NCBI GenBank assembly: GCA_018340375.1
Contig: JAFFJZ010000004.1
Location: 23,658,001-23,722,000 of the forward strand
DNA from: Gonatopus flavifemur
Lineage: Eukaryota > Arthropoda > Insecta > Hymenoptera > Dryinidae
Reading direction: 5' to 3'
Length of the DNA stretch: 64,000 nucleotides
The first letter of the stretch is position 1; each line of letters begins with the position of its first letter. Below, piece after piece: positions 1-64,000 of the stretch. The notes beneath the pieces were generated by a model. That model did no database searches, was not told the origin of the DNA, and was given only the letters and a program-made list of their open reading frames with translations. The position numbers were made by a program, and so were the translations under genes.

Positions 1-341
1 TGAGATACGAGAAAATTTTTCGGACAAAAATTGTAGGGTATCGAGGGGAACATCCGATGGTGGCCTTGGCTTTGACCTCAAATCTCATCTTCAAGGGCAT
101 TCTGTGGTCAACTCTTGTTTTTTAAATAGCATCTCATATTTTTTACTGCAGATTTGGATTCTAGGTCAAAAACCAAGAAACTTTTGTCTGAACCATTTTC
201 CTGAAATCCGCAAAAATGGCGCTCTAATCGATATTGTTCCATTTTGAATCTGACATTCGAATAACTCGAAAACGAAGGGTCTTGCAAAAGAATGTTTCGT
301 ACAAAAGTTGTCAATACACAACACATTTCAATCGTCTACAT
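1..341 (+). repeat. Left terminal inverted repeat of the DD41D element
   Basis: This arm pairs with 1542-1936 in reverse complement. It contains an open frame on the minus strand (108-326, about 72 codons) that reappears in the right arm. I regard that frame as a by-product of the repeat, not a gene. Confidence 0.85.
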
Positions 342-463
342 TACCACCATTCAGAGCTCACGCGATGTAAACAAACGACGGGGTTCAGTGAAAATTCACG
401 ATTTTGAAAGTCAGTTTGTCAGTGACATTTGATTATTACTTGGTTTATGACAAATTGAAAATC

Positions 464-1528
464 ATGGATATCCGATACACGGTTTCTGAAAAGATCGATA
501 TGATCTACATTTACGGTGAAGTGCATAAGAACCCCAGACCAGCATATGACTTGTATGCAGAACGATTTCCTGAAAGAACAACGCCATCCATTAGGTATTT
601 TCAACGCATTACAAAATTATTCTCAGAAACGGGAAGTGTTACAAGGGAAAAACGACATCGAATGAGAACTGTTAGCGGAGAAAATGCGGAAGTTAATGTA
701 CTAGCTGCAGTAGCCAATAATCCACACGTGAGCTCTCGTGAAATTGAACTCCATTCGGGAATTTCTCGAAGAAGTGTTCTTCGAATACTGAAACGTCACA
801 AATTCCATCCGTATCACATTTGTTTGCATCAAGACCTTCACGGTGATGATTTCGAAAATCGTGTACAGTTTTGTCGATGGGGTCTAGCGCAAATGCACGA
901 TAACAACTTCATCAACATATTATTTTCTGATGAGTCGACGTTCACCAATCATGGTCAAGTAAATCGACATAATATGCATTACTGGGCGACAGAAAATCCA
1001 AGATGGTTACGTCAAGTAGAGCATCAAAGACAATGGGCTGTGAATGTTTGGTGTGGTATTTTTCGATCTCCAGTAATTGGACCGTACTTCATTGCAGATA
1101 CGCTAAATGGAGAGAAGTACAGACATTTCTTAGATCGAGTACTTCCAACATTACTTGAAGACATACCTATTCAGGAACGATTGAATATGTGGTATCAACA
1201 CGATGGTTGTCCATCCCATTATGCAGTCACAGCTCGAGAAATATTGGACAGAGATTATCCTGGACGATGGATAGGACGTCGTGGACCAGTTCATTGGCCT
1301 GTCCGTTCTCCGGATCTTACTTCACCAGATTTTTTTTTATGGGGATACATAAAAGATACAGTTTATCAACAAGCACCGACTACACCTGAGAATATGCGTC
1401 AACGAATCATCAATGCATGCGCGAGCATCAATGGAGATATTTTACCACGAGTTCAGCAATCTTTTGTAAAACGTTTTGAAATGTGTATTGAAGTCGAAGG
1501 CCATCATTTTGAGCATCTACTGCATTAA
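464..1528 (+). CDS. Tc1/mariner-superfamily transposase, DD41D type
   Basis: The protein is a DDE/D-type cut-and-paste transposase of about 354 residues that would bind the element's inverted repeats and move it into TA sites. I start it at the ATG at 464 (MDIRYTVSEK); the same frame is open from 404. The N-terminal 100 residues look like paired helix-turn-helix DNA-binding domains (IDMIYIYGEV, then SSREIELHSGISRRSVLRIL). The catalytic core shows D156 in ILFSDEST, D247 in WYQHDGCPSHY and D289 in RSPDLTSPDFFLWG, with 41 residues between the last two acidic residues, so DD41D. Length and motif order are normal for the family and there is no internal stop or frameshift. It is flanked closely by the two inverted-repeat arms. 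The subfamily name would need a database match. Confidence 0.88.
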   Translation: MDIRYTVSEKIDMIYIYGEVHKNPRPAYDLYAERFPERTTPSIRYFQRITKLFSETGSVTREKRHRMRTVSGENAEVNVLAAVANNPHVSSREIELHSGISRRSVLRILKRHKFHPYHICLHQDLHGDDFENRVQFCRWGLAQMHDNNFINILFSDESTFTNHGQVNRHNMHYWATENPRWLRQVEHQRQWAVNVWCGIFRSPVIGPYFIADTLNGEKYRHFLDRVLPTLLEDIPIQERLNMWYQHDGCPSHYAVTAREILDRDYPGRWIGRRGPVHWPVRSPDLTSPDFFLWGYIKDTVYQQAPTTPENMRQRIINACASINGDILPRVQQSFVKRFEMCIEVEGHHFEHLLH

Positions 1529-1541
1529 AATTATCCAAGTG

Positions 1542-1981
1542 ATGTAGACGATTGAAATGTGTTGTGTTTTGTCTGTTATACCCCATCACCTCCGTTTCAG
1601 TTCAAGGGGTCCCCCTTGGAATCAGACAACTTTTGTCCGAAACATTCTCCTCCAAGACCTTTCGTTTTCGAGTTATTCTAATGTCAGATTCAGTATGGAA
1701 CAATATCGATTAGAGTGCCATCTTTGCGGATTTCAGGAAAATGGTTCAGACAAAAGTTTCTTGGTTTTTGACCTAGAATCCAAATCTGCAGTAAAAAATA
1801 TGAGATGCTATTTAAAAAACAAGAGTTGACCACAGAATGCCCTTGAAGATGAGATTTGAGGTCAAAGCCAAGGCCACCATCGGATGTCCCCCTCGATACC
1901 CTACAATTTTTGTCCGAAAAATTTTCTCGTATCTCATTTTATTTTTGGAAAAAACGCCCGCGACACTTTAAATACCCCACC

Positions 1982-1984
<3 letters not shown>
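1542..1984 (-). repeat. Right terminal inverted repeat of the DD41D element
   Basis: The arm ends CCCCACCCTG at 1984, followed by TA. It contains about 60 bp absent from the left arm and the mirrored copy of the left-arm open frame (1557-1829). Confidence 0.85.

Positions 1985-2012
<28 letters not shown>
1985..2012. repeat. (TA)n microsatellite
   Basis: An alternating TA run abuts the right end of the DD41D element. The element's TA target lies within or next to this run. Confidence 0.9.
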
Positions 2013-2646
2013 ATGCTTCATAGAGTTGGTTATCAGAAGGGATCATACAATTCCTGAGAAATACCTTCCCAATTCGTGTAAAGTGAACTGCCCGAATACC
2101 GTGAGAGTGCCAATACCATGAATTGCATCTTTAAACATAAATAATAGGCAAAATAGCGTATTCGAGTAATAATAGCATTGAAAAGCCCATAGAAAAAATA
2201 TATTCAAGTGATTTTATATGCTTCCGGTGATGTTACTTTTTATTATTCGTGTTCAAAGATAAAATTTATGATATTAGGCGGTAACACTCATGTCATTTAG
2301 GCAGTTTAGCATAAGTATGTTGAAGCATGAGAGGTTTTAATCGATTATTGAAACGAATTAGGACTCAACACAATATTCAACTATTATAAAGACCAAGAAT
2401 CTTGCACTGCATCTTTAAACTGTGTTTTCAATTCCAAGGAGTTGGATCCAGGAGATAAATAACGATAATTTATCAAATTTTGTGAGTTTGAATTTTCGTT
2501 TCGTTTGTATAAACGATTTAAACTTCCACAACATGCATAAGTGGCTTATGTGTACACATATTTCGGATCTCTCTATAAATCCGATTATTTATATTTTACG
2601 AAATATTGATCTTACGCGTTTGTATTTAATGAACAAACGTACCCTA
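2013..2646. other. AT-rich interval, no gene seen
   Basis: There is no frame with recognisable protein similarity and no clear repeat boundary. Confidence 0.5.
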
Positions 2647-3829
2647 GTAAAAATGATTCATATAAGACCACATATAAACCATATACGATCATATATGGAT
2701 AGACCCAGACAACACTGAGAGTTCTAAGAGAATCCGCAAAGAGTTCTCGGATGTTCGAAAGAATTCTTCAGGAGCACCAAAAGTAATCGGAAGAATCCTG
2801 GTAGAATATATTCAGAACTTTGAAATGTCCAACCAAAAGAGCATTCTTGGTGTCCTTTTTCCATCACATGAGAATTAATTATGAACTCACTAGAGAATTC
2901 TTTGAGAACATTGAAAGTATAAGTAAAGAGCAAATTAAGACTTTTTAAGAAACTCGTTTCTTGATTGAGAGGAGTTATTTTGAATTTCAAACGTATCTGT
3001 TAATTGGAGAGTTTCATAAATTGGATAATATAAAATTAGTTTACATTGGGTAGATTGAAATCAATAAACCGTTTTATTCAAGTATTCAAACGATTTTTTA
3101 TTCGTTTGTTATTGAATATTTTTTCCTGCCTGCACATAAGAAGAATTTATATCTGACATTAGAATTTGGAAGGATTCAACGTACATTCTGATGTATGAGA
3201 GTTGAGTTTTGAATTTGGATAAATTTTTGTTTCAAAATTATTCTTCAAAGAAGTGTGATTGCAATCCCTATAAAACTATCGTCAATTTTAGATGTCAGTT
3301 ATTTTCGGAATATTAATATTTTGAATAACACAAATCTCTATAGAAAACATTTCAGGATCTCTCAGTATACTGATGAAATCACCCCCGGAACGTTTTATTT
3401 GAGGTTTTTTAATATTCATCCAATTTTTCGTATTGATAACGATGATTCATTACAATTCTTCATAAAAGCATGAACATTAGCGTGGCAAGAGAACATAAAT
3501 TACTTGAATCTTAGGGTGGAAAAAAGAAATTCCAAGAAGATATTGAAAACTTCCGCCAATAAGTTGGTTTAGCGTGTATACGAACTGGAAAGCATATGAT
3601 CTCATTAGCGCCATCTACTTTTTCAACGAATCCGCAAATAATCCTTTCGGATTGAATAGAGAACACCGCACGAGTCAATATCAGTGGACATTTGAGAGTT
3701 CTTAAATCGCATTGTAAAAGTTGTTTTCGAACATTTTCCAAACTCCCTAAATCATTCAGAAGAATTCTCTGAGAACCCCATCCCAGACCATATATGGTTT
3801 ATATGTGGTCTTATATGGGTCATTTTTAC
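2647..3829. mobile_element. TA-flanked non-autonomous inverted-repeat element
   Basis: The left end reads GTAAAAATGATTCATATAAG and the right end is its near reverse complement, giving arms of about 55 bp rich in CATATATGG-type words. Both sides carry TA (2645-2646 and 3830-3831). Further inward similarity includes GAGAACTCT-type words near 2715-2770 and 3745-3775. The interior has only short unsupported frames. A related CATATATGG-rich patch occurs at 39305-39360. Confidence 0.65.
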
Positions 3830-3833
3830 TAGG

Positions 3834-4738
3834 ATGAGTCATCTCATTTGTACATTACCGGTAAATTCGATTCATTTACATAATTATTATACAATTAATT
3901 ATTCACAAAAATATGAAACGGTCAGAAGGTTAGGATGATGGTCGGTAATAAGGTATTTTGCATTACTCTGCAACTGGCTTCATCAGGTGGTATGGTCTCA
4001 TCGCCAGTTTGATGGTTTGGTGTAGTAATGGTACTACTTTAACTCTATTATGCTGCAGTCCACCAAGAACAAAAGAAAATGTACTTCCCTCGACTTTTTG
4101 CAGCAGTAACTGTTTAGGTCAGACTACAAACTGCTGGAAATATAATACTGGATCGAAACTCAGGAGCGTTTTGTTTTATATTTTTCATTAACAAAATCAA
4201 GTATTCATTTTACTTTATGCTTCAGCTTTAGATTATCAAGATAAGATATTTTATTTACTGACATTTCGTTTCTGATTTTGTTGAAACTTGAATATCATAC
4301 ATAAGTACAGACAGGCCGATGCGTCTATCGCAACTCTATTAGTTTTGCCTTGCCAAAATCACTCACTGAGGAAGCGTCTCCGAGGGCAAAGGGCCTACGT
4401 GACTTCTGTCCCGTGAGTTCGATACATTCACTATCATTCAACGCAAAATGTATATATATATATGTGTATGCAAATTAGTCTATAAGATTGACTGTGCACG
4501 GCAGTTCCGCCTGCACCGTGATACAATAAAGACGTGTCTTCTATGGTAGTTTTTGATTTGGAACCGACACGTGTTTCAGTTATTACCATACCTTCCCGTT
4601 TTCTTTGGATAAGAGTGCTTAGTTCGTACTCCTTTGATAGTGGTGGATTAAAAATGATGAAATCAAAGCTGTCATTGTGCTAACTCGCTAAACAGAATTC
4701 TAAACCTATTTTATTCCAATTCCACTGAATCTTTCAAT
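3834..4738. other. No gene seen; GC-richer block of unknown origin
   Basis: Bases 4302-4560 are GC-richer than their surroundings. They include a small hairpin around 4497-4520 (CGGCAG paired with CTGCACCG) followed by AATAAA. This might be the 3' end of an unidentified retroelement, but nothing confirms it. Confidence 0.3.
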
Positions 4739-5060
4739 TGAAATACCTAATAAACAAAAAGATATCTTGAAAATATCTTTGAGAGATCTGAATGAATCCT
4801 GAGATATCTTGAGATTTTTTCTTAAAGTTATCTTTGAGATTCATAAAAGTCGTCTTATGCAACGTAATCGGATAACTTATAGATGTCTTTTGAGATATCT
4901 TTCAAGAATCATCCGCAAGATGAAATTAAGAACATCGTACAGACTCTCGTTTTAGAAATCTTCGAGATATCTTCAAGACAACTTCAAGACAAAGTTATCT
5001 CCAAAAAAACGTTCAAGATCCTTTTACGATATATTCAAGATACCATGAATAATAATAATG
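4739..5060. repeat. Cluster of palindromic AAGATATCTT-type words
   Basis: The words GATATCTTGA, TCAAGATATC and ATCTTTGAGA recur in both orientations through this 320 bp. It resembles the interiors of the 2-bp-duplication elements elsewhere in the window, but I could not define its ends. Confidence 0.45.
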
Positions 5061-5149
5061 CGAATAATTCTCATGTAACATGAAAAAAAAGATCCTTCCC
5101 GGAATTTTATTGTACTTTCTGTTGGTTAGTATTTGGGGTATGCTTTTCC

Positions 5150-6230
5150 TGTCTGAGAAATTTTCGTTTCTTGAAAGGGGATTCGAACCTAACTACTTAA
5201 CCTATCACCTCCCTGGCGAAAAAGTTTCACATAATTCCTCATATGTTTCAGTATTTTTTCATATAATTTCTCATATATTTTCATAAATGTCATAAATTTT
5301 CATAATTTCTCAAGGAATTGGAACATTTAGTATGAGAAATGTTTTCTCATAATAAGTCATAATTTCTCATGAATGAAATCATATTATTTCATATATTTTC
5401 ATAATTTCTCATAAAATTACAGAAAATTTTTCATAAATATAATGATAACTATGAGATATGGTTTTTCATAAGAAGTCATGATTTTTCATAAAAACTCATA
5501 ATTTCTGATCAAAAAAGTTACAATTATTCATAAATAAAAGTGTATCGTCATATAATTTCCTAATTTTTCAAAAGAATTGCATATATGTCTTAATTTCTTG
5601 AAAATTTCATACAGTCTCTTCTCGCATCCGTAAAGACGAGGAGGATAATATGAAATATCAACACATATGAAAACATAGAAGCCTGCTGAAGTAACTGATC
5701 CAAGTGATCCGGATCACTTGGATTAGCTACTTTGGAAGGTTCCATAGCGTCTTATCAAAACAATAAATGATAAATCTTATTTGACTTTATGAACATATGT
5801 TTTGGAGAGATTATAAAAAATTTGGAAATTTCAAAAGGAAATTGTTTTTCTTATAACAGCACCTCTTTTTTTGAAAAATTGTGAGATTTTGTTCAAAATT
5901 TATGAGAATTTATGAAAAAATATGAAAAATTATGAGAAAAGCATTTCTCATAAGAGTGTTCAAACTCCTTCAGAAATTATAGAATTTTATGCAAAAATTA
6001 TGAGAAAATATGAAACTTTTATGAGAAAAGTATGGAAAATTATGAAAACATTATATCCCATAATGATGTTCCAAATCCTTGAGAAATTATGGGATTTCAT
6101 GAATAAATTATGAAAAAAAAATGATGAAAAAATATGAGAAATTATGAAAAATTTTTTCGCCAGGGCTACCCGAAGAAGCGGTCTTAACACGTTGAGCTGA
6201 CGCGCTATATGATGATATAGTGACTTATTA
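5150..6230 (-). mobile_element. tRNA-like (SINE-type) sequence split by an inserted element
   Basis: Read on the minus strand, bases 6230-6166 contain a box A-like stretch (CAGCTCAACGTGTTAAGAC) and bases 5210-5165 contain a box B-like stretch (GGTTCGAATCCCC). The two halves are separated by the element at 5211-6165. Joined, they have the order of a tRNA gene's internal promoter, which suggests a tRNA-derived SINE head or an old tRNA-like copy. I did not fold a full cloverleaf, so a functional tRNA is not claimed. Confidence 0.45.
5211..6165. mobile_element. Non-autonomous element, ends CCCTGGCGAAAAA, 2-bp duplication CT
   Basis: The ends are CCCTGGCGAAAAA on the left and its reverse complement on the right, with CT on both outer sides (5209-5210 and 6166-6167). 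The interior is built from TCATAATTTCTCATA-type words, forward in the left half and inverted in the right half, so the whole 955 bp is roughly a giant degenerate palindrome. There is no coding capacity. It interrupts a tRNA-like sequence. Confidence 0.8.
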
Positions 6231-6615
6231 GCTCTCAACGTGATAATGTTATACAACTGATAAAATTGTCGTTTGTGTAAAATTCCTCAGAATGTATTTC
6301 ATAAAAAGGTCTTGAATTTTCGAGTAATGAATCCAATATTTCGTCTAATGTCGCCATGGGATATACTTTATTATGGTGGAAAGAACCATGAGTTCGCGAC
6401 AGAATACCACAACTCTTCTTGAAGTCAATATGCGGAGTAATATTAGGACCTTGAATAAGTTCTCGCTGTTTCGTCACAGACGGCACTAGCAGTAATCCGT
6501 GCTTGAAATTCCGAATGGTAACGCACTTGCAAGGAAGTATTGTATCTAACCTAAAATTTGAGTGTATGATAGTTCACTTTAATATAAACAAAGTAATTGT
6601 TCATTAGTTTTGAAA

Positions 6616-7903
6616 ATGTCTACTTTTGTGCCAACAAAAGTGGATTTGCGGGGAATTTTATTGCCCTACTTTGATCAAAAGAAATCTGCAGCTAAAGCAC
6701 ATAGAATTCTTATTGAGACTTATGGTGACAATGCTCTGTCCAATATGACATGCAGAGACTGGTTTCGACGCTTCAAAAATAATGATTCTGAACTTGAGGA
6801 TAAAGAACGTTCTGGCGCACCAAAAAAATTTGAAGACAGAGAATTCGAGGAATTACTCGTTGAAGACCGATCTCAGACGCTAGCAGAGCTTGGAAAACAA
6901 TTACAAGTTGATGAGCCAACTGTTTCAAAACGTTTGAAAATGTTAGGAATGATCCAGAAGCGAGGACATTGGGTGCCGTATGAATTGAAGCCAAGAGACA
7001 TCGAACGGTGTTTTGTCACGTGTGAACTATTGCTTCAACGGCAGAAAAGAAAAGGTTTTTTGCATCGTATCGTGACTGGCGATGAAAAATGAATACACTA
7101 TGATAATCCAAAGCGTAGAACATCATGGGGTAAGCCTGGCCATGCATCAACATCGTCCGCCAAACCAAATATCCATGGTTCGAAGCTTCTTTTCTGTATT
7201 TGGTGGGATCAGCAAGGTGTAATTTATTATGAGCTGCTTGAACCGAATGAGATTATCACCGGGGATCGCTATCGACTTCAATCGATGCGTTTGAATCGAG
7301 CCCTGAAAGAAAAACGGCCGCTATACGAGAAGAGACACGACAAAGTGATTTTGTTACATGACAACGCCCGGCCTCATGTTGCAAAACCAGTGAAAACCTA
7401 CCTGGAAACGCTTCGATGGGAAGTCCTACCCCACCCACCGTATTCACCTGACATAATCCCTTCTAATTTTCACCTATTCCGTTCGATGGCACATGGCTTA
7501 GCTGACCAGCGTTTTCATTCTTACGAAGGAGCTAAAAAATCGGTCGATTCTTGGATAGCCTCAAAAGACATGTCATTTTTTCACCGTCCTCGGAGAGAAA
7601 TAGATACTAATGGGTATAAGAAATTTACTAGTGGTTAGTATACGAGGACAAGTATCCAGATTGTACAAATTTATTCTTGTCCTTAGTATCCATATGCTAA
7701 GGAGTATTAAATATATTATACCCCTTAGCATATGGATACTAGGGACAAGAATAAATTTGTACAATCTGGATACTTGTCCTCGTATTCTAACCATTAGTAT
7801 CTATTTCTCTCCGTATGGTATTCATATACTGCCAGAAAGATGGGAGAAAGTGGTCTCTAGTGATGGGACTTTGAATAAAACGTTTTTGTTCCTTATATTT
7901 TAA
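6616..7903 (+). pseudogene. mariner transposase pseudogene
   Basis: The first block (6616-7092) has the mariner N-terminal helix-turn-helix domain (FDQKKSAAKAHRILIETYGD, CRDWFRRFKNND) and the linker motif WVPYELKPRD. It reaches VTGDEK, where the conserved tryptophan codon has become TGA. The frame then continues through HYDNPKR, HDNARPH and YSPDIIPSNFHLF. The first two catalytic aspartates are present but the third is asparagine (PSN instead of PSD). The frame is then broken by the insertion at 7591-7813 and resumes as LPERWEKVVSSDG. The stop, the lost catalytic residue and the insertion each inactivate it. Confidence 0.92.
7591..7813. mobile_element. Foldback (long-palindrome) element inside the mariner gene
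   Basis: The left arm starts CGGAGAGAAATAGATACTAA and the right arm is its near-perfect reverse complement, leaving only about 10-20 bp of loop around 7706-7722. The 223 bp would fold into one hairpin. Outside lie cct (left) and tat (right), so I cannot read a clean target duplication. The mariner coding sequence resumes immediately after it. Confidence 0.8.
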
Positions 7904-8137
7904 ATAAAGTTTTCATTTTGTGAAATAACAGCGAGAACTTATTCAAGGTCCTAATAAGAACATACAAAGTTGGAGTTCCTATCGTCATAATCGGATACTT
8001 TGTCTAGAAGATAAGAAGAAGAAGATAAGAAGATAAGAATCTTTGATATCACCTTTTCTCTGGGCAAGCTTGGCACAATTCGAATACTGCTCCACTGTTG
8101 AATGTGGTGGCACCAGAGATTGACCGAAAATTTTTAC

Positions 8138-8479
8138 CGAAAATGACTAACATTAAAATTGTGACTATCGGTTCCGAAGAAAACTCGGAATTGGTAGTCA
8201 GGAGTGTCGACAAACTCCCTAATATCGCAATTATCATACTTATGTTCACATATCAACGTAATTAACAAAACAATCCCGAGTCTCGGCTTAAAATTTCGGC
8301 CGACGAGCATCAGCCACAAATATGAGTTGAAAATCTCAATTATTTTTTTAATTACATTGATATGTAATCGTAAGTATGAGAATTCCATTATTAGGGAGCT
8401 TTTCTACACTGTCAACTGCCAATCCCAGATTTTCTTATAAATCAATCACTAGTCACAATTTCAATTTTAGTCATTTTCG
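8138..8479. mobile_element. Degenerate inverted-repeat element
   Basis: The left end CGAAAATGACTAACATTAAA matches the reverse complement of the right end CAATTTTAGTCATTTTCG. The similarity continues inward through CCTAATATCGCAATTATCAT and its mirrored copy. The arms are about 150 bp with many differences, so the copy is old. No target duplication is clear. Confidence 0.6.
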
Positions 8480-8899
8480 TTGAAATCATCAACAACAATG
8501 ATCAACTGATTGTCAAGAACCATTGTTCCAAATATTTTGATCCAGGCATTGTATGGTTTTAGCACAACCCCAATATTTATGAGATAGCCTTCCAAACAAT
8601 GTTGAGAAAACTCATTCATTCCAGATATTTGAAATAATTTCATTCTGCATCAGGTAAACAGAATGGATCCAAATGATATTTCTGATAATCTGTTTGATCC
8701 CAATATTTTATATTGATCTTTGAATTGTTGAACATACGATAATTAGATATGCATGTAATGAGAACACGGGGCACCATCAGTTCTCCAGGCGACTCCCTAG
8801 AGGGGAATCAGATCATTACAAGATTACATTATGATCCTTCAGCGGAGACTCATTTGTTTGCGCATAATTCAATGTTGAAAGCGAATTGAAATATCCAAG

Positions 8900-11310
8900 A
8901 ACTCGAATTTGCCAGTGATAGTACAAACCTGTTCCAGCTTGGCACATTTGTCCCATAGTTATAACTTGATTCCCGTACGTTAAACTGAGGAATTCACGAA
9001 CTGCAAAAACGGATTGGTTGATATTTAGTGAATCACTAGGACCAAGTCTGACATAATCAACAGCCCAAGCCTGGTCTTGATCTTGGTCATTCGCAAGATT
9101 GAACTAAATTTGGAGGAAATGTTCATGACGAGTTTCGGTAGGTGTTGTGCCAGACTTGGTCCACGATTGGGCCATTGATCATTACATGCATGGGTAGTTA
9201 TAAGACTAATTACTTCATAATGATAATGATGATTTGAGAGCTAGAGGAGTTTTAGTAACGGAACCAATGGGCCTTTTTCCGACTTGGCGCATAATGTGGT
9301 TACTAGAGCGCTGGGAGTAGCCCGTTCTCGAGAGTTTGGAATTTTCCGAAGAAATTCAAAATGCTCACAACTTGAAAGCCAAGCCGCGGATCAATATCCT
9401 CTTCATATTCACGAAAGTATCCCCATGTGAGGAAATTTTATAGAAATTATATATAATACGACGTATACAAATTCGATCGTGCACAAGGTATATGAATTGT
9501 GTATAAGTCCGTTATATGAAAAATCTATCGCATATTTGATGGATGCATAATTTCCACATACTGTATATAATAAAATCTGGATGGAATGTATTATTCACTA
9601 TATACTATATCATTATTACATAAATCTTACATATGAAATTACCTGATAGTACATGTGAAAACTGTGTCAATTGAGTGTTAGAACAAACGGCTTCGCTTCG
9701 ATTACGAAAAAATCAGTATTTATGAAGTAGACGAATGAGAAAAACATTTCAACCTAACTGTGCACAATCATTTACTTCTTCTTTGGCAGATGTTCCAACG
9801 AATACATTCTTCATATGCGTATTCACTTCACAGGCATGGTAAATAAACTGCGGGAAGCAGCTCTGTATTCCGCGCATGTACTCAAACAAATTCGAAGAAG
9901 TTTGAAACTCCCAAAAAGTACCCGTTTGTGAGATTTGTTTCAGAGAGTGAGAGGGTTTTCATATGGAGGAAGGAAACACTTTGATGTGACGCTCTTTCAG
10001 CGAGAACAATCCCTCTGAGAATCTTCAATTGTTCAGCCACTCCTTGAGATGTGAGAGGAACGTCAACAGCATGTGACAGAAGTTTTCGAGAATTTGCAAT
10101 TTTCAATATATATTATAATTTTCCTTATTGCTATCCTTATCAAACGTTTAATTAGAATCCTTCCTGGAACTGCTTTGTATTCAGAACTCGTCCATTCATC
10201 AATGATGACCTACAATACACGTATAGAATTCTACTTGATTAATAGATTCTCCACCATCTCCAGTAACAATAGAATATAAAGTGAAGACGCGATACATGAT
10301 TCGAAAAGGAATTTCACATCTAGATGTAAAATATGAGTCATCAGAGAATACTCATTCGATATTGGCGCTGTAATGCATGAAGGCTGGATTCAATTATATA
10401 CTCCAAATGATAGATTCGTTTGGTGGGAATATTATAATATTGAGATCATGATTGGTTCTTTTTTCTAAAGAATACGGAACAATCCCCCATAGGTGTATGG
10501 ACCAATGGCCCAATGATGGACCAAGCCTGGCACAAGACCTGCCGAGACTTGTCTTGAACAATTCATCAAACTTGGCTCAGGCTTGGGAATGATAAGATCA
10601 GGACAAGCTTGCGCCAGTGGTTTTGCCAGGCCCGGTTCAATTCATTTACTAAGCATCAATCAATGCTTCTTTGATCGCAGATATGGATGAAAAAAGTAAT
10701 TGACCCATGTTTCAATTCATGACTTTCTCCCTCAGAATACCGTACATGAATTATCTTAAAACGATAGAAAAAATGTGACAAGAGACTGGGACAAGCTTGT
10801 ATGATCGTTGGAAAATTTGTGTTCTCTGATATTTCAATCAATACCGATGGTCTTCAAAATGAGCCAGACATCCTAAAATTCTGTTGAGAGTTCTTCAAAA
10901 TCAGTTGATCTCCGTGTATGATTACATTTGAAAGTATCCTATTACTATTAAGTGAAGTTCTATCCTTACTTAGATCAATAAAATCCAGCTGGGTGTGTAA
11001 AACTAGTATGTAGGATTAATCATGGCAGTAAGATCAGGCCAGCCCTGGCCCGATGGTTATCCCCAAGTCTTCAGCCATTGTAAATTCAAAATTCAGTCAA
11101 TATTTATAAACATTGTGCTACTCATGTGGGCAATATTGGCACAATTGTTCTCAACGAATGTTCGATTTTTACACTTGTGCCAATTGTTCTTCACGGAGGT
11201 TTGTTTCTGACACATGTGCCAACCTTGGAACAAGCTTGGGTTTTTTTCAGTCTTGGCAATACTTGCATGGGCCAGTTCCCTGGATTTGGATTATTGAATT
11301 GCCATGATAT
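8900..11310. repeat. Scattered CTTGGCAC / CCAAGCTTGG-type words
   Basis: Patches at about 8935-9180, 10500-10640 and 11030-11280 repeat words such as CAAGCCTGG, CTTGGCAC, CCAAGCTTG and TTGGGCCA in both orientations. The pattern matches element interiors elsewhere, but the patches have no clear ends. The rest of this interval, including 9235-10490, shows no gene; 9480-9660 is rich in TATGTATA-type words. Confidence 0.45.
9196..9234 (+). mobile_element. LINE 3'-end remnant
   Basis: The sequence ATAAGACTAATTACTTCA followed by degenerate TGA repeats matches the last bases of the LINE at 47920-50144 (TAAGACTGATTACTTCATGATGATG). Confidence 0.6.
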
Positions 11311-11449
11311 CTTCATTATGATGATGAGGCCAAACATCGATTGGGATTGGAATGAGTGAGATTTAGTACACATGTGACTGAATTGAATGAATTCCTCGAC
11401 TGGATATAACCTATTCGTAATCGGTCAAAAAATCGTTCAGATCTGATTA

Positions 11450-12060
11450 GGTGTGTGCAGGCCTAATCATGGACATTTTTCGGCAAAATCATTCGTTCGC
11501 ACGTAGTTGGGCCTAACTACGCCTGGTCATTCATTTTTCAGCTTCGTCATCACCAAAAAGGCTTCAATTTTGTACCCACGCGAAAACCCCTGATCAAGCT
11601 TAATCGCCTGCGATCATACCGGACAAACCATACTCGCATGTGATCATGCAAAATCTCACCGACTGAGAAGTATTTATACAAAATGACGCTGTGTTGATTT
11701 CTTCATCACGAATACACATGCTTTATCGTGCCAAATCGGCCCCGAACGCATGCGCGTACGCCTGATCACGCGTGATCATGACAGAGACCTGGAAACTAGA
11801 AAATAGAAACGGCATAAGCATAATAAGTAGAAATGATTGACAATAAATGAGTGTTCGATAAAATTGTCAGTTTCATCCCTTCCAGAAAACTTGTTGATCT
11901 TGTATGAATTCCTTATGCACAATGGAGCATAATCAAGCCTGATTGGGCGTGATTGAGCATGATCAGTCCTCATCATGTGGGTACAAAATTGAGGCCTGAC
12001 CACGGCTGATCACGCCTATGCATGAAGCCTGATCAGGCGTAGACAATTTTTCCACGGGAA
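11450..12060. repeat. Cluster of TGATCAGGC / GATCATG words
   Basis: Words such as GCCTGATCACG, TGATCATG and GATCAGGCGT recur in both orientations at 11450-11540, 11590-11650, 11755-11780 and 11930-12045. I see no coding signal. The ends are not defined. Confidence 0.45.
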
Positions 12061-12963
12061 GACTGAGTATCGATTAAGGTATGGACGGTTTTTACAGACG
12101 TCTGCGGTACTTGATCGGTTGAAAGAAAACAAAAAGTTCATCTTCGTGTCTTATTTGATGCTGAATTATGTATATCTCTCTATGATTGAGTAGTTTGTCA
12201 GATAAGTGTGTATTGAATCAACCTAATATTCATTCAATTGATCTAATATCTAATATTTTACAACGAATTTTGTCAGTGACAATTCAAATTTCATTCATTC
12301 ATCAAAAAAATGAGGCTCACAATCACCTGTTTTTGCATCTTGAATTTTGAAGAAAAAAACCGGACAGTATTTTATTCTGAACATCCAATTAGTCTTGAAG
12401 ATGCAGAAGGTTGAATTAGAATGAATCAGTTTCTGCGGCAGCGAAAAAAAAATATTGTACATTGAACATTATATTGTTCCAAAAGAGGTAATGTAATATA
12501 ATCTATGAGATACATTGTTTTAGTGAGAAAATTCCAATAGCGTTTCTGAAATTGAGGATAGAATGTCAGAAATTCATCTTCCCTGCCTGTCCTTTTTTCG
12601 TTTGTCATACAAAATCATAACAAACAAGATATTATTCTGATCATACGGTTAAAATACTTAATGTATATGTACTCTCATCGATATATGATCGTGTGTGTTG
12701 TAGGGTGGAAACTACCAACATATTTTTCGGAAGTGATTTTTTTCAGTTTAAATTATGTCCCTCAATTGTGATGTATCCTTCCCTGGTATATTTTTACACT
12801 CATAAATAATCATCGAATGTTCCACGAAAGTTCCCATCCAACTGTGAAAGGTGAGGAGTAATGTTAATTCAGCAACAAACGTTGATTAAATCGGTCAGCG
12901 AACTTCATTGATTACTTTTTCCGATGTGTCAACGAGGTTTGTATACTTGGTTAGGTGATCACG
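12061..12963. other. No gene or clear repeat seen
   Basis: AT-rich sequence with only short unsupported frames. Confidence 0.5.
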
Positions 12964-13196
12964 GTATCTCCCCTGGTGGATTGTTTTCCACGAGGAATGG
13001 TTGATTCGTCATTGTCGTCATGTGCGATACACTATAATGAGTTGAGTGTTCAATTTTTCAAATTTTCAAGTGAGTCAAAAGTCTAATTTTCCTTCAATCG
13101 CCAAATTTCTTCCGAAAAGTATCTCCCCTGATCATGTTTCCCCTGGCCAACTGAATAACTGCCAGGGAAAACATGAAATATCCAGGGGAGATACGA
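12964..13196. repeat. GTATCTCCCCTGG inverted repeats with an 80-bp hairpin
   Basis: GTATCTCCCCTGG at about 12964 is mirrored at about 13184-13196. Within it, 13118-13196 forms a hairpin: CTCCCCTGATCATGTTTCCC pairs with GGGAAAACATGA...GGGGAG around a loop of about 13 bases. A third copy of the word is at 13338. It may be a small inverted-repeat element, but no target duplication is clear. Confidence 0.5.
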
Positions 13197-13461
13197 AGTG
13201 TGCACAAGAAATTTCACGCAATACGTTCAGCATTATTTCATACAAATTGACATGCAACTATGGATTTCAACACTTAACTTGATTGCAGATCATGTCCATA
13301 TCGAAAAAATTGAGTAGCTCAGAAAGTTTGTATCTTGTATCTCCCCTGGTCTCTTGTGAAATCATAAAGAAAAGGATGAATTGGTTGGCCATCTTCCGGA
13401 CATGAATAAATTACCAATCAATAAACTACTCAATACGACCCGTGTGGAAATTAATTCTGTG

Positions 13462-14165
13462 CGGCACACAGTGGGAAATTTTGGTACATTCATGGACAAA
13501 AATCAGCCTACAACTCAATTTTCATCCGATGCTGATGAATTTCATTTCAGAATACTCAGAGAGGGTTCCCCTTGAACGTATCACTGCGGCATTTCCGTAA
13601 TATTGAACTGAATTAGAGAAGAATTTGAATCAAAATTGAAAAAGAAGATTTGGTGAACGAGTGAATCATTATTTGTCTGAATAGAAACGTTTTTCCTGTT
13701 TTACGTGACGAAACATATATTTCTTCACAAGAAAGTACCAATACTTGTGATGGAGAAGCACAAAATGCTATAAAAATCTGATAGGAATGACATAATCCAC
13801 CCGAAGATCAAGAATTTTTGTGAATAGAAATAACTTCCTCAAAATCAAAGTTGGTTATTAGATAGCAGAAAAGACTCAAGAAAACCGGGACAACTTTATA
13901 TAGCTCCTGACTATTGTAAATTCGAGAATTTTCATCACTAAAAAGCGATGTTTTGCAATATCGATGTTTTTTTTATTGAAAATTTATTGAGTTTCTGTTG
14001 AATTGTATAAATATCGGATTGGTCCAAACAAAAATGCCACAGTGATACGGCAAAGTGGAACTCTTTCTGAGTATTTTAGAAGGAAATTCATCAGTGTCGG
14101 ATGAAAATCGGGTTGTAGGTTGATTTTTGTCAATAAATACACCAAAATTTTCCACTGTGTGGCAG
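13462..14165. mobile_element. Inverted-repeat element with arms of about 160 bp
   Basis: The left arm starts CGGCACACAGTGGGAAATTTT and the right arm ends with its mirrored equivalent (AAAATTTTCCACTGTGTGGC). Both arms include a region that translates to similar peptides (FMDKNQPTTQFSSDADEF on plus, FIDKNQPTTRFSSDTDEF on minus), which is explained by the repeat. The centre has no coding signal. Confidence 0.7.
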
Positions 14166-14189
14166 TTTGGGCCAAACTAGATGTCATCG

Positions 14190-15130
14190 TTTTGTTCCAG
14201 GCCTTATTTTGATTACCCTCATAGGGCCCAGACAGGATTGTCACACACTCGTCTTCAGGGCCTGTATAGTATTCCCAACTTAGGCCTATGTAGGACACCC
14301 ATGATGAAGCTAGTGTAAGCGATGAAACTGGGACCTTTAAAAGGATAATAAATTGTTGCGAATATCATCAAATTGGATAAATATTGCAAGGAGAAAACTT
14401 CCTCAATTGAAAATTGGGCTATCCGAGGCCCTATCTGTACCCAAACCACTCCGACTTGAGTCCAGACAGGGCCTGGAATGAGCCGATTCCAATTTCTATC
14501 CGAGTATTCAACCCAACATTACTTTGTTCATACATTATCGGACTGTATCCAAAAACAGAACAGCCTCATTCAGTCTCGAACTGAACCATACAGTGATGTT
14601 TTTTCCGATTTTTCGACATTGTTCACCGATATTGTGAACACAGTAATCATGGATGAAATATTTTTTTCTGAGACATACACCGCAAAAAGTCGAAATTACC
14701 GATACGATTTCAGTAAATTTGCTTTTCAAAGTAGGTTTATATTCAAAGAAGGAATTAATATAAGGGCAAGGCCCTATGCAGGCTGTAGTTGGGTGCATTC
14801 AGATTTTCGGAACGGGAAAAACGTTGGAAATACAGCTTGGCCCTACGTGGGTGGTATACAGGTATGCCTAAATCAAGATCTTCGGGAGAATACGGGAAGC
14901 CTTCCAAGGCCCTATTGAGGCTGCAGTTGTTGTGCCTAGATTTTTAAAACCGGGGGAAAAATGGTAATGCAGCGTGGCCCCATATGGGCTTCACATGGGT
15001 GTCCCTAACTTAGAGAAATCAGGCTGAGTATCAGCGAACCGACTAGGCCCCTCAATGGCTAAGGTTAGGACGTCCTAAGTTTGGATACCCAATATAAGCC
15101 CATACGGGGCCTATATTCAAAACAGGACAT
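14190..15130. repeat. Cluster of GGGCCCTATG / CCTAAGTTTGG-type words
   Basis: Degenerate words (TAGGGCCC, AGGCCTATG, GGCCCTACGTGGG, CCCATACGGGGCC, GTGTCCCTAACTT) occur in both orientations. A 146-codon frame at 14478-14918 crosses the cluster but has no recognisable domain. The same word family appears at 51200-51830. Confidence 0.45.
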
Positions 15131-15569
15131 ATCGTGAATCCAATATATTTCCTTGTTTGCCATAAGACCGTGGATTTCACACCTTTTAACTGAGAATCAC
15201 CCATGTATGAAATAAGAGAAAAAATTACCAATTTCGAAATCACTTTGTTTTTCTAGATAAATCAAGCGTTTCCTTAAGAATATTCAATTAAATATTCTAT
15301 TGGTCTCAGAAATTCTCTCTTTCACGGTGTAACAAAAAAATATCAACTCATTTCATTATGAAGTTGTTTTCAACCAATTTTTTAAAGTATTCCTCCTTGA
15401 TATTGCATACGTAATTGCATACGCAATTCACACATAATCTTACCCACTTACATCATTTTATCTGTAGGTGTCACCCAAGCTACGGGTAAAATGTTTATTG
15501 ATTATTCAAATAATTGGATAATTTTATTGAATATTTGATCAAATTAGATCTTTTTTACTGTAGATAACA

Positions 15570-18040
15570 ATGGCATCTGAATCAGCGAAACCAAAGAAGC
15601 GTAAAAGATCTGCAGCTTCAACAATAGAGGAAGCTGTTGCTGATGTGATCGAGAAAGGGCAGTCCATGAATAAATCTGCCCTCTTCTTTAAGATATCAAG
15701 AACTCACTTGACTAGAATAGTTAAGAAAGTAAAGTTCTCTAACGAGTCATCATACAAACATGACTCTAATATAAGTGAGAAACGTATTTTTACTGTGGAA
15801 CAAGAAGTCATGCTCGCGAATTATTTAAAAACTGCATGTGTTATTATTGTTGCCACGAGCCGCAAAACGAGCCGTAACGAATTTTAGATTTAAAATTATC
15901 TGGATTGAAAGTGAACTCAAACGGACGTCAGTCGTTGATTTCATAACGTTGATTTTTAGTTGAAATTTGATAGAGAAATAGACGACCAGAAATTACGTTT
16001 TGATGACGTGTAATTTAGACTAATATCCAAAAATAACCATGAAACGACGTCTTCAAAAAACGTGTTTTGAACGGGTTTGAATCACGCGTTTAAAATGTGT
16101 TTACAACACCTCGTGTTTGAACTTCAATTGAAGATATTCTGCTAAAAATGTCGAACGAAACTGAACAATGGTTAAAATTTCAACAAAGAACAAGATAGTA
16201 AATGGTGTGGCATACTTTCCAAATTCTATCATAGTCAGAAATACTGTTGTTCTCGATATTGAATGAAAAGTTCCCAAAATAATTTGTTGGATTCAATTCA
16301 CGTTTTAGAACCATAATTAGGATATGTCAATATTTTACGTCTTTCAAACGATGTTCAAACCGTCGATATGACGTTATTTTATGGTTGAAAAACACGTGAT
16401 CTGCCGCGACATTTTTACGTTGAATCAACGAAAGAATATTACTAATTCACAACGTGTGGTTATTGACTGCTTTTGACGTTTTTGAAACGTGCGTGTGTTT
16501 ACTGGGATAGACCCTCAACTGAATTCCAAGGTGTGAACTGGAATATAACTTTATGGATAAGAGTTTTCAATTAGTTTATATTCGAGCCGATTTCGAGCCG
16601 ACATTTCGAGCTGGACCTATACTGTTTGATGTATGAATCGGTTGAAAATTCAAATCCACGGAACTGTGCATTATTATGAACTCCCAAACCAAAGTATAGG
16701 AACATTCAACCAAGTATTGAGACAATTTTTACGTCTTATAGTCCTAACTAAATCCAGTGGAAATCTAAAGCTCGTTACAGCTCGTTTTGCGGCTCGCGGC
16801 AACACTATGTGTTATGGATTTACAAGACAGCAAACCAAAACCTGGCATTTGATTATGCAAAAGCGAATTCTATCTGTCCAAGTAAATGGGAGGACTCTCA
16901 AAGTGCTGAAAGTACTTCACTTTCCAGAGCAACTAGTTTTAATGAAACTAATGTAAGTGAGTTTTTTGAGGAGCTTACTGATGTTTTTACAAGATTTGAT
17001 TTTCCGGCGCACATGATATTCAATGTAGATGGAACAGGCTGCAGCACTGTGACCAATCCTCCTAAGATTATTGCTGAAAAAAAATCAAAACAAGTCGGAC
17101 AAGTAACATCAGGTGAACGAGGAACTTTGGTGACAACTTTATTTTCCATCAATGCTGCTGGTACTTTTTTACCATCAATTTTTGTCCTCTCGCGAGTGAA
17201 CTACAAAGACATCATGTTGAATAATGGTCACTGAGAATATCTATCGAACTGAAAACAATACATATATATTTGTTGCATAGTTTGAATACGTACATCGAGC
17301 GAAGTGACGAAACGTACCGCTAGGCGGCTGTGTGTATGCGTGCCTTCTCAAGAATCAATTCATATTTAAGCCTTATATGTGTATTTTTGTGTCGCTTCAA
17401 ACTTTCACATGTACATATTTGAAACTAATGATGGAGACTGGATTCAGTGTCAAAATTGTGAAGAATGGGATCATGAGGCGTGTGCGGATGTTCCTGAATG
17501 CTCTGACAATTATATTTGTGATCGCTACGAGATTAGATAATTTTAAAAATTACTTTTCTTCTTTTTTTCTATAAGCGTCCGGTACTAGGTGCCACTTTCC
17601 AAACTCGTCAATTTGTAGTATTAAATATAAATATATTATTATTATCACTTATTGTATTACTAAAAACTGTCAAAAGTTTATTATAAAAATAAAAATATTG
17701 AAGTTCTTATGTATTTTATTTTTTTATGAACCGTCAGCCTTGAGTGTCCGGTACTGGGAGACTTCCCCCTATCTATCAGCTTTCACTCCTCACAATATCA
17801 CACAAGGCTTTCTCAAAACAGGCATTCATCCCTTGAACTTAAATATATTCAAAGATGAATATTTCCTATCATCATTTGTGATTGATATATCTGAACCATC
17901 TGCAGGAGTCGATAGTGATGAAGGAAATAATAATAGCAATGTGGATGAAACAGAAGAGGATTTGCTTCCTACGCCTTCACCTCTAATTTCTGGAACTTCC
18001 AAGACACAAACTATTTTTGCCGAAAATGTTTCTGTGTTTT
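15570..18040 (+). pseudogene. pogo/Tigger-type (CENP-B-like) transposase pseudogene
   Basis: The N-terminal block (15570-15844, MASESAKPKKRKRS...) has a psq-type helix-turn-helix (AVADVIEKGQSMNKSALFF, then SRTHLTRIVKKV). It is cut by the hAT-like element at 15845-16807. The DDE_1-type core resumes at 16816 (DYAKANSICPSKW, FNVDGTG, NPPKIIAEKKSKQVGQVTSG, ERGTLVTTLFSINAAG) and ends at a stop near 17234; the usual NVDETG motif has lost its glutamate. The central catalytic part is missing. A PHD-like cysteine block (DWIQCQNCEEWDHEACADV, about 17430-17540) comes next, followed by the family's C-terminal motif (AFTPHNITQGFLKTGIHPLN, about 17783-17845) and an acidic tail. Finding the zinc block upstream of AFTP is out of order, so the copy is rearranged or two copies overlap. 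I could not place its terminal repeats. Confidence 0.8.
15845..16807. mobile_element. hAT-like non-autonomous element with 8-bp duplication
   Basis: The left end TATTGTTGCCACGAGCCGCA and the right end, reverse-complemented TAGTGTTGCCGCGAGCCGCA, match over about 36 bp. The 8-bp direct repeat TGTGTTAT flanks it exactly (15837-15844 and 16808-16815), the length expected for hAT insertions. The 963-bp interior holds AAACGTG/CGTTTCAA-type words in both orientations and no transposase. It splits the pogo-type gene. Confidence 0.85.
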
Positions 18041-19444
18041 TTAAATTATTTATTTTCATTTTTAATGGTTAATTATTCTGTTTTATTTTCATTAATATTA
18101 TATTAGTTCTTGTGAAGAATAATTAGCATTACATGAGTTCCTTTAAAGATACCTAGTCATTTTACAAAGACTCAAACGGCTGAGTGTATAAGTTTCTTAG
18201 ATTTAAGAAAATATTTACCCAGAGTTTCCATTATATGAACGATTTATAATTATATAAGATATAAAATTATATCTTGAGATTATATCTTTGTTAATTTGGA
18301 ATTCTAGTTCTGTACGAAAAAAACTGGCTCTCTCAAGGCCTATGTGTTATGAAAGAGCCGAATTTCATAATTTTCATAAATCATTACAAATCAAAAAATA
18401 TCTTTTATTTTGGAGAATATGCCATGTTGTAAGAAAGGGAAGCTAAATCAATCGAAATTGAAATTCGAATTGAACTGCAGGTGAATTGAGTCGAGAAGGA
18501 AGTTACAATTCGAAACAAAGGTTTCGGATTAGGCTCTTCAATAATCTGTTCAAAGCAGCTTTGTTTAAATAACTACAATTAATAATCAATGAATTTTTTA
18601 ACACTACTATTCTTACAAAACTTCACTAAAATAATCACTCTCACTCTTGCATTCAAAAAATTATAATGTTTGCTGCAGTGAAACTTAGAGGCAACGAGCC
18701 GTTGCCAAGCGCTCGCGGAGACACGAGGAGCAAGAATCAAAGAAACTCTTTGAAACAAAGGAATTAGTACGAATTCAATATTCTCTTGATGAGAATCACG
18801 CGAGTATACAAATACTGCACCTATGCAGTCTTCCACGAGTGTATGATAAGAAAATTTATGCGAAAATAAATCATGAGTAAGATTTCACTAATCGAACTTA
18901 GTTCTATATAGAAAGTGCACAAGCGTTTCCGAGCGCTTCGCAACGACTGGTGTTACCAAGCCAATTCAACATTATCTTGCCCTTTAAAAAGAAGAGTAAA
19001 CATGAAGAGGCATAGAAATATGAAGAAAGTATACAAATTAGCAAGAAGTACTGTCGATCATGACATACTCCGAAACAGAAGTAGAATTCGCGACTCATTG
19101 AAATTTGCATACTTTTGATGATGAATATTTTTTTTCCGGAACACATGTCATTACTCACATCAATGAATAAAAAAATACTCACTACACTGATTTCCTCATT
19201 TATTCATTTACTTTAATATTCTTTGTCCCTTTTTTTAAAACTGGCTCTTTCATGCCACCCGTCCCCTACTAATCTATCTAAAATCAAAGCTGGAAATCCG
19301 CATGTATTGAAAATACATTTGATTTGAGGTGATCCTATTTTCATTGCTATAAATAAAAACAGAAAGATCACAGGTTCAATTGCTCTAAACCTCTGTGATA
19401 GAGGCTGGATACGGTTTGATTAGGTCGGACCATTGGAACTCCTT
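18041..19444. other. No gene seen; possible inverted-repeat element 18350-19255
   Basis: TGAAAGAGCC at about 18350 is mirrored by GGCTCTTTCATGCC at 19243-19256. An internal inverted pair lies at about 18700-18725 (GTTGCCAAGCGCTCGCG) and 18925-18955 (CGAGCGCTTCGCAACGA). This suggests an old element, but no flanking duplication or coding signal supports it. Confidence 0.35.
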
Positions 19445-19762
19445 CCCAAGTAGCATCGGAATATACTATGAATGTTCTGTGAATATTCGAAGTATATTCT
19501 ATGCACATTCCAATGAGACCGTTTTATAGATACTATGCACATTCATCGAACGTATGTAATCGAATATACGATGGTACGTCAATCGAACGTCGATTGAATG
19601 AATATCGTACATTCCGAATGTACTATGTACGTACTAAGTATATTTCAAACAGTCTCATTCGAATATTCTATGAACGTTCACTATATGTTCTTCGTATCTC
19701 ATTCGTACATTCTATGAACGTTTCTATTTCGTATATACTTTGAACTTCTGTTGCTGCTTGGG
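19445..19762. mobile_element. Non-autonomous element, ends CCCAAGTAGCA, 2-bp duplication TT
   Basis: The left end is CCCAAGTAGCATC and the right end, reverse-complemented, CCCAAGCAGCAAC. TT flanks both sides (19443-19444 and 19763-19764). The interior is a series of ATTCTATGAACGTTC / GAACGTACATTC-type words in both orientations. Confidence 0.75.
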
Positions 19763-20331
19763 TTTACTACTTCCATCGGAAGGAACTTTTAGAAGATACA
19801 TCCCTTGAAGACTGGATGTATTGTACCCAGTAACAGTTTTATTAAGTATATATAAATTCTAGAAGAATCAATGGGTGTTCTACAACCATGGATCATGATT
19901 GAATTCTCACCTGTCTGAAAAAGATAACATTACTTCAATGCGCGTACATGTCGATGCATTCAAAAATGAGATATTCCATGAAAGTTGTATGATGATCGAA
20001 TACAGACAATAGAACAAGATCTATCATTCAATCGTTTACGTGCAATTTTAGACAATTGTTAATATATTGTATTTATCAACGGTATGTACAGTGTGTCCCA
20101 GAATTCATCATTCGTATCCCTGTGGCATATTTTGCAGTCAAAATGCAATTTCCTGTTCGGAAACATTCAATTTGGAACTTAGTTCTTGATATATAAGCAT
20201 TTTGAATCTTATTCCCTTCAGATCCAGATCACTGCGAAGCATACTTGAGCTGGGCACCATTGGCTGAGTTGGAAAACGGCGGATTTCTAGATAAAAGTAT
20301 CCCATCATTTTTCAATTCTTTCTAGAGATCC

Positions 20332-21419
20332 CCCTGGTGAAAGGGAAGCGTGCCATGAAGAGTAACGGAAGCGTAAGAATGTTTCAAGTGACTTTTCTAA
20401 TACTTTTTACACACTTCCTATTCACTCTCCAATTACGCTTCCGTGTGTAAAGCCCGGTTTCTATGAAATTGGTGTTCCTTCCCATACGCTTTGCACATTT
20501 CAAATATACGTTAGAATTACTCTCAGTGTCCCACTTGACGCTCGGTATACGCTCAAATCCACGTTCCAAATACTTTCCAACTACACTGAGAGAAAAAATT
20601 TCCGGGAACAATAAAACATTTAGTTGAATAGTCGCCATAAGATACTTAATTGATTTGAATAAACTTTCATTGACTCAATTAAATAACTGTTTCAATTGTT
20701 AAAATATTTCATACCAGTCATAAGACTGATTACTTCAAGATGATGATGATGATGATGAATCGGATTGGCATGATTCTCAACGTATCTGTCATTGAAAATT
20801 TCAAGAATCGCGATGGCGTTTTTACATCAGCGATCAATTTCTTCTCTATGCGCACGATGATACAACTTCTATTAGGTGTATAATTTAATTTTTCACTTTT
20901 CTCCACAAAAAATATCTTATATCATAAAATAAATAAAAACCGGGTCTATCCTCAAGTTCAAAACGTCCAACCACGTTTTAATTATTTCAGTTTTGGACAA
21001 GTGAAAGGTGCATGCAAAAATAAATAACTATGCATGAATTGTGGTCAAGATTACCAGCTGAAAAATTCCAAAGATCCAAATAGAGCCAAACCCAGATGCG
21101 AGTGTAAAATGACATCTATAAATTATGGCGGGAACCATTGACCGATCTCAATGGATTACAGCAAATACAAGAACAATAAAATCGTAATGGAAAAAAAGTG
21201 CACACTATGATGTTTATAATCATATGAGATGAAGAAGCAATTCAAAGTATTCAGAGAGTGCGATAGACCAACTCAAAACAATGCTAATGAGGAGGTAATT
21301 CACCGTAATACATCAGAGATAACTACTCCATCAAGGTTTATGTCAGATAAAAATACAACGCACCCAACAGGATCACGCTTGCACTCTCGTCGCGACCCAA
21401 CGTTTCATTTTCACCAGGG
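20332..21419. mobile_element. Composite of broken inverted-repeat elements (CCCTGGTGAAA ends)
   Basis: CCCTGGTGAAAGGGAAGCG at 20332 and its mirrored CATTTTCACCAGGG ending at 21419 bound the stretch. The first 250 bp carry GAAGCGT/ACGCTTCC words, the same family as 30758-31264. A second left end (CACTGAGAGAAAAAATTTCC, about 20586) and a LINE 3' remnant lie inside. The outer dinucleotides differ (cc and tg), so the two ends may belong to different insertions. Confidence 0.45.
20712..20758 (+). mobile_element. LINE 3'-end remnant with (TGA)n tail
   Basis: ACCAGTCATAAGACTGATTA followed by CTTCAAG and five or more GAT repeats matches the 3' end of the LINE at 47920-50144. It interrupts an inverted-repeat element. 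Confidence 0.7.
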
Positions 21420-22932
21420 TGCTGTTAGAGGTGTCTTTTAGAGAATTTTGCTCCAAGGCTCTCTTATTTGTGGAGGGAAAGAAATCCGTAACTCGAAAAA
21501 ATAAAGATGAAGGCTTCAATCATGAAGCTATCCGTTGTTATTACAATCCTACGCGGATAGTTTACACAACAAGAAAACCGTTTTGACATGAAATGATTTC
21601 CACTCTATTTCATTATCATACCCGTTGTCGGTAGCTATTTGACATGACTGGGAGAGGGTTCAACAGAATAATATTCCTCTTCGAATGCATTATGCAATGT
21701 TTATTCATAACCCAACCCTTTGTATACAACATTATCAACGACTTCATCAAAGTTATAAATGTTAGATCAATAAATGATTTACTAATTCGACGAAATTTCA
21801 TTTTTGCCTGGAAAAATATGATAAGTCAACATGAGTTTTCCAATTTTCTTCAACTGAAATTTCGTAGATTATGAAGAATGTAAACAATTATTATCAAATT
21901 TACATAGTCAAATACTATAACGTCAGTCTAATATCCCAGTACGTGTCTCCTATTGTTTTGCTGATTGTACATCGCAGTAAACCCTAACCTATTTATTCTC
22001 ACAGCTGGTGAATTGCGCTAACAGCTCTGTTTAACTATTCCAAGAACGTGTCTCGCTGGAAACTAGAGAGGAGTGAAGAGGCTGAGATCTGCAGTGGGAG
22101 GAGGAAGGATAAGGTCAGTCAGGTCGACAGCAATTCGATTTTAAAGTGATGTAACAATGAATGTCGCTCAAGCCTTAAAGATCACGAATCTCGAATTTGA
22201 TGGCAGGTCATATAAAATGGTATTCGTTTTCGAAATGGATTAAATTTATGAAAATATTCGTTGTAATTATACAATACACTTTTAGAATAATTTGTCAGAT
22301 AATTTTTCATATATGTATATATGCATATGAAGAAAATATGGTCCAAAGTTGCACGTAAGAGATAGAATATGAGAGATTCAACGTTATTGTCTGTGTTTAA
22401 TCTTCTGAGAGTTATTCACGACGAAAGTAGTAAAAGAATTCCAATGGTCAGACGTAATCAAACTGTATCGGGGTTCCGTTTCTGCTGCTATTTTCAGGTT
22501 TCTAGCCTCTTTTGTCTTCCCTTGCGTTCTTGCACTAGCTATTAAGAGGATACCAGAGTTACCATCTGATCATATTGGTTAGAAGAAGACAAACCTATAC
22601 AATAGAAAAAGAGGTCTGAAGCAAACGCTGGTATCCTCTTTTAATATTTAAACATTCATCCAAGATCTCTGTGAATTCGGTTCAATAACTAAATTTGGTA
22701 TTCGCATTATTAACGAAATACACTGTTGAAAAAACTGAACACCGGATTGATGGACTTATATATACACACACCGAGATTGTGTAGAGATTATACTTAATTC
22801 GGCGTTAATTTCCAAAATGCAAAACAAGTCTGAGTGAAGTCAACACAAATCAGGAATAAAATTTCAACACAGAATTGATGGGCGCACATATACACACTGA
22901 AAAGTGATCATAGGAGGTGAAATTTCTAACGT
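21420..22932. other. No gene seen; one small inverted repeat
   Basis: The only structure is at about 22552-22644, where TTAAGAGGATACCAG is mirrored by CTGGTATCCTCTTTTAA, a mini inverted-repeat element of about 92 bp. Imperfect direct repeats (ATTGATGG...ATATACACAC) lie at about 22745 and 22875. Confidence 0.4.
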
Positions 22933-22936
22933 GTAT

Positions 22937-23640
22937 GGGTCATTCCATATAAAAACACCAGACCGCTAAAGCTGCACTATTTTAGATTTTCGTCGTACTT
23001 GGTAGAAAATCTTCTCTGAGGTGTAAGAAAAGAAACTTCACGGCCATTTGATTTTTATATTTTGTCAGATCCATTTCAAACCAATGAACACACTTCGAAA
23101 GTGCTGTTTTTGAGCCCTTGTGTTTTTGACTGCCAATTTTTCTAAATGAGAGATATTTCAACGTTCAGGGTGGCATTTTGAAGCTGAAAGATAGCAATTG
23201 CTCTGAAAAGTATCAAAAGTGACTCCTCACACAGCACAGAAAGTTCTTCGAACGTTTTGAAAACGTGCTCTTGGTTTTGCGTGTTTTGGTCCCGCTGAAG
23301 CAAGCTTTACAAACGTTTAGAGTACCTTCCTATTTGATATCCTTGAATACGTTCTAAGCACGTTCTTTTGATCTACTACCAGACGTTCTCATCATGTCTT
23401 CTAAACGTACTTTCATGAAAACTAACCTTGAAAAACCACAAAGTCACACGGGGACATAGATAGAACTAACCGAGACATTTGCATGTCCCTGGGACATACA
23501 TGCGACGTTTTTAGAACATCCTGAGACGTTATTTGCACGTTCTCTGTGAAATCAAGCACGTCTTCTGAACGTTCAGGAAACCTCCCGGTGCTGTATGGGT
23601 CAATAGGTACCCCCAAAAAATAGCAGTGTCGCAAATTAAC
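22937..23640 (+). repeat. Left inverted-repeat arm of the GGGTCATTCC transposon
   Basis: Shared blocks with the right arm include TTTTGTCAGATCCATT, AACGTTCAGGGTGGCATTTT and TACCCCCAAAAAATAGC. The arm is interrupted by the element at 23231-23594. About 70 bp near 23000 is absent from the right arm. Confidence 0.75.
23231..23594. mobile_element. Non-autonomous element, ends ACAGCAC, GAACGT words
   Basis: The left end ACAGCACAGAAAG mirrors the right end CCTCCCGGTGCTGT. The interior repeats GAACGTTTTGAAAACGTGC and TCTGAACGTTC-type words in both orientations. It interrupts the left arm of the surrounding transposon. The flanking dinucleotides are ambiguous (CA and TA). A related patch lies at 53240-53640. 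Confidence 0.6.
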
Positions 23641-23687
23641 TTATTCACGATCATCAGAGTTGATAAGTGCGAATGAACTAAATGATA

Positions 23688-24867
23688 GGGGAGAGTGGCC
23701 TAACTCGGACCCCCTTTTCTTTTTATTGCATTAAACTCTCCAATGTTGACCAATCGGCTTGTATTATATGCCGTTGGTAAGATTTTTTAGTTCCTCTAAT
23801 TTGTCCAAAAAGCTTTTGACATATCTCTTATCGTTTCTGAGTTATGGCTGGAAATAGAAAATGGTGATAAATCGTCTGAACACAAACAATGGTTCCAACT
23901 CGGACCACCCCCTGTCCCAACCCGGACCGCCCATTTTTTGAGCTTTTTATTGCAAATTTCGAACTTTTAAAAGTGTGCGTGTGGTTTTTTTTTTAAATAA
24001 TTCATAAACAGCAGTGAGTTGTGATGAAAAATAATCAAGTTTTATCACACATGTTGGTCACAATTCTCACTAAGAAAAATAATATACATCATCGTCGAAA
24101 TAGAGAGGAAACTGACATTCAACAAGAAAAAACGTGAGGAAAATTATTCTGAATCCGATGACTCATGATATGAAACTGGAACACTAATACGGGCCGATCA
24201 TCTGCCTTTGCTTGTGCTGGGTTGATTTTTAGTGGTTGTAAATGTTGGTGTTTCCGCTATGTGCCTCTTTATCAATTTTTTGAAGGTTGTGGATGCTTCT
24301 CTTTTCTTGGCTCCCATCGCAATCTCGCTCATCGAAAATGCTGAAAAAATTCATAAAGGAACTGGGATACAGAAAAGGTAAATTTCACTAGATAGTCTAA
24401 ACTTCTAGAGCATTCTCGACTATGGATGCTCTTATCTTAACACATTTGCGTTTTGATATGATGAAAAATGAGAAAAAATAGGGCGTGGGAGTTGGAACAG
24501 AGGTTCTCTTCGAATTTTGCATCAAATATCACTAAACTCACGAAATGAATCACTAAAATGAATATATCCCCAAAAAGAGTGATGAATACCGATCTGCAAA
24601 ACATTCAATACTTCATTTGAATCAATAATAAAAAACACAATTTTCACGGATTTTTCGAAGATAGAAAATTTTTCGCAGCAATGCTGAAAACACATTGTTG
24701 TTTGTAAAAAATCGTAATAATAATTGATATTCGTCAACTTGCGGACAAATTATCAGTACCAGATAATGTATTTAGGGATGCATCGGGCGAGCTGATTGAG
24801 TTTGAAGTCTTCAAGAAACATAAGGGGGTCCGACTTAGAACATCGTCCAAGTTAGACCACTCTCCCC
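23688..24867. mobile_element. TA-flanked element with GGGGAGAGTGG ends
   Basis: The left end GGGGAGAGTGGCCTAACTCG mirrors the right end (GGACG...GACCACTCTCCCC). TA flanks both sides (23686-23687 and 24868-24869). The ends carry repeated AACTCGGACC/GGTCCGA words. On the minus strand around 24345-24210 there is a short frame (MSEIAMGAKKREASTTFKKL) that may be the tail of a lost protein; I do not recognise it. The same end sequence bounds 56920-58747. Confidence 0.75.
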
Positions 24868-24899
24868 TACTGATAAACAGTTATTGACAAAACGATTGT

Positions 24900-27800
24900 A
24901 CATCGATTCTATTACCAATATTTGTACATATCATCATCGTAAATATGCGCAAAAGTTTTTCCATCTGTTTGGTAACAAATGTTGTGATCCGTTTACACTG
25001 GGAAAAAAAATTCTTTGAATTATTGAAATTGATTTCATTGATTCCCATTTCATTGCATCAAATGAATGTCTTTTTGACACTAAAATAATTTCATAACCAT
25101 AAAAAGTCGTTTCATTCATACTATCAGATCAGCTCATTGAAATTTATTTCTTGAAATTAAAAACGCACTCTATTGACTGAGTGACTAATTATTTTTGTCA
25201 ATATCATCTTTCATCCGATTTACAACTCTCATTTGATGAATTCCAAAGTGAAAATCAATGAAATACAACTTCAATCTTATAACGTAAAGTTTCGTATGGA
25301 AATCGAGGTTAATGATACTTAGTATTTGAAATTCTTAACAATCAAGTATTTGATGTGATACTTGTTTTCTGCACCAGAATAATTATTGACTCCAAATGAA
25401 AATATATTTCATAAAATGAATAGACATGGCTTACAAATGATGAACGTCTCCCATCATGAGAAAAACGACACGAGAGCAGGTTAATAAAATAATTATTATA
25501 TTCAAGAACATGAAGTTATAGCACCAAGAATACTGTTATTCATAAACCGGTACAGTTGAGAGTATAATAATCTCATTCATTCCAATACAAGTGGTTTTGT
25601 TCAGATAATAAAATCAAATCATGTACTGAATAGTTGTGAATTTTGATTCCGAAAATTCTTTTTTTTCAACAGAAAATTAAATTCATGATCACAATGAGAT
25701 ACTTTTTCAATTCAAACGTCAGAGAAATTTCTTCGGATAAAATATATTTTATAAAAGAGATTTCATATGGCCAATGATAGTTTGGATAGTTTTGAAATCA
25801 ATAGAATGAAGTATTATAACCCATGATTTGGGGATTCAAATCGAATGAAGCTATTTTATCTATGCTAATAAATGTGTTCTCGAAGTTTGAATCGTTGATA
25901 GGAACACAACGAAAATTAAGACTCACGAAATCTGATAAATCATCGTTACATATCTTTTCGAATCACCTCTTTGCCACTGGAAACATCGTTCGAATAATGT
26001 ACTGCAAGCTTTTGGGCTTTAATAGTTGAATATTATCTTATTCGATGGTTAATTAGTTTCAATAAACGATCCAAACTTCAGCAACATCTGAAAAATTACC
26101 TCATTAAAAATTTTCATTCATGATTGAAGAAGGATTCTAGTCATTAAACTGCCAACCTGATTATTCTTGTCAATACTACGTTTGATGAGGTCAAAATTTT
26201 ATACATTCTGCAAAATTCCAGTGCTTTTTGCAAATAAAGGTTCCATCGGGTCCATAAAATGGATACATCGATCGAATTTATGAATTCATGGAAACAAAGG
26301 AAGATGTTTTTGAAATAAAAATGTATTTAATTCACTCCGACAAATTGCGTTTACTTCTCAGAAGGTGGCAATACTTTCTCACAAGCTATCTTCCTGCAGT
26401 GCAGTTCGCATATGAAAAACTAATTCACCGTAAACCTATAGTAAGTAATGTTCCGTCCTAATAAATATTTCTGTCAGGTTTCGACACCGAACATCATCAA
26501 CGGATATGACTGGATCGCAGAGAAAAACAGTTTCCTCGAACTTCTTGATCATATTGATCATCTGATCGAATAATCCAATTGTTTCAAATGAATTACAGAT
26601 CACACAGGAACTAGGAAGGTCGGCTCCGCCCTTGCGCGAATGCTCTGACTCCTGCTTATTTCTTTTTATTCTGAAAATTTTTTAAAATATCGTTCATCCA
26701 ATCAAAATGAATTTCATTGATTCGAAAAAAGATTTATTTATATCGATAAGTCTTCTGAAGGATTAGAAAATCTCTTTGTACATTCTATGAAATAATTTCT
26801 TAGATAGGAAAGAATATTCATTGTTTCAAATATTGATTCATTTACCAAAAATTTTCATTTCATATTCATGAAAACATTTTATTTCGAATGCAAGAAATAT
26901 TTATATTATTTATATTGATATTTCCCTATTTTGAAACTTTTTTATTCAAATAATCAAATATTTTATTGAGAGGAGAAATTATCATTTTGGCACTGCAGTT
27001 GACTATCATTGTGTTATGAATGGCTTCTGCCCATCAAATGCATAATTCATTGAATCAAATTATATTCCATGAATTCGGAAATCAAAATCTTCCATCCAAT
27101 AACTTTTTCATCAATCCCAAGTACCTCATATTCCAATTAATGATCCCATCATTTCCGTGTGAATTACATATCACATGAAGTTGGTGCAATAACTCCACAA
27201 ATACCATTGGATGAATTCATTTCTTAGACTCAAAGAAAAATTCATCGGTTCAAAACATTTTTTCTCAGTGTAATATTCACTAAAAACTCATTCATAAATC
27301 TTTGAAAGAAATCACAATAGAGTTGAGTTCTACAAATGAGAATCTACATCTTGCACCTGGCCACGCAATTTGTTCAAGGTGTATCAATATTTTAAATGAT
27401 AAGAATATCAATGGTGATAATACTAGTGAAGATACTTATGAAGTATGTTCTCAAGATTCAGTTGAGCTTGATGCATTATTTGAACCCAAGTCTGTTGTAA
27501 TAGAATCTCTCAATAGTGTGGGCGGAATTTTAAACGGACCACCCATTTCCCGTATCCAAAAACTGAGCAAATCAAACAGAAAAAGACAAATAAATGCAAA
27601 AAGTGGAAGAAATCTCAAATAAGATGCGAAAACAGTTAGAAACTGCTTCTGAAGTTGTAGAATGTGAAAAAACTCAAAATGAATGTGATTCTTTTGATGA
27701 TGATTCGGAATATAGTATTCAAGGTTGATCGATGAGATGAAAAATAAATTTGAATCTGCAGATACATTTGTGGAAAAATATCAAATCCTGAGTTTATTAC

Positions 27801-29330
27801 CAAAAAAGTGGACAATCCCTAAAATACAGGCGGAATTTAATTGCAGCAAGTATCTGATCACAAACGCAAGAAAGTTAAGAGGGAAATATGGTATATTAAC
27901 AAAAGTACAAAGGAAAGAAAGTGGGTGGGAATTAACTGTAGAAATCACAAATACAGTTCGAAATTTTCATCGAGATGATGAAATTAGTAGGTTGATGCCA
28001 GGTCAAAAAGATTGTATATCCGTACGTGATGAAAACGGTATGAAGTCTAAGGAACAAAAATGTTTCATACTTTTGAATCCGAAAGAAATTTACATAAAAT
28101 TTAACCAAAGTTATCCACACTCACGTATAGGCTTCTCACTATTTGCTCCATTACGACCGAAGAGCTGTGTTTTAGCAAGTGCAAGTGGCACACATTCAGT
28201 GTGTGTTTGCTCAAATCATCGAAACCTAAAATTGATGCTATCAGGGTGCCAAACTAAATTAACATACAAAGAATTACTGGGAAAAATTGTTTGTGATGAT
28301 TCCAATGAAGACTGCATGTTATCTTATTGTGATGAATGTCCAGAAGTAGATGTGATTGATTCTAAAATATGTGATGGAAGTGAGTTACCATTTGAGATAA
28401 TTTTCAAGCAATGGGTGTCTAATGATCGTTGCAATTTAATTACAGTAGTGAAGCCAATCGACGAATTTATGAATGATTTTAAAGAACAATTGATTGCCTT
28501 GAAGTCTCATCATTCATTCACAAAAAAACAATCAGAATACCTGAGGAATCTTAAAGAAGAGTTGACAGACGATACAGAATGTATAACATTGGTTGATTTT
28601 TCAGAGAATTACACTTTCATAGTGCAAGATGAAGCACAGTCATTCCACTGGACGAATAATCAAGCAACTCCACATCCTTTTGTAATTCATTCCAAAAAGA
28701 TGATTCAATCAGGACACAAACATTGTGCGTAAATTAGTGATTGTCTAACTCATAATACTGTGTCTTTTTATTCATATCAAATTGAGTTTGTTCATTATCT
28801 CGAACAAGACTATCCAACCTTGAAGAAAATTCATTACTTCAGTGATAGAGCGGCAGCTCAATACAAAAGTAAGGAAAATTTTGGGAACATATGTCATCAT
28901 AATGATGATTTTGAATTGAAAGCAGGGTAGAATTTTTTCGCTACATCCGACGGAAAAAGTCCACGTGATGGTGCAGGAGGTACAATCAAACGGATCGTAA
29001 GAAAGGCCGGTTCACAGTGAACTGACAATCATCATATATTGACTCCTGAAGCAATGTTCAGTTTCTGTTGCAATGAAATTCCTGGTATAAAGTTTCTTTT
29101 TGTATCGAATTCTGAAGTCACTGAAAACTCTTTATCTCGAAGCTTCAGGAATGCGAATACTATTCAAAATACAAGAACGGATCACAGTTTTGTTCCTCTT
29201 TCTCCCGCTTTCAATTAAAAGTCTGCAGATATTCAACTTCCGGTAAATTTGGAATTGTTGATGAGGCGAGTTCATCAAAAACAGGAGTATCAAAGGAAAA
29301 GTAATACAGAATTGAATAACTTCAAATTCA
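24900..29330 (+). pseudogene. Broken gene of an uncharacterised, probably transposase family
   Basis: The N-terminal part (NKCCDPF, about 24974-24994) is separated from ICSRCINIL (27369-27395) by the element at 24996-27270. After two frameshifts (about 27600-27730) the main block (to 28732) shows a possible DNA-binding region (KKWTIPKIQAEFNCSKYLI), then GFSLFAPLRPKSCVLASASG, THSVCVCSNH and LVDFSENYTFIVQDEAQSFH. The frame continues past in-frame stops with ISDCLTHNT, HYFSDRAAAQYK and DGAGGTIKR. Aspartates in DFSENY, FSDRA and RDGAGG could form an RNase H-type triad; that is inference. From memory, proteins with these motifs occur widely in insects and cnidarians without a named function. At least four in-frame stops show this copy is dead. 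Confidence 0.75.
24996..27270. mobile_element. Non-autonomous element, ends CACTGGGAAAAAAAA, 2-bp duplication TA
   Basis: The left end CACTGGGAAAAAAAATTCTT mirrors the right end TTTTTTCTCAGTG. TA flanks both sides (24994-24995 and 27271-27272). At 2275 bp it is the largest of the class. The interior is dominated by ATTCATTGAAAT / GATTTCATTGATTC-type words in both orientations. No protein is recognised. Removing the element plus one TA joins the surrounding gene in frame. Confidence 0.85.
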
Positions 29331-29929
29331 ATTGATTTCAATTATATTATATTGAAACTTTTATCTTTTCATCTAACATTGTTGTGTTATATGAAATCAT
29401 GATTAACAATAAATTGTGAAATAAACATCTTTCATTGGAAATCACTTTTTCTTTATTCTTATCAGATGTCATGATATCACAAAAACTAATTGCTCAAACA
29501 TGATAGTTTTTGAAAGAAATCGGTCTTCCGGAGGTATTCAGATTCAAAATTCTTTATTCACGATGTCAATGTCGGGGTATGTTATGTGTATATATATATT
29601 CACGTATTGTTCATGATTAATTGGTGAATGATGAGGGTGAATTTCAAAGTTTAAGCCAAGAACAAATTTTCCGGCAAGTTTCAGATTTTCATCACTTACC
29701 CCACATCTCAAGTTTGAACCGTAAAATATGCTGTTTTCAAATATTTACAAATTTCAAGTCGAAAATTTTCTTATAAAGAGCAGGCAAAAGGGTCCAATGG
29801 CATCTTTTCTTGTTCATTTCATGTATGTTTTAGATATGGAAAATAAGATTATTACTTCACATCGAATAGGACAAGCACACAAGTAACTTGAAAATTATGA
29901 AAAATAGTAAAAAAAACACATTTCTTCAG
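29331..29929. other. 3' non-coding part of the large transposon, no gene
   Basis: AT-rich sequence between the broken gene and the right arm. It contains a short TATATATA run near 29590 and possible AATAAA polyadenylation signals (29408, 29421). Confidence 0.4.
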
Positions 29930-30173
29930 TACACCGCTATTTTTTGGGGGTATCTATTGAAGCACTTTTGATATTTTTCAGATTATCTGCTATCTTTCAG
30001 GTTGAAAATGCCACCCTGAACGTTAAAATATCTTTCATTTTTCAAAATTGGCAGTCACAAACATAAGGGCTCCAAAACAAGTGTGTTCTTTGGTCTGGAA
30101 TGGATCTGACGAAATATAAAATAGTGCGGCACCCAATTTTTCATTTTTCTGGTGATTTTATATGGAATGACTC
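29930..30173 (-). repeat. Right inverted-repeat arm of the GGGTCATTCC transposon
   Basis: This arm is the uninterrupted mirror of the left arm. It preserves the empty site of the 23231 insertion (TATCAAAAGTG followed directly by CTTCAATAGATACCCCC when read in reverse complement). Confidence 0.75.
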
Positions 30174-30757
30174 GTATTAGTATATTCATCGTTATGTATA
30201 CTGGCAACAGAATAGAATAGGATTTCAATTCCACTAGGAAAAGTATATGATATTGGTTACGAAGAAGGACAGTAATTTCAACACAAGTCATGGAGGTATG
30301 AATATCTGGAGGGAACCTAGTGACAAATCTTTCGCTAAAAAGACGGAAGAGGGGAACAGCTACCGCCATGTTTTTCTACTCCTTTGATGATTGGTTCTCC
30401 CAATTTAGCCAATAATAAACAATATGATCGAAATATTACACATATAAACATTGACAAACATTACCCTTCCAAATTATTTATTATATTCTAATTCTGATGT
30501 ATCGTGTAATTTCATTATTATACCTGGTTAAATAAACCTATAAAACCTAATCAAGTTGGTTGAATAAGATTTGGCAAGAAGTTAATACACTTTTCAATGG
30601 GATTTTATAACCCGCTTTGGAGTTTTAATTGAAAAAGTTTATCAAATGTAACTTAACCTGATTCGAAACGTTTCAACTGACTCCAACTTGAAGATTATAA
30701 AAGATTCCACGATATACGGTAAGATTCAATGAGTTTTTTTAACTAGCGCTGTCGTTG
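30174..30757. other. No gene seen
   Basis: Bases 30520-30550 (CTGGTTAAATAAACCTATAA) resemble a retroelement 3' tail, but there is nothing else to support it. Confidence 0.35.
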
Positions 30758-31264
30758 TCCTGGTGAAAATGGAAGCGGGAAAGAAGAGCAAACGAAGCGT
30801 ATGCTGGAGGGTAACAAAAACGTTAATGAAAAGTATACAGAGCTTGGATGGAGAGGATACAAAGAGTATGCGAAGCGGGAGTTGAAACAGAAGAAGCGTA
30901 TGAAATTCAAGAAATGTAATCCAAAAAATTGAACCCCATAGCGGGGATCGAACCCGAAACTTTTACAATGGTAGCCGAGGGTCTTATCCACTCAGCCATT
31001 GATCGTCGTTGGGATCGATCGCATAAAGATATTATTTGAAATCAGAATAGGTATGATTCGCAAACGTTTAATATAACTCACTATTACTTCACATGAAGAG
31101 TGTGTGAAACGGGATCGAAAGCTTATGAAGCGTATATGGAACGTATGATTTCTATACTTCACAGTAAGGAGGCATTACACGTTTCATGAAGAGAGAATTG
31201 AAACATTTTTCCCTTCGTATATGCTTCCTCCGCGCTTTGTGTATACGCTTCATTTTCACCAGGG
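30758..31264. mobile_element. Non-autonomous element, ends CCCTGGTGAAAATG, 2-bp duplication TG
   Basis: The left end TCCTGGTGAAAATGGAAGCG mirrors the right end CGCTTCATTTTCACCAGGG, with one mismatch at the first base. TG flanks both sides (30756-30757 and 31265-31266). The interior carries GAAGCGTATG and ATACGCTTC words in both orientations and a tRNA-like sequence at 30931-31010. Confidence 0.8.
30931..31010 (-). repeat. tRNA-like sequence (SINE-type)
   Basis: Read on the minus strand, TGGCTGAGTGGATAAGAC resembles the box A region of Ser/Leu tRNAs and GGGTTCGATCCCC is a canonical box B. The flanking seven bases do not pair as an acceptor stem (ACGATCA against TATGGGG), so I read this as a tRNA-derived repeat or decayed tRNA, not a working tRNA gene. 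Confidence 0.55.
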
Positions 31265-31662
31265 TGTGAGTTCGTATTATTACAAAGAAACTCATCTAAA
31301 AGTAGCACAATAGAATTCACGAATCATCATTTTGAGACCTACATTAGGGCTTACGCCAAGTAGTAGAATTAAAATTGATGAGCCTTATTGCATCAGTTAC
31401 AAATAATTTGAACGAAACAAATTCTTTTGCTTGAGTCTTAGTTTCAATATCTCCTCAATTTTTCTAGTTTATTTTACACTTGCGATAAGTTTTTGAATTG
31501 AAAACCCCTTGTTTTCAGTATTTTATTGGCTTTTCTGTTTTTTTAAATTGAATTTTCCGAGAATACATCAAGAAATAACCAAAAATGTTGGTTCATGATC
31601 AAATCATATTTCAAAATTCCTCACATTTATTCAATATCCAATTAACGCCGGAGCAGATAAAT
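31265..31662. other. No gene seen
   Basis: AT-rich sequence without recognisable features. Confidence 0.4.
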
Positions 31663-32000
31663 ATGGCTGCCCTACGATCCCCTTTCGTCTCTCATTATGA
31701 GTATTTGAGGATTTTTCCAAAAATTCAAAGATCTTGGGAATCGAATACTTCACAGCTTGGGCAACCACATCATTTGCTACCTCGAAAGAAGGTAATTTAA
31801 TTGATCTCGAAACTTGTAAACTTATCCAACTCTCAAACATTAGCGATTTGAAATTTTCAGTATTTCAACCAATCCTAATCTTTCACTCTCAAATTGCAGG
31901 CATGATACTGGTTCGGCACATCAAAAACAGTGAGAAGAGTGACAAGTTGTCAGGAAAAAGCGACGCAAAAGTAACGGAAAAAGTGACCTACAAATAAAAA
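31663..32000 (+). other. Possible small spliced gene or remnant
   Basis: An ATG in good context (AAATATGGCT, 31663) opens a basic, acid-poor 43-codon frame (MAALRSPFVSHYEYLRIF...). The frame runs to an AAG|GTAATT donor at 31791. A pyrimidine-rich stretch and TTGCAG end at 31899. Spliced in that phase, the frame meets a stop at the second codon of exon 2. An alternative frame from a TTG at 31734 stays open to 31996 across the same junction. An AAATAAAA signal follows. I do not recognise the protein, and the evidence is only splice-site-like sequence. Confidence 0.2.
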
Positions 32001-32085
32001 ACCAAATAAAATAAGACGAGAAAAGAAAACGTTTTTGTTTTATTATTAGGGATTATCACATCCGATTGAATCAGTGAATATACAT

Positions 32086-32318
32086 CATTGAGAAAAACTT
32101 TGCCAATTGGCACATGGTTTTCTAATTTGTGCGGGACAAAAATATCGTCAAATGCAGATTGCTAAAACCTGGTTATGAAATTCATTGATTCTTGCCAAAT
32201 CTCATTGATTTTTACCCAATCCCATTGAATCTTGTACAATGTTTTGACCAAATCCCATGGAATTTCCTTTGTCAGATTCAATGGATTCTCTTAACCAGGG
32301 AAGACTCTTTTTCCACTG
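32086..32318. mobile_element. Probable inverted-repeat element with TCCCATTGAATC words
   Basis: The left end CATTGAGAAAAAC loosely mirrors the right end CTTTTTCCACTG. The interior repeats ATTGATTCTTG, AAATCCCATTGAAT and related words. The flanking dinucleotides are at and tt, so the duplication is not clean. Confidence 0.4.
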
Positions 32319-33409
32319 TTCTCAATCAATTGGGAAAGAACTTACATGGAAACAGAAAAGAATCGTAGTATAAATTTCATTTTATTCGGATAACAGAAAG
32401 CGAAGACTCGCTTTGTCGCAAAATCACAATTTTCGGTAAGATGTTTCCTTTCCCTTACTCGTTTTTTTGTCAGGCTCAGATTGAAAACTTGTATGGGATC
32501 ATTATCGACACTGCATAAAACTGTAGTGAAAATTTCATGACAATCGGATGATAGAAATGGAAGATATCCGGCAAAATAGCGATATTTACGAAATTTTCAA
32601 ATTTTGTTTCAAAGAAATCTTACAAACATAATGTTTATTCAGATGGTATGCTGATATCTCTCCAATAATATAATTATAGAAGAACAGATTCAAAATGACA
32701 AAAAAAAGATTACGCAATGCAGGAAAGTGATTTTAAGACTAAGGAACACGGGGGAAAATTTTCTTTAATTTTCGAAAATGAAAAAAAAAAAGTGATAACA
32801 TAATGCCACGATCTATTTGAGCTTAGAATTTGTGAAATTGATAAAAGTCCACCATCAAAAGTCATCAAAAAAATTGAAGAGTACATACAGTTTGAAAAAT
32901 GAGACTTGAATTTTGAAAATTGAAAATCGCATATTGGAACGCGTTGAAAATTGTTCTCATATTTTTTTCTTGGAAGTACACAAAAGAACAAAAGTTTTGA
33001 GACTGAACAGTTTGAATTCGGACCATTTTTGGGGAAGTCATAAGTATAGAACTGAAAAAAATCGATATCTTTTGAATGGTTCATGAAAAAAAAATCTCGA
33101 AATTCACCAGGCAAGGTGCTTTGATGGGTACTAAAAAATGTCAAAAAATTGAGGAAATCAAAAATCAAAATTTCTCAAAGTGTTAGATTTGTCATGAAAA
33201 GTCGAATGCTCTATATACACTCATATATAGATATATTCTGCATGCAATTTCAGTGAATCGTAATCAATTGCGAATTTACGATGCGAAAATACAATTCATT
33301 TTGGAAATTTGTTTACAGGGTCGCATTAGCAAAAGTAAAATATACTGGATTTTCTGTTTGATGATTCAATTGCTTACTGCTAAAATTATTCAATCAAATT
33401 AGTGAAAAT
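32319..33409. other. No supported gene
   Basis: A 152-codon minus frame at 32710-33168 is phenylalanine-rich because it reads homopolymer-rich AT sequence. It shows no domain, and I do not call it. Confidence 0.4.
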
Positions 33410-33545
33410 TTTCGAAAAAAGCGGGATGCCAATCGATTCTACAGGAAAAATCACTGGAGGAAATATATTCACTTCATTTAAGAAAAAAATTGTTTGGCAA
33501 TAAAATTATTACAAGCAATGATCATGAGAGAAAAAGCGTCTTGTT
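33410..33545 (+). repeat. Copy of a repeat shared with 35243-35370
   Basis: GCCAATCGATTCTACAGGAA and about 110 following bases match 35257 onward (GCCAATCGACTGTACGGGAA) with moderate divergence. Confidence 0.6.
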
Positions 33546-33617
33546 CCAGGGGCACGCTATTGTTAATCACGGATCCTCGAGTGAGGGATAAGACACCGAG
33601 CTTCAGACTTTGCGCCA

Positions 33618-34900
33618 CACTGAGAAAAAAAAGTCATGACCGTAATGAATATTTCTTCCGGCCAAGGAAATGAATTCATCCAATAGTGACAATGAAATCA
33701 TTTCATGGGACTTATCAATCTGAGTATTCATGCAAACAATGTATTCAAATCTGAAATTCTTGAGCCTGAAGAAACATTCCTTTGAATCAAATACCCTTTC
33801 TTCAGTGAAAATAAACCTACTCTGATTCAATTAATTATTTCTTCGGAGGAATGAAAGCACTTAAACATTCAAAAAAGAAAGTTTTTGAATCAATTAGGAA
33901 AATTTTCAATCCATCGAAATAAATCATCAACTTCAAGATGTTCTTTTTTGACTTCGTGAAGTCCATCCTGATTGAATAAATGATGTTTCAGAAGTCATTG
34001 AGCACAATATCAGATTTTTTCTGTAAAAAAAAAATTATCACACTTGTAAAGCTTTCATAGTCCACTCTGTTGTTCCTTTAATCTGTTGATAACCGGGAAT
34101 TCTGAGCACTTTGGATCAAATGAGACTTCATTGATCGTTCAGTCATGCCGTCTGTTAGGCGAATAGTGCCTATCACTCCATGCGGGACCTGTAATTCAAT
34201 GCCATAATCTGAAAGAAATATTTATTTGGATGAAGTAATACTTACTAAGAAGACAGAGTGATTAATTCTTTATATACAAACCATACTGTCGAAAGAGAAC
34301 TTGTGAGAAAGTGACTACACCTTGCGAGAACCAACCGAAAGTCGTCTAAGTAACTAAAACGTAACGTGATTTCGAAAATCCATTTCTTTATCTTACTGAA
34401 TTTTCTTTAGAATCAATTGCACATACTTTCATATCGATGAATGAAATCATTTGAATATAAAAATCATTCTGTGGATTTGAAGAAATACAAAATCATGTTT
34501 ACCGAATATTACTTTCATTCCAAGCAGTAAAGTATTGATTCGAAAACGTTGTTATTAACAAATTTTTACACCTTGAATTGAAAATTCGAGCTTTTCCTAC
34601 AAAACGTGACGTAATAAAATTGAAGAAATAAGTTATTGAATTTTCAATCGTTTTTGAATGAAATTAGAATCATGCCTTGCATTTCGCGGTCTGACTAATC
34701 CAAAGAATTAATTTTTGTGTCAATAAAATGTTTCTTGGATTGGAGGAAACTTGATTCAATAAAATAATATCTTTCATTTAACGAAAGAATTCATTATTTC
34801 TATTGAATCATCATTGTTTGAAAGGACATGTATTCAGTTCAATGAGGGCCAGATTCAAAAAAATGTATTTGTTTGATGTAATGACTTTTTTTTCTCAGTG
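33618..34900. mobile_element. Non-autonomous element, ends CACTGAGAAAAAAAAGTCAT, 2-bp duplication CA
   Basis: The left end CACTGAGAAAAAAAAGTCAT mirrors the right end ATGACTTTTTTTTCTCAGTG. CA flanks both sides (33616-33617 and 34901-34902). The interior has GAAATGAATTCATC / TTGATTCAAT-type words in both orientations. No protein is recognised. Confidence 0.85.
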
Positions 34901-35249
34901 CATTAATGGGATACGGGTTAGTTTACGTGTCATTCAATGAATAAAAATGAATTATTCATTTAGAGTATAGCAGAGCAATGGGATTTATGATATATTTTCA
35001 ATAGATTACTCAGTTTCATTATTTAGATAACGCACAAATTGAGTATGTATTTCTTGGTTATCTCTTTAACGGTGGCCTGTTGTTTCATCCCTCACTTAAG
35101 GATCCCTATTGTTAATAGGTTCAAATCAACAACGTCATCGATTGAATTGGCGAAGAACAAGAAATACGTGTTAATTTCATTGGATGATACGATTGTTCAA
35201 TGCTCTAATTGTGTAAACAACTTAGTTGAAACTTTCGAATTTTAAAAAA

Positions 35250-35615
35250 CGAAGGGTGCCAATCGACTGTACGGGAAAAATCATAAGAGAGAATATTTTC
35301 ATCTGAGATTGCAAAAAATTGTTCTGCAATGAAATTATTATGAACAATGATAATTGGAAAAATAGCGTGTTGTAACTAATTTTAGCAATAAATAATAGAT
35401 TGATTAAATGAGGAGAATATACCTCATTTTTCGCTAATACAATCGATGACGTTGTTAGTTTGAACCTACCAACGAAAGCGTGCCTATGGGATGAACGCTT
35501 TTTCTTCTATTATCATTGTTTATAAGTACATTGCAAAACAATTGTTTTCTTTAGATAGAATGAATATCTTTCTTCCTATGATGTTTCCCATAGAATCGGT
35601 GGCACTCTTCGTTTT
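35250..35615. mobile_element. Inverted-repeat element with GGTGCCAATCGA arms
   Basis: Bases 35255-35372 are mirrored by about 35497-35610 (ATAGAATCGGTGGCACTC at the outer end). The arms share AAATTATTATGAACAATGAT-type sequence. The left arm is also the partner of the direct copy at 33410-33545. Confidence 0.55.
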
Positions 35616-35751
35616 CGAAAGTAGAAACTTTCAATTGATTTTTTCAAACAATTTCAGGAATAAGAAATCGAATCGTCAAACAAAAAACAAGTATATCTTA
35701 GTTTCTACTAATACAATCAATGGCATCGATGGTTTGGCGCTATTTGTGCTG

Positions 35752-36031
35752 CACGGAGAAAAAAGATTTCGTTATTTTAACGAATCCGTCTTCGCTGAAC
35801 GGATTGAATAACCTAACGATGACATTTCGCTGTGTTAATGAGCTAATTCGCTGTATTTACTAACTGATTCGTTATAATTATCAGTCCTTCGCTAATTTTC
35901 CGAAGCTTGATTCGCTGAAACAACGAATCACCGTTCACTTCAGCGGACTTGCTTGCTATCCATATAATAACAAGCGAGTTCCGTTAAGACAACGAAATTC
36001 TTACTATTCCAACGAATTTTTTTTCTCCGTG
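35752..36031. mobile_element. Non-autonomous element, ends CACGGAGAAAAAAG, 2-bp duplication TG
   Basis: The left end CACGGAGAAAAAAGATTTCG mirrors the right end CGAATTTTTTTTCTCCGTG. TG flanks both sides (35750-35751 and 36032-36033). The interior is a series of TTAACGAAT and GATTCGCTGAA words in both orientations. Confidence 0.85.
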
Positions 36032-36086
36032 TGTACCAGCGACGGGACTTGATGGCTTAATCCCAATTAACCCGTTAAAAGAAGAA

Positions 36087-36384
36087 CCCAGGAAAAAACA
36101 AATCAGATCTACATGGATCTGAAGAATGGAAAAATTCTTTCTGTGCAGGTCAATTTAGATCTAAGAAGATGAGTTAATTCTCCGTAAAAATACGTCTTAG
36201 ACACCATCTAATAGTAGAGGAAATGTGCAGTTGATGCACGCAAATTGTGATTAATTACCGTGAAATTCTTGTCAATTTAGGTCCAAATCGAACTATTTAG
36301 ATCTAACCAGAGCTACATTTTCCACTTTTGAGATCCAAAAAGATCTAATTAGATCCACTTAGATGTAAATTATTTTTTCTCGGG
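36087..36384. mobile_element. Non-autonomous element, ends CCCAGGAAAAAA, 2-bp duplication AA
   Basis: The left end CCCAGGAAAAAACAAATC mirrors the right end TTATTTTTTCTCGGG. AA flanks both sides (36085-36086 and 36385-36386). The interior repeats AGATCTA / TAGATCT words. Confidence 0.75.
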
Positions 36385-38128
36385 AAGGAGAAGTGACGCG
36401 AAGTGAAATAACTTTTTTTCTCATTGATGCATTCTTGTTAAAAAAGTGATAATAAGTGACAAATTTAGGAAAAAGTGACATTGCAAAAGAAAGTGAGAAA
36501 AAATTGAAAAAGTGACATTGTACAATGTCTGAAATTGCTGCAATATGGAATTTGAAGAAAATGTTGGGATATTCCATTGTCATGGCAGAACCAATATGGC
36601 CTAATATTAACATGATCAACTAGGACGCGGAAGGCACTATGTTATCATCTCAAAGTTACATCAAACTCGCCCAAGCTTCAGCAATGTTGCCCCATTCCTG
36701 CACCAATAACCAATAGGATTTGGAACAGAGGATTGGGAATAGAATTTCAAAATTCAAGTGAATCCTCAATTAACCAGCGAATGTCATAATTTATAATAAG
36801 AAATTTTTCTTCGTGCAAATATCGACTGAATGTGAGTGAGATATTTTTACTGTGGCAGTTACATATTTCGCTGTTACATTTCAACATTTGGTTTTACTCC
36901 CTTGTTCTTTTATAAGGAAACGGAAGGATTGTGATACCAATAAAAACTCGAGTCCAAAATCATGGCAAGTTTTGCTTTCAAAACCTCCAAAAAGTCGAGA
37001 AAAGTCGATTCCTGAGAATATGTGTGCATTTGTGTGTCTTTACATCCACCGTCTGTGGAGATTTTTCGTTTCACGGTAACTTCTTTCAGAATGCATTCGA
37101 CTAATCTTTCCTTCCATATATTCGTCTCGAAGAGGACTCGAGGCGATTGGTATCGATCGGATAACGCGTTTCAAAAATATGTTAGAGGAAAGAATTTCAT
37201 CAGTATTGATGATTTGTGATTTGATTCGTCATATAACTCTCATAAAAATACACTGATCCAAATGATCTCCTCTTGAAAAATGTTGATCTGAATGAGAACT
37301 CGAGATATAGAAGTTTCAGTATTGACCTGCACAATCGTTCTGACAATGTCGAAAGAGGAAAGCCTTCGCCAGTTTTCGTTATTTTCGAATAACTCACGAT
37401 AACTCTGAAAATTGCACGGATATGTACTGGGTTCTGTGAAGCTATCAAATGGCAGGGTTCCCTGGATATACGAGTTGATCACAAGATACGATGTTCTCCC
37501 AATTTCAATGCTGTGCGTCATTTTCGATGGAACTCTGATTCCTACGAACGAATTTAATAATGTAAATGATGCAGAAAGTCAGGTCATGAAGAAAACAAGG
37601 TCTATGGGTTATAAGACTCGTTTCGTGAATTTTTCACACGTCTCTTCCTCACTTTTGAGAGCAAAGGTCAGTGATCAATTGGTTACCTTGGCAAATTTCT
37701 TTTTAGTATCATAAACAGCATGGAAGTAATGTATGGCTCTCCACATGGATTTTTCCACTCATCTGAAGGAATGCAAAAGATTATATTCCAACAGTGATAT
37801 CCCTTGGGAGAACTCGTCCCACTTCGACCAAAATGCCACATTGTTTCTGCAATTTTTTAGAGAGAGAATGAGGCGTTCTGATGAAATTGGGGTAAATTTT
37901 CCTAAAGGATTTCAACGATCACCGTTATTTATCAAATAATAACGATCAATTGATTTTATATACTCATTGAGATAGGGACTGCTATACCTACAATTGCATG
38001 TACAGAAAAAAAGAGTTCTTTTCGTACCTAGGTACAAATAGTGACGATATTGTCTAGGTGTTCTGAGTGAGATTAGTCAAGTGAACAAAAAAAAACCCTC
38101 ATTTCATCTTATTCACAGTTGTGGTGCT
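36385..38128. other. No supported gene
   Basis: Both strands have open stretches of 80-100 codons (for example 37240-37521 minus and 37412-37714 plus) but no recognisable domain. A host exon cannot be excluded at 36.9-37.9 kb: the codon stretches are less AT-skewed than their surroundings. Confidence 0.3.
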
Positions 38129-39257
38129 CAGGGCTCCCACTGGTCCTACTTCTCCTACTTTTCCCACTTTTTGGTAAAATTTCCTACTTTATCCTACTAT
38201 TCCTACTTTTTCGTAAAGTCCCTGACGAAAATTATCTCATAATCAGGGACGTTTTTACATTTTTGCCACTCAGGGCCTAATAATACTTTGCCGCTCCCAA
38301 TCTGAACTGGATTAATATTTTCAATTATTTCATCAAGTATATCATAACAAAATTCTTATAATTTCTCTGAGAATTGTGGCTTTATCAAAAATTATGAAAA
38401 AATATGAGTTTTGTGACGAATTATAAAGACTTACGAGAATATTTTCGTCATGGGTGTCATAATTTGTTCCATTCTTTTGCCATTTAGTCAGCATTTTTAT
38501 TTTTTGAAGTTCACTCACATCGTATACTGTTCTTCTCGCTGCGATAATCAAACGTCAATCCTCAGATGATATGTTTGAAAGAATAAATAGAACAAGTCAG
38601 TAATTTTATGATGTTGATTTCAAAGTTCAAACCAGACAATCACACGAAAAGTTGGTTATAACAGCTATTTAAATAGTTGATTTTCGACTATATACCGGAT
38701 AATTGCTGTAGTTGTTGATTAGTCGCTACATCTATTTTGGTGGATGATTGAAATACGTGATCATTCTCTAAATTTGAAAGAATAAGAAGTCTATGGCTCC
38801 ACTCCATTAAATTTCAGAAGTGAACTTGTCCAGTTTGAGTGATATTTTCAACTGTTCCGAGGGAAATTCCTCTTCAAAAGTGAAAAATTCCCTTCCAAAT
38901 CAAAGTGATCTAAGAAGTCCAACTTCGAGAGAATTGAAAAAAAACGATTTTATAATTGTGGCTTATTTTTGAAAATATATTTTATATCAAAATTGCTACT
39001 CATTCTAATAGACTATTGAAGAAAATAATCTATGATAATTGCAAATTTTTATTCTAATAAACGTGATATAGATGTAACGTTTAATAAAACTATGGTGATC
39101 GATTTTATTCCATATTTTTTGTTAATTTCGTAATTCTGTCATGAAATTTCTTTACATAAATGTTTTATTTCTATTTTGGGAATTATTTACCTTTTTTTCG
39201 GGTTGTCCTTTTCTTTTAAATGTCCTACTTTTTTATGGAAGCTCAGTGGGAGCCCTG
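38129..39257. mobile_element. Inverted-repeat element, ends CAGGGCTCCCACTGG (hAT-like look)
   Basis: The left end CAGGGCTCCCACTGG mirrors the right end TCAGTGGGAGCCCTG. The subterminal regions repeat CCTACTTTT words. The flanks share GGTGC with a one-base offset, so no clean 8-bp duplication is seen. There is no transposase. Confidence 0.6.
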
Positions 39258-40094
39258 GGTGCAATTTCTGTTGTGTCAACCCATTATATTCACAAAGAAG
39301 ACAAAGTATGGTCATATATGGCCCATATATGAATTATATAGGGGTCATATATGATTCGTTTTCACGAGAGATCGACTCAATCCTGCCATGATATCCCAAT
39401 TATTCCAGTTCCAAACACGAAATAAAGTAACTCCAGCAGATCTCAATTGCAAAACAAAGAAATATGTAATGATACGGATTATGCGAGAAAAACATAACTA
39501 GATGTAATAATATGAAATGAGATTCAAATAGAATCGTTCCAAGTATCTTATTCGACATTCAGGGTGGAAGTAGTCTTTGTATGATTTGACCTGTCTGTAG
39601 TGAATGTCGACTTGCTTAGAGCGTCGTTGTGGAAATTAGGATTGGAGACAAGTCGCAAGCACGTGAGCAGCAAAGCAATCATAGTGCAGTTGAGGATATT
39701 ATTAACCGGATGAGACGAAGAATCTTCTATGTGTACTTGCAATAAGAAAAAATTTACAAGACGGTGGAAAAAAATTCGCACATAGAGAACTCTTCATAAT
39801 TATATGATGAAGTTGTGAACTTTTATCCGCATAGGATTAAGGGTTAAAATGCAGTATGATCCAAGTTACTCATAATGGATTCTTTCGCGTAAGCACGTAT
39901 GGTCACGTGTGCACTGGAAAAAAAAGGACACTAGGGAATCAGCTAAGAGAGGTTTAAATTCCAAACGATAAACCATGTGGGAATAGCCAGAGTTGACCAA
40001 TGACACGCTACTGGCCACGTTGCACTTGCCACCTTCGACAAAAATAACTGTGCCCATTCAAAATCATTACCGTTTTTCAACTGGCGCCAAATGT
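39258..40094. other. No gene seen
   Basis: Bases 39305-39360 contain CATATATGG palindromic words like those at the ends of the 2647-3829 element. Otherwise there are no features. Confidence 0.4.
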
Positions 40095-40637
40095 TTGTTG
40101 GATTTCAGACAGTACTGGCTGGCATGGTCAGACGGTCTTGGGCCAGTATCGAATTAATAATGTTCGGAGAATACCCAGACGATATAGAAACGGAACCGTG
40201 CCAGTACCGAATCAGAGTGAGTTGAATGGTAAAATGCGAAAAGAAACGATGCTGCACCAGTATCAATGCAACATTGTTCTAATACGGAATAGATAGTGGA
40301 TAGGAATTTCACTGATCTTTCAATAACACGGTTACTTTGACGAGACAATACTGCGCCAGTACTGAGCCAGAGTAAGTGTTAGCATTCAATATGTTCCATA
40401 GATGACAATGTGACAGTATTGATGAGACTCTGATTGATTACGACAACTGTAGTCGACTGGCGTTCAAGTCACAATCTTAACAACTTGGCTGTTGTAGTGA
40501 GCCGAAGTCTTGCCAGCATTAGCCCAGAGTTGGTATGATCATCCAATATGTTTGAAAGACAGCGATGTGCCAGTATTGATAGGACTTTGACTTTCTACAG
40601 AATCAGTGGTCGAATGATATTAAAATCAGGACCTTAC

Positions 40638-41105
40638 ACTGAGGGGAAAAACTCGTAAAATGTACATCTCATTAGATAAATATATGGATGATTGAGGATT
40701 GAGTGCAAGCGACCACAATTTTAGTTGATTTCACACACTGAGAAAAAAGATCGTGGAGCCAACTACATGATGGGGTTGGATATGGCGAACGACCGGATGT
40801 AGTTGGGTCAACAGAATATTCAGTAGACTCAACTATACTTCATTCACTTCAATAATACTTCCTTGAGTCAATCGAATATTCTGTTGACTCAACTACATCA
40901 TGTAGTTGGTTCCACAATCTTTTTTCTCAGTGCAACAACGCATGTGAAATATACCAAAGCTGATGCGAAATATACTATAGCTGAAGTGCGTCCTACTTTC
41001 TCTGCGGTGAAATTAGCTGAAATTGTAGTAGCTCGCAATAAATTTTTAAATCGTTCATATATTTACTTAACAAGAGGTAAATTTGACAACTTTGTTTTCT
41101 CGGTG
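40638..41105. mobile_element. Non-autonomous element, ends CACTGAGGGGAAAA, 2-bp duplication TA
   Basis: The left end CACTGAGGGGAAAAA mirrors the right end TTTGTTTTCTCGGTG. Inner similarity continues through TAAATATATGGATG and its mirrored copy. TA flanks both sides (40636-40637 and 41106-41107). The element at 40736-40932 is nested in it. Confidence 0.7.
40736..40932. mobile_element. Non-autonomous element, ends CACTGAGAAAAAAGAT, 2-bp duplication CA
   Basis: The left end CACTGAGAAAAAAGATCGTG mirrors the right end CCACAATCTTTTTTCTCAGTG. CA flanks both sides (40734-40735 and 40933-40934). The 197-bp interior is almost only CAACTACATGATGTAGTTGG- and GACTCAACTA-type words. Confidence 0.85.
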
Positions 41106-41296
41106 TAGTAACCCGGCTGTTGTATTGAGCCGAAGTCGCGCCAGCATTAGTTAGTATCATCATTCAATATGTTCGAGATACGACAATGTACCAGTATTGG
41201 TAGGACTTTTTTCCTCTATGGAATCTATGGTAAATTGTGTGACTTCAAGGGTCCTGTTACAATAAATGGCAATTTAAGGGATTCGTCGTCAACTCG

Positions 41297-41366
41297 GAGA
41301 TCGGCTAATGTGATAGGACTAGGTTTCTCACTCGCAGGACTCGGGTTCAATCCTCACTCAGTGAAC
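41297..41366 (+). repeat. tRNA-like sequence (SINE-type)
   Basis: ATCGGCTAATGTGATAGGAC has a box A-like shape, and CTCGGGTTCAATCCTCAC is a box B-like T-arm about 50 bases later. No acceptor stem was identified. Confidence 0.45.
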
Positions 41367-41949
41367 TCTCAAGGTATCATTTCCAAAGTGCTTTTCTCCG
41401 ATGACAATAATAGGAACAATGAATTCTTCAGACTTTCAAAGTTCAAATTCAATGTTTTTTTTTAAATTGAAATATGATCACTCCTGGTAACTTCGGTTGC
41501 CGGTACTGTGCTAGTACTGGGTCGGGTTTGAATTTCTACATAGGATGTAATCATTTCGACTTTTCGTCATTCTTCATCTAGCTTTGGTAAAACAACTGGT
41601 CCTGTTGCAATGCCAGAGTTTCACCGTAGTTGAATCACATTTAATATCTTTACCGACGAGGTGGTGAATGTATACTGGCCCTTACATTCAATGACGTTAT
41701 CATTTCGACTCTTTGCCCGTACCTTCTATTCAACCACGCCCATAATGTCAGGTCTGGAATCGCCAGTATGGGCAACTCTGATAACAGTACTCAGCCAGTA
41801 GCGGCGCGTGTTTACATTTACACATGGGAAACCAACGTGATGAAAATACCAACTGAATCAGACATGTTGAATTTCAAGAATCGATGGAAAGGATTAAATA
41901 TTCAGTATTGATATTCAATCCATTTATAAATAATGTAGACATTTTTCTT

Positions 41950-42252
41950 CTACAAATCATGCGAAAACGAAACGATATGATCAACATATCGCTGTTTACA
42001 GACCATTGTGGTTTGAAGAAAATCTACATGAGGCGATATTGTGATCACGGGTGCTAAACGGGAACGTTGATACCAACGAGATACGGTTGGATGATGAACA
42101 ACGTCTGACTTGAACGCGCTGCAAATACTAGCGGCTGCAGCTCTTGCAGAATGCCCCTTGTAAAAATTCGTAATAAGCGATTGCTCGAAGTGCACTTTGT
42201 TCCATTTTTGCTCGTACTGACAACGCAGAACAACTGACTGGTTTACAAACAC
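41950..42252 (-). pseudogene. Fragment resembling a mariner N-terminal DNA-binding domain
   Basis: The minus-strand peptide contains HFEQSLITNFYKGHSARAAA, SICSAFKSDVVHHPTVSRWY and QRSR, the spacing of the mariner HTH_48 domain (FxxxxSAxEAxRxIxxxYGxxxxxxxTxxRWFxRF). No catalytic core follows, so it is at most a truncated remnant. Similarity is by eye only. Confidence 0.4.
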
Positions 42253-42299
42253 TGCGGTATGGAAGGTTCTAGACTAATCTCGCATAGACGACTCTCGAA

Positions 42300-43377
42300 T
42301 GTTCTCGAACTTTGTTATTAGAAAAAATAGATCAATTGGAAAAAAAATGTCGCAAGGTTTTCTTACCAACCTAATATAAAACAAAAAACATCTGTATTTA
42401 AAAGAATAGAGATTTGTGGAAATGAAGATTTTTATGAATAGGGATATTTAGAATTATTCATATTTGGGAGTGAACTTACTTGAGAATACAGTTATGTGAA
42501 AGTATAGAAATGAAGAATCGAGTTCTTGTTCTGCCAAAAAATTTAAAACAAAAGAGTATAAAAATAAGCCTCTTGACGTGGTTGTTCCCCTTAGAAATTT
42601 TGTTGGATTTTTTCGAATAGCACATGATACTCATATGGTATAATTGGAATATTATCCCGCAATTTTCGTGGAATATTGTTGTGTTCAGTCGAGTGAATAT
42701 TGGAATCATCTGATTTTTTCTTCATAATAATATAAAGTGGACGAAGTTTTTATTGGATATTCATTTTTAATCCAATTTTTTTATCAGTCTTGAAATCTCC
42801 CAACACAGTTAAAAGAATTCCTGAGTTGGATAGAAGATCTTCTTTGTCATATTCCATATTCATATATTGAACCTTCACGGACTACTTAAAATTTCGTCGC
42901 TTAGTCAGTCTCCCTAGGTCTCTCAGGAATCATTGAATTTTTCAGAGGGATAATGGAGTTTTGAAACATTTAGAAAATCTGTGTTATTTCCTCTAAAAAT
43001 TCAGGAACAAAGTTTTTGAATAACAATGTTGGCATAGTATTTATACTTTTTTTATATTCGCATCGAATTCAAAAACAATTTCAGGAGTAAAAAATTATCT
43101 GGGTTTTTGAATCCTCAGGTAGTCTGTGGAGGCTTGAATGCATTAAAGTTTTCAAATTAATTATCAATTATGGAATTGAAAAAATTCCTTATTAAAATGT
43201 AATATATGATTTATCATTATGTTTACAAATATATTATTCAAGCTCAGAAGAAAATTATCGAATGTGAGGATTATATCATTGAAATTATTAATATATTGTG
43301 AAATTTAATGAATTGTTTATGTAAAAATCTTGATTGTATTTGTATGAAGTTTGAGACAGATTTTTTACAGTTAATTC
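42300..43377. other. No gene seen
   Basis: AT-rich, with no repeat ends identified. Confidence 0.4.
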
Positions 43378-44207
43378 ATGTGGGGCAGTGCGTGGGATGG
43401 ATCAATAGGGAGTGAGACGTTCAGTGTGAGGGAGGTTGATAAATTGAAGAAATTGCTAAGTGAAAAAAAGGAGGCGGATAGAAAAAATAATATAATAATA
43501 AAAGGGTTGAAACCAAAAGATAGGAATTATAAAGAAGAAACAGTGAAGTGGATTGAGGATAAACTAGGGGTTGAAATAGAGGTGATAGGAGCAAGAATAA
43601 GTGGGCATATGATTGTACTTAGCTTGAAAAACTTCGAAGATAAAATGAAGGTGATGAAAAACAAATACAAAATAGGGCAAGAAAATGTTTCTATAGAAAA
43701 TGATTTCACGTGGGAAGAAAGGAAAATACAGGAGAATATCAGACAATGGGCTAAGAAACGAAGACAAGAAAGAATAAAAGTAAAAATAGGATTTGGGAAA
43801 GTGGAGGTGGGGGGAGTATGGAAAAACTGGAGAGAAATTGAGCAAATAGAAAAAGAGAAGGAGCAGAGGTTGGAGGACCGGGAAGAAATGGAAGGGATAG
43901 AAAAGGCAAGAGGAGATGAAGATAAGGATTTTTAAGAGAATGGAAGTGGAGTGGGGATGAAAGGGAATATAGGGTGAAAAAAGGAAGGGAGAAGGGTGAA
44001 AAGGGAAAAAGAAAGGAAAAAGAGGAATCAGAAAATGAAATCAAGCTCATTTTTTGGAATATAGCAGTACCTAAAAATAAGGAGGGGGATGTATGGAAAT
44101 TTTTGAAAGACTTCGATTTTATAGGATTGATGGAGACATGGGTTGAGGAAAAAGGATGGGCGGGGTTGAAAGATAAATTACCGGATTCGCATACATCACC
44201 CTGCTAA
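43378..44207 (+). pseudogene. LINE 5' fragment: ORF1 and start of the endonuclease domain
   Basis: The 185-codon frame from 43378 is charged and coiled-coil-like (KLKKLLSEKKEADRKNNIII, GLKPKD) with a conserved middle (VIGARISGHMIVLSLKNFED, ENDFTWEERKIQENIRQWAK). It resembles the RNA-binding ORF1 of an insect LINE. After its stop at 43933-43935, another frame contains IKLIFWNIAVPKNKEGDVW and DFDFIGLMETWVEEKGW. That matches the start of an AP-type endonuclease, with the expected W-N and E-T-W motifs. The element breaks off near 44207 with no reverse transcriptase. Purine-rich base use differs sharply from the flanks. It is a different family from the LINE at 47920-50144. Confidence 0.75.
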
Positions 44208-44339
44208 AAATGTCGAAAATATCTGGAAGAAAGTGGGACTAAACCTGCTACGGAAGGGGAAAAAACGGCTAGTTTTTTCCGTTGCGTGGCGGTTTTTGTC
44301 CTAATTCCTTTCCGAACATTTCCGACAATTTTTAATACA
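44196..44339. mobile_element. Short foldback element with GCTAAAAATGTCG arms
   Basis: GCTAAAAATGTCGAAAATAT on the left mirrors CGACAATTTTTAATA on the right. Paired AGTGGGACTAAACC and GGTTTTTGTCCTAATT inner segments follow. It abuts the truncation point of the LINE fragment. Confidence 0.5.
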
Positions 44340-44575
44340 TAAAGAGAAAAAATTTCCTCGAACAATAAAATATTCAATCGAATAGAAAATAATGAGGTGA
44401 TTTGAATGAAATGTTATTGAATCAATTAAATGCCTATTCTTATCGACAAAATATTTTCTAGAATATCGAATGACTGAATGAATAGTTTATTTATTCGATA
44501 AAACTTTATTTGAATCGACGGAGTATTCTGTTGCGACTATTTAACTATTTATCATTAATTTCTCTAATAATGGAG
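44340..44575. mobile_element. Decayed inverted-repeat element related to 20586
   Basis: AAGAGAAAAAATTTCCTCGA and AACAATAAAATATTC match the broken left end at 20586 onward (GAGAGAAAAAATTTCCGGGA). A mirrored ACTATTTA...TAATTTCTCT lies at 44545-44572. The terminal bases have decayed. Confidence 0.4.
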
Positions 44576-46556
44576 TCTCATTTTTGAAAAATATGATAAT
44601 TCTTAGCAGTTTTCATCTGGACATTTTTTCTCAATCACCTCTCAATTTTTCATTTCTCAGTATTTCAGCTAGAACTAGTTGCAATAAGCGAGCTTACGTA
44701 GCCTATTGCTTTTATTTGAGATAGCACGGAACATTATGTTTGTGACCACTATAGGAGCAATTTAAAATAATGATCCGTCTTTTGGGTTCAACATAAGAAC
44801 TTGTTATTGTTCCATCATAATTATTATTGAAAATACAAAAGATTCTTGGTTTTTATATTCTCAACGATGTGGATGTGATAAGTTTCATATTTACAACTAT
44901 TATAGCTATCTGGTCTGTTTTTTTATCGAATGATGAAAAATAATTGGTACATGAGAAAAGAAAATGTTGGCTGTCCAAAATTAGGGAAGAATTTTGAAAG
45001 CGAGGAGTTTCGAAATTCCTAAAATTCCTATGTTTTTGTAGCTTGATTCTGTTGCAAATACATATTTGAGAATATTTTGGAAATAATGCCCGACACTAGG
45101 GAACTCTCCTCCCTCTCAATTACAGTACCAATATGAGATTCTTCGAAAAACCAACTGCTTCCCATAGGAATTGATCTATGAAAGCATTATCGGTTATAAG
45201 AAACGTATTAGATTATTATCCTTCGGTACTTCTTGGATGAAGAACACAATCACTAATTTCATAGTAGACTTCCCCATAGTGGAGCTGACGAGGAAAAAAT
45301 GTTGTGATATTTCATTCAGTGTATATTCATTGCATTCCTTTCACAAATTCTGTTGGATTCTATATACGAGGATGCAGATTTCAGGTTTGGAGACTGTAAT
45401 ATATCTTCATTCTATCTTGAATCATTCTTCTCCATGAGCGAAATCAATATAGAAAGAGTGTTTGTATTCACACTTGAACATTCCTCCGAGGGAAATGAAA
45501 GGAAAAAACAAAAATTGAATGTCACATAGCTTTTAGAATATAACTTGCGGAGAGTTGAGTTCGATCAAAGTGGAATCCTCTTTACGATCTGTAGTGCTAG
45601 AATTTGTTTTGCTCATACTGTTTTCTTTCAAATTGTATTTGAAAATTTTCAATGTAACAAATACAACTTGTTTTCGTAACGCGAGATCTTGTTAAGAGGA
45701 ATTGAATTTTCTGAAGGAAAAAACTTTTCATCGATTATTTTGGAGTAATCAGCGCGACCAAAACAATTACCTGATAGGGGGCATCATTAATAAATCGATT
45801 CTTTTGATGGAAAAATATATTGGAATTTCATGAATAGTTCAGTTCATGAGAAAATCTACATGAATTGGTTACTTCTTCTATCGAAGAAAAAGAGAATTAG
45901 TTTTGTCGAAGAGCGCTCATCGTTAGATATCCGTATTGTTTGACCGATTGTTTTACTCGATTATCGGAATACTTCAATGATATCTCAGCAGTATTGCAAT
46001 ATCGCCGGTCATCAATACGATATTTTGAATTGATAAATACTCGAAAAATTATGCTGAAATTCAGAAATGTTTGAGAATATTCGATTAAAAAGTTGACTCT
46101 TCTTCTTTGAGATATAATTTTCAATTTTACATAAAAAAGAATGTAATGATCAAATCGGATGATGTTATATTACGGTAAAAATGTAGAGCATTCTAAAATG
46201 TTGCAAACTTCCGAATTCCTGTTTTTCTTGTCTCTAGTATTTTATTCACCCGCCAACCAATCAATATTCACGAAAACATCCAAATATCTGGAACAATGAA
46301 AATTCAGTTTCAACCTTGAACCAAGGTCTTCTTCGAATCTCAAATAGTTTGGTAATCGATCTTCCAATTGTATTAAATGATAATAGATAAAGTTGACTTG
46401 AACGTTCTCCCGTTGAGTTTCCTAAGAATACCCTCCAATTCAGGAATTTATGTATTGGAAAAGTAAAGTTTGAATGACTAATATTTCGAAAATATTTTAT
46501 TTTTTATTCAATTATTAACTTTATTACAAGGAGGGTTCATATCAAACAAATCCTTA
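44576..46556. other. No gene or defined repeat seen
   Basis: Several 60-90 codon frames occur on both strands with no domain and a composition matching background. Confidence 0.4.
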
Positions 46557-46769
46557 CACTGTAAAAAAACTTCCAAAAACAGGTTTGGAAGTTGTTTTAC
46601 CTAACATTTTTTGGTAAGTTCACAAACATAGTGGGTGAAATTAGAAACAATTTTTGTCAATTGACAAATATTTTCTGGGAAATCACAAAAATTGTTTGGA
46701 ATTTACCAATCTGTAAGTTTTTCACCATACTTTTCTGCTTGGAAATTCACGAATATTTTTTTTACAGTG
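46557..46769. mobile_element. Non-autonomous element, ends CACTGTAAAAAAA, 2-bp duplication TA
   Basis: The left end CACTGTAAAAAAACTTCC mirrors the right end ATTTTTTTTACAGTG. TA flanks both sides (46555-46556 and 46770-46771). The interior repeats TTTGGAAGTTG, AAACAATTTTTGTC and related words in both orientations. Confidence 0.8.
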
Positions 46770-46899
46770 TATAATAGGATGAAACCCGTAAGATAAAAGG
46801 AAAATAGATGTTGAAGCTAGAGAACATGATTATGCTATTTGGATCAGTGATACCACCATTATTCCAGTGATGCCAACATTCGAATATTCAGAAAGCGAA

Positions 46900-47268
46900 C
46901 ACGGAGAGAAAAAATTTGCTGACGCAGCAAATCGAGGTATTATATATAGAATAGCAAAATTTTTTGCTGACCTAGCTAAAAATTCGCTATAACAGCAATC
47001 GTGTTAGCTACGACAGCAATTTTTAGCTGTGGCAGCAAAAAATGTTTGCTCCGCCAGCAAATTTTCAGTATTATATACAGAATAGCAAACAAATTTTGCT
47101 GGGATAGCAAACATTTTTTGCTGCTACAGCTAAAAATTCGCTGTCGCAGCTAAAAAGATTGCTGGAACAGCAAATAGTTTGCTGTCACAGCAAAAAATTT
47201 GCTGCTCTGGCAAAAGGAACCCAGCAAAAGTAGATTTCGCTGCCACAGCGAATTCCTTCCTCTCCGTG
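46900..47268. mobile_element. Non-autonomous element, ends CACGGAGAGAAAAAA, 2-bp duplication AA, copy 1
   Basis: The left end CACGGAGAGAAAAAATTTGC mirrors the right end CCTTCCTCTCCGTG. AA flanks both sides (46898-46899 and 47269-47270). The interior is an array of TTTGCTGNNNCAGCAAA-type palindromic words. Confidence 0.85.
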
Positions 47269-47611
47269 AAAGCAGGGTGGGTGGGCACAAATAACTGAGA
47301 TTCATCCAATGCCCAATTGTTTTTGATTTAAGTAGACTCTCGCAAAAATCTTGCTCTTAATAAAAAGAAACAAGATTCTGATCAGGGGTCAGGATTATTT
47401 TTTGAATATTCAGAAAGTGGAAGCAGGGTGGGTGCCCACCCTCAGTTATTTGTCTTAAGATAAAATTCTCCGAATTTCAGGGAAGAGTCGGTTTTTAAAT
47501 GGGAGGGAGGTAGGGCCTCCAAACCCTTAATCCGATCCTGGATACGTGAATATATTGTTAACAATGTCAAAATCATATGTATAATCGTCCAATATCTACG
47601 GACACACAATA
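47269..47611. other. No gene seen
   Basis: The sequence GAAAGCAGGGTGGGTGGGCA near 47268-47286 and its near copy at 47416-47436 are imperfect direct repeats. No coding signal. Confidence 0.35.
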
Positions 47612-47848
47612 CACGGAGAGAAAAAAGTTGCTGACGCAGCAAATCGAGGTATCATATATAGAATAGCAAAATTTTTTGCTGGGATAGCAAACATTTTTTG
47701 CTGCCACAGCTAAAAATTCGCTGTCGCAGCTAACAAGATTGCTGGAACAGCAAATAGTTTGCTGTCAAAGCAAAAAATTTGCTGCTCTGGCAAAAGGCAT
47801 CCAGCAAAAGTAGATTTCGCTGCCACAGCAAATTCCTTTTTCTCCGTG
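47612..47848. mobile_element. Non-autonomous element, same family, 2-bp duplication TA, copy 2
   Basis: The first 70 bp and the last 170 bp are nearly identical to copy 1, but about 130 bp of the middle array is missing. TA flanks both sides (47610-47611 and 47849-47850). Confidence 0.88.
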
Positions 47849-47906
47849 TAGTTGTTTCTTGAAAATGAGCTACTTCAAGGGAGTATGATCCTTTTGAATC
47901 TCCCTG

Positions 47907-47919
47907 TACATCAAGCGAT
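47907..47919. repeat. LINE target-site duplication, 3' side copy
   Basis: TACATCAAGCGAT is identical to 50145-50157. Confidence 0.9.
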
Positions 47920-50144
47920 CATCATCATCATGAAGTAATCAGTCTTACGACTGGTTTGATGAAACCCTCCACTCCTGTCTATTATCCGCCAAACGTTCAA
48001 TTTCTACATATCTACTACATCCCTTGTCTTGTACGATTTGCTTCATATAACTTGCTCTAGGTCTACCTTTACCAGTTTTACCATTCATTTTCCCTTCCAA
48101 TATTGTTTTCAATAAACTCTCATGCCGTAATGTGTGTCCTATAAGATTGCTTCTCCTTCTCACGATGTGTTTCAAAAGATTTCTTTCTTCATTTATCTGC
48201 TCGAGTACTTCTTCATTTTTGACTTTGTCTATCCATTTTATTCTGAGCATCCTCCTATAACACCACATTTCAAAAGCTTCAAGTCTTCGTTGATCAGTTT
48301 TCCCCATTGTCCAAGTTTCGCAACCATATAATGCTGTGCTCCAAACGTCACTTTTCAAGAATTTCTTCCTTACTTCCAAGCTTATATTTTTTGAGCATAA
48401 TAACTGTCTCTTTTGATAAAAAGCCTGTTTCCCTTGTGCTATTCTTGCTCTCATATCTCTTTCGCTTTTGCCGTTCTCTGTAATTATGCTTCCTAGATAT
48501 TTGAATTCTTTCACCTGTTCAATTGTCTCGGTATCTATTTTGATTCTCGTTCTTCTAGCTGTTTTCGCTGCTGTACACATCATGAATTTTGTTTTGTCTT
48601 TATTTATATTCATACAATAGTTTTCCAATAATATTGTTCTCATGGTGTTGAGAATATTTTCTAACTCAGTACTACTCGTGGCCAATATAGCTATGTCATC
48701 CGCGAATCTCAACATACTTATATTTTCTCCCTGAATCTGTAATTTCGATTGAATTTCCTCCTTCACTTCGTTCATTGCTTCTTCTATGTATAAATTGAAC
48801 ATCAGTGGCGATAATGAGCATCCTTGTCTCACCCCTCTTCTTATTTGTGCTTCCCCTTCCTGACCCTCTATGTCTATTATTGCACTTTGATTCTTATATA
48901 ATTTGTATATTATTCTTCTATCTTTATAATTTATTCCCACCTTCTTCAGGATCGCAAACATCTTCTCCCAGTCCACATTATCGAAAGCCTTTTGTATATC
49001 TACAAAACCTATGTACACAGATTTCTTCAGCGCTATCCTTTTCTCTATTACTGCCCTGAGTGCTAAGATTGCTTCTCGCGTTCCCCTATTTTTTCTAAAA
49101 CCAAACTGATCCTCTGCCAATCTACTCTCTATTTTATTTTCCATCCTCCTGTATATAATTTTGGTCAGTATTTTCGAAGCATGTGAAGTTAAACTGATCG
49201 TTCTGTAGTTCTCGCATTTGTCTGCCCCTTGTTTTTTCGGGATAGCGACAATTTTATTCTTTTGGAAATCTTCCGGTACTTCTCCTTTTTCGTACATATC
49301 TCTAATCAATTCAAACAGTGCGTCGCGAGTTCCTTCACTGGAGGCTTTCATAAGGTCCGCACTTATGCCATCTATGCCTGGCGCTTTATTATTTTTCAAT
49401 TCTTTCAAAGCCTTGTCGAATTCTGATCTCAATATCGAATCTCCCAATTCTTCCTCATCTACATCCTCCTCTTTCTCTAATAATGCTATATCATCGTTTC
49501 CTCTATACAAGTCTTCCAAATGATTGATCCACTGTTCTATGTTCTCTTCCGTTTTTATTAATTGTCGTCCTAGAGAGTTTCTAATCTTATTGCTTCTAGA
49601 TTTCATTTGTCCGCAAAATCTTTTAATAATCCTATATGCTTCATCTATTTTTCCTAAATGCAATCTTATTTCTATTTCCTGACATTTCTCTTCTAACCAC
49701 TGTTCTTTTGCTTTCCTTGATTCTCTTATTATTTTATTTCTCAATGATTTGTATCGTTGCTGGCCTTCTTGGCTATCATTATTCTTGTATTTTCTTCTGT
49801 CATTTATCAATTCTAAAATTTCTTCCGTTATCCATGGGTTTTTAGCTTCTACTCCATCATTCTTCAAAATCTTATCCGCACATTCTCTTATATTCCCCTT
49901 CATCTTTGTCCATCTCCTCTCTATTCCCAAGTCTTTCTCTTTTTGATCTCCCAATTTTTCATCCAACATTTTCTCGAATGCCTCATGTGTTTGTTTTTGC
50001 TTGAGGTTCTTCAAATTCCATTTTTTTTTTGCATTTTCCTTTCCTTCTTCAGAGATTTGAATTTCAGAGAACATTTCATCATCAACATATTATGATCACT
50101 ATCTATATCTGCACCGGGATAAGTTTTACAGTTTTTCACTTGGT
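47920..50144 (-). mobile_element. 5'-truncated non-LTR retrotransposon (LINE)
   Basis: A perfect 13-bp direct repeat (TACATCAAGCGAT) brackets the element. Its 3' end, read on the minus strand, is TAAGACTGATTACTTCA followed by a short TGATGATGATGAT tail. It is truncated on the 5' side within the endonuclease domain. Two 3' remnants of the same family lie at 9196 and 20712. The clade is not certain to me. Confidence 0.9.
47945..50135 (-). pseudogene. LINE endonuclease tail plus reverse transcriptase
   Basis: The long open frame (47945-50074, 709 codons) begins after the endonuclease. It contains the reverse transcriptase core: KNKIVAIPKKQGADKCENYR, ISLTSHASKI, QFGFRKNRGT, QKAFDNVDW, GVRQGCSLSPLMFNLYIEEA and the FADDIAIL active-site box (about 48690-48710). 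A C-terminal region follows (YLGSIITENGK, STALYGCETWT). Upstream, in another frame, NCKTYPGADIDSDHN is the end of the AP endonuclease with its SDHN motif, reaching the truncation point. The frame switch falls at a run of ten T (50021-50030 on plus), so one base was gained or lost there. The enzyme would copy RNA at nicked target DNA, but without the endonuclease N-terminus this copy cannot move itself. Confidence 0.9.
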
Positions 50145-50157
50145 TACATCAAGCGAT
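50145..50157. repeat. LINE target-site duplication, 5' side copy
   Basis: TACATCAAGCGAT is identical to 47907-47919. Confidence 0.9.
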
Positions 50158-50838
50158 ACAAAATATTAATGACTCCAAATTGGAATTATATTGATGAGAA
50201 TGAAACTAAACCAATGAATGGCTTGAACTTATCCGTATTAAATACATCGTGTGTGAAAGTAGCCTCCAAATCCATCGTTTTTACGGAATTTCCTGTATTT
50301 TTTAAAAAAGTCGATTTTTAATTGGAGATGGGGGGAGGCAAAAATTCACTATTCTCGTCGTCGAATATGATAGGTGGTACTTCGGACATAGTAGAAAAAC
50401 AAAGCCTGCTCCGTTTTAATTTACACCTTTGACCGATAATGCATTTTGTTTAGAACCCTTATTTTGGTCAAAAATGTGGTTGAAAGCCGGGAGAAAAAAA
50501 TTTCTACAGCTTTCCTGAGGAACAGAATCTGGATGTTTTTTTTCACAATCCTCATAGTTTGATTGACGATCCCTGAAATTTTTGTTCGATTTCGTTAAAA
50601 AATGTGGAAGTTATGAGTTATTGTCTGCGATGCGAGACGTTGTAGTCGCTACCTCGGAGAAAACGAAATTGGCATTTTCACCGTAACTTTGAATACTCAT
50701 AATTCTGGAACCCTTTAAGATATCTCAAAAAAATTTGGTATGCTTTTATATATATGTGGTAAGATGAAATGTACCGAGTTTCATCAAAATCTGAAACCAT
50801 GGGTATAATGGCTTGGTCGAACTGACGTGGAATGACCC
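50158..50838. mobile_element. Sequence ending in GACGTGGAATGACCC, related to GGGTCATTCC ends
   Basis: The right end GACGTGGAATGACCC at about 50824-50838 is the reverse complement of the GGGTCATTCC terminus type seen at 22937 and 30173. No mirrored left end was found, so this is a solo or truncated terminus. No gene is seen. Confidence 0.4.
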
Positions 50839-50999
50839 AAATCCAAAATACCTTGCAAAATCTGTTTTGAAACTATATTTCGCGATTGTAAAATATCAAA
50901 TACCTTGAAAAATACACTCTATGAACAAAATACTAAAAGAAATGTATCGTGAATTCAAAATACAAAGTACCGATTTTATTTCCAATACCTTTTTCGCAT

Positions 51000-51830
51000 A
51001 GTTGTGTTCCAAATACTGGCCAAGCCCTGATGAATATTGCCTTTACTGGCAGTATTGTATCCCTAGTAGTGGGCCTTATGTAAAACGTTTTTATCATTTC
51101 GACTCCGGATCAGTACTGTCCAATCAACTCGCCCTGTACTGGTTATTTATATTTTCCAGCCCTAATAACTTCGGCAACGGTACTACGCCAGTATTCAAGC
51201 CCAAGTGTGTATTAACAGCGGGCCCAATCTGAGCCCAGGGTGGGTGCCCATGTTGCCCAACGTGGGGCTAAGCTGGTCAGACAAATGGGGCCAACCCTGA
51301 GATGATAACATCGTTCCCAGCTTGGCTGTATTGCTTTGCCCGAGGATTGGTAACGCTATGGGCCCAAATGAACCCAGACTAGGCAATCAATACAGCCCCT
51401 TCCTTTTTCTAAAATTAGAAAATTTCTTTGAATTCTATCCCAGTGAGCATGAATTCCAGCCCCACTTTGGCCCAGTCTTAGGCCTAGTGTTGAGCCCCAT
51501 CGTGCCTATATGGACCCAAGACTGGACCAAAATGGAACCAAAATTGATACACGCTGAGGATTGTGTTGACACGCACATGCTCGGGATATAAATTCACCTC
51601 AATCTTGGCCTCACGCTGGTCCAAATTGGAGCCAGGTCCAAATGTGCCCGCACCAAGATTCATCATTTCCATTTTCTACCAACCGCAATTCTATGGGAAA
51701 GCACAACAGGGCCAAGATTGAGCCAACATGGGCTCCATTGTCATCTCCCAAAATTAGGTTAAAGAGGATGGACCCAGTCTAGGGCCCATTGCTATTATAG
51801 GCAATACACGCTTGGGAGGCGTCAAGGGGC
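51000..51830. repeat. Two adjoining word clusters: CAGTACTGGC, then GGGCCCA
   Basis: Bases 51010-51205 repeat TACTGGC-type words (GTACTGG, CGCCAGTAT). Bases 51205-51830 repeat GCCCAATC, GGGTGCCCA, GGCCCATTG and TGGGCTC words in both orientations. The ends are not defined, and frames crossing the patch have no domain. Confidence 0.45.
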
Positions 51831-53239
51831 CAGATTTCAATTTCCACATGGGCGGTGTTTTTGGGTGATTTGAAAAAAAAATCTAAAAATAACCATATCT
51901 CAAAAACAAAGCCTCAAAAAAATGTTCTGCTACTTAGCAAAGTTTTTGCAGAATGTGCTCTTGAAATATAATCTACACGACTTGGGTCACCCTGTACATG
52001 AATAAAGGAAGCATAGAATTTGGATATAATCATTTCCAATATGCATTCATTCCTAGACTGAAGAATACTGTTTTTTTTTCTTCTTTTTGTGGGAAGAGAC
52101 AACTGATGCGAATACTCATCGGAAAAACAACAAAGGACGAAGAAAGTCGTCATATAATCAAGACTAAGTATTTTCTTTCCTTCCCTTAAACTAATCAATA
52201 ATGTCCCTCATCGATATATTTCGCAGATAAAGAATATGCCACGGACTTTTCAAATGTAACAATACAACTGCATATTGGGAAGACTCGTGGCATGAGGCAT
52301 AACTATGGCAAGGTATGAAATATATTAAAAGCAAGACAAGGAAGGCCCAGACAAATGGACTCTGTTGCCACTCCCTCCCCTTTTCCCCTGTCTCAACAAT
52401 ATATATTACAAGATAATAACCGCGAAGAATTAGTACAAAACTGCAAAATTATGGATTCATCAATGACGGAATAAATGAATGTATGAAGAAATTATTAAAC
52501 GAATATCACTTCAGTCGATGTTCCAATACGATTTGAAATATTACAATATTATTCAATGATTCATAATCTGATCGAAAAGTTGAAATCTTCAGTTGAAGGT
52601 TCATAGTATATTACGGAATTCGGTGAAATTGTAACATTGTTACAACATTATTTGATGGTTTCAAACATTATGTACATTTGCATATAATGCATGCCAAATA
52701 TATCTAATAATGAATTGAAGTTGAACAATTTTCATGTGAGGAACAAATTGATTCAATGAGGGTGTTGTTGATGGAAAGAAGATGCACACATTATAGATCT
52801 TGACAGAGTTCGTTTTATTAATGATCTCGATCGGAATTCGATGAAAATCGATGAAAATAAAAAAAAAAACGAATCGATTCTGTCAAGCGTGCTCATCGCT
52901 AGCACATACAATATATTTGTTGTTGTTGTTGTTGTTGTTGTTAAATATAAATAATATCGATCAAAAGAATATTCTTATTTTTGGATGGATTTGAAACATG
53001 TTTTCCATTTTTCCAGATACATATTCTAATACCGAAAGTTCCAAGAAAGCCAATCAAATAACTTTTACAATACAGCTCTCAAAAAAGAATCATTTTCAAG
53101 TTTCTCGATTTAGGCTGGAATTCTTTTCTTCATTGAATCAATCATTCAATGATTTATTTACAGGAGGGTGAAGGAATAGACGATCAACTGAATGTATAAA
53201 TAATATGAAACGGAAAATTATGTCAAACACTAAGATATT
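51831..53239. other. No gene seen; one element terminus and a microsatellite
   Basis: GGGTCACCCTG followed by TA at about 51986-51998 looks like the right end of a TA-inserting element, with no mate found. Bases 52917-52942 are a (GTT)n run. The rest is AT-rich, with no frame I can support. Confidence 0.4.
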
Positions 53240-53640
53240 AGAGAGCAAAAGGAAGTTTTCTGAACGTTCAGAAAACGTGCTTGGCCATAAACGAGACATT
53301 CCAAAGAGTTATGAGAACGTCGTATAAACATATTGAGAATCTCTAAAATCCAATAATGTTTTACTCACGTTTCCCTTGCCGCGTTCCGGGAACGTATTCA
53401 AAGGGGTTGAAAGAATACCAGGGGGGTGGGAGGGGGGTACGTTTTTCATGAAGTCTAGTTTCCATGATGAGTTTCAAGCACATGACAAGAACGTTTTGGG
53501 ATAAATGAAAAGAACGTGCTTAGAACTTGTTCAGTTGCATCTAAAGTGGAGGTACCCTCAATGTTTGGAGTACGTGTTCTTGGGTAACCAAATCTTGTAG
53601 AACTACGGATGTGGTTCTAAAACGCTCTAAACCCTTTTAG
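53240..53640. repeat. Cluster of TTCTGAACGTTCAGAAAACGTGC words
   Basis: The words GAACGTTC, AACGTGCTT and GAACGT recur in both orientations. This is the same word family as the element at 23231-23594, but without clear ends. Confidence 0.5.
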
Positions 53641-54020
53641 TATTATCTGGAATTAAGAATGGATTATATTAATGGGACATAGTATCTATTTTCTATCGAA
53701 ATTAAACATTTTTTTCATAAAAAAAACATCGATATTTTAAACATTACCACTGCAACATACAAATAGGAGCTCTACATAAAGAGTCAACATATACGAATAA
53801 GAATATATGTTATCATACGCAGGATGTGAAATGATTCAAGCGGATTCCACAAGTGTATTCTGCAGCCAAAATGAAATAATTTCCCGTTTCGGAAATTTTT
53901 TTGAAGCTTAGTTTTTGAGATATAAGCATGTTAAGATTTTTCTCCACTCCAGATCATTCGAAACCACTGTGCGTTACGTACTTAAGCTTGACATCATTGG
54001 GAAAAAATTGAACTATTATA

Positions 54021-55306
54021 TTAGGTGTATAACTTTGCTTCCGCCGTTTTGCAATAGATGGCTGTAGCGGTGAGTGGGAGTTGGAATAAATGGATCATAG
54101 ATGTCATACAATCAGCTTAGGTATTTGTAAACATAAGGCCTTCGAAATATTAGTCGATTTGTTTCTGCATCATAAAGTTATTCTCGATTAAACATGTCAG
54201 CTTACGAGCCAAATTCTCGTCATTTGCGGGAGGTTTTAATTTTCTGCTTTAATATGAAGAAAGTCTGCGGCTGAGGCTCATCGAATGCTCTCAAATCCTC
54301 ACCTATGGTGAAGCCGCTATTAGTGGAAGAGCGTGCCGAGAGTGGTTTCAACGCTTCAAGAACGGTGATTTTAACGTCGAAGACGGCGGTGGAAGAGAGA
54401 AGGTTTTCGAAAATGCAGAATCGGAGGCATTACTTGATCAAGACTCGTGTCAAACGCAACAAGAATTGGCAGGATCATTGGGAGTGACGCAACCAGCCAT
54501 TTCAAAACGCCTGAAAGCCATGGGAATGATTCAGAAACAAGGAAATTGGGTGCCGTACGAGTTGAAGCCGAGAGATGTTGAACGGCGTTTGTGTGTTTGT
54601 AAACAGATGCTTGCAAGGCAAAGACAGAAGGGATTTCTGCATCGCATTGTGACTGGGGACGAAAAATAGGTTCATCACGATAATCCCAAGCGCAGAAAAT
54701 CATGGGGATATCCCGGCCGTGCTTCCACGTCGACGGCCAAACCGAATATTCACGGTTCCTAAGGTTATGCTCGGTATTTGGTGGGACCAGCTCGGCGTAG
54801 TGTATTATGAGTTGTTAAAACTGACTGAAACAATCACAGACGATCGTTATCGAACGCAATTAATGCGTTTGAGCCGAGCATTGAAAGACAAACGGCCGTA
54901 ATACAACGAGAGACATGATAAAGTGATTTTACAGCATGACAATGCTCGACCCGATGTTGCGAAAGTAGTCAGACATACTTGGAAACTTTGAAATGAGAAG
55001 TCCTACCCCACCCGCCGTATTCTTCAGACGTTGCTCCCTCGGACTATCACTTGTTTCGATCAATGCCACACGGTCTAGCTGACCAGCACTTCCGGTCTCA
55101 TGAAGAAGTAAAAAATTGGATCGATTCGTGGATCGCTTCAAAAGATGACCAGTTTTTTCAACGCGGGATTCGTATGCTGCCCGAAAGATGGGAGAAAGTA
55201 GTGGCCAGCGATGGACAATATTTTGAATCATAAATGTATAATCAGATTTGTACAATAAAGCCTCGAATTTCGGAAAAAAACGGCGGGAGCAAAGTTATAC
55301 ACCTAA
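54021..55306 (+). mobile_element. Second mariner element, inactive, different subfamily
   Basis: The terminal inverted repeats begin TTAGGTGTATAACTTTGC and match for about 30 bp. TA flanks both sides (54019-54020 and 55307-55308). The ends differ from those of the mariner at 6446-7951. The interior is one decayed transposase gene. Confidence 0.9.
54194..55233 (+). pseudogene. mariner transposase pseudogene
   Basis: It starts MSAYEPNSRHLREVLIFCFN at 54194, then shows frameshifts within the first 250 bp. Recognisable blocks follow: AGSLGVTQPAISKRLKAMGM, WVPYELKPRD, LHRIVTGDEK (then TAG instead of tryptophan, near 54667), WWDQLGVVYYELL and HDNARPD. The third catalytic position lies in the SDYHLFRSM region (about 55040-55060). 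The end is LPERWEKVVASDGQYFES. The conserved tryptophan codon after TGDEK is lost, as in the other mariner, but by a different stop. Several frame changes make it dead. Confidence 0.9.
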
Positions 55307-55308
55307 TA

Positions 55309-56577
55309 TCATTCTTCCTTTTGGGACTATAATAATTTAAGATTGCTGAATTGTCATTAGCTGTCAGCTTCACCAGAGGGCTCTGCCCTCTGACTGCTTC
55401 GCTTCGCTCAGCAGTCCGATCCCCTTTAAATCGTGGCCTACATATGCTCGCTTCGCCCGCATCTTCAACAATTCAGATATCCGGGTATATATGGAAAGGC
55501 ACTCATCAGTTTTTTGCTCGACTGGAAATATTTTTTATGTAACATTCAGGAAACCTGAAACTAATCGCCTACCATTCTTTATACCATGTTCAAATGATTA
55601 AGAAACATGTTTCTAAACAATTGCAGAATCAGGACAACTGTCCCGGTGGAAATGGAGCGTGGAAGTGCAAAGAGAGCGTGAGTTGAGAGTCAATTGAGCG
55701 TAACGGAGAATCATCTGGGCATGATTTGAAAAGGAATTGAAATGACTACTTTCTTCACTTTTAGGTTCCCACTGAAGTGGAGTTGTCATAATGTCAACCA
55801 GCTTTTGAAGAGTGTTCGGATACAAGAAGGCGTACAAGGAAAGATCGAAACTCTGATTTCCCCTGGACATTTGATCCCAGATTTGGATTCAGTACCCCCG
55901 GAAACCTGCAGAACCCATGTTCCTCATAAATCTGTCCACGAATGCAAAAATTACTCAATTAACGTTCGCCTATTGGATTCACCATTTTGAATTGGTTCTC
56001 TGACTACAGATTTGGATTCAGAACCCCCGACAACCCCTAGAAACCATTGTTACGTTTGAGTTGCCTCAAACATAGCATTAGGAAAGGATATAGCAATGTA
56101 ACTTGTTATACACTTGATTAGAAAGGAGGGAGAGGGAAATCTCGTTTCAGGATTAACAAAAATGAGTTCATTAGATCTCATATATAATTACAAATTTATG
56201 CAAAGAAGCATGCAAAATGGTATTTCACATCACATTCTTCAACATACAAGTTGAAAAGACTCTTCGAACTCTTCACGACACATAACTTCTCTCAATCCGA
56301 TGCAATTCATTAGAATAAATTCTTGGAATGATTTCATTTTTGATGAACATGATTGACATTTTTCTTTTCTCTTTATTAGTTGAATTTGATTTTGATAGTC
56401 CATCATGTGATGAACTTGCATAAAAGTATAAAAAGTCTTCACAAATTCCGCATTTAAAATATTCTATTTGAAGGTCAGTACACAAAATACACCTTCGGGG
56501 TAGAGGATATGAATTATTTTCATACTTATTGGTCTGATTACACTAGTTTACAGCCATTTTGTAAATTCGATGCGACT
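55309..56577. other. No gene seen; one broken GGAAGCG-family end
   Basis: Bases 55635-55740 (CCCGGTGGAAATGGAGCGTG, then GAGCGTGAGTTG words) resemble the left part of the 30758-31264 family with no right end. A GC-richer patch at 55360-55450 has CTTCGCTTCGCTC-type words of unknown origin. Short imperfect direct repeats occur at 55868-55915 and 56005-56045 (GATTTGGATTCAG...ACCCCC). Confidence 0.4.
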
Positions 56578-57572
56578 ATTTTTTTCTCATGCACTTTGGC
56601 TCGCTGAACTTGAAAATCACAGTAACAAATTTTTTCATGTATAGGTTTTCGAATTATGAATTTTTTTCAATTTAAAAAATTTTTTTCCGATCATAGTTTT
56701 ACTATTTGAGGTATATCTCGAGCCAGAAATGGCCAATCTGGTTGCATGAGGTCTCAAATTGAAGATAATTGAATTGCCAATGAATATCATTACCGTTCTC
56801 ACTAATCAATTGGGTAGTTTAAGTGCAACGAACCGAAATATGTGGAAAAATTCAAGTTTTTTAAGAAAAATGAAAATGAAAAAGTCCCTTTTTTGCCGAG
56901 GAAAAATAGAAATCATGTAGGGGAGAGTGGGGACACTTGCACCATGGGGTGATATGCACCACAGCAGATATCTCTTAATTTTCCAAAATTTCTGTACTGT
57001 TCTTGCACGTGGCGTTTGCTGAATGGATGACCTAACTCCACACGAGTTCACAGGAATGTGGAATGAATCTCTGTTTTTTTATTGATATCAAAAGGTTTGG
57101 CACTCTCAAAATCGTTTGATTTGTGTCTCCTTAGTTTTTCAGAAAAAGTTTCCCATGATCTGTAAGTGATCCCAAACACCACGAAACCAATCTCAATCGA
57201 AAGTACAATCGTTGCAATATTTTCATGATCCACTTTTTGACTGAAAATATCTGGAATTTTTTTGCGAGCATCAGTAGTCTGTTGATGCCGTGAGGGGTGC
57301 AATGCACCACAAATTGCGGGGATACTTGCACCACTTCCGATGTTTCATTTTTTTTTATAGAAACAGGTATTCAGAATGATCCGTACACTCGGATGTTCGA
57401 ATCTGAATGTTCTTCCGAAGAACAGAAGAGAGAAGGAGAGGAAGGAGAGAGAGAGAGAAAGATTCTTTTGTTTGATAAAATACTCTGTGAAACTCTTTGC
57501 TATTTCCATGAATGATCTCACTTCATATAAGTCAGGGGGGATAAACTCAATGAGAGAATTTTCATAATGAAC

Positions 57573-57721
57573 TTCAGCGCCGCCAAGGGGAAGACTACTG
57601 GAACTAACCTCACATGGATACATTTACACAAATGCTCAACAAATCATAAAAGTTTGTGACACAGTATCAGTGCCTTCATGTGAGATTAGTTCAAGTACCC
57701 TTCCTCTTGGCGGCGCTGAAA
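57573..57721. mobile_element. Short inverted-repeat element, ends CTTCAGCGCCGCCAAG
   Basis: CTTCAGCGCCGCCAAGGGGA and about 25 further bases are mirrored at 57677-57721, separated by about 55 bp. The target duplication is not clear. Confidence 0.65.
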
Positions 57722-57994
57722 TCAGTCTCAAGAACGTTCAATTGCGTTTATGCCTCCTGATATGAGTTGGTAGGAGTGACAAATTTCACTTGTTTCCTCC
57801 GTTCATAGCAAACACTCTTGTGCAATTAGTTTTCAATAAAAGGTTGTTGCTAGTATCAAACTCTAAACTGCATAAAGTCCATCTTGATCGTTAGTTCAGC
57901 TATTCACTTGTATATCTGATTATTCATTTCAAATAAATACTGATAAATAGATTTGAAAATAGTGGTTATTATTCCAATTAGCCCTTCTAATTTC

Positions 57995-58402
57995 TCCCCA
58001 TAAAGAACGATACAAAACGATAAATTTTTTCTATAGTTTTCAATGAGGTTTCTGAATACGGAATTTACGAAGTTATATCGTTATCAAACGATAGAACTCT
58101 ATCGTTCCTTACCGTTTTCTATAAAAATTTAACAGATTGTATAGGGTTTTATCGTGAAATTCGTATTGGAAAAGTACTACTTATTCTAGAACACATAACT
58201 ATTTTTTTCCAAATAACTGATACTTCTCCTATACGAATTTCACGATAAAACCCTATACAATCTGTTAAATTTTTATAGAAAACGATAAAGAACGATAGAG
58301 TTCTATCGTTTGATAACGATATAACTTCGTAAATTCCGTATTCAGAAACCTCATTGAAAACTATAGAAAACATTTATCGTTTTGTATCGGTCCTTATTGG
58401 GA
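57995..58402. mobile_element. Near-perfect 400-bp palindrome (foldback element)
   Basis: The left half from TCCCCATAAAG mirrors the right half ending CCTTATTGGGA, with arms of about 170 bp. The arms contain TTATCGTTTTGTATCG, CGATAGAACTCTATCG and TTTTATCGTGAAATTCG. The short centre is around 58165-58225. No coding capacity. Confidence 0.75.
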
Positions 58403-58433
58403 AAATTTAGCAGGGAGAGGATCAATTACTCAG

Positions 58434-58434
58434 G

Positions 58435-58484
<50 letters not shown>

Positions 58485-58490
58485 AAGAGC
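58434..58490. repeat. (GA)n microsatellite
   Basis: A GAGAGA run sits inside the GGGGAGAGTGG element. Confidence 0.9.
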
Positions 58491-59415
58491 TAATTCGCAG
58501 GGTGGTGCAAATATCCCCACAGGGTGGTGCAAGTCTCCCGCCATGTGGGGAGAGTTGCACCAAACGCAATGTTTTTGAAGAACACTTATATCATTGATAG
58601 GATGTTAGATTCGATCTTGCTATCATTTGCAACTTAGAAAGGAATGTTTGCTCTGTCAAAATCCCATAAATAATATATCGAATGAAGTTAACCACGGAAG
58701 TTATAACAATGTAAAAAAAAAGTGGTGCGAGTGTCCCCACTCTCCCCTAAATATATTCAGTTACGAATTCTCTACGTGAAATTCGTACTCTTACGAAGAA
58801 AACCACGTATTTACAAAAGAAAATTCATGGGACATTGACGAAGTTACAATCGTTTATGTACAAGTATCAAAATTCAGCTTTCTTTATCCTTGGACTCCTA
58901 TCTTATTCATAGCGTATACTCAAGTTTAATCGATTCGAATCATTCTTATTATGATATTTTGATACAACATGGATGAATCAGAAATAATTTCAGCTTGTTA
59001 ATCGTCTTTTGTGTTTTTTGCGGCATTTGTTCCTCTGACATCTCACATCTGTGTGTTATTAGATCCCCTCAAAATGTTTGAATCGATGTTCTGTGTTGTG
59101 ACATTAGGATTTTATTTTTCAATTTATTTTATCTATCATGAGTGGAAGGAAACGAGATTTTGAGTGCGTAAATCATCCAGACAATTTTTGCCACGTATGC
59201 GGTAATTATGTCGTGGAAAAGATTCGCCAAAAATTCACCAACCCTCTTCAAGATCATTATCTGCAATATTTCAAAATGAAAGCTGGAAATCTTGATGAAC
59301 CATGGACACCAAATATTGTATGCTTTCCATACCGTATGAATCTCGTAGGATGGGCTTCTGGCTCGACAGGGTATGTATTGAGTAATACGTGGATGTCAAA
59401 TCTACAGCTTGAGTA

Positions 59416-60464
59416 CACTGTTAGAAAAGTTCTTTAATTTAATATGAAAATTCTTATGAAATTCTATAAGTACATCTTAAAATTAATAATATTCTGTGAT
59501 TCACAACATGTTTATGAATTTTCACATTAAATGCATGAAAATTAATAACCGGTTATGAAAATTCAAAATATATTATTAAATTCCATGCAAACTTCCTAAT
59601 TCTAATAATCTATAATGAAAAATAACAATAATACATGTTGAAATGTTAAAGATGGCTTCTATGCGCATAATTCACTGCGCACTTTGTTTTTGGGAGCATA
59701 TAATAGTATATACATGTATACATATGATAGAATCCATAACCTCTTAATTATCACTAATGGTCAATAACTCATGGGTATGTATACCATGATTATATGTCCT
59801 AATTCAATTAGCTTTAGTTACATGTGAACAAATTCCCGAAGTTTTTATACACATATAGTTGATAACAAGATAACTTTGAAATATGGGTAAGTCTTGTTCT
59901 TTTCTCTTTCATATTTTTATCAATGCAACTCTATTTACGGAATCAAAATTGAATACTTTTATGAATGTATGTATATATGTGTGTGTGTGCAGAGCATATG
60001 TGATATCTGAAACTGTATCGTATTTTACAGTCGATTCCTTCAATCGTGATGTAGTCAAGCTGGTTGAGGCGTGAAGTCGTAGGTTAGGTTTGGTAGGAAA
60101 GCAGGTTCGATCCCCCGTTGGGCCCCCAAAACTTTCCGCTCCAATTGACTTTGACTACATTCACAATTACGTACTCACTTCGGGAGAGTTTCGAGGATTC
60201 CAAAATATGAAGGAAATTCCCAATGATTTGTGTTGAGAACTTCAAGATTTTTTTCTGTTAATTCATAATTCAGAATTATGAATTTTAATATGTAACACAT
60301 TATTGGATTTCATAGGAATTCCATGTATATAAATTTATAATAATTGTTATTAAATTTAATACTCAGTTTTTAATATACAATACAGTATTAAATTTAATAA
60401 TAATATTATGTAAAAAACTTCATAATAATTATTATTAAATTTAAGACAGATTTTTCTAACAGTA
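59416..60464. mobile_element. Non-autonomous element, ends CACTGTTAGAAAA, 2-bp duplication TA
   Basis: The left end CACTGTTAGAAAAGTTC mirrors the right end ATTTTTCTAACAGTA, whose last base has mutated from G to A. TA flanks both sides (59414-59415 and 60465-60466). The interior is rich in AATTAATAATATT / TTATGAAAATTCATAA words. It lies inside the intron of the surrounding gene and contains a tRNA-like sequence at about 60047-60127. Confidence 0.75.
60047..60127 (+). repeat. tRNA-like sequence (SINE-type)
   Basis: TAGTCAAGCTGGTTGAGGCG has a box A-like shape and AGCAGGTTCGATCCCCCG a canonical box B about 40 bases later. The surrounding bases do not give an obvious acceptor stem. Confidence 0.5.
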
Positions 60465-60483
60465 TATAGTATATACTAATTTA

Positions 60484-60754
60484 CAATGAGAAAAATGTTC
60501 ATGTATAATTTTCCATCATTCATAGTAAATTGAGAATATCTTAACCTGAAAATATGCTGTTGAACGTGCATGAACTATGCAGCAATTGAAGCTATCTTCA
60601 CGCACTTCCGTTCTAAATGTTACTCGTTTGTATTGTGGATTCAACCAAATGACAGTTAAATTTATCAGCTCCGACAACACATTTGTGGTTTCCAGGTCAT
60701 AACCTTGATTTCTCATCAATTATGGGAAATTATACAACCAAATTTTTCTCAGTG
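60484..60754. mobile_element. Non-autonomous element, ends CACTGAGAAAAAT, 2-bp duplication TA
   Basis: The left end CAATGAGAAAAATGTTCATG (one mutation from CACTG) mirrors the right end CAAATTTTTCTCAGTG, with further inner similarity (TGTATAATTTTCC). TA flanks both sides (60482-60483 and 60755-60756). It lies in the same intron. Confidence 0.65.
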
Positions 60755-61213
60755 TATATAATTATTTCATGGATTTTAGTTTCGTTTTTGACTTAAGCGG
60801 CTAATGAGATTCGGTGTACCAATGATGTGGAAAAAACCGTTTTGTCATGCAACCGATTGCTATTTTTGTCTAAGCAAACAGACAGATTTTGGAAAAAATA
60901 TGTGATGGGATTACGCAAATTTACAATCTGCCACGTTTCCAATACCACACTCGGATACACTTTTCATTCCAAAATGCCCCAAATCACCTACCCTTGAAAT
61001 TGGTAACGATTTATGACACGATACGAAAACGAATAGTGATAGCGATTTTGATGCTACTGAGAAGCATCATCTTTTAACTCAAGGTGAGTTGAATGATTGG
61101 GTGAGAGATTTGAACCTTTCAGAAGATGCAGCAGAATTGCATGCATCTCGAATGAAACAATATAACTTTTTGGCTGCAAATGTTAGGATAACGTATTACA
61201 GAGACCGTGACAA

Positions 61214-61949
61214 CCCAATCAGAATTTAACAACTGGCGCAGTACTGCACCAGTACCGGCTAACACTGGCGGGGTACTGGCGGTCTGCACTGCAGCAGTAC
61301 TGGCATTTGCCCGAAATGATAACGCTTTTCCGTACTGGGTACTTGGTACTGGCACAGTACTGGTAACCGGTAATGGTCTTCAGTACCGGCGCAATACGCC
61401 CAATCAGAATTCCACAACTAGCGCTGTACTGCGCCAATACCGGCTAAGACTGGTGGGGTACTGGTGGTCTGTACTGCAACAGTACTGGCATTTGGCCGAA
61501 ATGATAACGCTTTTCCATACTGGGTACGTGCTAGCTGACTCTTGGAGGTCGAATACTGGCACTGTACTCCGCCTGTTGTCAACATTGGCATACTTCGGGT
61601 TTTCTGATTGGGTGATTTCCTATTTGCAATCACTGCAGTGCCTGTATTGTATCAGTACTTGCTCAACATCAAGCTTTCAGTACTGGTGTATCAGTACTGG
61701 CGTAGTATTGTATCAGTACTTGGTCGACATCAAGCTTTCAGTACTGGTGTATCAGTACTGGCATAGTACTGTATCAATACTTGGTCGAAATCAAACTTTC
61801 AATACTGGTGTATCAGTACTGGTATAGTACTGTATTTCTATGTATCCAGTACTAAATCCGTACGTGCTAGCCGACTCTTGGGGGCCCAATACTGGCACTG
61901 TACTCCGCCTGTTGTCAACATTGGCATACTTCGGTTTTTTCTGATTGGG
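61214..61949. mobile_element. Non-autonomous element, ends CCCAATCAGAA, 2-bp duplication AA
   Basis: The left end CCCAATCAGAATTTAACAAC mirrors the right end TTTTTTCTGATTGGG. AA flanks both sides (61212-61213 and 61950-61951). The interior is an array of GCAGTACTGC / GCCAGTACTGGC words with longer internal direct copies. Removing the element and one AA joins the surrounding exon in frame. A 206-codon frame through the array (61207-61827) reflects the repeat, not a gene. Confidence 0.85.
61399..61622. mobile_element. Second CCCAATCAGAA element nested inside the first
   Basis: A complete pair of ends (CCCAATCAGAATTCCACAAC and CGGGTTTTCTGATTGGG) lies within the outer copy. The flanks are CG (61397-61398) and TG (61623-61624), which would be a 2-bp duplication with one CpG-type transition. 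Confidence 0.65.
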
Positions 61950-62974
61950 AAGCTTAAACAGTCATATCATGCAAAAGAGTGGCGGTTATTCATTGACAAC
62001 AATAAAATCAGCTTAAAAGCAGTTTTTTCACTCAACGAAAACGAAAAACCATCGATACCCATTGCACATGCTGTTAATACTAAAGAATCCTATGAGACAA
62101 TGGTCAAATTATTGGAATTCATCGAGTACGAAAAGCACGATTGGAAGATTTGTTCTGATTTAAAAGTAGAGGGCATGCTATCTGGAATACCGCAAGGATA
62201 CACAAGATATTGTTGTTTCCTATGTCTCTGGGATAGTTGTGATCGCGAACATCGTTATGAAAAAAAAACAATGGCCAAAAAGAAAAAAACATACGTTGGG
62301 TGAGAATAATGTCAAATATGTGGCTCTCGTAAAGAGAGAAAACATTATTCTTCCACCATTACACATCAAACTGGGGCTTCTAAAAAAACTTCGTGAGAGC
62401 GTTGAAGTCATCTAAGAACCCTGTTCGAAAATCTCTCTACCGCGAAAATCAAAGAAGGTGTTCCCGATGGTCCACAAATGAGAGAACTGATGGAAGATGA
62501 AAAATTTCTGACATATTTGCCCCCTGATGAAACTGCAGCTTATAATTTGTTCAAGTCAGTTGTTTCTGGTCTCCTTGGAAATAATAAGGATCCGAAGTAC
62601 AAAATGATCATGGCCAATTTACTTAAGAATTATGCAAAAATAGGTATACTATACCGCTCTTCTATTCCATCTTTTGTCATATGTCCTGTATCCCTTCACT
62701 TTTCCTAACAGGAGTGAATATGTCTCTCAAGATCCCTTTTTTACATTCCCACTTGGATTTTTTCCCGGGGAATCTCGTCGACGTGAGTGACGAGCATGGT
62801 GAGAGATTCCACCAACAACTCAAGTCCATGAAGCAGCGTTACCAGGGATTTCGGAATGAGAGAATGATGAAGGATTATATTTGGTTTCTCATAAGAGAAA
62901 CAGATATAACAAAAAATAAACGACAATTGAGGAGTGAAAATTATTTCCAATGAAGTCATATTATATCTATGTAT

Positions 62975-63522
62975 TGAAATGAAGATGAATCAAATCAATC
63001 GAACTCGGGAATACGCTATGAATAAGATAAGAGTCCAAGGATGAAGGAAAAGCTGAATTTCGGTAGTTGTACATAAATAATTGTAACTTCGTTAATGTTT
63101 CATGAATTTCCTTTTGTTACTACGTGGTTTTCTCCGTAAGAGTACGAACTTCACGTGGAAAATTCGTAACTGAACATATTTCCGTGATTTCTATTTTTCT
63201 TCGGCAAAAAAGTGACTGTTTTATTTTCATTTTTCTTAAAAAACATGATTTCTTCTACATATTTCGGTTCGTTGCACTCAAACTACCTAATTGATCAGTA
63301 AGAACGGTAACGATATTCATTGGCAATTCAATTATGTTCAATTTGAGACCTCATGCAACTAGATTGACCATTTCTAGCTCGAGATATACCTCAAATAGTG
63401 AAACTATCATCGGAAAAAAAATTTTTAAATTGAAAAACACTCATAACTTGAAAACCTATCCATAAAAAAATTTTGTACTGTGATTTCCAAGTTCAGCCAA
63501 TCAAAATGCATAACAAAAAAAT
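62975..63522 (-). repeat. Right inverted-repeat arm, uninterrupted
   Basis: This is the mirror of the left arm and ends near TTGATTGGCTGAACTTGG in reverse complement. The outermost tip is AT-rich (TTATGCATTTTG). Confidence 0.8.
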
Positions 63523-63839
63523 AATAGCATTCAATGTACAGACAATTTTTTTCCTCTTGTGAACTAGTGTTATTAATGATACGCTCAATAATTTCTTCAA
63601 ACTGATCCGATTAACCGGATCTTCAACCTCATTAATGAATATAGTGATAAGGTTGATTTCTTTTCTAGATCAGTTGTGTGCTTTCGGAATACTAGAATCA
63701 AGGTGTGTACGATATATCGGGTGAATGTAATATGATATAATATGATTGTTATAACGATAATTTCATCTCTTTATTTTATTTTCTCTTTTCTTTTATTCCT
63801 TCTCAATTTCTTTGGTATTTTCTTCCTGTGAAATATTTT
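63523..63839. other. No gene seen
   Basis: AT-rich flank beyond the large transposon. Confidence 0.4.
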
Positions 63840-63925
63840 AGGTTTGTACCGCCATGTATTAATCTATAAACGACTGTACCTAAAGGGCACATGCCCGGGT
63901 GAATAAATAAATAAATAAATAATAG
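63840..63925 (+). mobile_element. Possible LINE 3' end with (AATA)n tail
   Basis: A small hairpin (AAGGGCACATGCCCGGGTG) is followed directly by AATAAATAAATAAATAAATA. A terminal hairpin plus short tandem tail is typical of some non-LTR 3' ends. No coding part is present. Confidence 0.4.
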
Positions 63926-64000
63926 TGTCCTGACTTCATTCTAATTTCTTCAATTCAATGATATTAATTGTGTGCAGATTATTCCTCCATTCGTTTCTTC

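Follow-up and report, generated by a model that had tools for sequence, protein, structure and literature searches.

Short gene-less elements with 2-bp duplications in the Gonatopus flavifemur genome and their likeness to non-autonomous CMC transposons

Introduction

Plant CACTA/EnSpm transposons usually make 3-bp duplications and carry repeats near both ends. The short elements described here resemble them in their CAC-type ends, a short duplication and motifs in both orientations, which in the plant elements are subterminal and bound by an element protein; they differ in that their words are able to fill the entire element. The CMC (CACTA/Mirage/Chapaev) group has its fold and its CAC ends in common with RAG1 and the V(D)J signal. 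Closer relatives, in a comparison limited to the parts of the source that deal with them, are the MITEs CMC-NA_1 and CMC-NA_2 of polydnaviruses and their wasps, with 5'-CAC...GTG-3' ends and a 2-bp duplication (PMC6004678).

The genome of Gonatopus flavifemur contains many short gene-less mobile elements that have few end types and make a 2-bp duplication on insertion, and 15 of them lie in the window, i.e., the whole 64-kb stretch of DNA that was analysed. By analogy, non-autonomous CMC elements like the wasp CMC-NA elements are the closest fit and the best reading: CAC...GTG ends, a 2-bp duplication, the lack of genes and an autonomous partner that was not found are common to both. Here, however, many families with CACTG, CACGG and CCC ends occur, one end has more than 11,000 exact copies, and the interiors can be word arrays, which the relevant parts of the source do not mention (PMC6004678).

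Elements in the Window

As claimed in the original prediction, 15/15 elements have inverted ends and the same dinucleotide on either flank, with one start displaced by a base (the outer element of a nested pair begins at 40637, not 40638). Ten of them are CAC-type and five CCC-type, all placed without a strand. The CCC-type set comprises 5211..6165 (955 bp, CCCTGGCGAAAAA ends, duplication CT), 19445..19762 (318 bp, CCCAAGTAGC, TT), 30758..31264 (507 bp, (T/C)CCTGGTGAAAATG with TCC as the left end, TG), 36087..36384 (298 bp, CCCAGGAAAAAA/CCCGAGAAAAAA, AA) and 61214..61949 (736 bp, CCCAATCAGAA, flanking AA); as paralogs hold about 69 bp at the last site that the window lacks, its duplication is unproven. 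The CAC-type elements are 24996..27270 (2275 bp, CACTGGGAAAAA, TA), 33618..34900 (1283 bp, CACTGAGAAAAAA, CA), 35752..36031 (280 bp, CACGGAGAAAAAA, TG), the outer nested element 40637..41105 (469 bp, CACTGAG/CACCGAG, TA) with 40736..40932 inside it (197 bp, CACTGAGAAAAAA, CA), 46557..46769 (213 bp, CACTGTAAAAAAA, TA), 46900..47268 (369 bp, CACGGAGAGAAAAA, AA) with a second copy of the same family at 47612..47848 (237 bp, TA), 59416..60464 (1049 bp, CACTGTTAGAAAAG, TA) and 60484..60754 (271 bp, CAATGAG/CACTGAG, TA). CAC is found at both ends in eight of these ten, 59416 having TAC and 60484 CAA at one end. The 60484..60754 segment has also been found in paralogs L182-L186, and thus is either old or part of that family.

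The further claim that a single private palindromic word makes up the interior of every family was overstated. The array is strong in 8/15 elements, namely 5211 (TTATGA/TCATAA-type words in both orientations), 19445 (ATATTC/ATATAC), 35752 (AACGAA/AGCGAA), 36087 (AGATCT), 40736 (CAACTACAT-type), 46900 (TTTGCTG/CAGCAAA), its relative 47612, and 61214 (CAGTAC). It is moderate in 3/15 (24996, 33618 and 30758, the repetition in 30758 being equalled by 10/60 ordinary window stretches), and weak or absent in 4/15, with 46557 and 59416 weak and the outer 40637 and 60484 without an array. The words may be the places where transposases bind DNA, each lineage of the enzyme putatively recognising the word of its own family, and the arrays could have been enlarged through slippage, unequal exchange or gap repair, additional sites being tolerated or favoured. 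If so, every family would keep a readable record of transposase recognition, and transposase-site co-evolution would be traceable across many families in one genome.

Candidate Transposases

Taking the ends, the 2-bp duplication, some empty sites, the high copy number, the gene-less short members (no coding sequence has been seen in them) and the plentiful CMC-type genes of the genome (905 candidates, one in the window) together, these are probably many-family non-autonomous cut-and-paste DNA transposons, moved in trans by a DDE transposase of the CMC type with a RAG1/Transib fold. The first items are observed, and the CMC enzyme as the mover is what we infer from them. Such a transposase would cut and join CAC(T/G)G or CCC ends, together with an A/T-rich stretch, and a two-base stagger in the target-DNA cut would leave the 2-bp duplication. 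A duplication of 2 bp falls in the CMC/CMCT (EnSpm-Mirage-Chapaev-Transib) range of 2-5 bp. The CAC-class elements follow the CMC/CMCT end rule of 5'-CA..TG-3', usually CAC..GTG, whereas the CCC-class elements do not, which lowers the case for their membership rather than removing it, since the rule holds only 'in most cases'. The CMC reading would help to assign a superfamily to many repeats with 2-bp duplications.

The CACTA/CMC identity put forward originally agrees with the CAC...GTG ends, the 2-bp duplication and the plentiful CMC genes, but the autonomous copies with shared ends did not appear: the end pairs and copies examined yielded no coding element that terminates in CAC(T/G)GAG or CCCTGG, ends having been mapped for one CMC-type subfamily. 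Given that result, and as this coding subfamily makes 3-bp duplications, the elements themselves are not shown to be CMC. Along with the missing coding element, the CACTAG ends and 3-bp duplications of the mapped subfamily, the CCC class, the 21/36 of a looser end pairing (below) and the 4/15 elements with a weak or absent array count against the explanation. Transposases of the DDE class with C(2)C and H(3-4)H between the second D and the last E do exist in the genome; no element with passenger-type ends was seen to contain one, and the single mapped subfamily ends differently.

A more specific form of the CMC reading, which we regard as possible but doubtful, is an undescribed CMC lineage of animals that makes 2-bp duplications and has a fast-diversifying DNA-binding domain, in which each transposase lineage has its own word and passengers compete by word multiplication until the element is filled.

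It is unlikely, though the foremost of the rivals, that the passengers belong to an undescribed or unrelated DDE superfamily whose CAC ends and short duplications are alike by coincidence. The failure to find a coding partner and a CCC class without CAC ends would suit this reading, as would the outcome for two non-CMC candidates, one failing on ends and duplication and the other unlinked. The first is a Cc8L18.2-like transposase, presumably of a Sola-like long-TIR element, with ends GGGGTAAAATTCGCC, inverted arms of about 1 kb and a 4-bp repeat in 2/3 copies fetched around an intact ORF; the 15 elements share neither these ends nor this duplication. Its initial appeal lay in a window copy adjoining 24996-27270, which stands directly upstream of that gene stretch, and in the many genome candidates (2358, of which 120 were scored); the viral-contig scan contained no relative of the gene. 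The second, ISL2EU, is described with an AT duplication and usually GG ends, and shares a duplication of 2 bp with our elements, and YqaJ genes with an adjoining DDE-like ORF occur in this genome; the 15 elements, however, are not limited to AT and do not end in GG, as far as the source characterizes the group (PMC4482050). There are 21 YqaJ matches in the genome, the neighbouring DDE-like ORF being read by eye, and CACAGATGAAAAAA, seemingly an end, sits within an open coding frame, which leaves no link. What speaks for CMC over an unrelated superfamily is that CAC...GTG ends with a 2-bp duplication have already been placed in CMC in print, in the part of the source on these MITEs (PMC6004678), and that CMC-type genes are plentiful in the same genome.

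Locus L009 was rejected as an autonomous copy, its 8158 bp between matching ends containing ORFs that, by eye, are DIRS-type retroelement-like; the window's ORF list was likewise read by eye. The count of 18/40 is a lower bound, since it covers 47 out of 150 transposase places that were scored. A 15-base pattern gave at least 120 stretches in viral contigs, and the 80 listed, each a single match, have been taken as chance. A full-text literature search with three end sequences returned nothing related.

The Coding Element of the Window

The window's own CMC-type gene belongs to a decayed coding element on the plus strand (56541..63569), both ends of which read CACTAGTT(T/C)ACA, of the CACTAG type, and which is flanked by a 3-bp TTA duplication with A before and T after. 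Its broken transposase gene (59138..62926, plus strand) has been traced by tblastn in homologous stretches at 59138-59362, 60795-61211, 61941-62258, 62406-62651 and 62711-62926. At least two passenger elements interrupt the element, and 59416..60464 lies inside the gene. The protein has no Pfam family at the cut-off, and a public relative of it has a predicted RAG1/Transib-like fold. Chapaev3, of the CMC group, is described with CAC...GTG ends and a TWA duplication between A and T, which 56541-63569 fits; the 15 passengers, in contrast, make 2-bp duplications of varied sequence, not the 3-bp TWA given in the relevant part of the source (PMC4079192). The element is Chapaev3-like in its ends and duplication.

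Among 12 end pairs of this family (the window, L184 and 10 fetched of more available), an exact 3-bp TTA/TAA repeat is present in 5/12, four of these five with A before and T after; 2/12 match at 2 bp (C2, and C46, which also matches at 5 bp), and 5/12 are without a match (C313, C262b, C323b, C57 and L184). An intact 652-aa ORF of the family (L189) had no ends within 4.8 kb, and a further copy, on C353, lacked a convincing pair of ends in the two 1-kb pieces inspected. That the window element's own subfamily moves the passengers is very improbable and largely refuted by duplication length: it is abundant in the same genome and has CAC ends and a predicted RAG1-like fold, but its ends are CACTAG and its duplications, where seen, are 3-bp TTA/TAA against the passengers' 2 bp. 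Owing to these ends and this duplication, 56541-63569 is taken as kin and not as the driver of the passengers. A zf-AD domain has been noticed on one of the 120 relatives listed for the protein.

Duplication Length and Target Sequence

The 2-bp length has been borne out beyond the window. The 5211 family has 39 other scored genome places with 91-95% identity, and 8/8 fetched copies carry a 2-bp duplication. Among the first 100 places of the end count, contig C1 gave 14 neighbouring plus-to-minus pairs of CAC(T/G)GAG ends at most 8.3 kb apart, and of the 13 fetched (the omitted pair had unlike ends 4.7 kb apart) 11 show a 2-bp duplication. Two of these pairs, L013 (2279 bp) and L009, have ends that relate them to 24996; L012, of 1281 bp, has ends like those of 33618 and a TA duplication. 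Paralogous empty sites spanning the insertion have been found for 5/15 elements: 19445 (window 22400-22469, 81% over 70 bases, dinucleotide TT), 24996 (in L174), 47612 (in L022), 59416 (L183 and L185 ungapped, L184 with one gap) and, weakly, 40637 (about 72% identity, with gaps). For 24996, 47612 and 40637 there is a second match each, in which the junction has lost part or all of the dinucleotide.

The duplication seen most often is TA (6/15 window elements, 8/11 matching C1 pairs), which would suit Tc1/mariner-type MITEs with their TA preference; CT, TT, TG, CA, AA, AG, AT, AC and TC nevertheless occur, the empty site of 19445 holds TT, and TA flanks only 2/8 copies of the 5211 family. As the original argument from a variable dinucleotide had it, a TA-only duplication does not describe the 15 elements, and Tc1/mariner is refuted by the non-TA duplications, retaining hardly any probability.

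End Counts and Chance Controls

A single 2-bp flank match is expected by chance with a probability of about 0.074. In a blind scan of the window, which left the reader's coordinates unused and required at least 12/14 matching end bases, the CAC(T/G)G class gave six pairs with a 2-bp repeat in 6/6, against four pairs in total and no repeat in 20 Markov shuffles. The CCC class did not stand out (repeat in 2/7, shuffles 1/17), so that of the two end groups proposed at the outset the CAC group (10/15) is upheld by the scan and the CCC group is not significant in it. In a looser blind pairing, which joined every left end of the window and the fetched loci to its closest right end, the repeat was present in 21/36; mispairing accounts for some of the 15 failures, as 46900 and L027 1681 have a matching partner elsewhere, and others are unexplained.

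That the mirrored ends reflect chance or palindromic low-complexity sequence, as the A/T-rich stretch and the CCC class taken alone might suggest, has a negligible probability. For the 5211 family and the CAC class it is refuted by the shuffles, the family copies, the empty sites and the genome end counts, in which the exact 13-base end CACKGAGAAAAAA occurs 11,768 times versus 57 for its reversed control.

Target Duplication and Element Ends

The target duplication of the passenger elements, named here by their left-end positions in the window, is 2 bp. In the 5211 family, for which 40 places have been scored of 855 candidates (39 besides the window's own, at 91-95% identity), tabulation has given identical 2-bp flanks in all eight fetched copies, the window's and seven others (CT, AT, TA, CA, TT, AC, TC, TA), and a 3- or 4-bp duplication fits none of the eight. 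Of 13 end pairs fetched from contig C1, all with exact 13-base ends, 11 have a 2-bp repeat, which is TA in 8/11 and TG, TT and AG in the others. Pairs without the repeat are L010, whose ends are unlike and lie 8.25 kb apart, and which probably represents two separate elements, and L014, which has an inverted repeat on its flanks and lies within AGATCT-array sequence.

When the window was searched for each left end's reverse complement to re-derive the ends, all 15 elements of the original prediction were found to have mirrored ends and the flanking dinucleotide ascribed to them; the predicted starts were kept for 14, and the outer nested element was shifted by one base, to 40637. In a coordinate-blind scan of the window for end pairs that match at 12 or more of their 14 end bases, CAC(T/G)G pairs showed a 2-bp repeat in 6/6 cases, against 0/4 for the four such pairs found in total in 20 Markov shuffles, and pairs of the CCC class, to which 5211, 19445, 30758, 36087 and 61214 belong, were indistinct from background (2/7 vs 1/17 in shuffles). 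In a coarser procedure, which blindly joined every left end in the window and fetched loci to the closest right end, 21 of 36 pairs had the repeat; some of the 15 failures are mispairings, and the remainder are without explanation. To look for empty sites, the two flanks of every one of the 15 window elements were fused around a single copy of the dinucleotide and matched against fetched sequence and window, which yielded spanning matches for five (19445, 24996, 47612, 59416 and, weakly, 40637). Three copies cross the 59416 junction, two of them gap-free; second matches of 24996, 47612 and 40637 deviate at the junction.

Word-Array Interiors

Six-letter word repetition in both orientations was measured against dinucleotide shuffles and against length-matched ordinary stretches of the window. 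A private word had been ascribed to every interior; repetition is strong in 8/15 (z 10 to 60), moderate in 3/15 (z 3 to 6) and weak or absent in 4/15 (z -0.9 to 2.9). That of 30758 is unexceptional, being equalled by 10/60 ordinary stretches. The commonest words vary with family: TCATAA in 5211, AGCAAA in 46900/47612, ATCTAA/AGATCT in 36087 and CAGTAC in 61214. As the z range includes weak or absent cases, and some sampled C1 elements (L016, L017 and L021) have, by eye, long palindromes rather than word arrays, the word array is common, not universal. The putative takeover of the element by binding-site arrays is a plausible reading for roughly half the elements.

Assignment and Proposed Mechanism

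According to PMC6004678, the CMC-NA_1 and CMC-NA_2 elements, which occur in wasps and in the polydnaviruses of those wasps, end in CAC...GTG and make a 2-bp duplication, and no autonomous partner is known for them. Both features, ends and duplication, are common to the CAC class here, which is provisionally best filed as non-autonomous CMC. The CCC class also has the 2-bp duplication and A/T-rich ends, but its membership of CMC is less sure because its ends break the CAC rule. A coding, autonomous copy with the same ends, for which a search had been proposed, was not found among the genomic copies and loci examined. We make no claim that the passenger families are undescribed, the literature covered being open-access papers, and Repbase likely holds relatives. 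In the genome (636 Mb, 402 contigs) exact CACKGAGAAAAAA occurs 5878 + 5890 times (reversed control 27 + 30), a count of end occurrences from a single 13-mer and not of elements.

Precise ends, the 2-bp duplication, some empty sites and nesting are the observed part of the mechanism, and the short members have shown no gene. In the proposed remainder, CAC and adjoining words would be recognised in trans by a DDE transposase of RAG1 fold, which would excise by double-strand cutting and insert with a two-base stagger, and the arrays may expand through slippage, gap repair or unequal exchange.

Coding Element and Neighbouring Repeats

A CMC element of Chapaev3-like type, now decayed and flanked by a TTA duplication, occupies 56541-63569; its protein family, for which 1109 relatives were found, reaches no Pfam cut-off and is predicted to have a RAG1/Transib-like fold. 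In its left part, a stretch at ~56920-58747 is flanked by TA at either side and has GGGGAGAGTGGGGACACTTGCACC / GGTGCGAGTGTCCCCACTCTCCCC as its inverted ends; by eye it is a further insertion, from another class of element. A hairpin at 57982-58415 (204-base arms, 93%) adjoins a GA repeat. Named relatives of the transposon genes in the window come from spider, Daphnia and ant records, and also from Hydra, and on this ground the genome reads as that of an arthropod.

Positions 27284-29300 hold a decayed Cc8L18.2-like transposase gene (very abundant, with 2358 candidates in the genome), whose copies have inverted arms of ~1 kb and, in 2 of 3 copies, a 4-bp repeat, and which we take to belong to a Sola-like element. 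At L022 8663-9868 a unit of ~282 bases stands in tandem, each copy with CACGGAG, as if a passenger-type element had turned satellite. L014 120-1060 is a CACGGAG element within AGATCT-array sequence, carrying a further AGATCT array beginning CCCGGGCAAAAATC, and L009 has DIRS-type-like ORFs (reverse transcriptase and tyrosine recombinase, by eye) inside an element with 24996-family ends. Stretches at 30930-31010 (in 30758-31264) and ~60050-60130 (in 59416-60464) look tRNA-like by eye; over the whole window, ARAGORN gave no hit, nor did Rfam at its gathering threshold. A 709-aa reverse transcriptase ORF on the minus strand (47945-50074) adjoins element 47612-47848. A Mos1-type mariner gene (HTH_48) occupies 6610-7635 in two open stretches, with a palindrome of 87-base arms at 7626-7799, and 312-base inverted arms (1-312/1625-1936, 96%) enclose a transposase-like ORF at 404-1528, which is intact, codes for 374 aa and has a DUF4817 domain.
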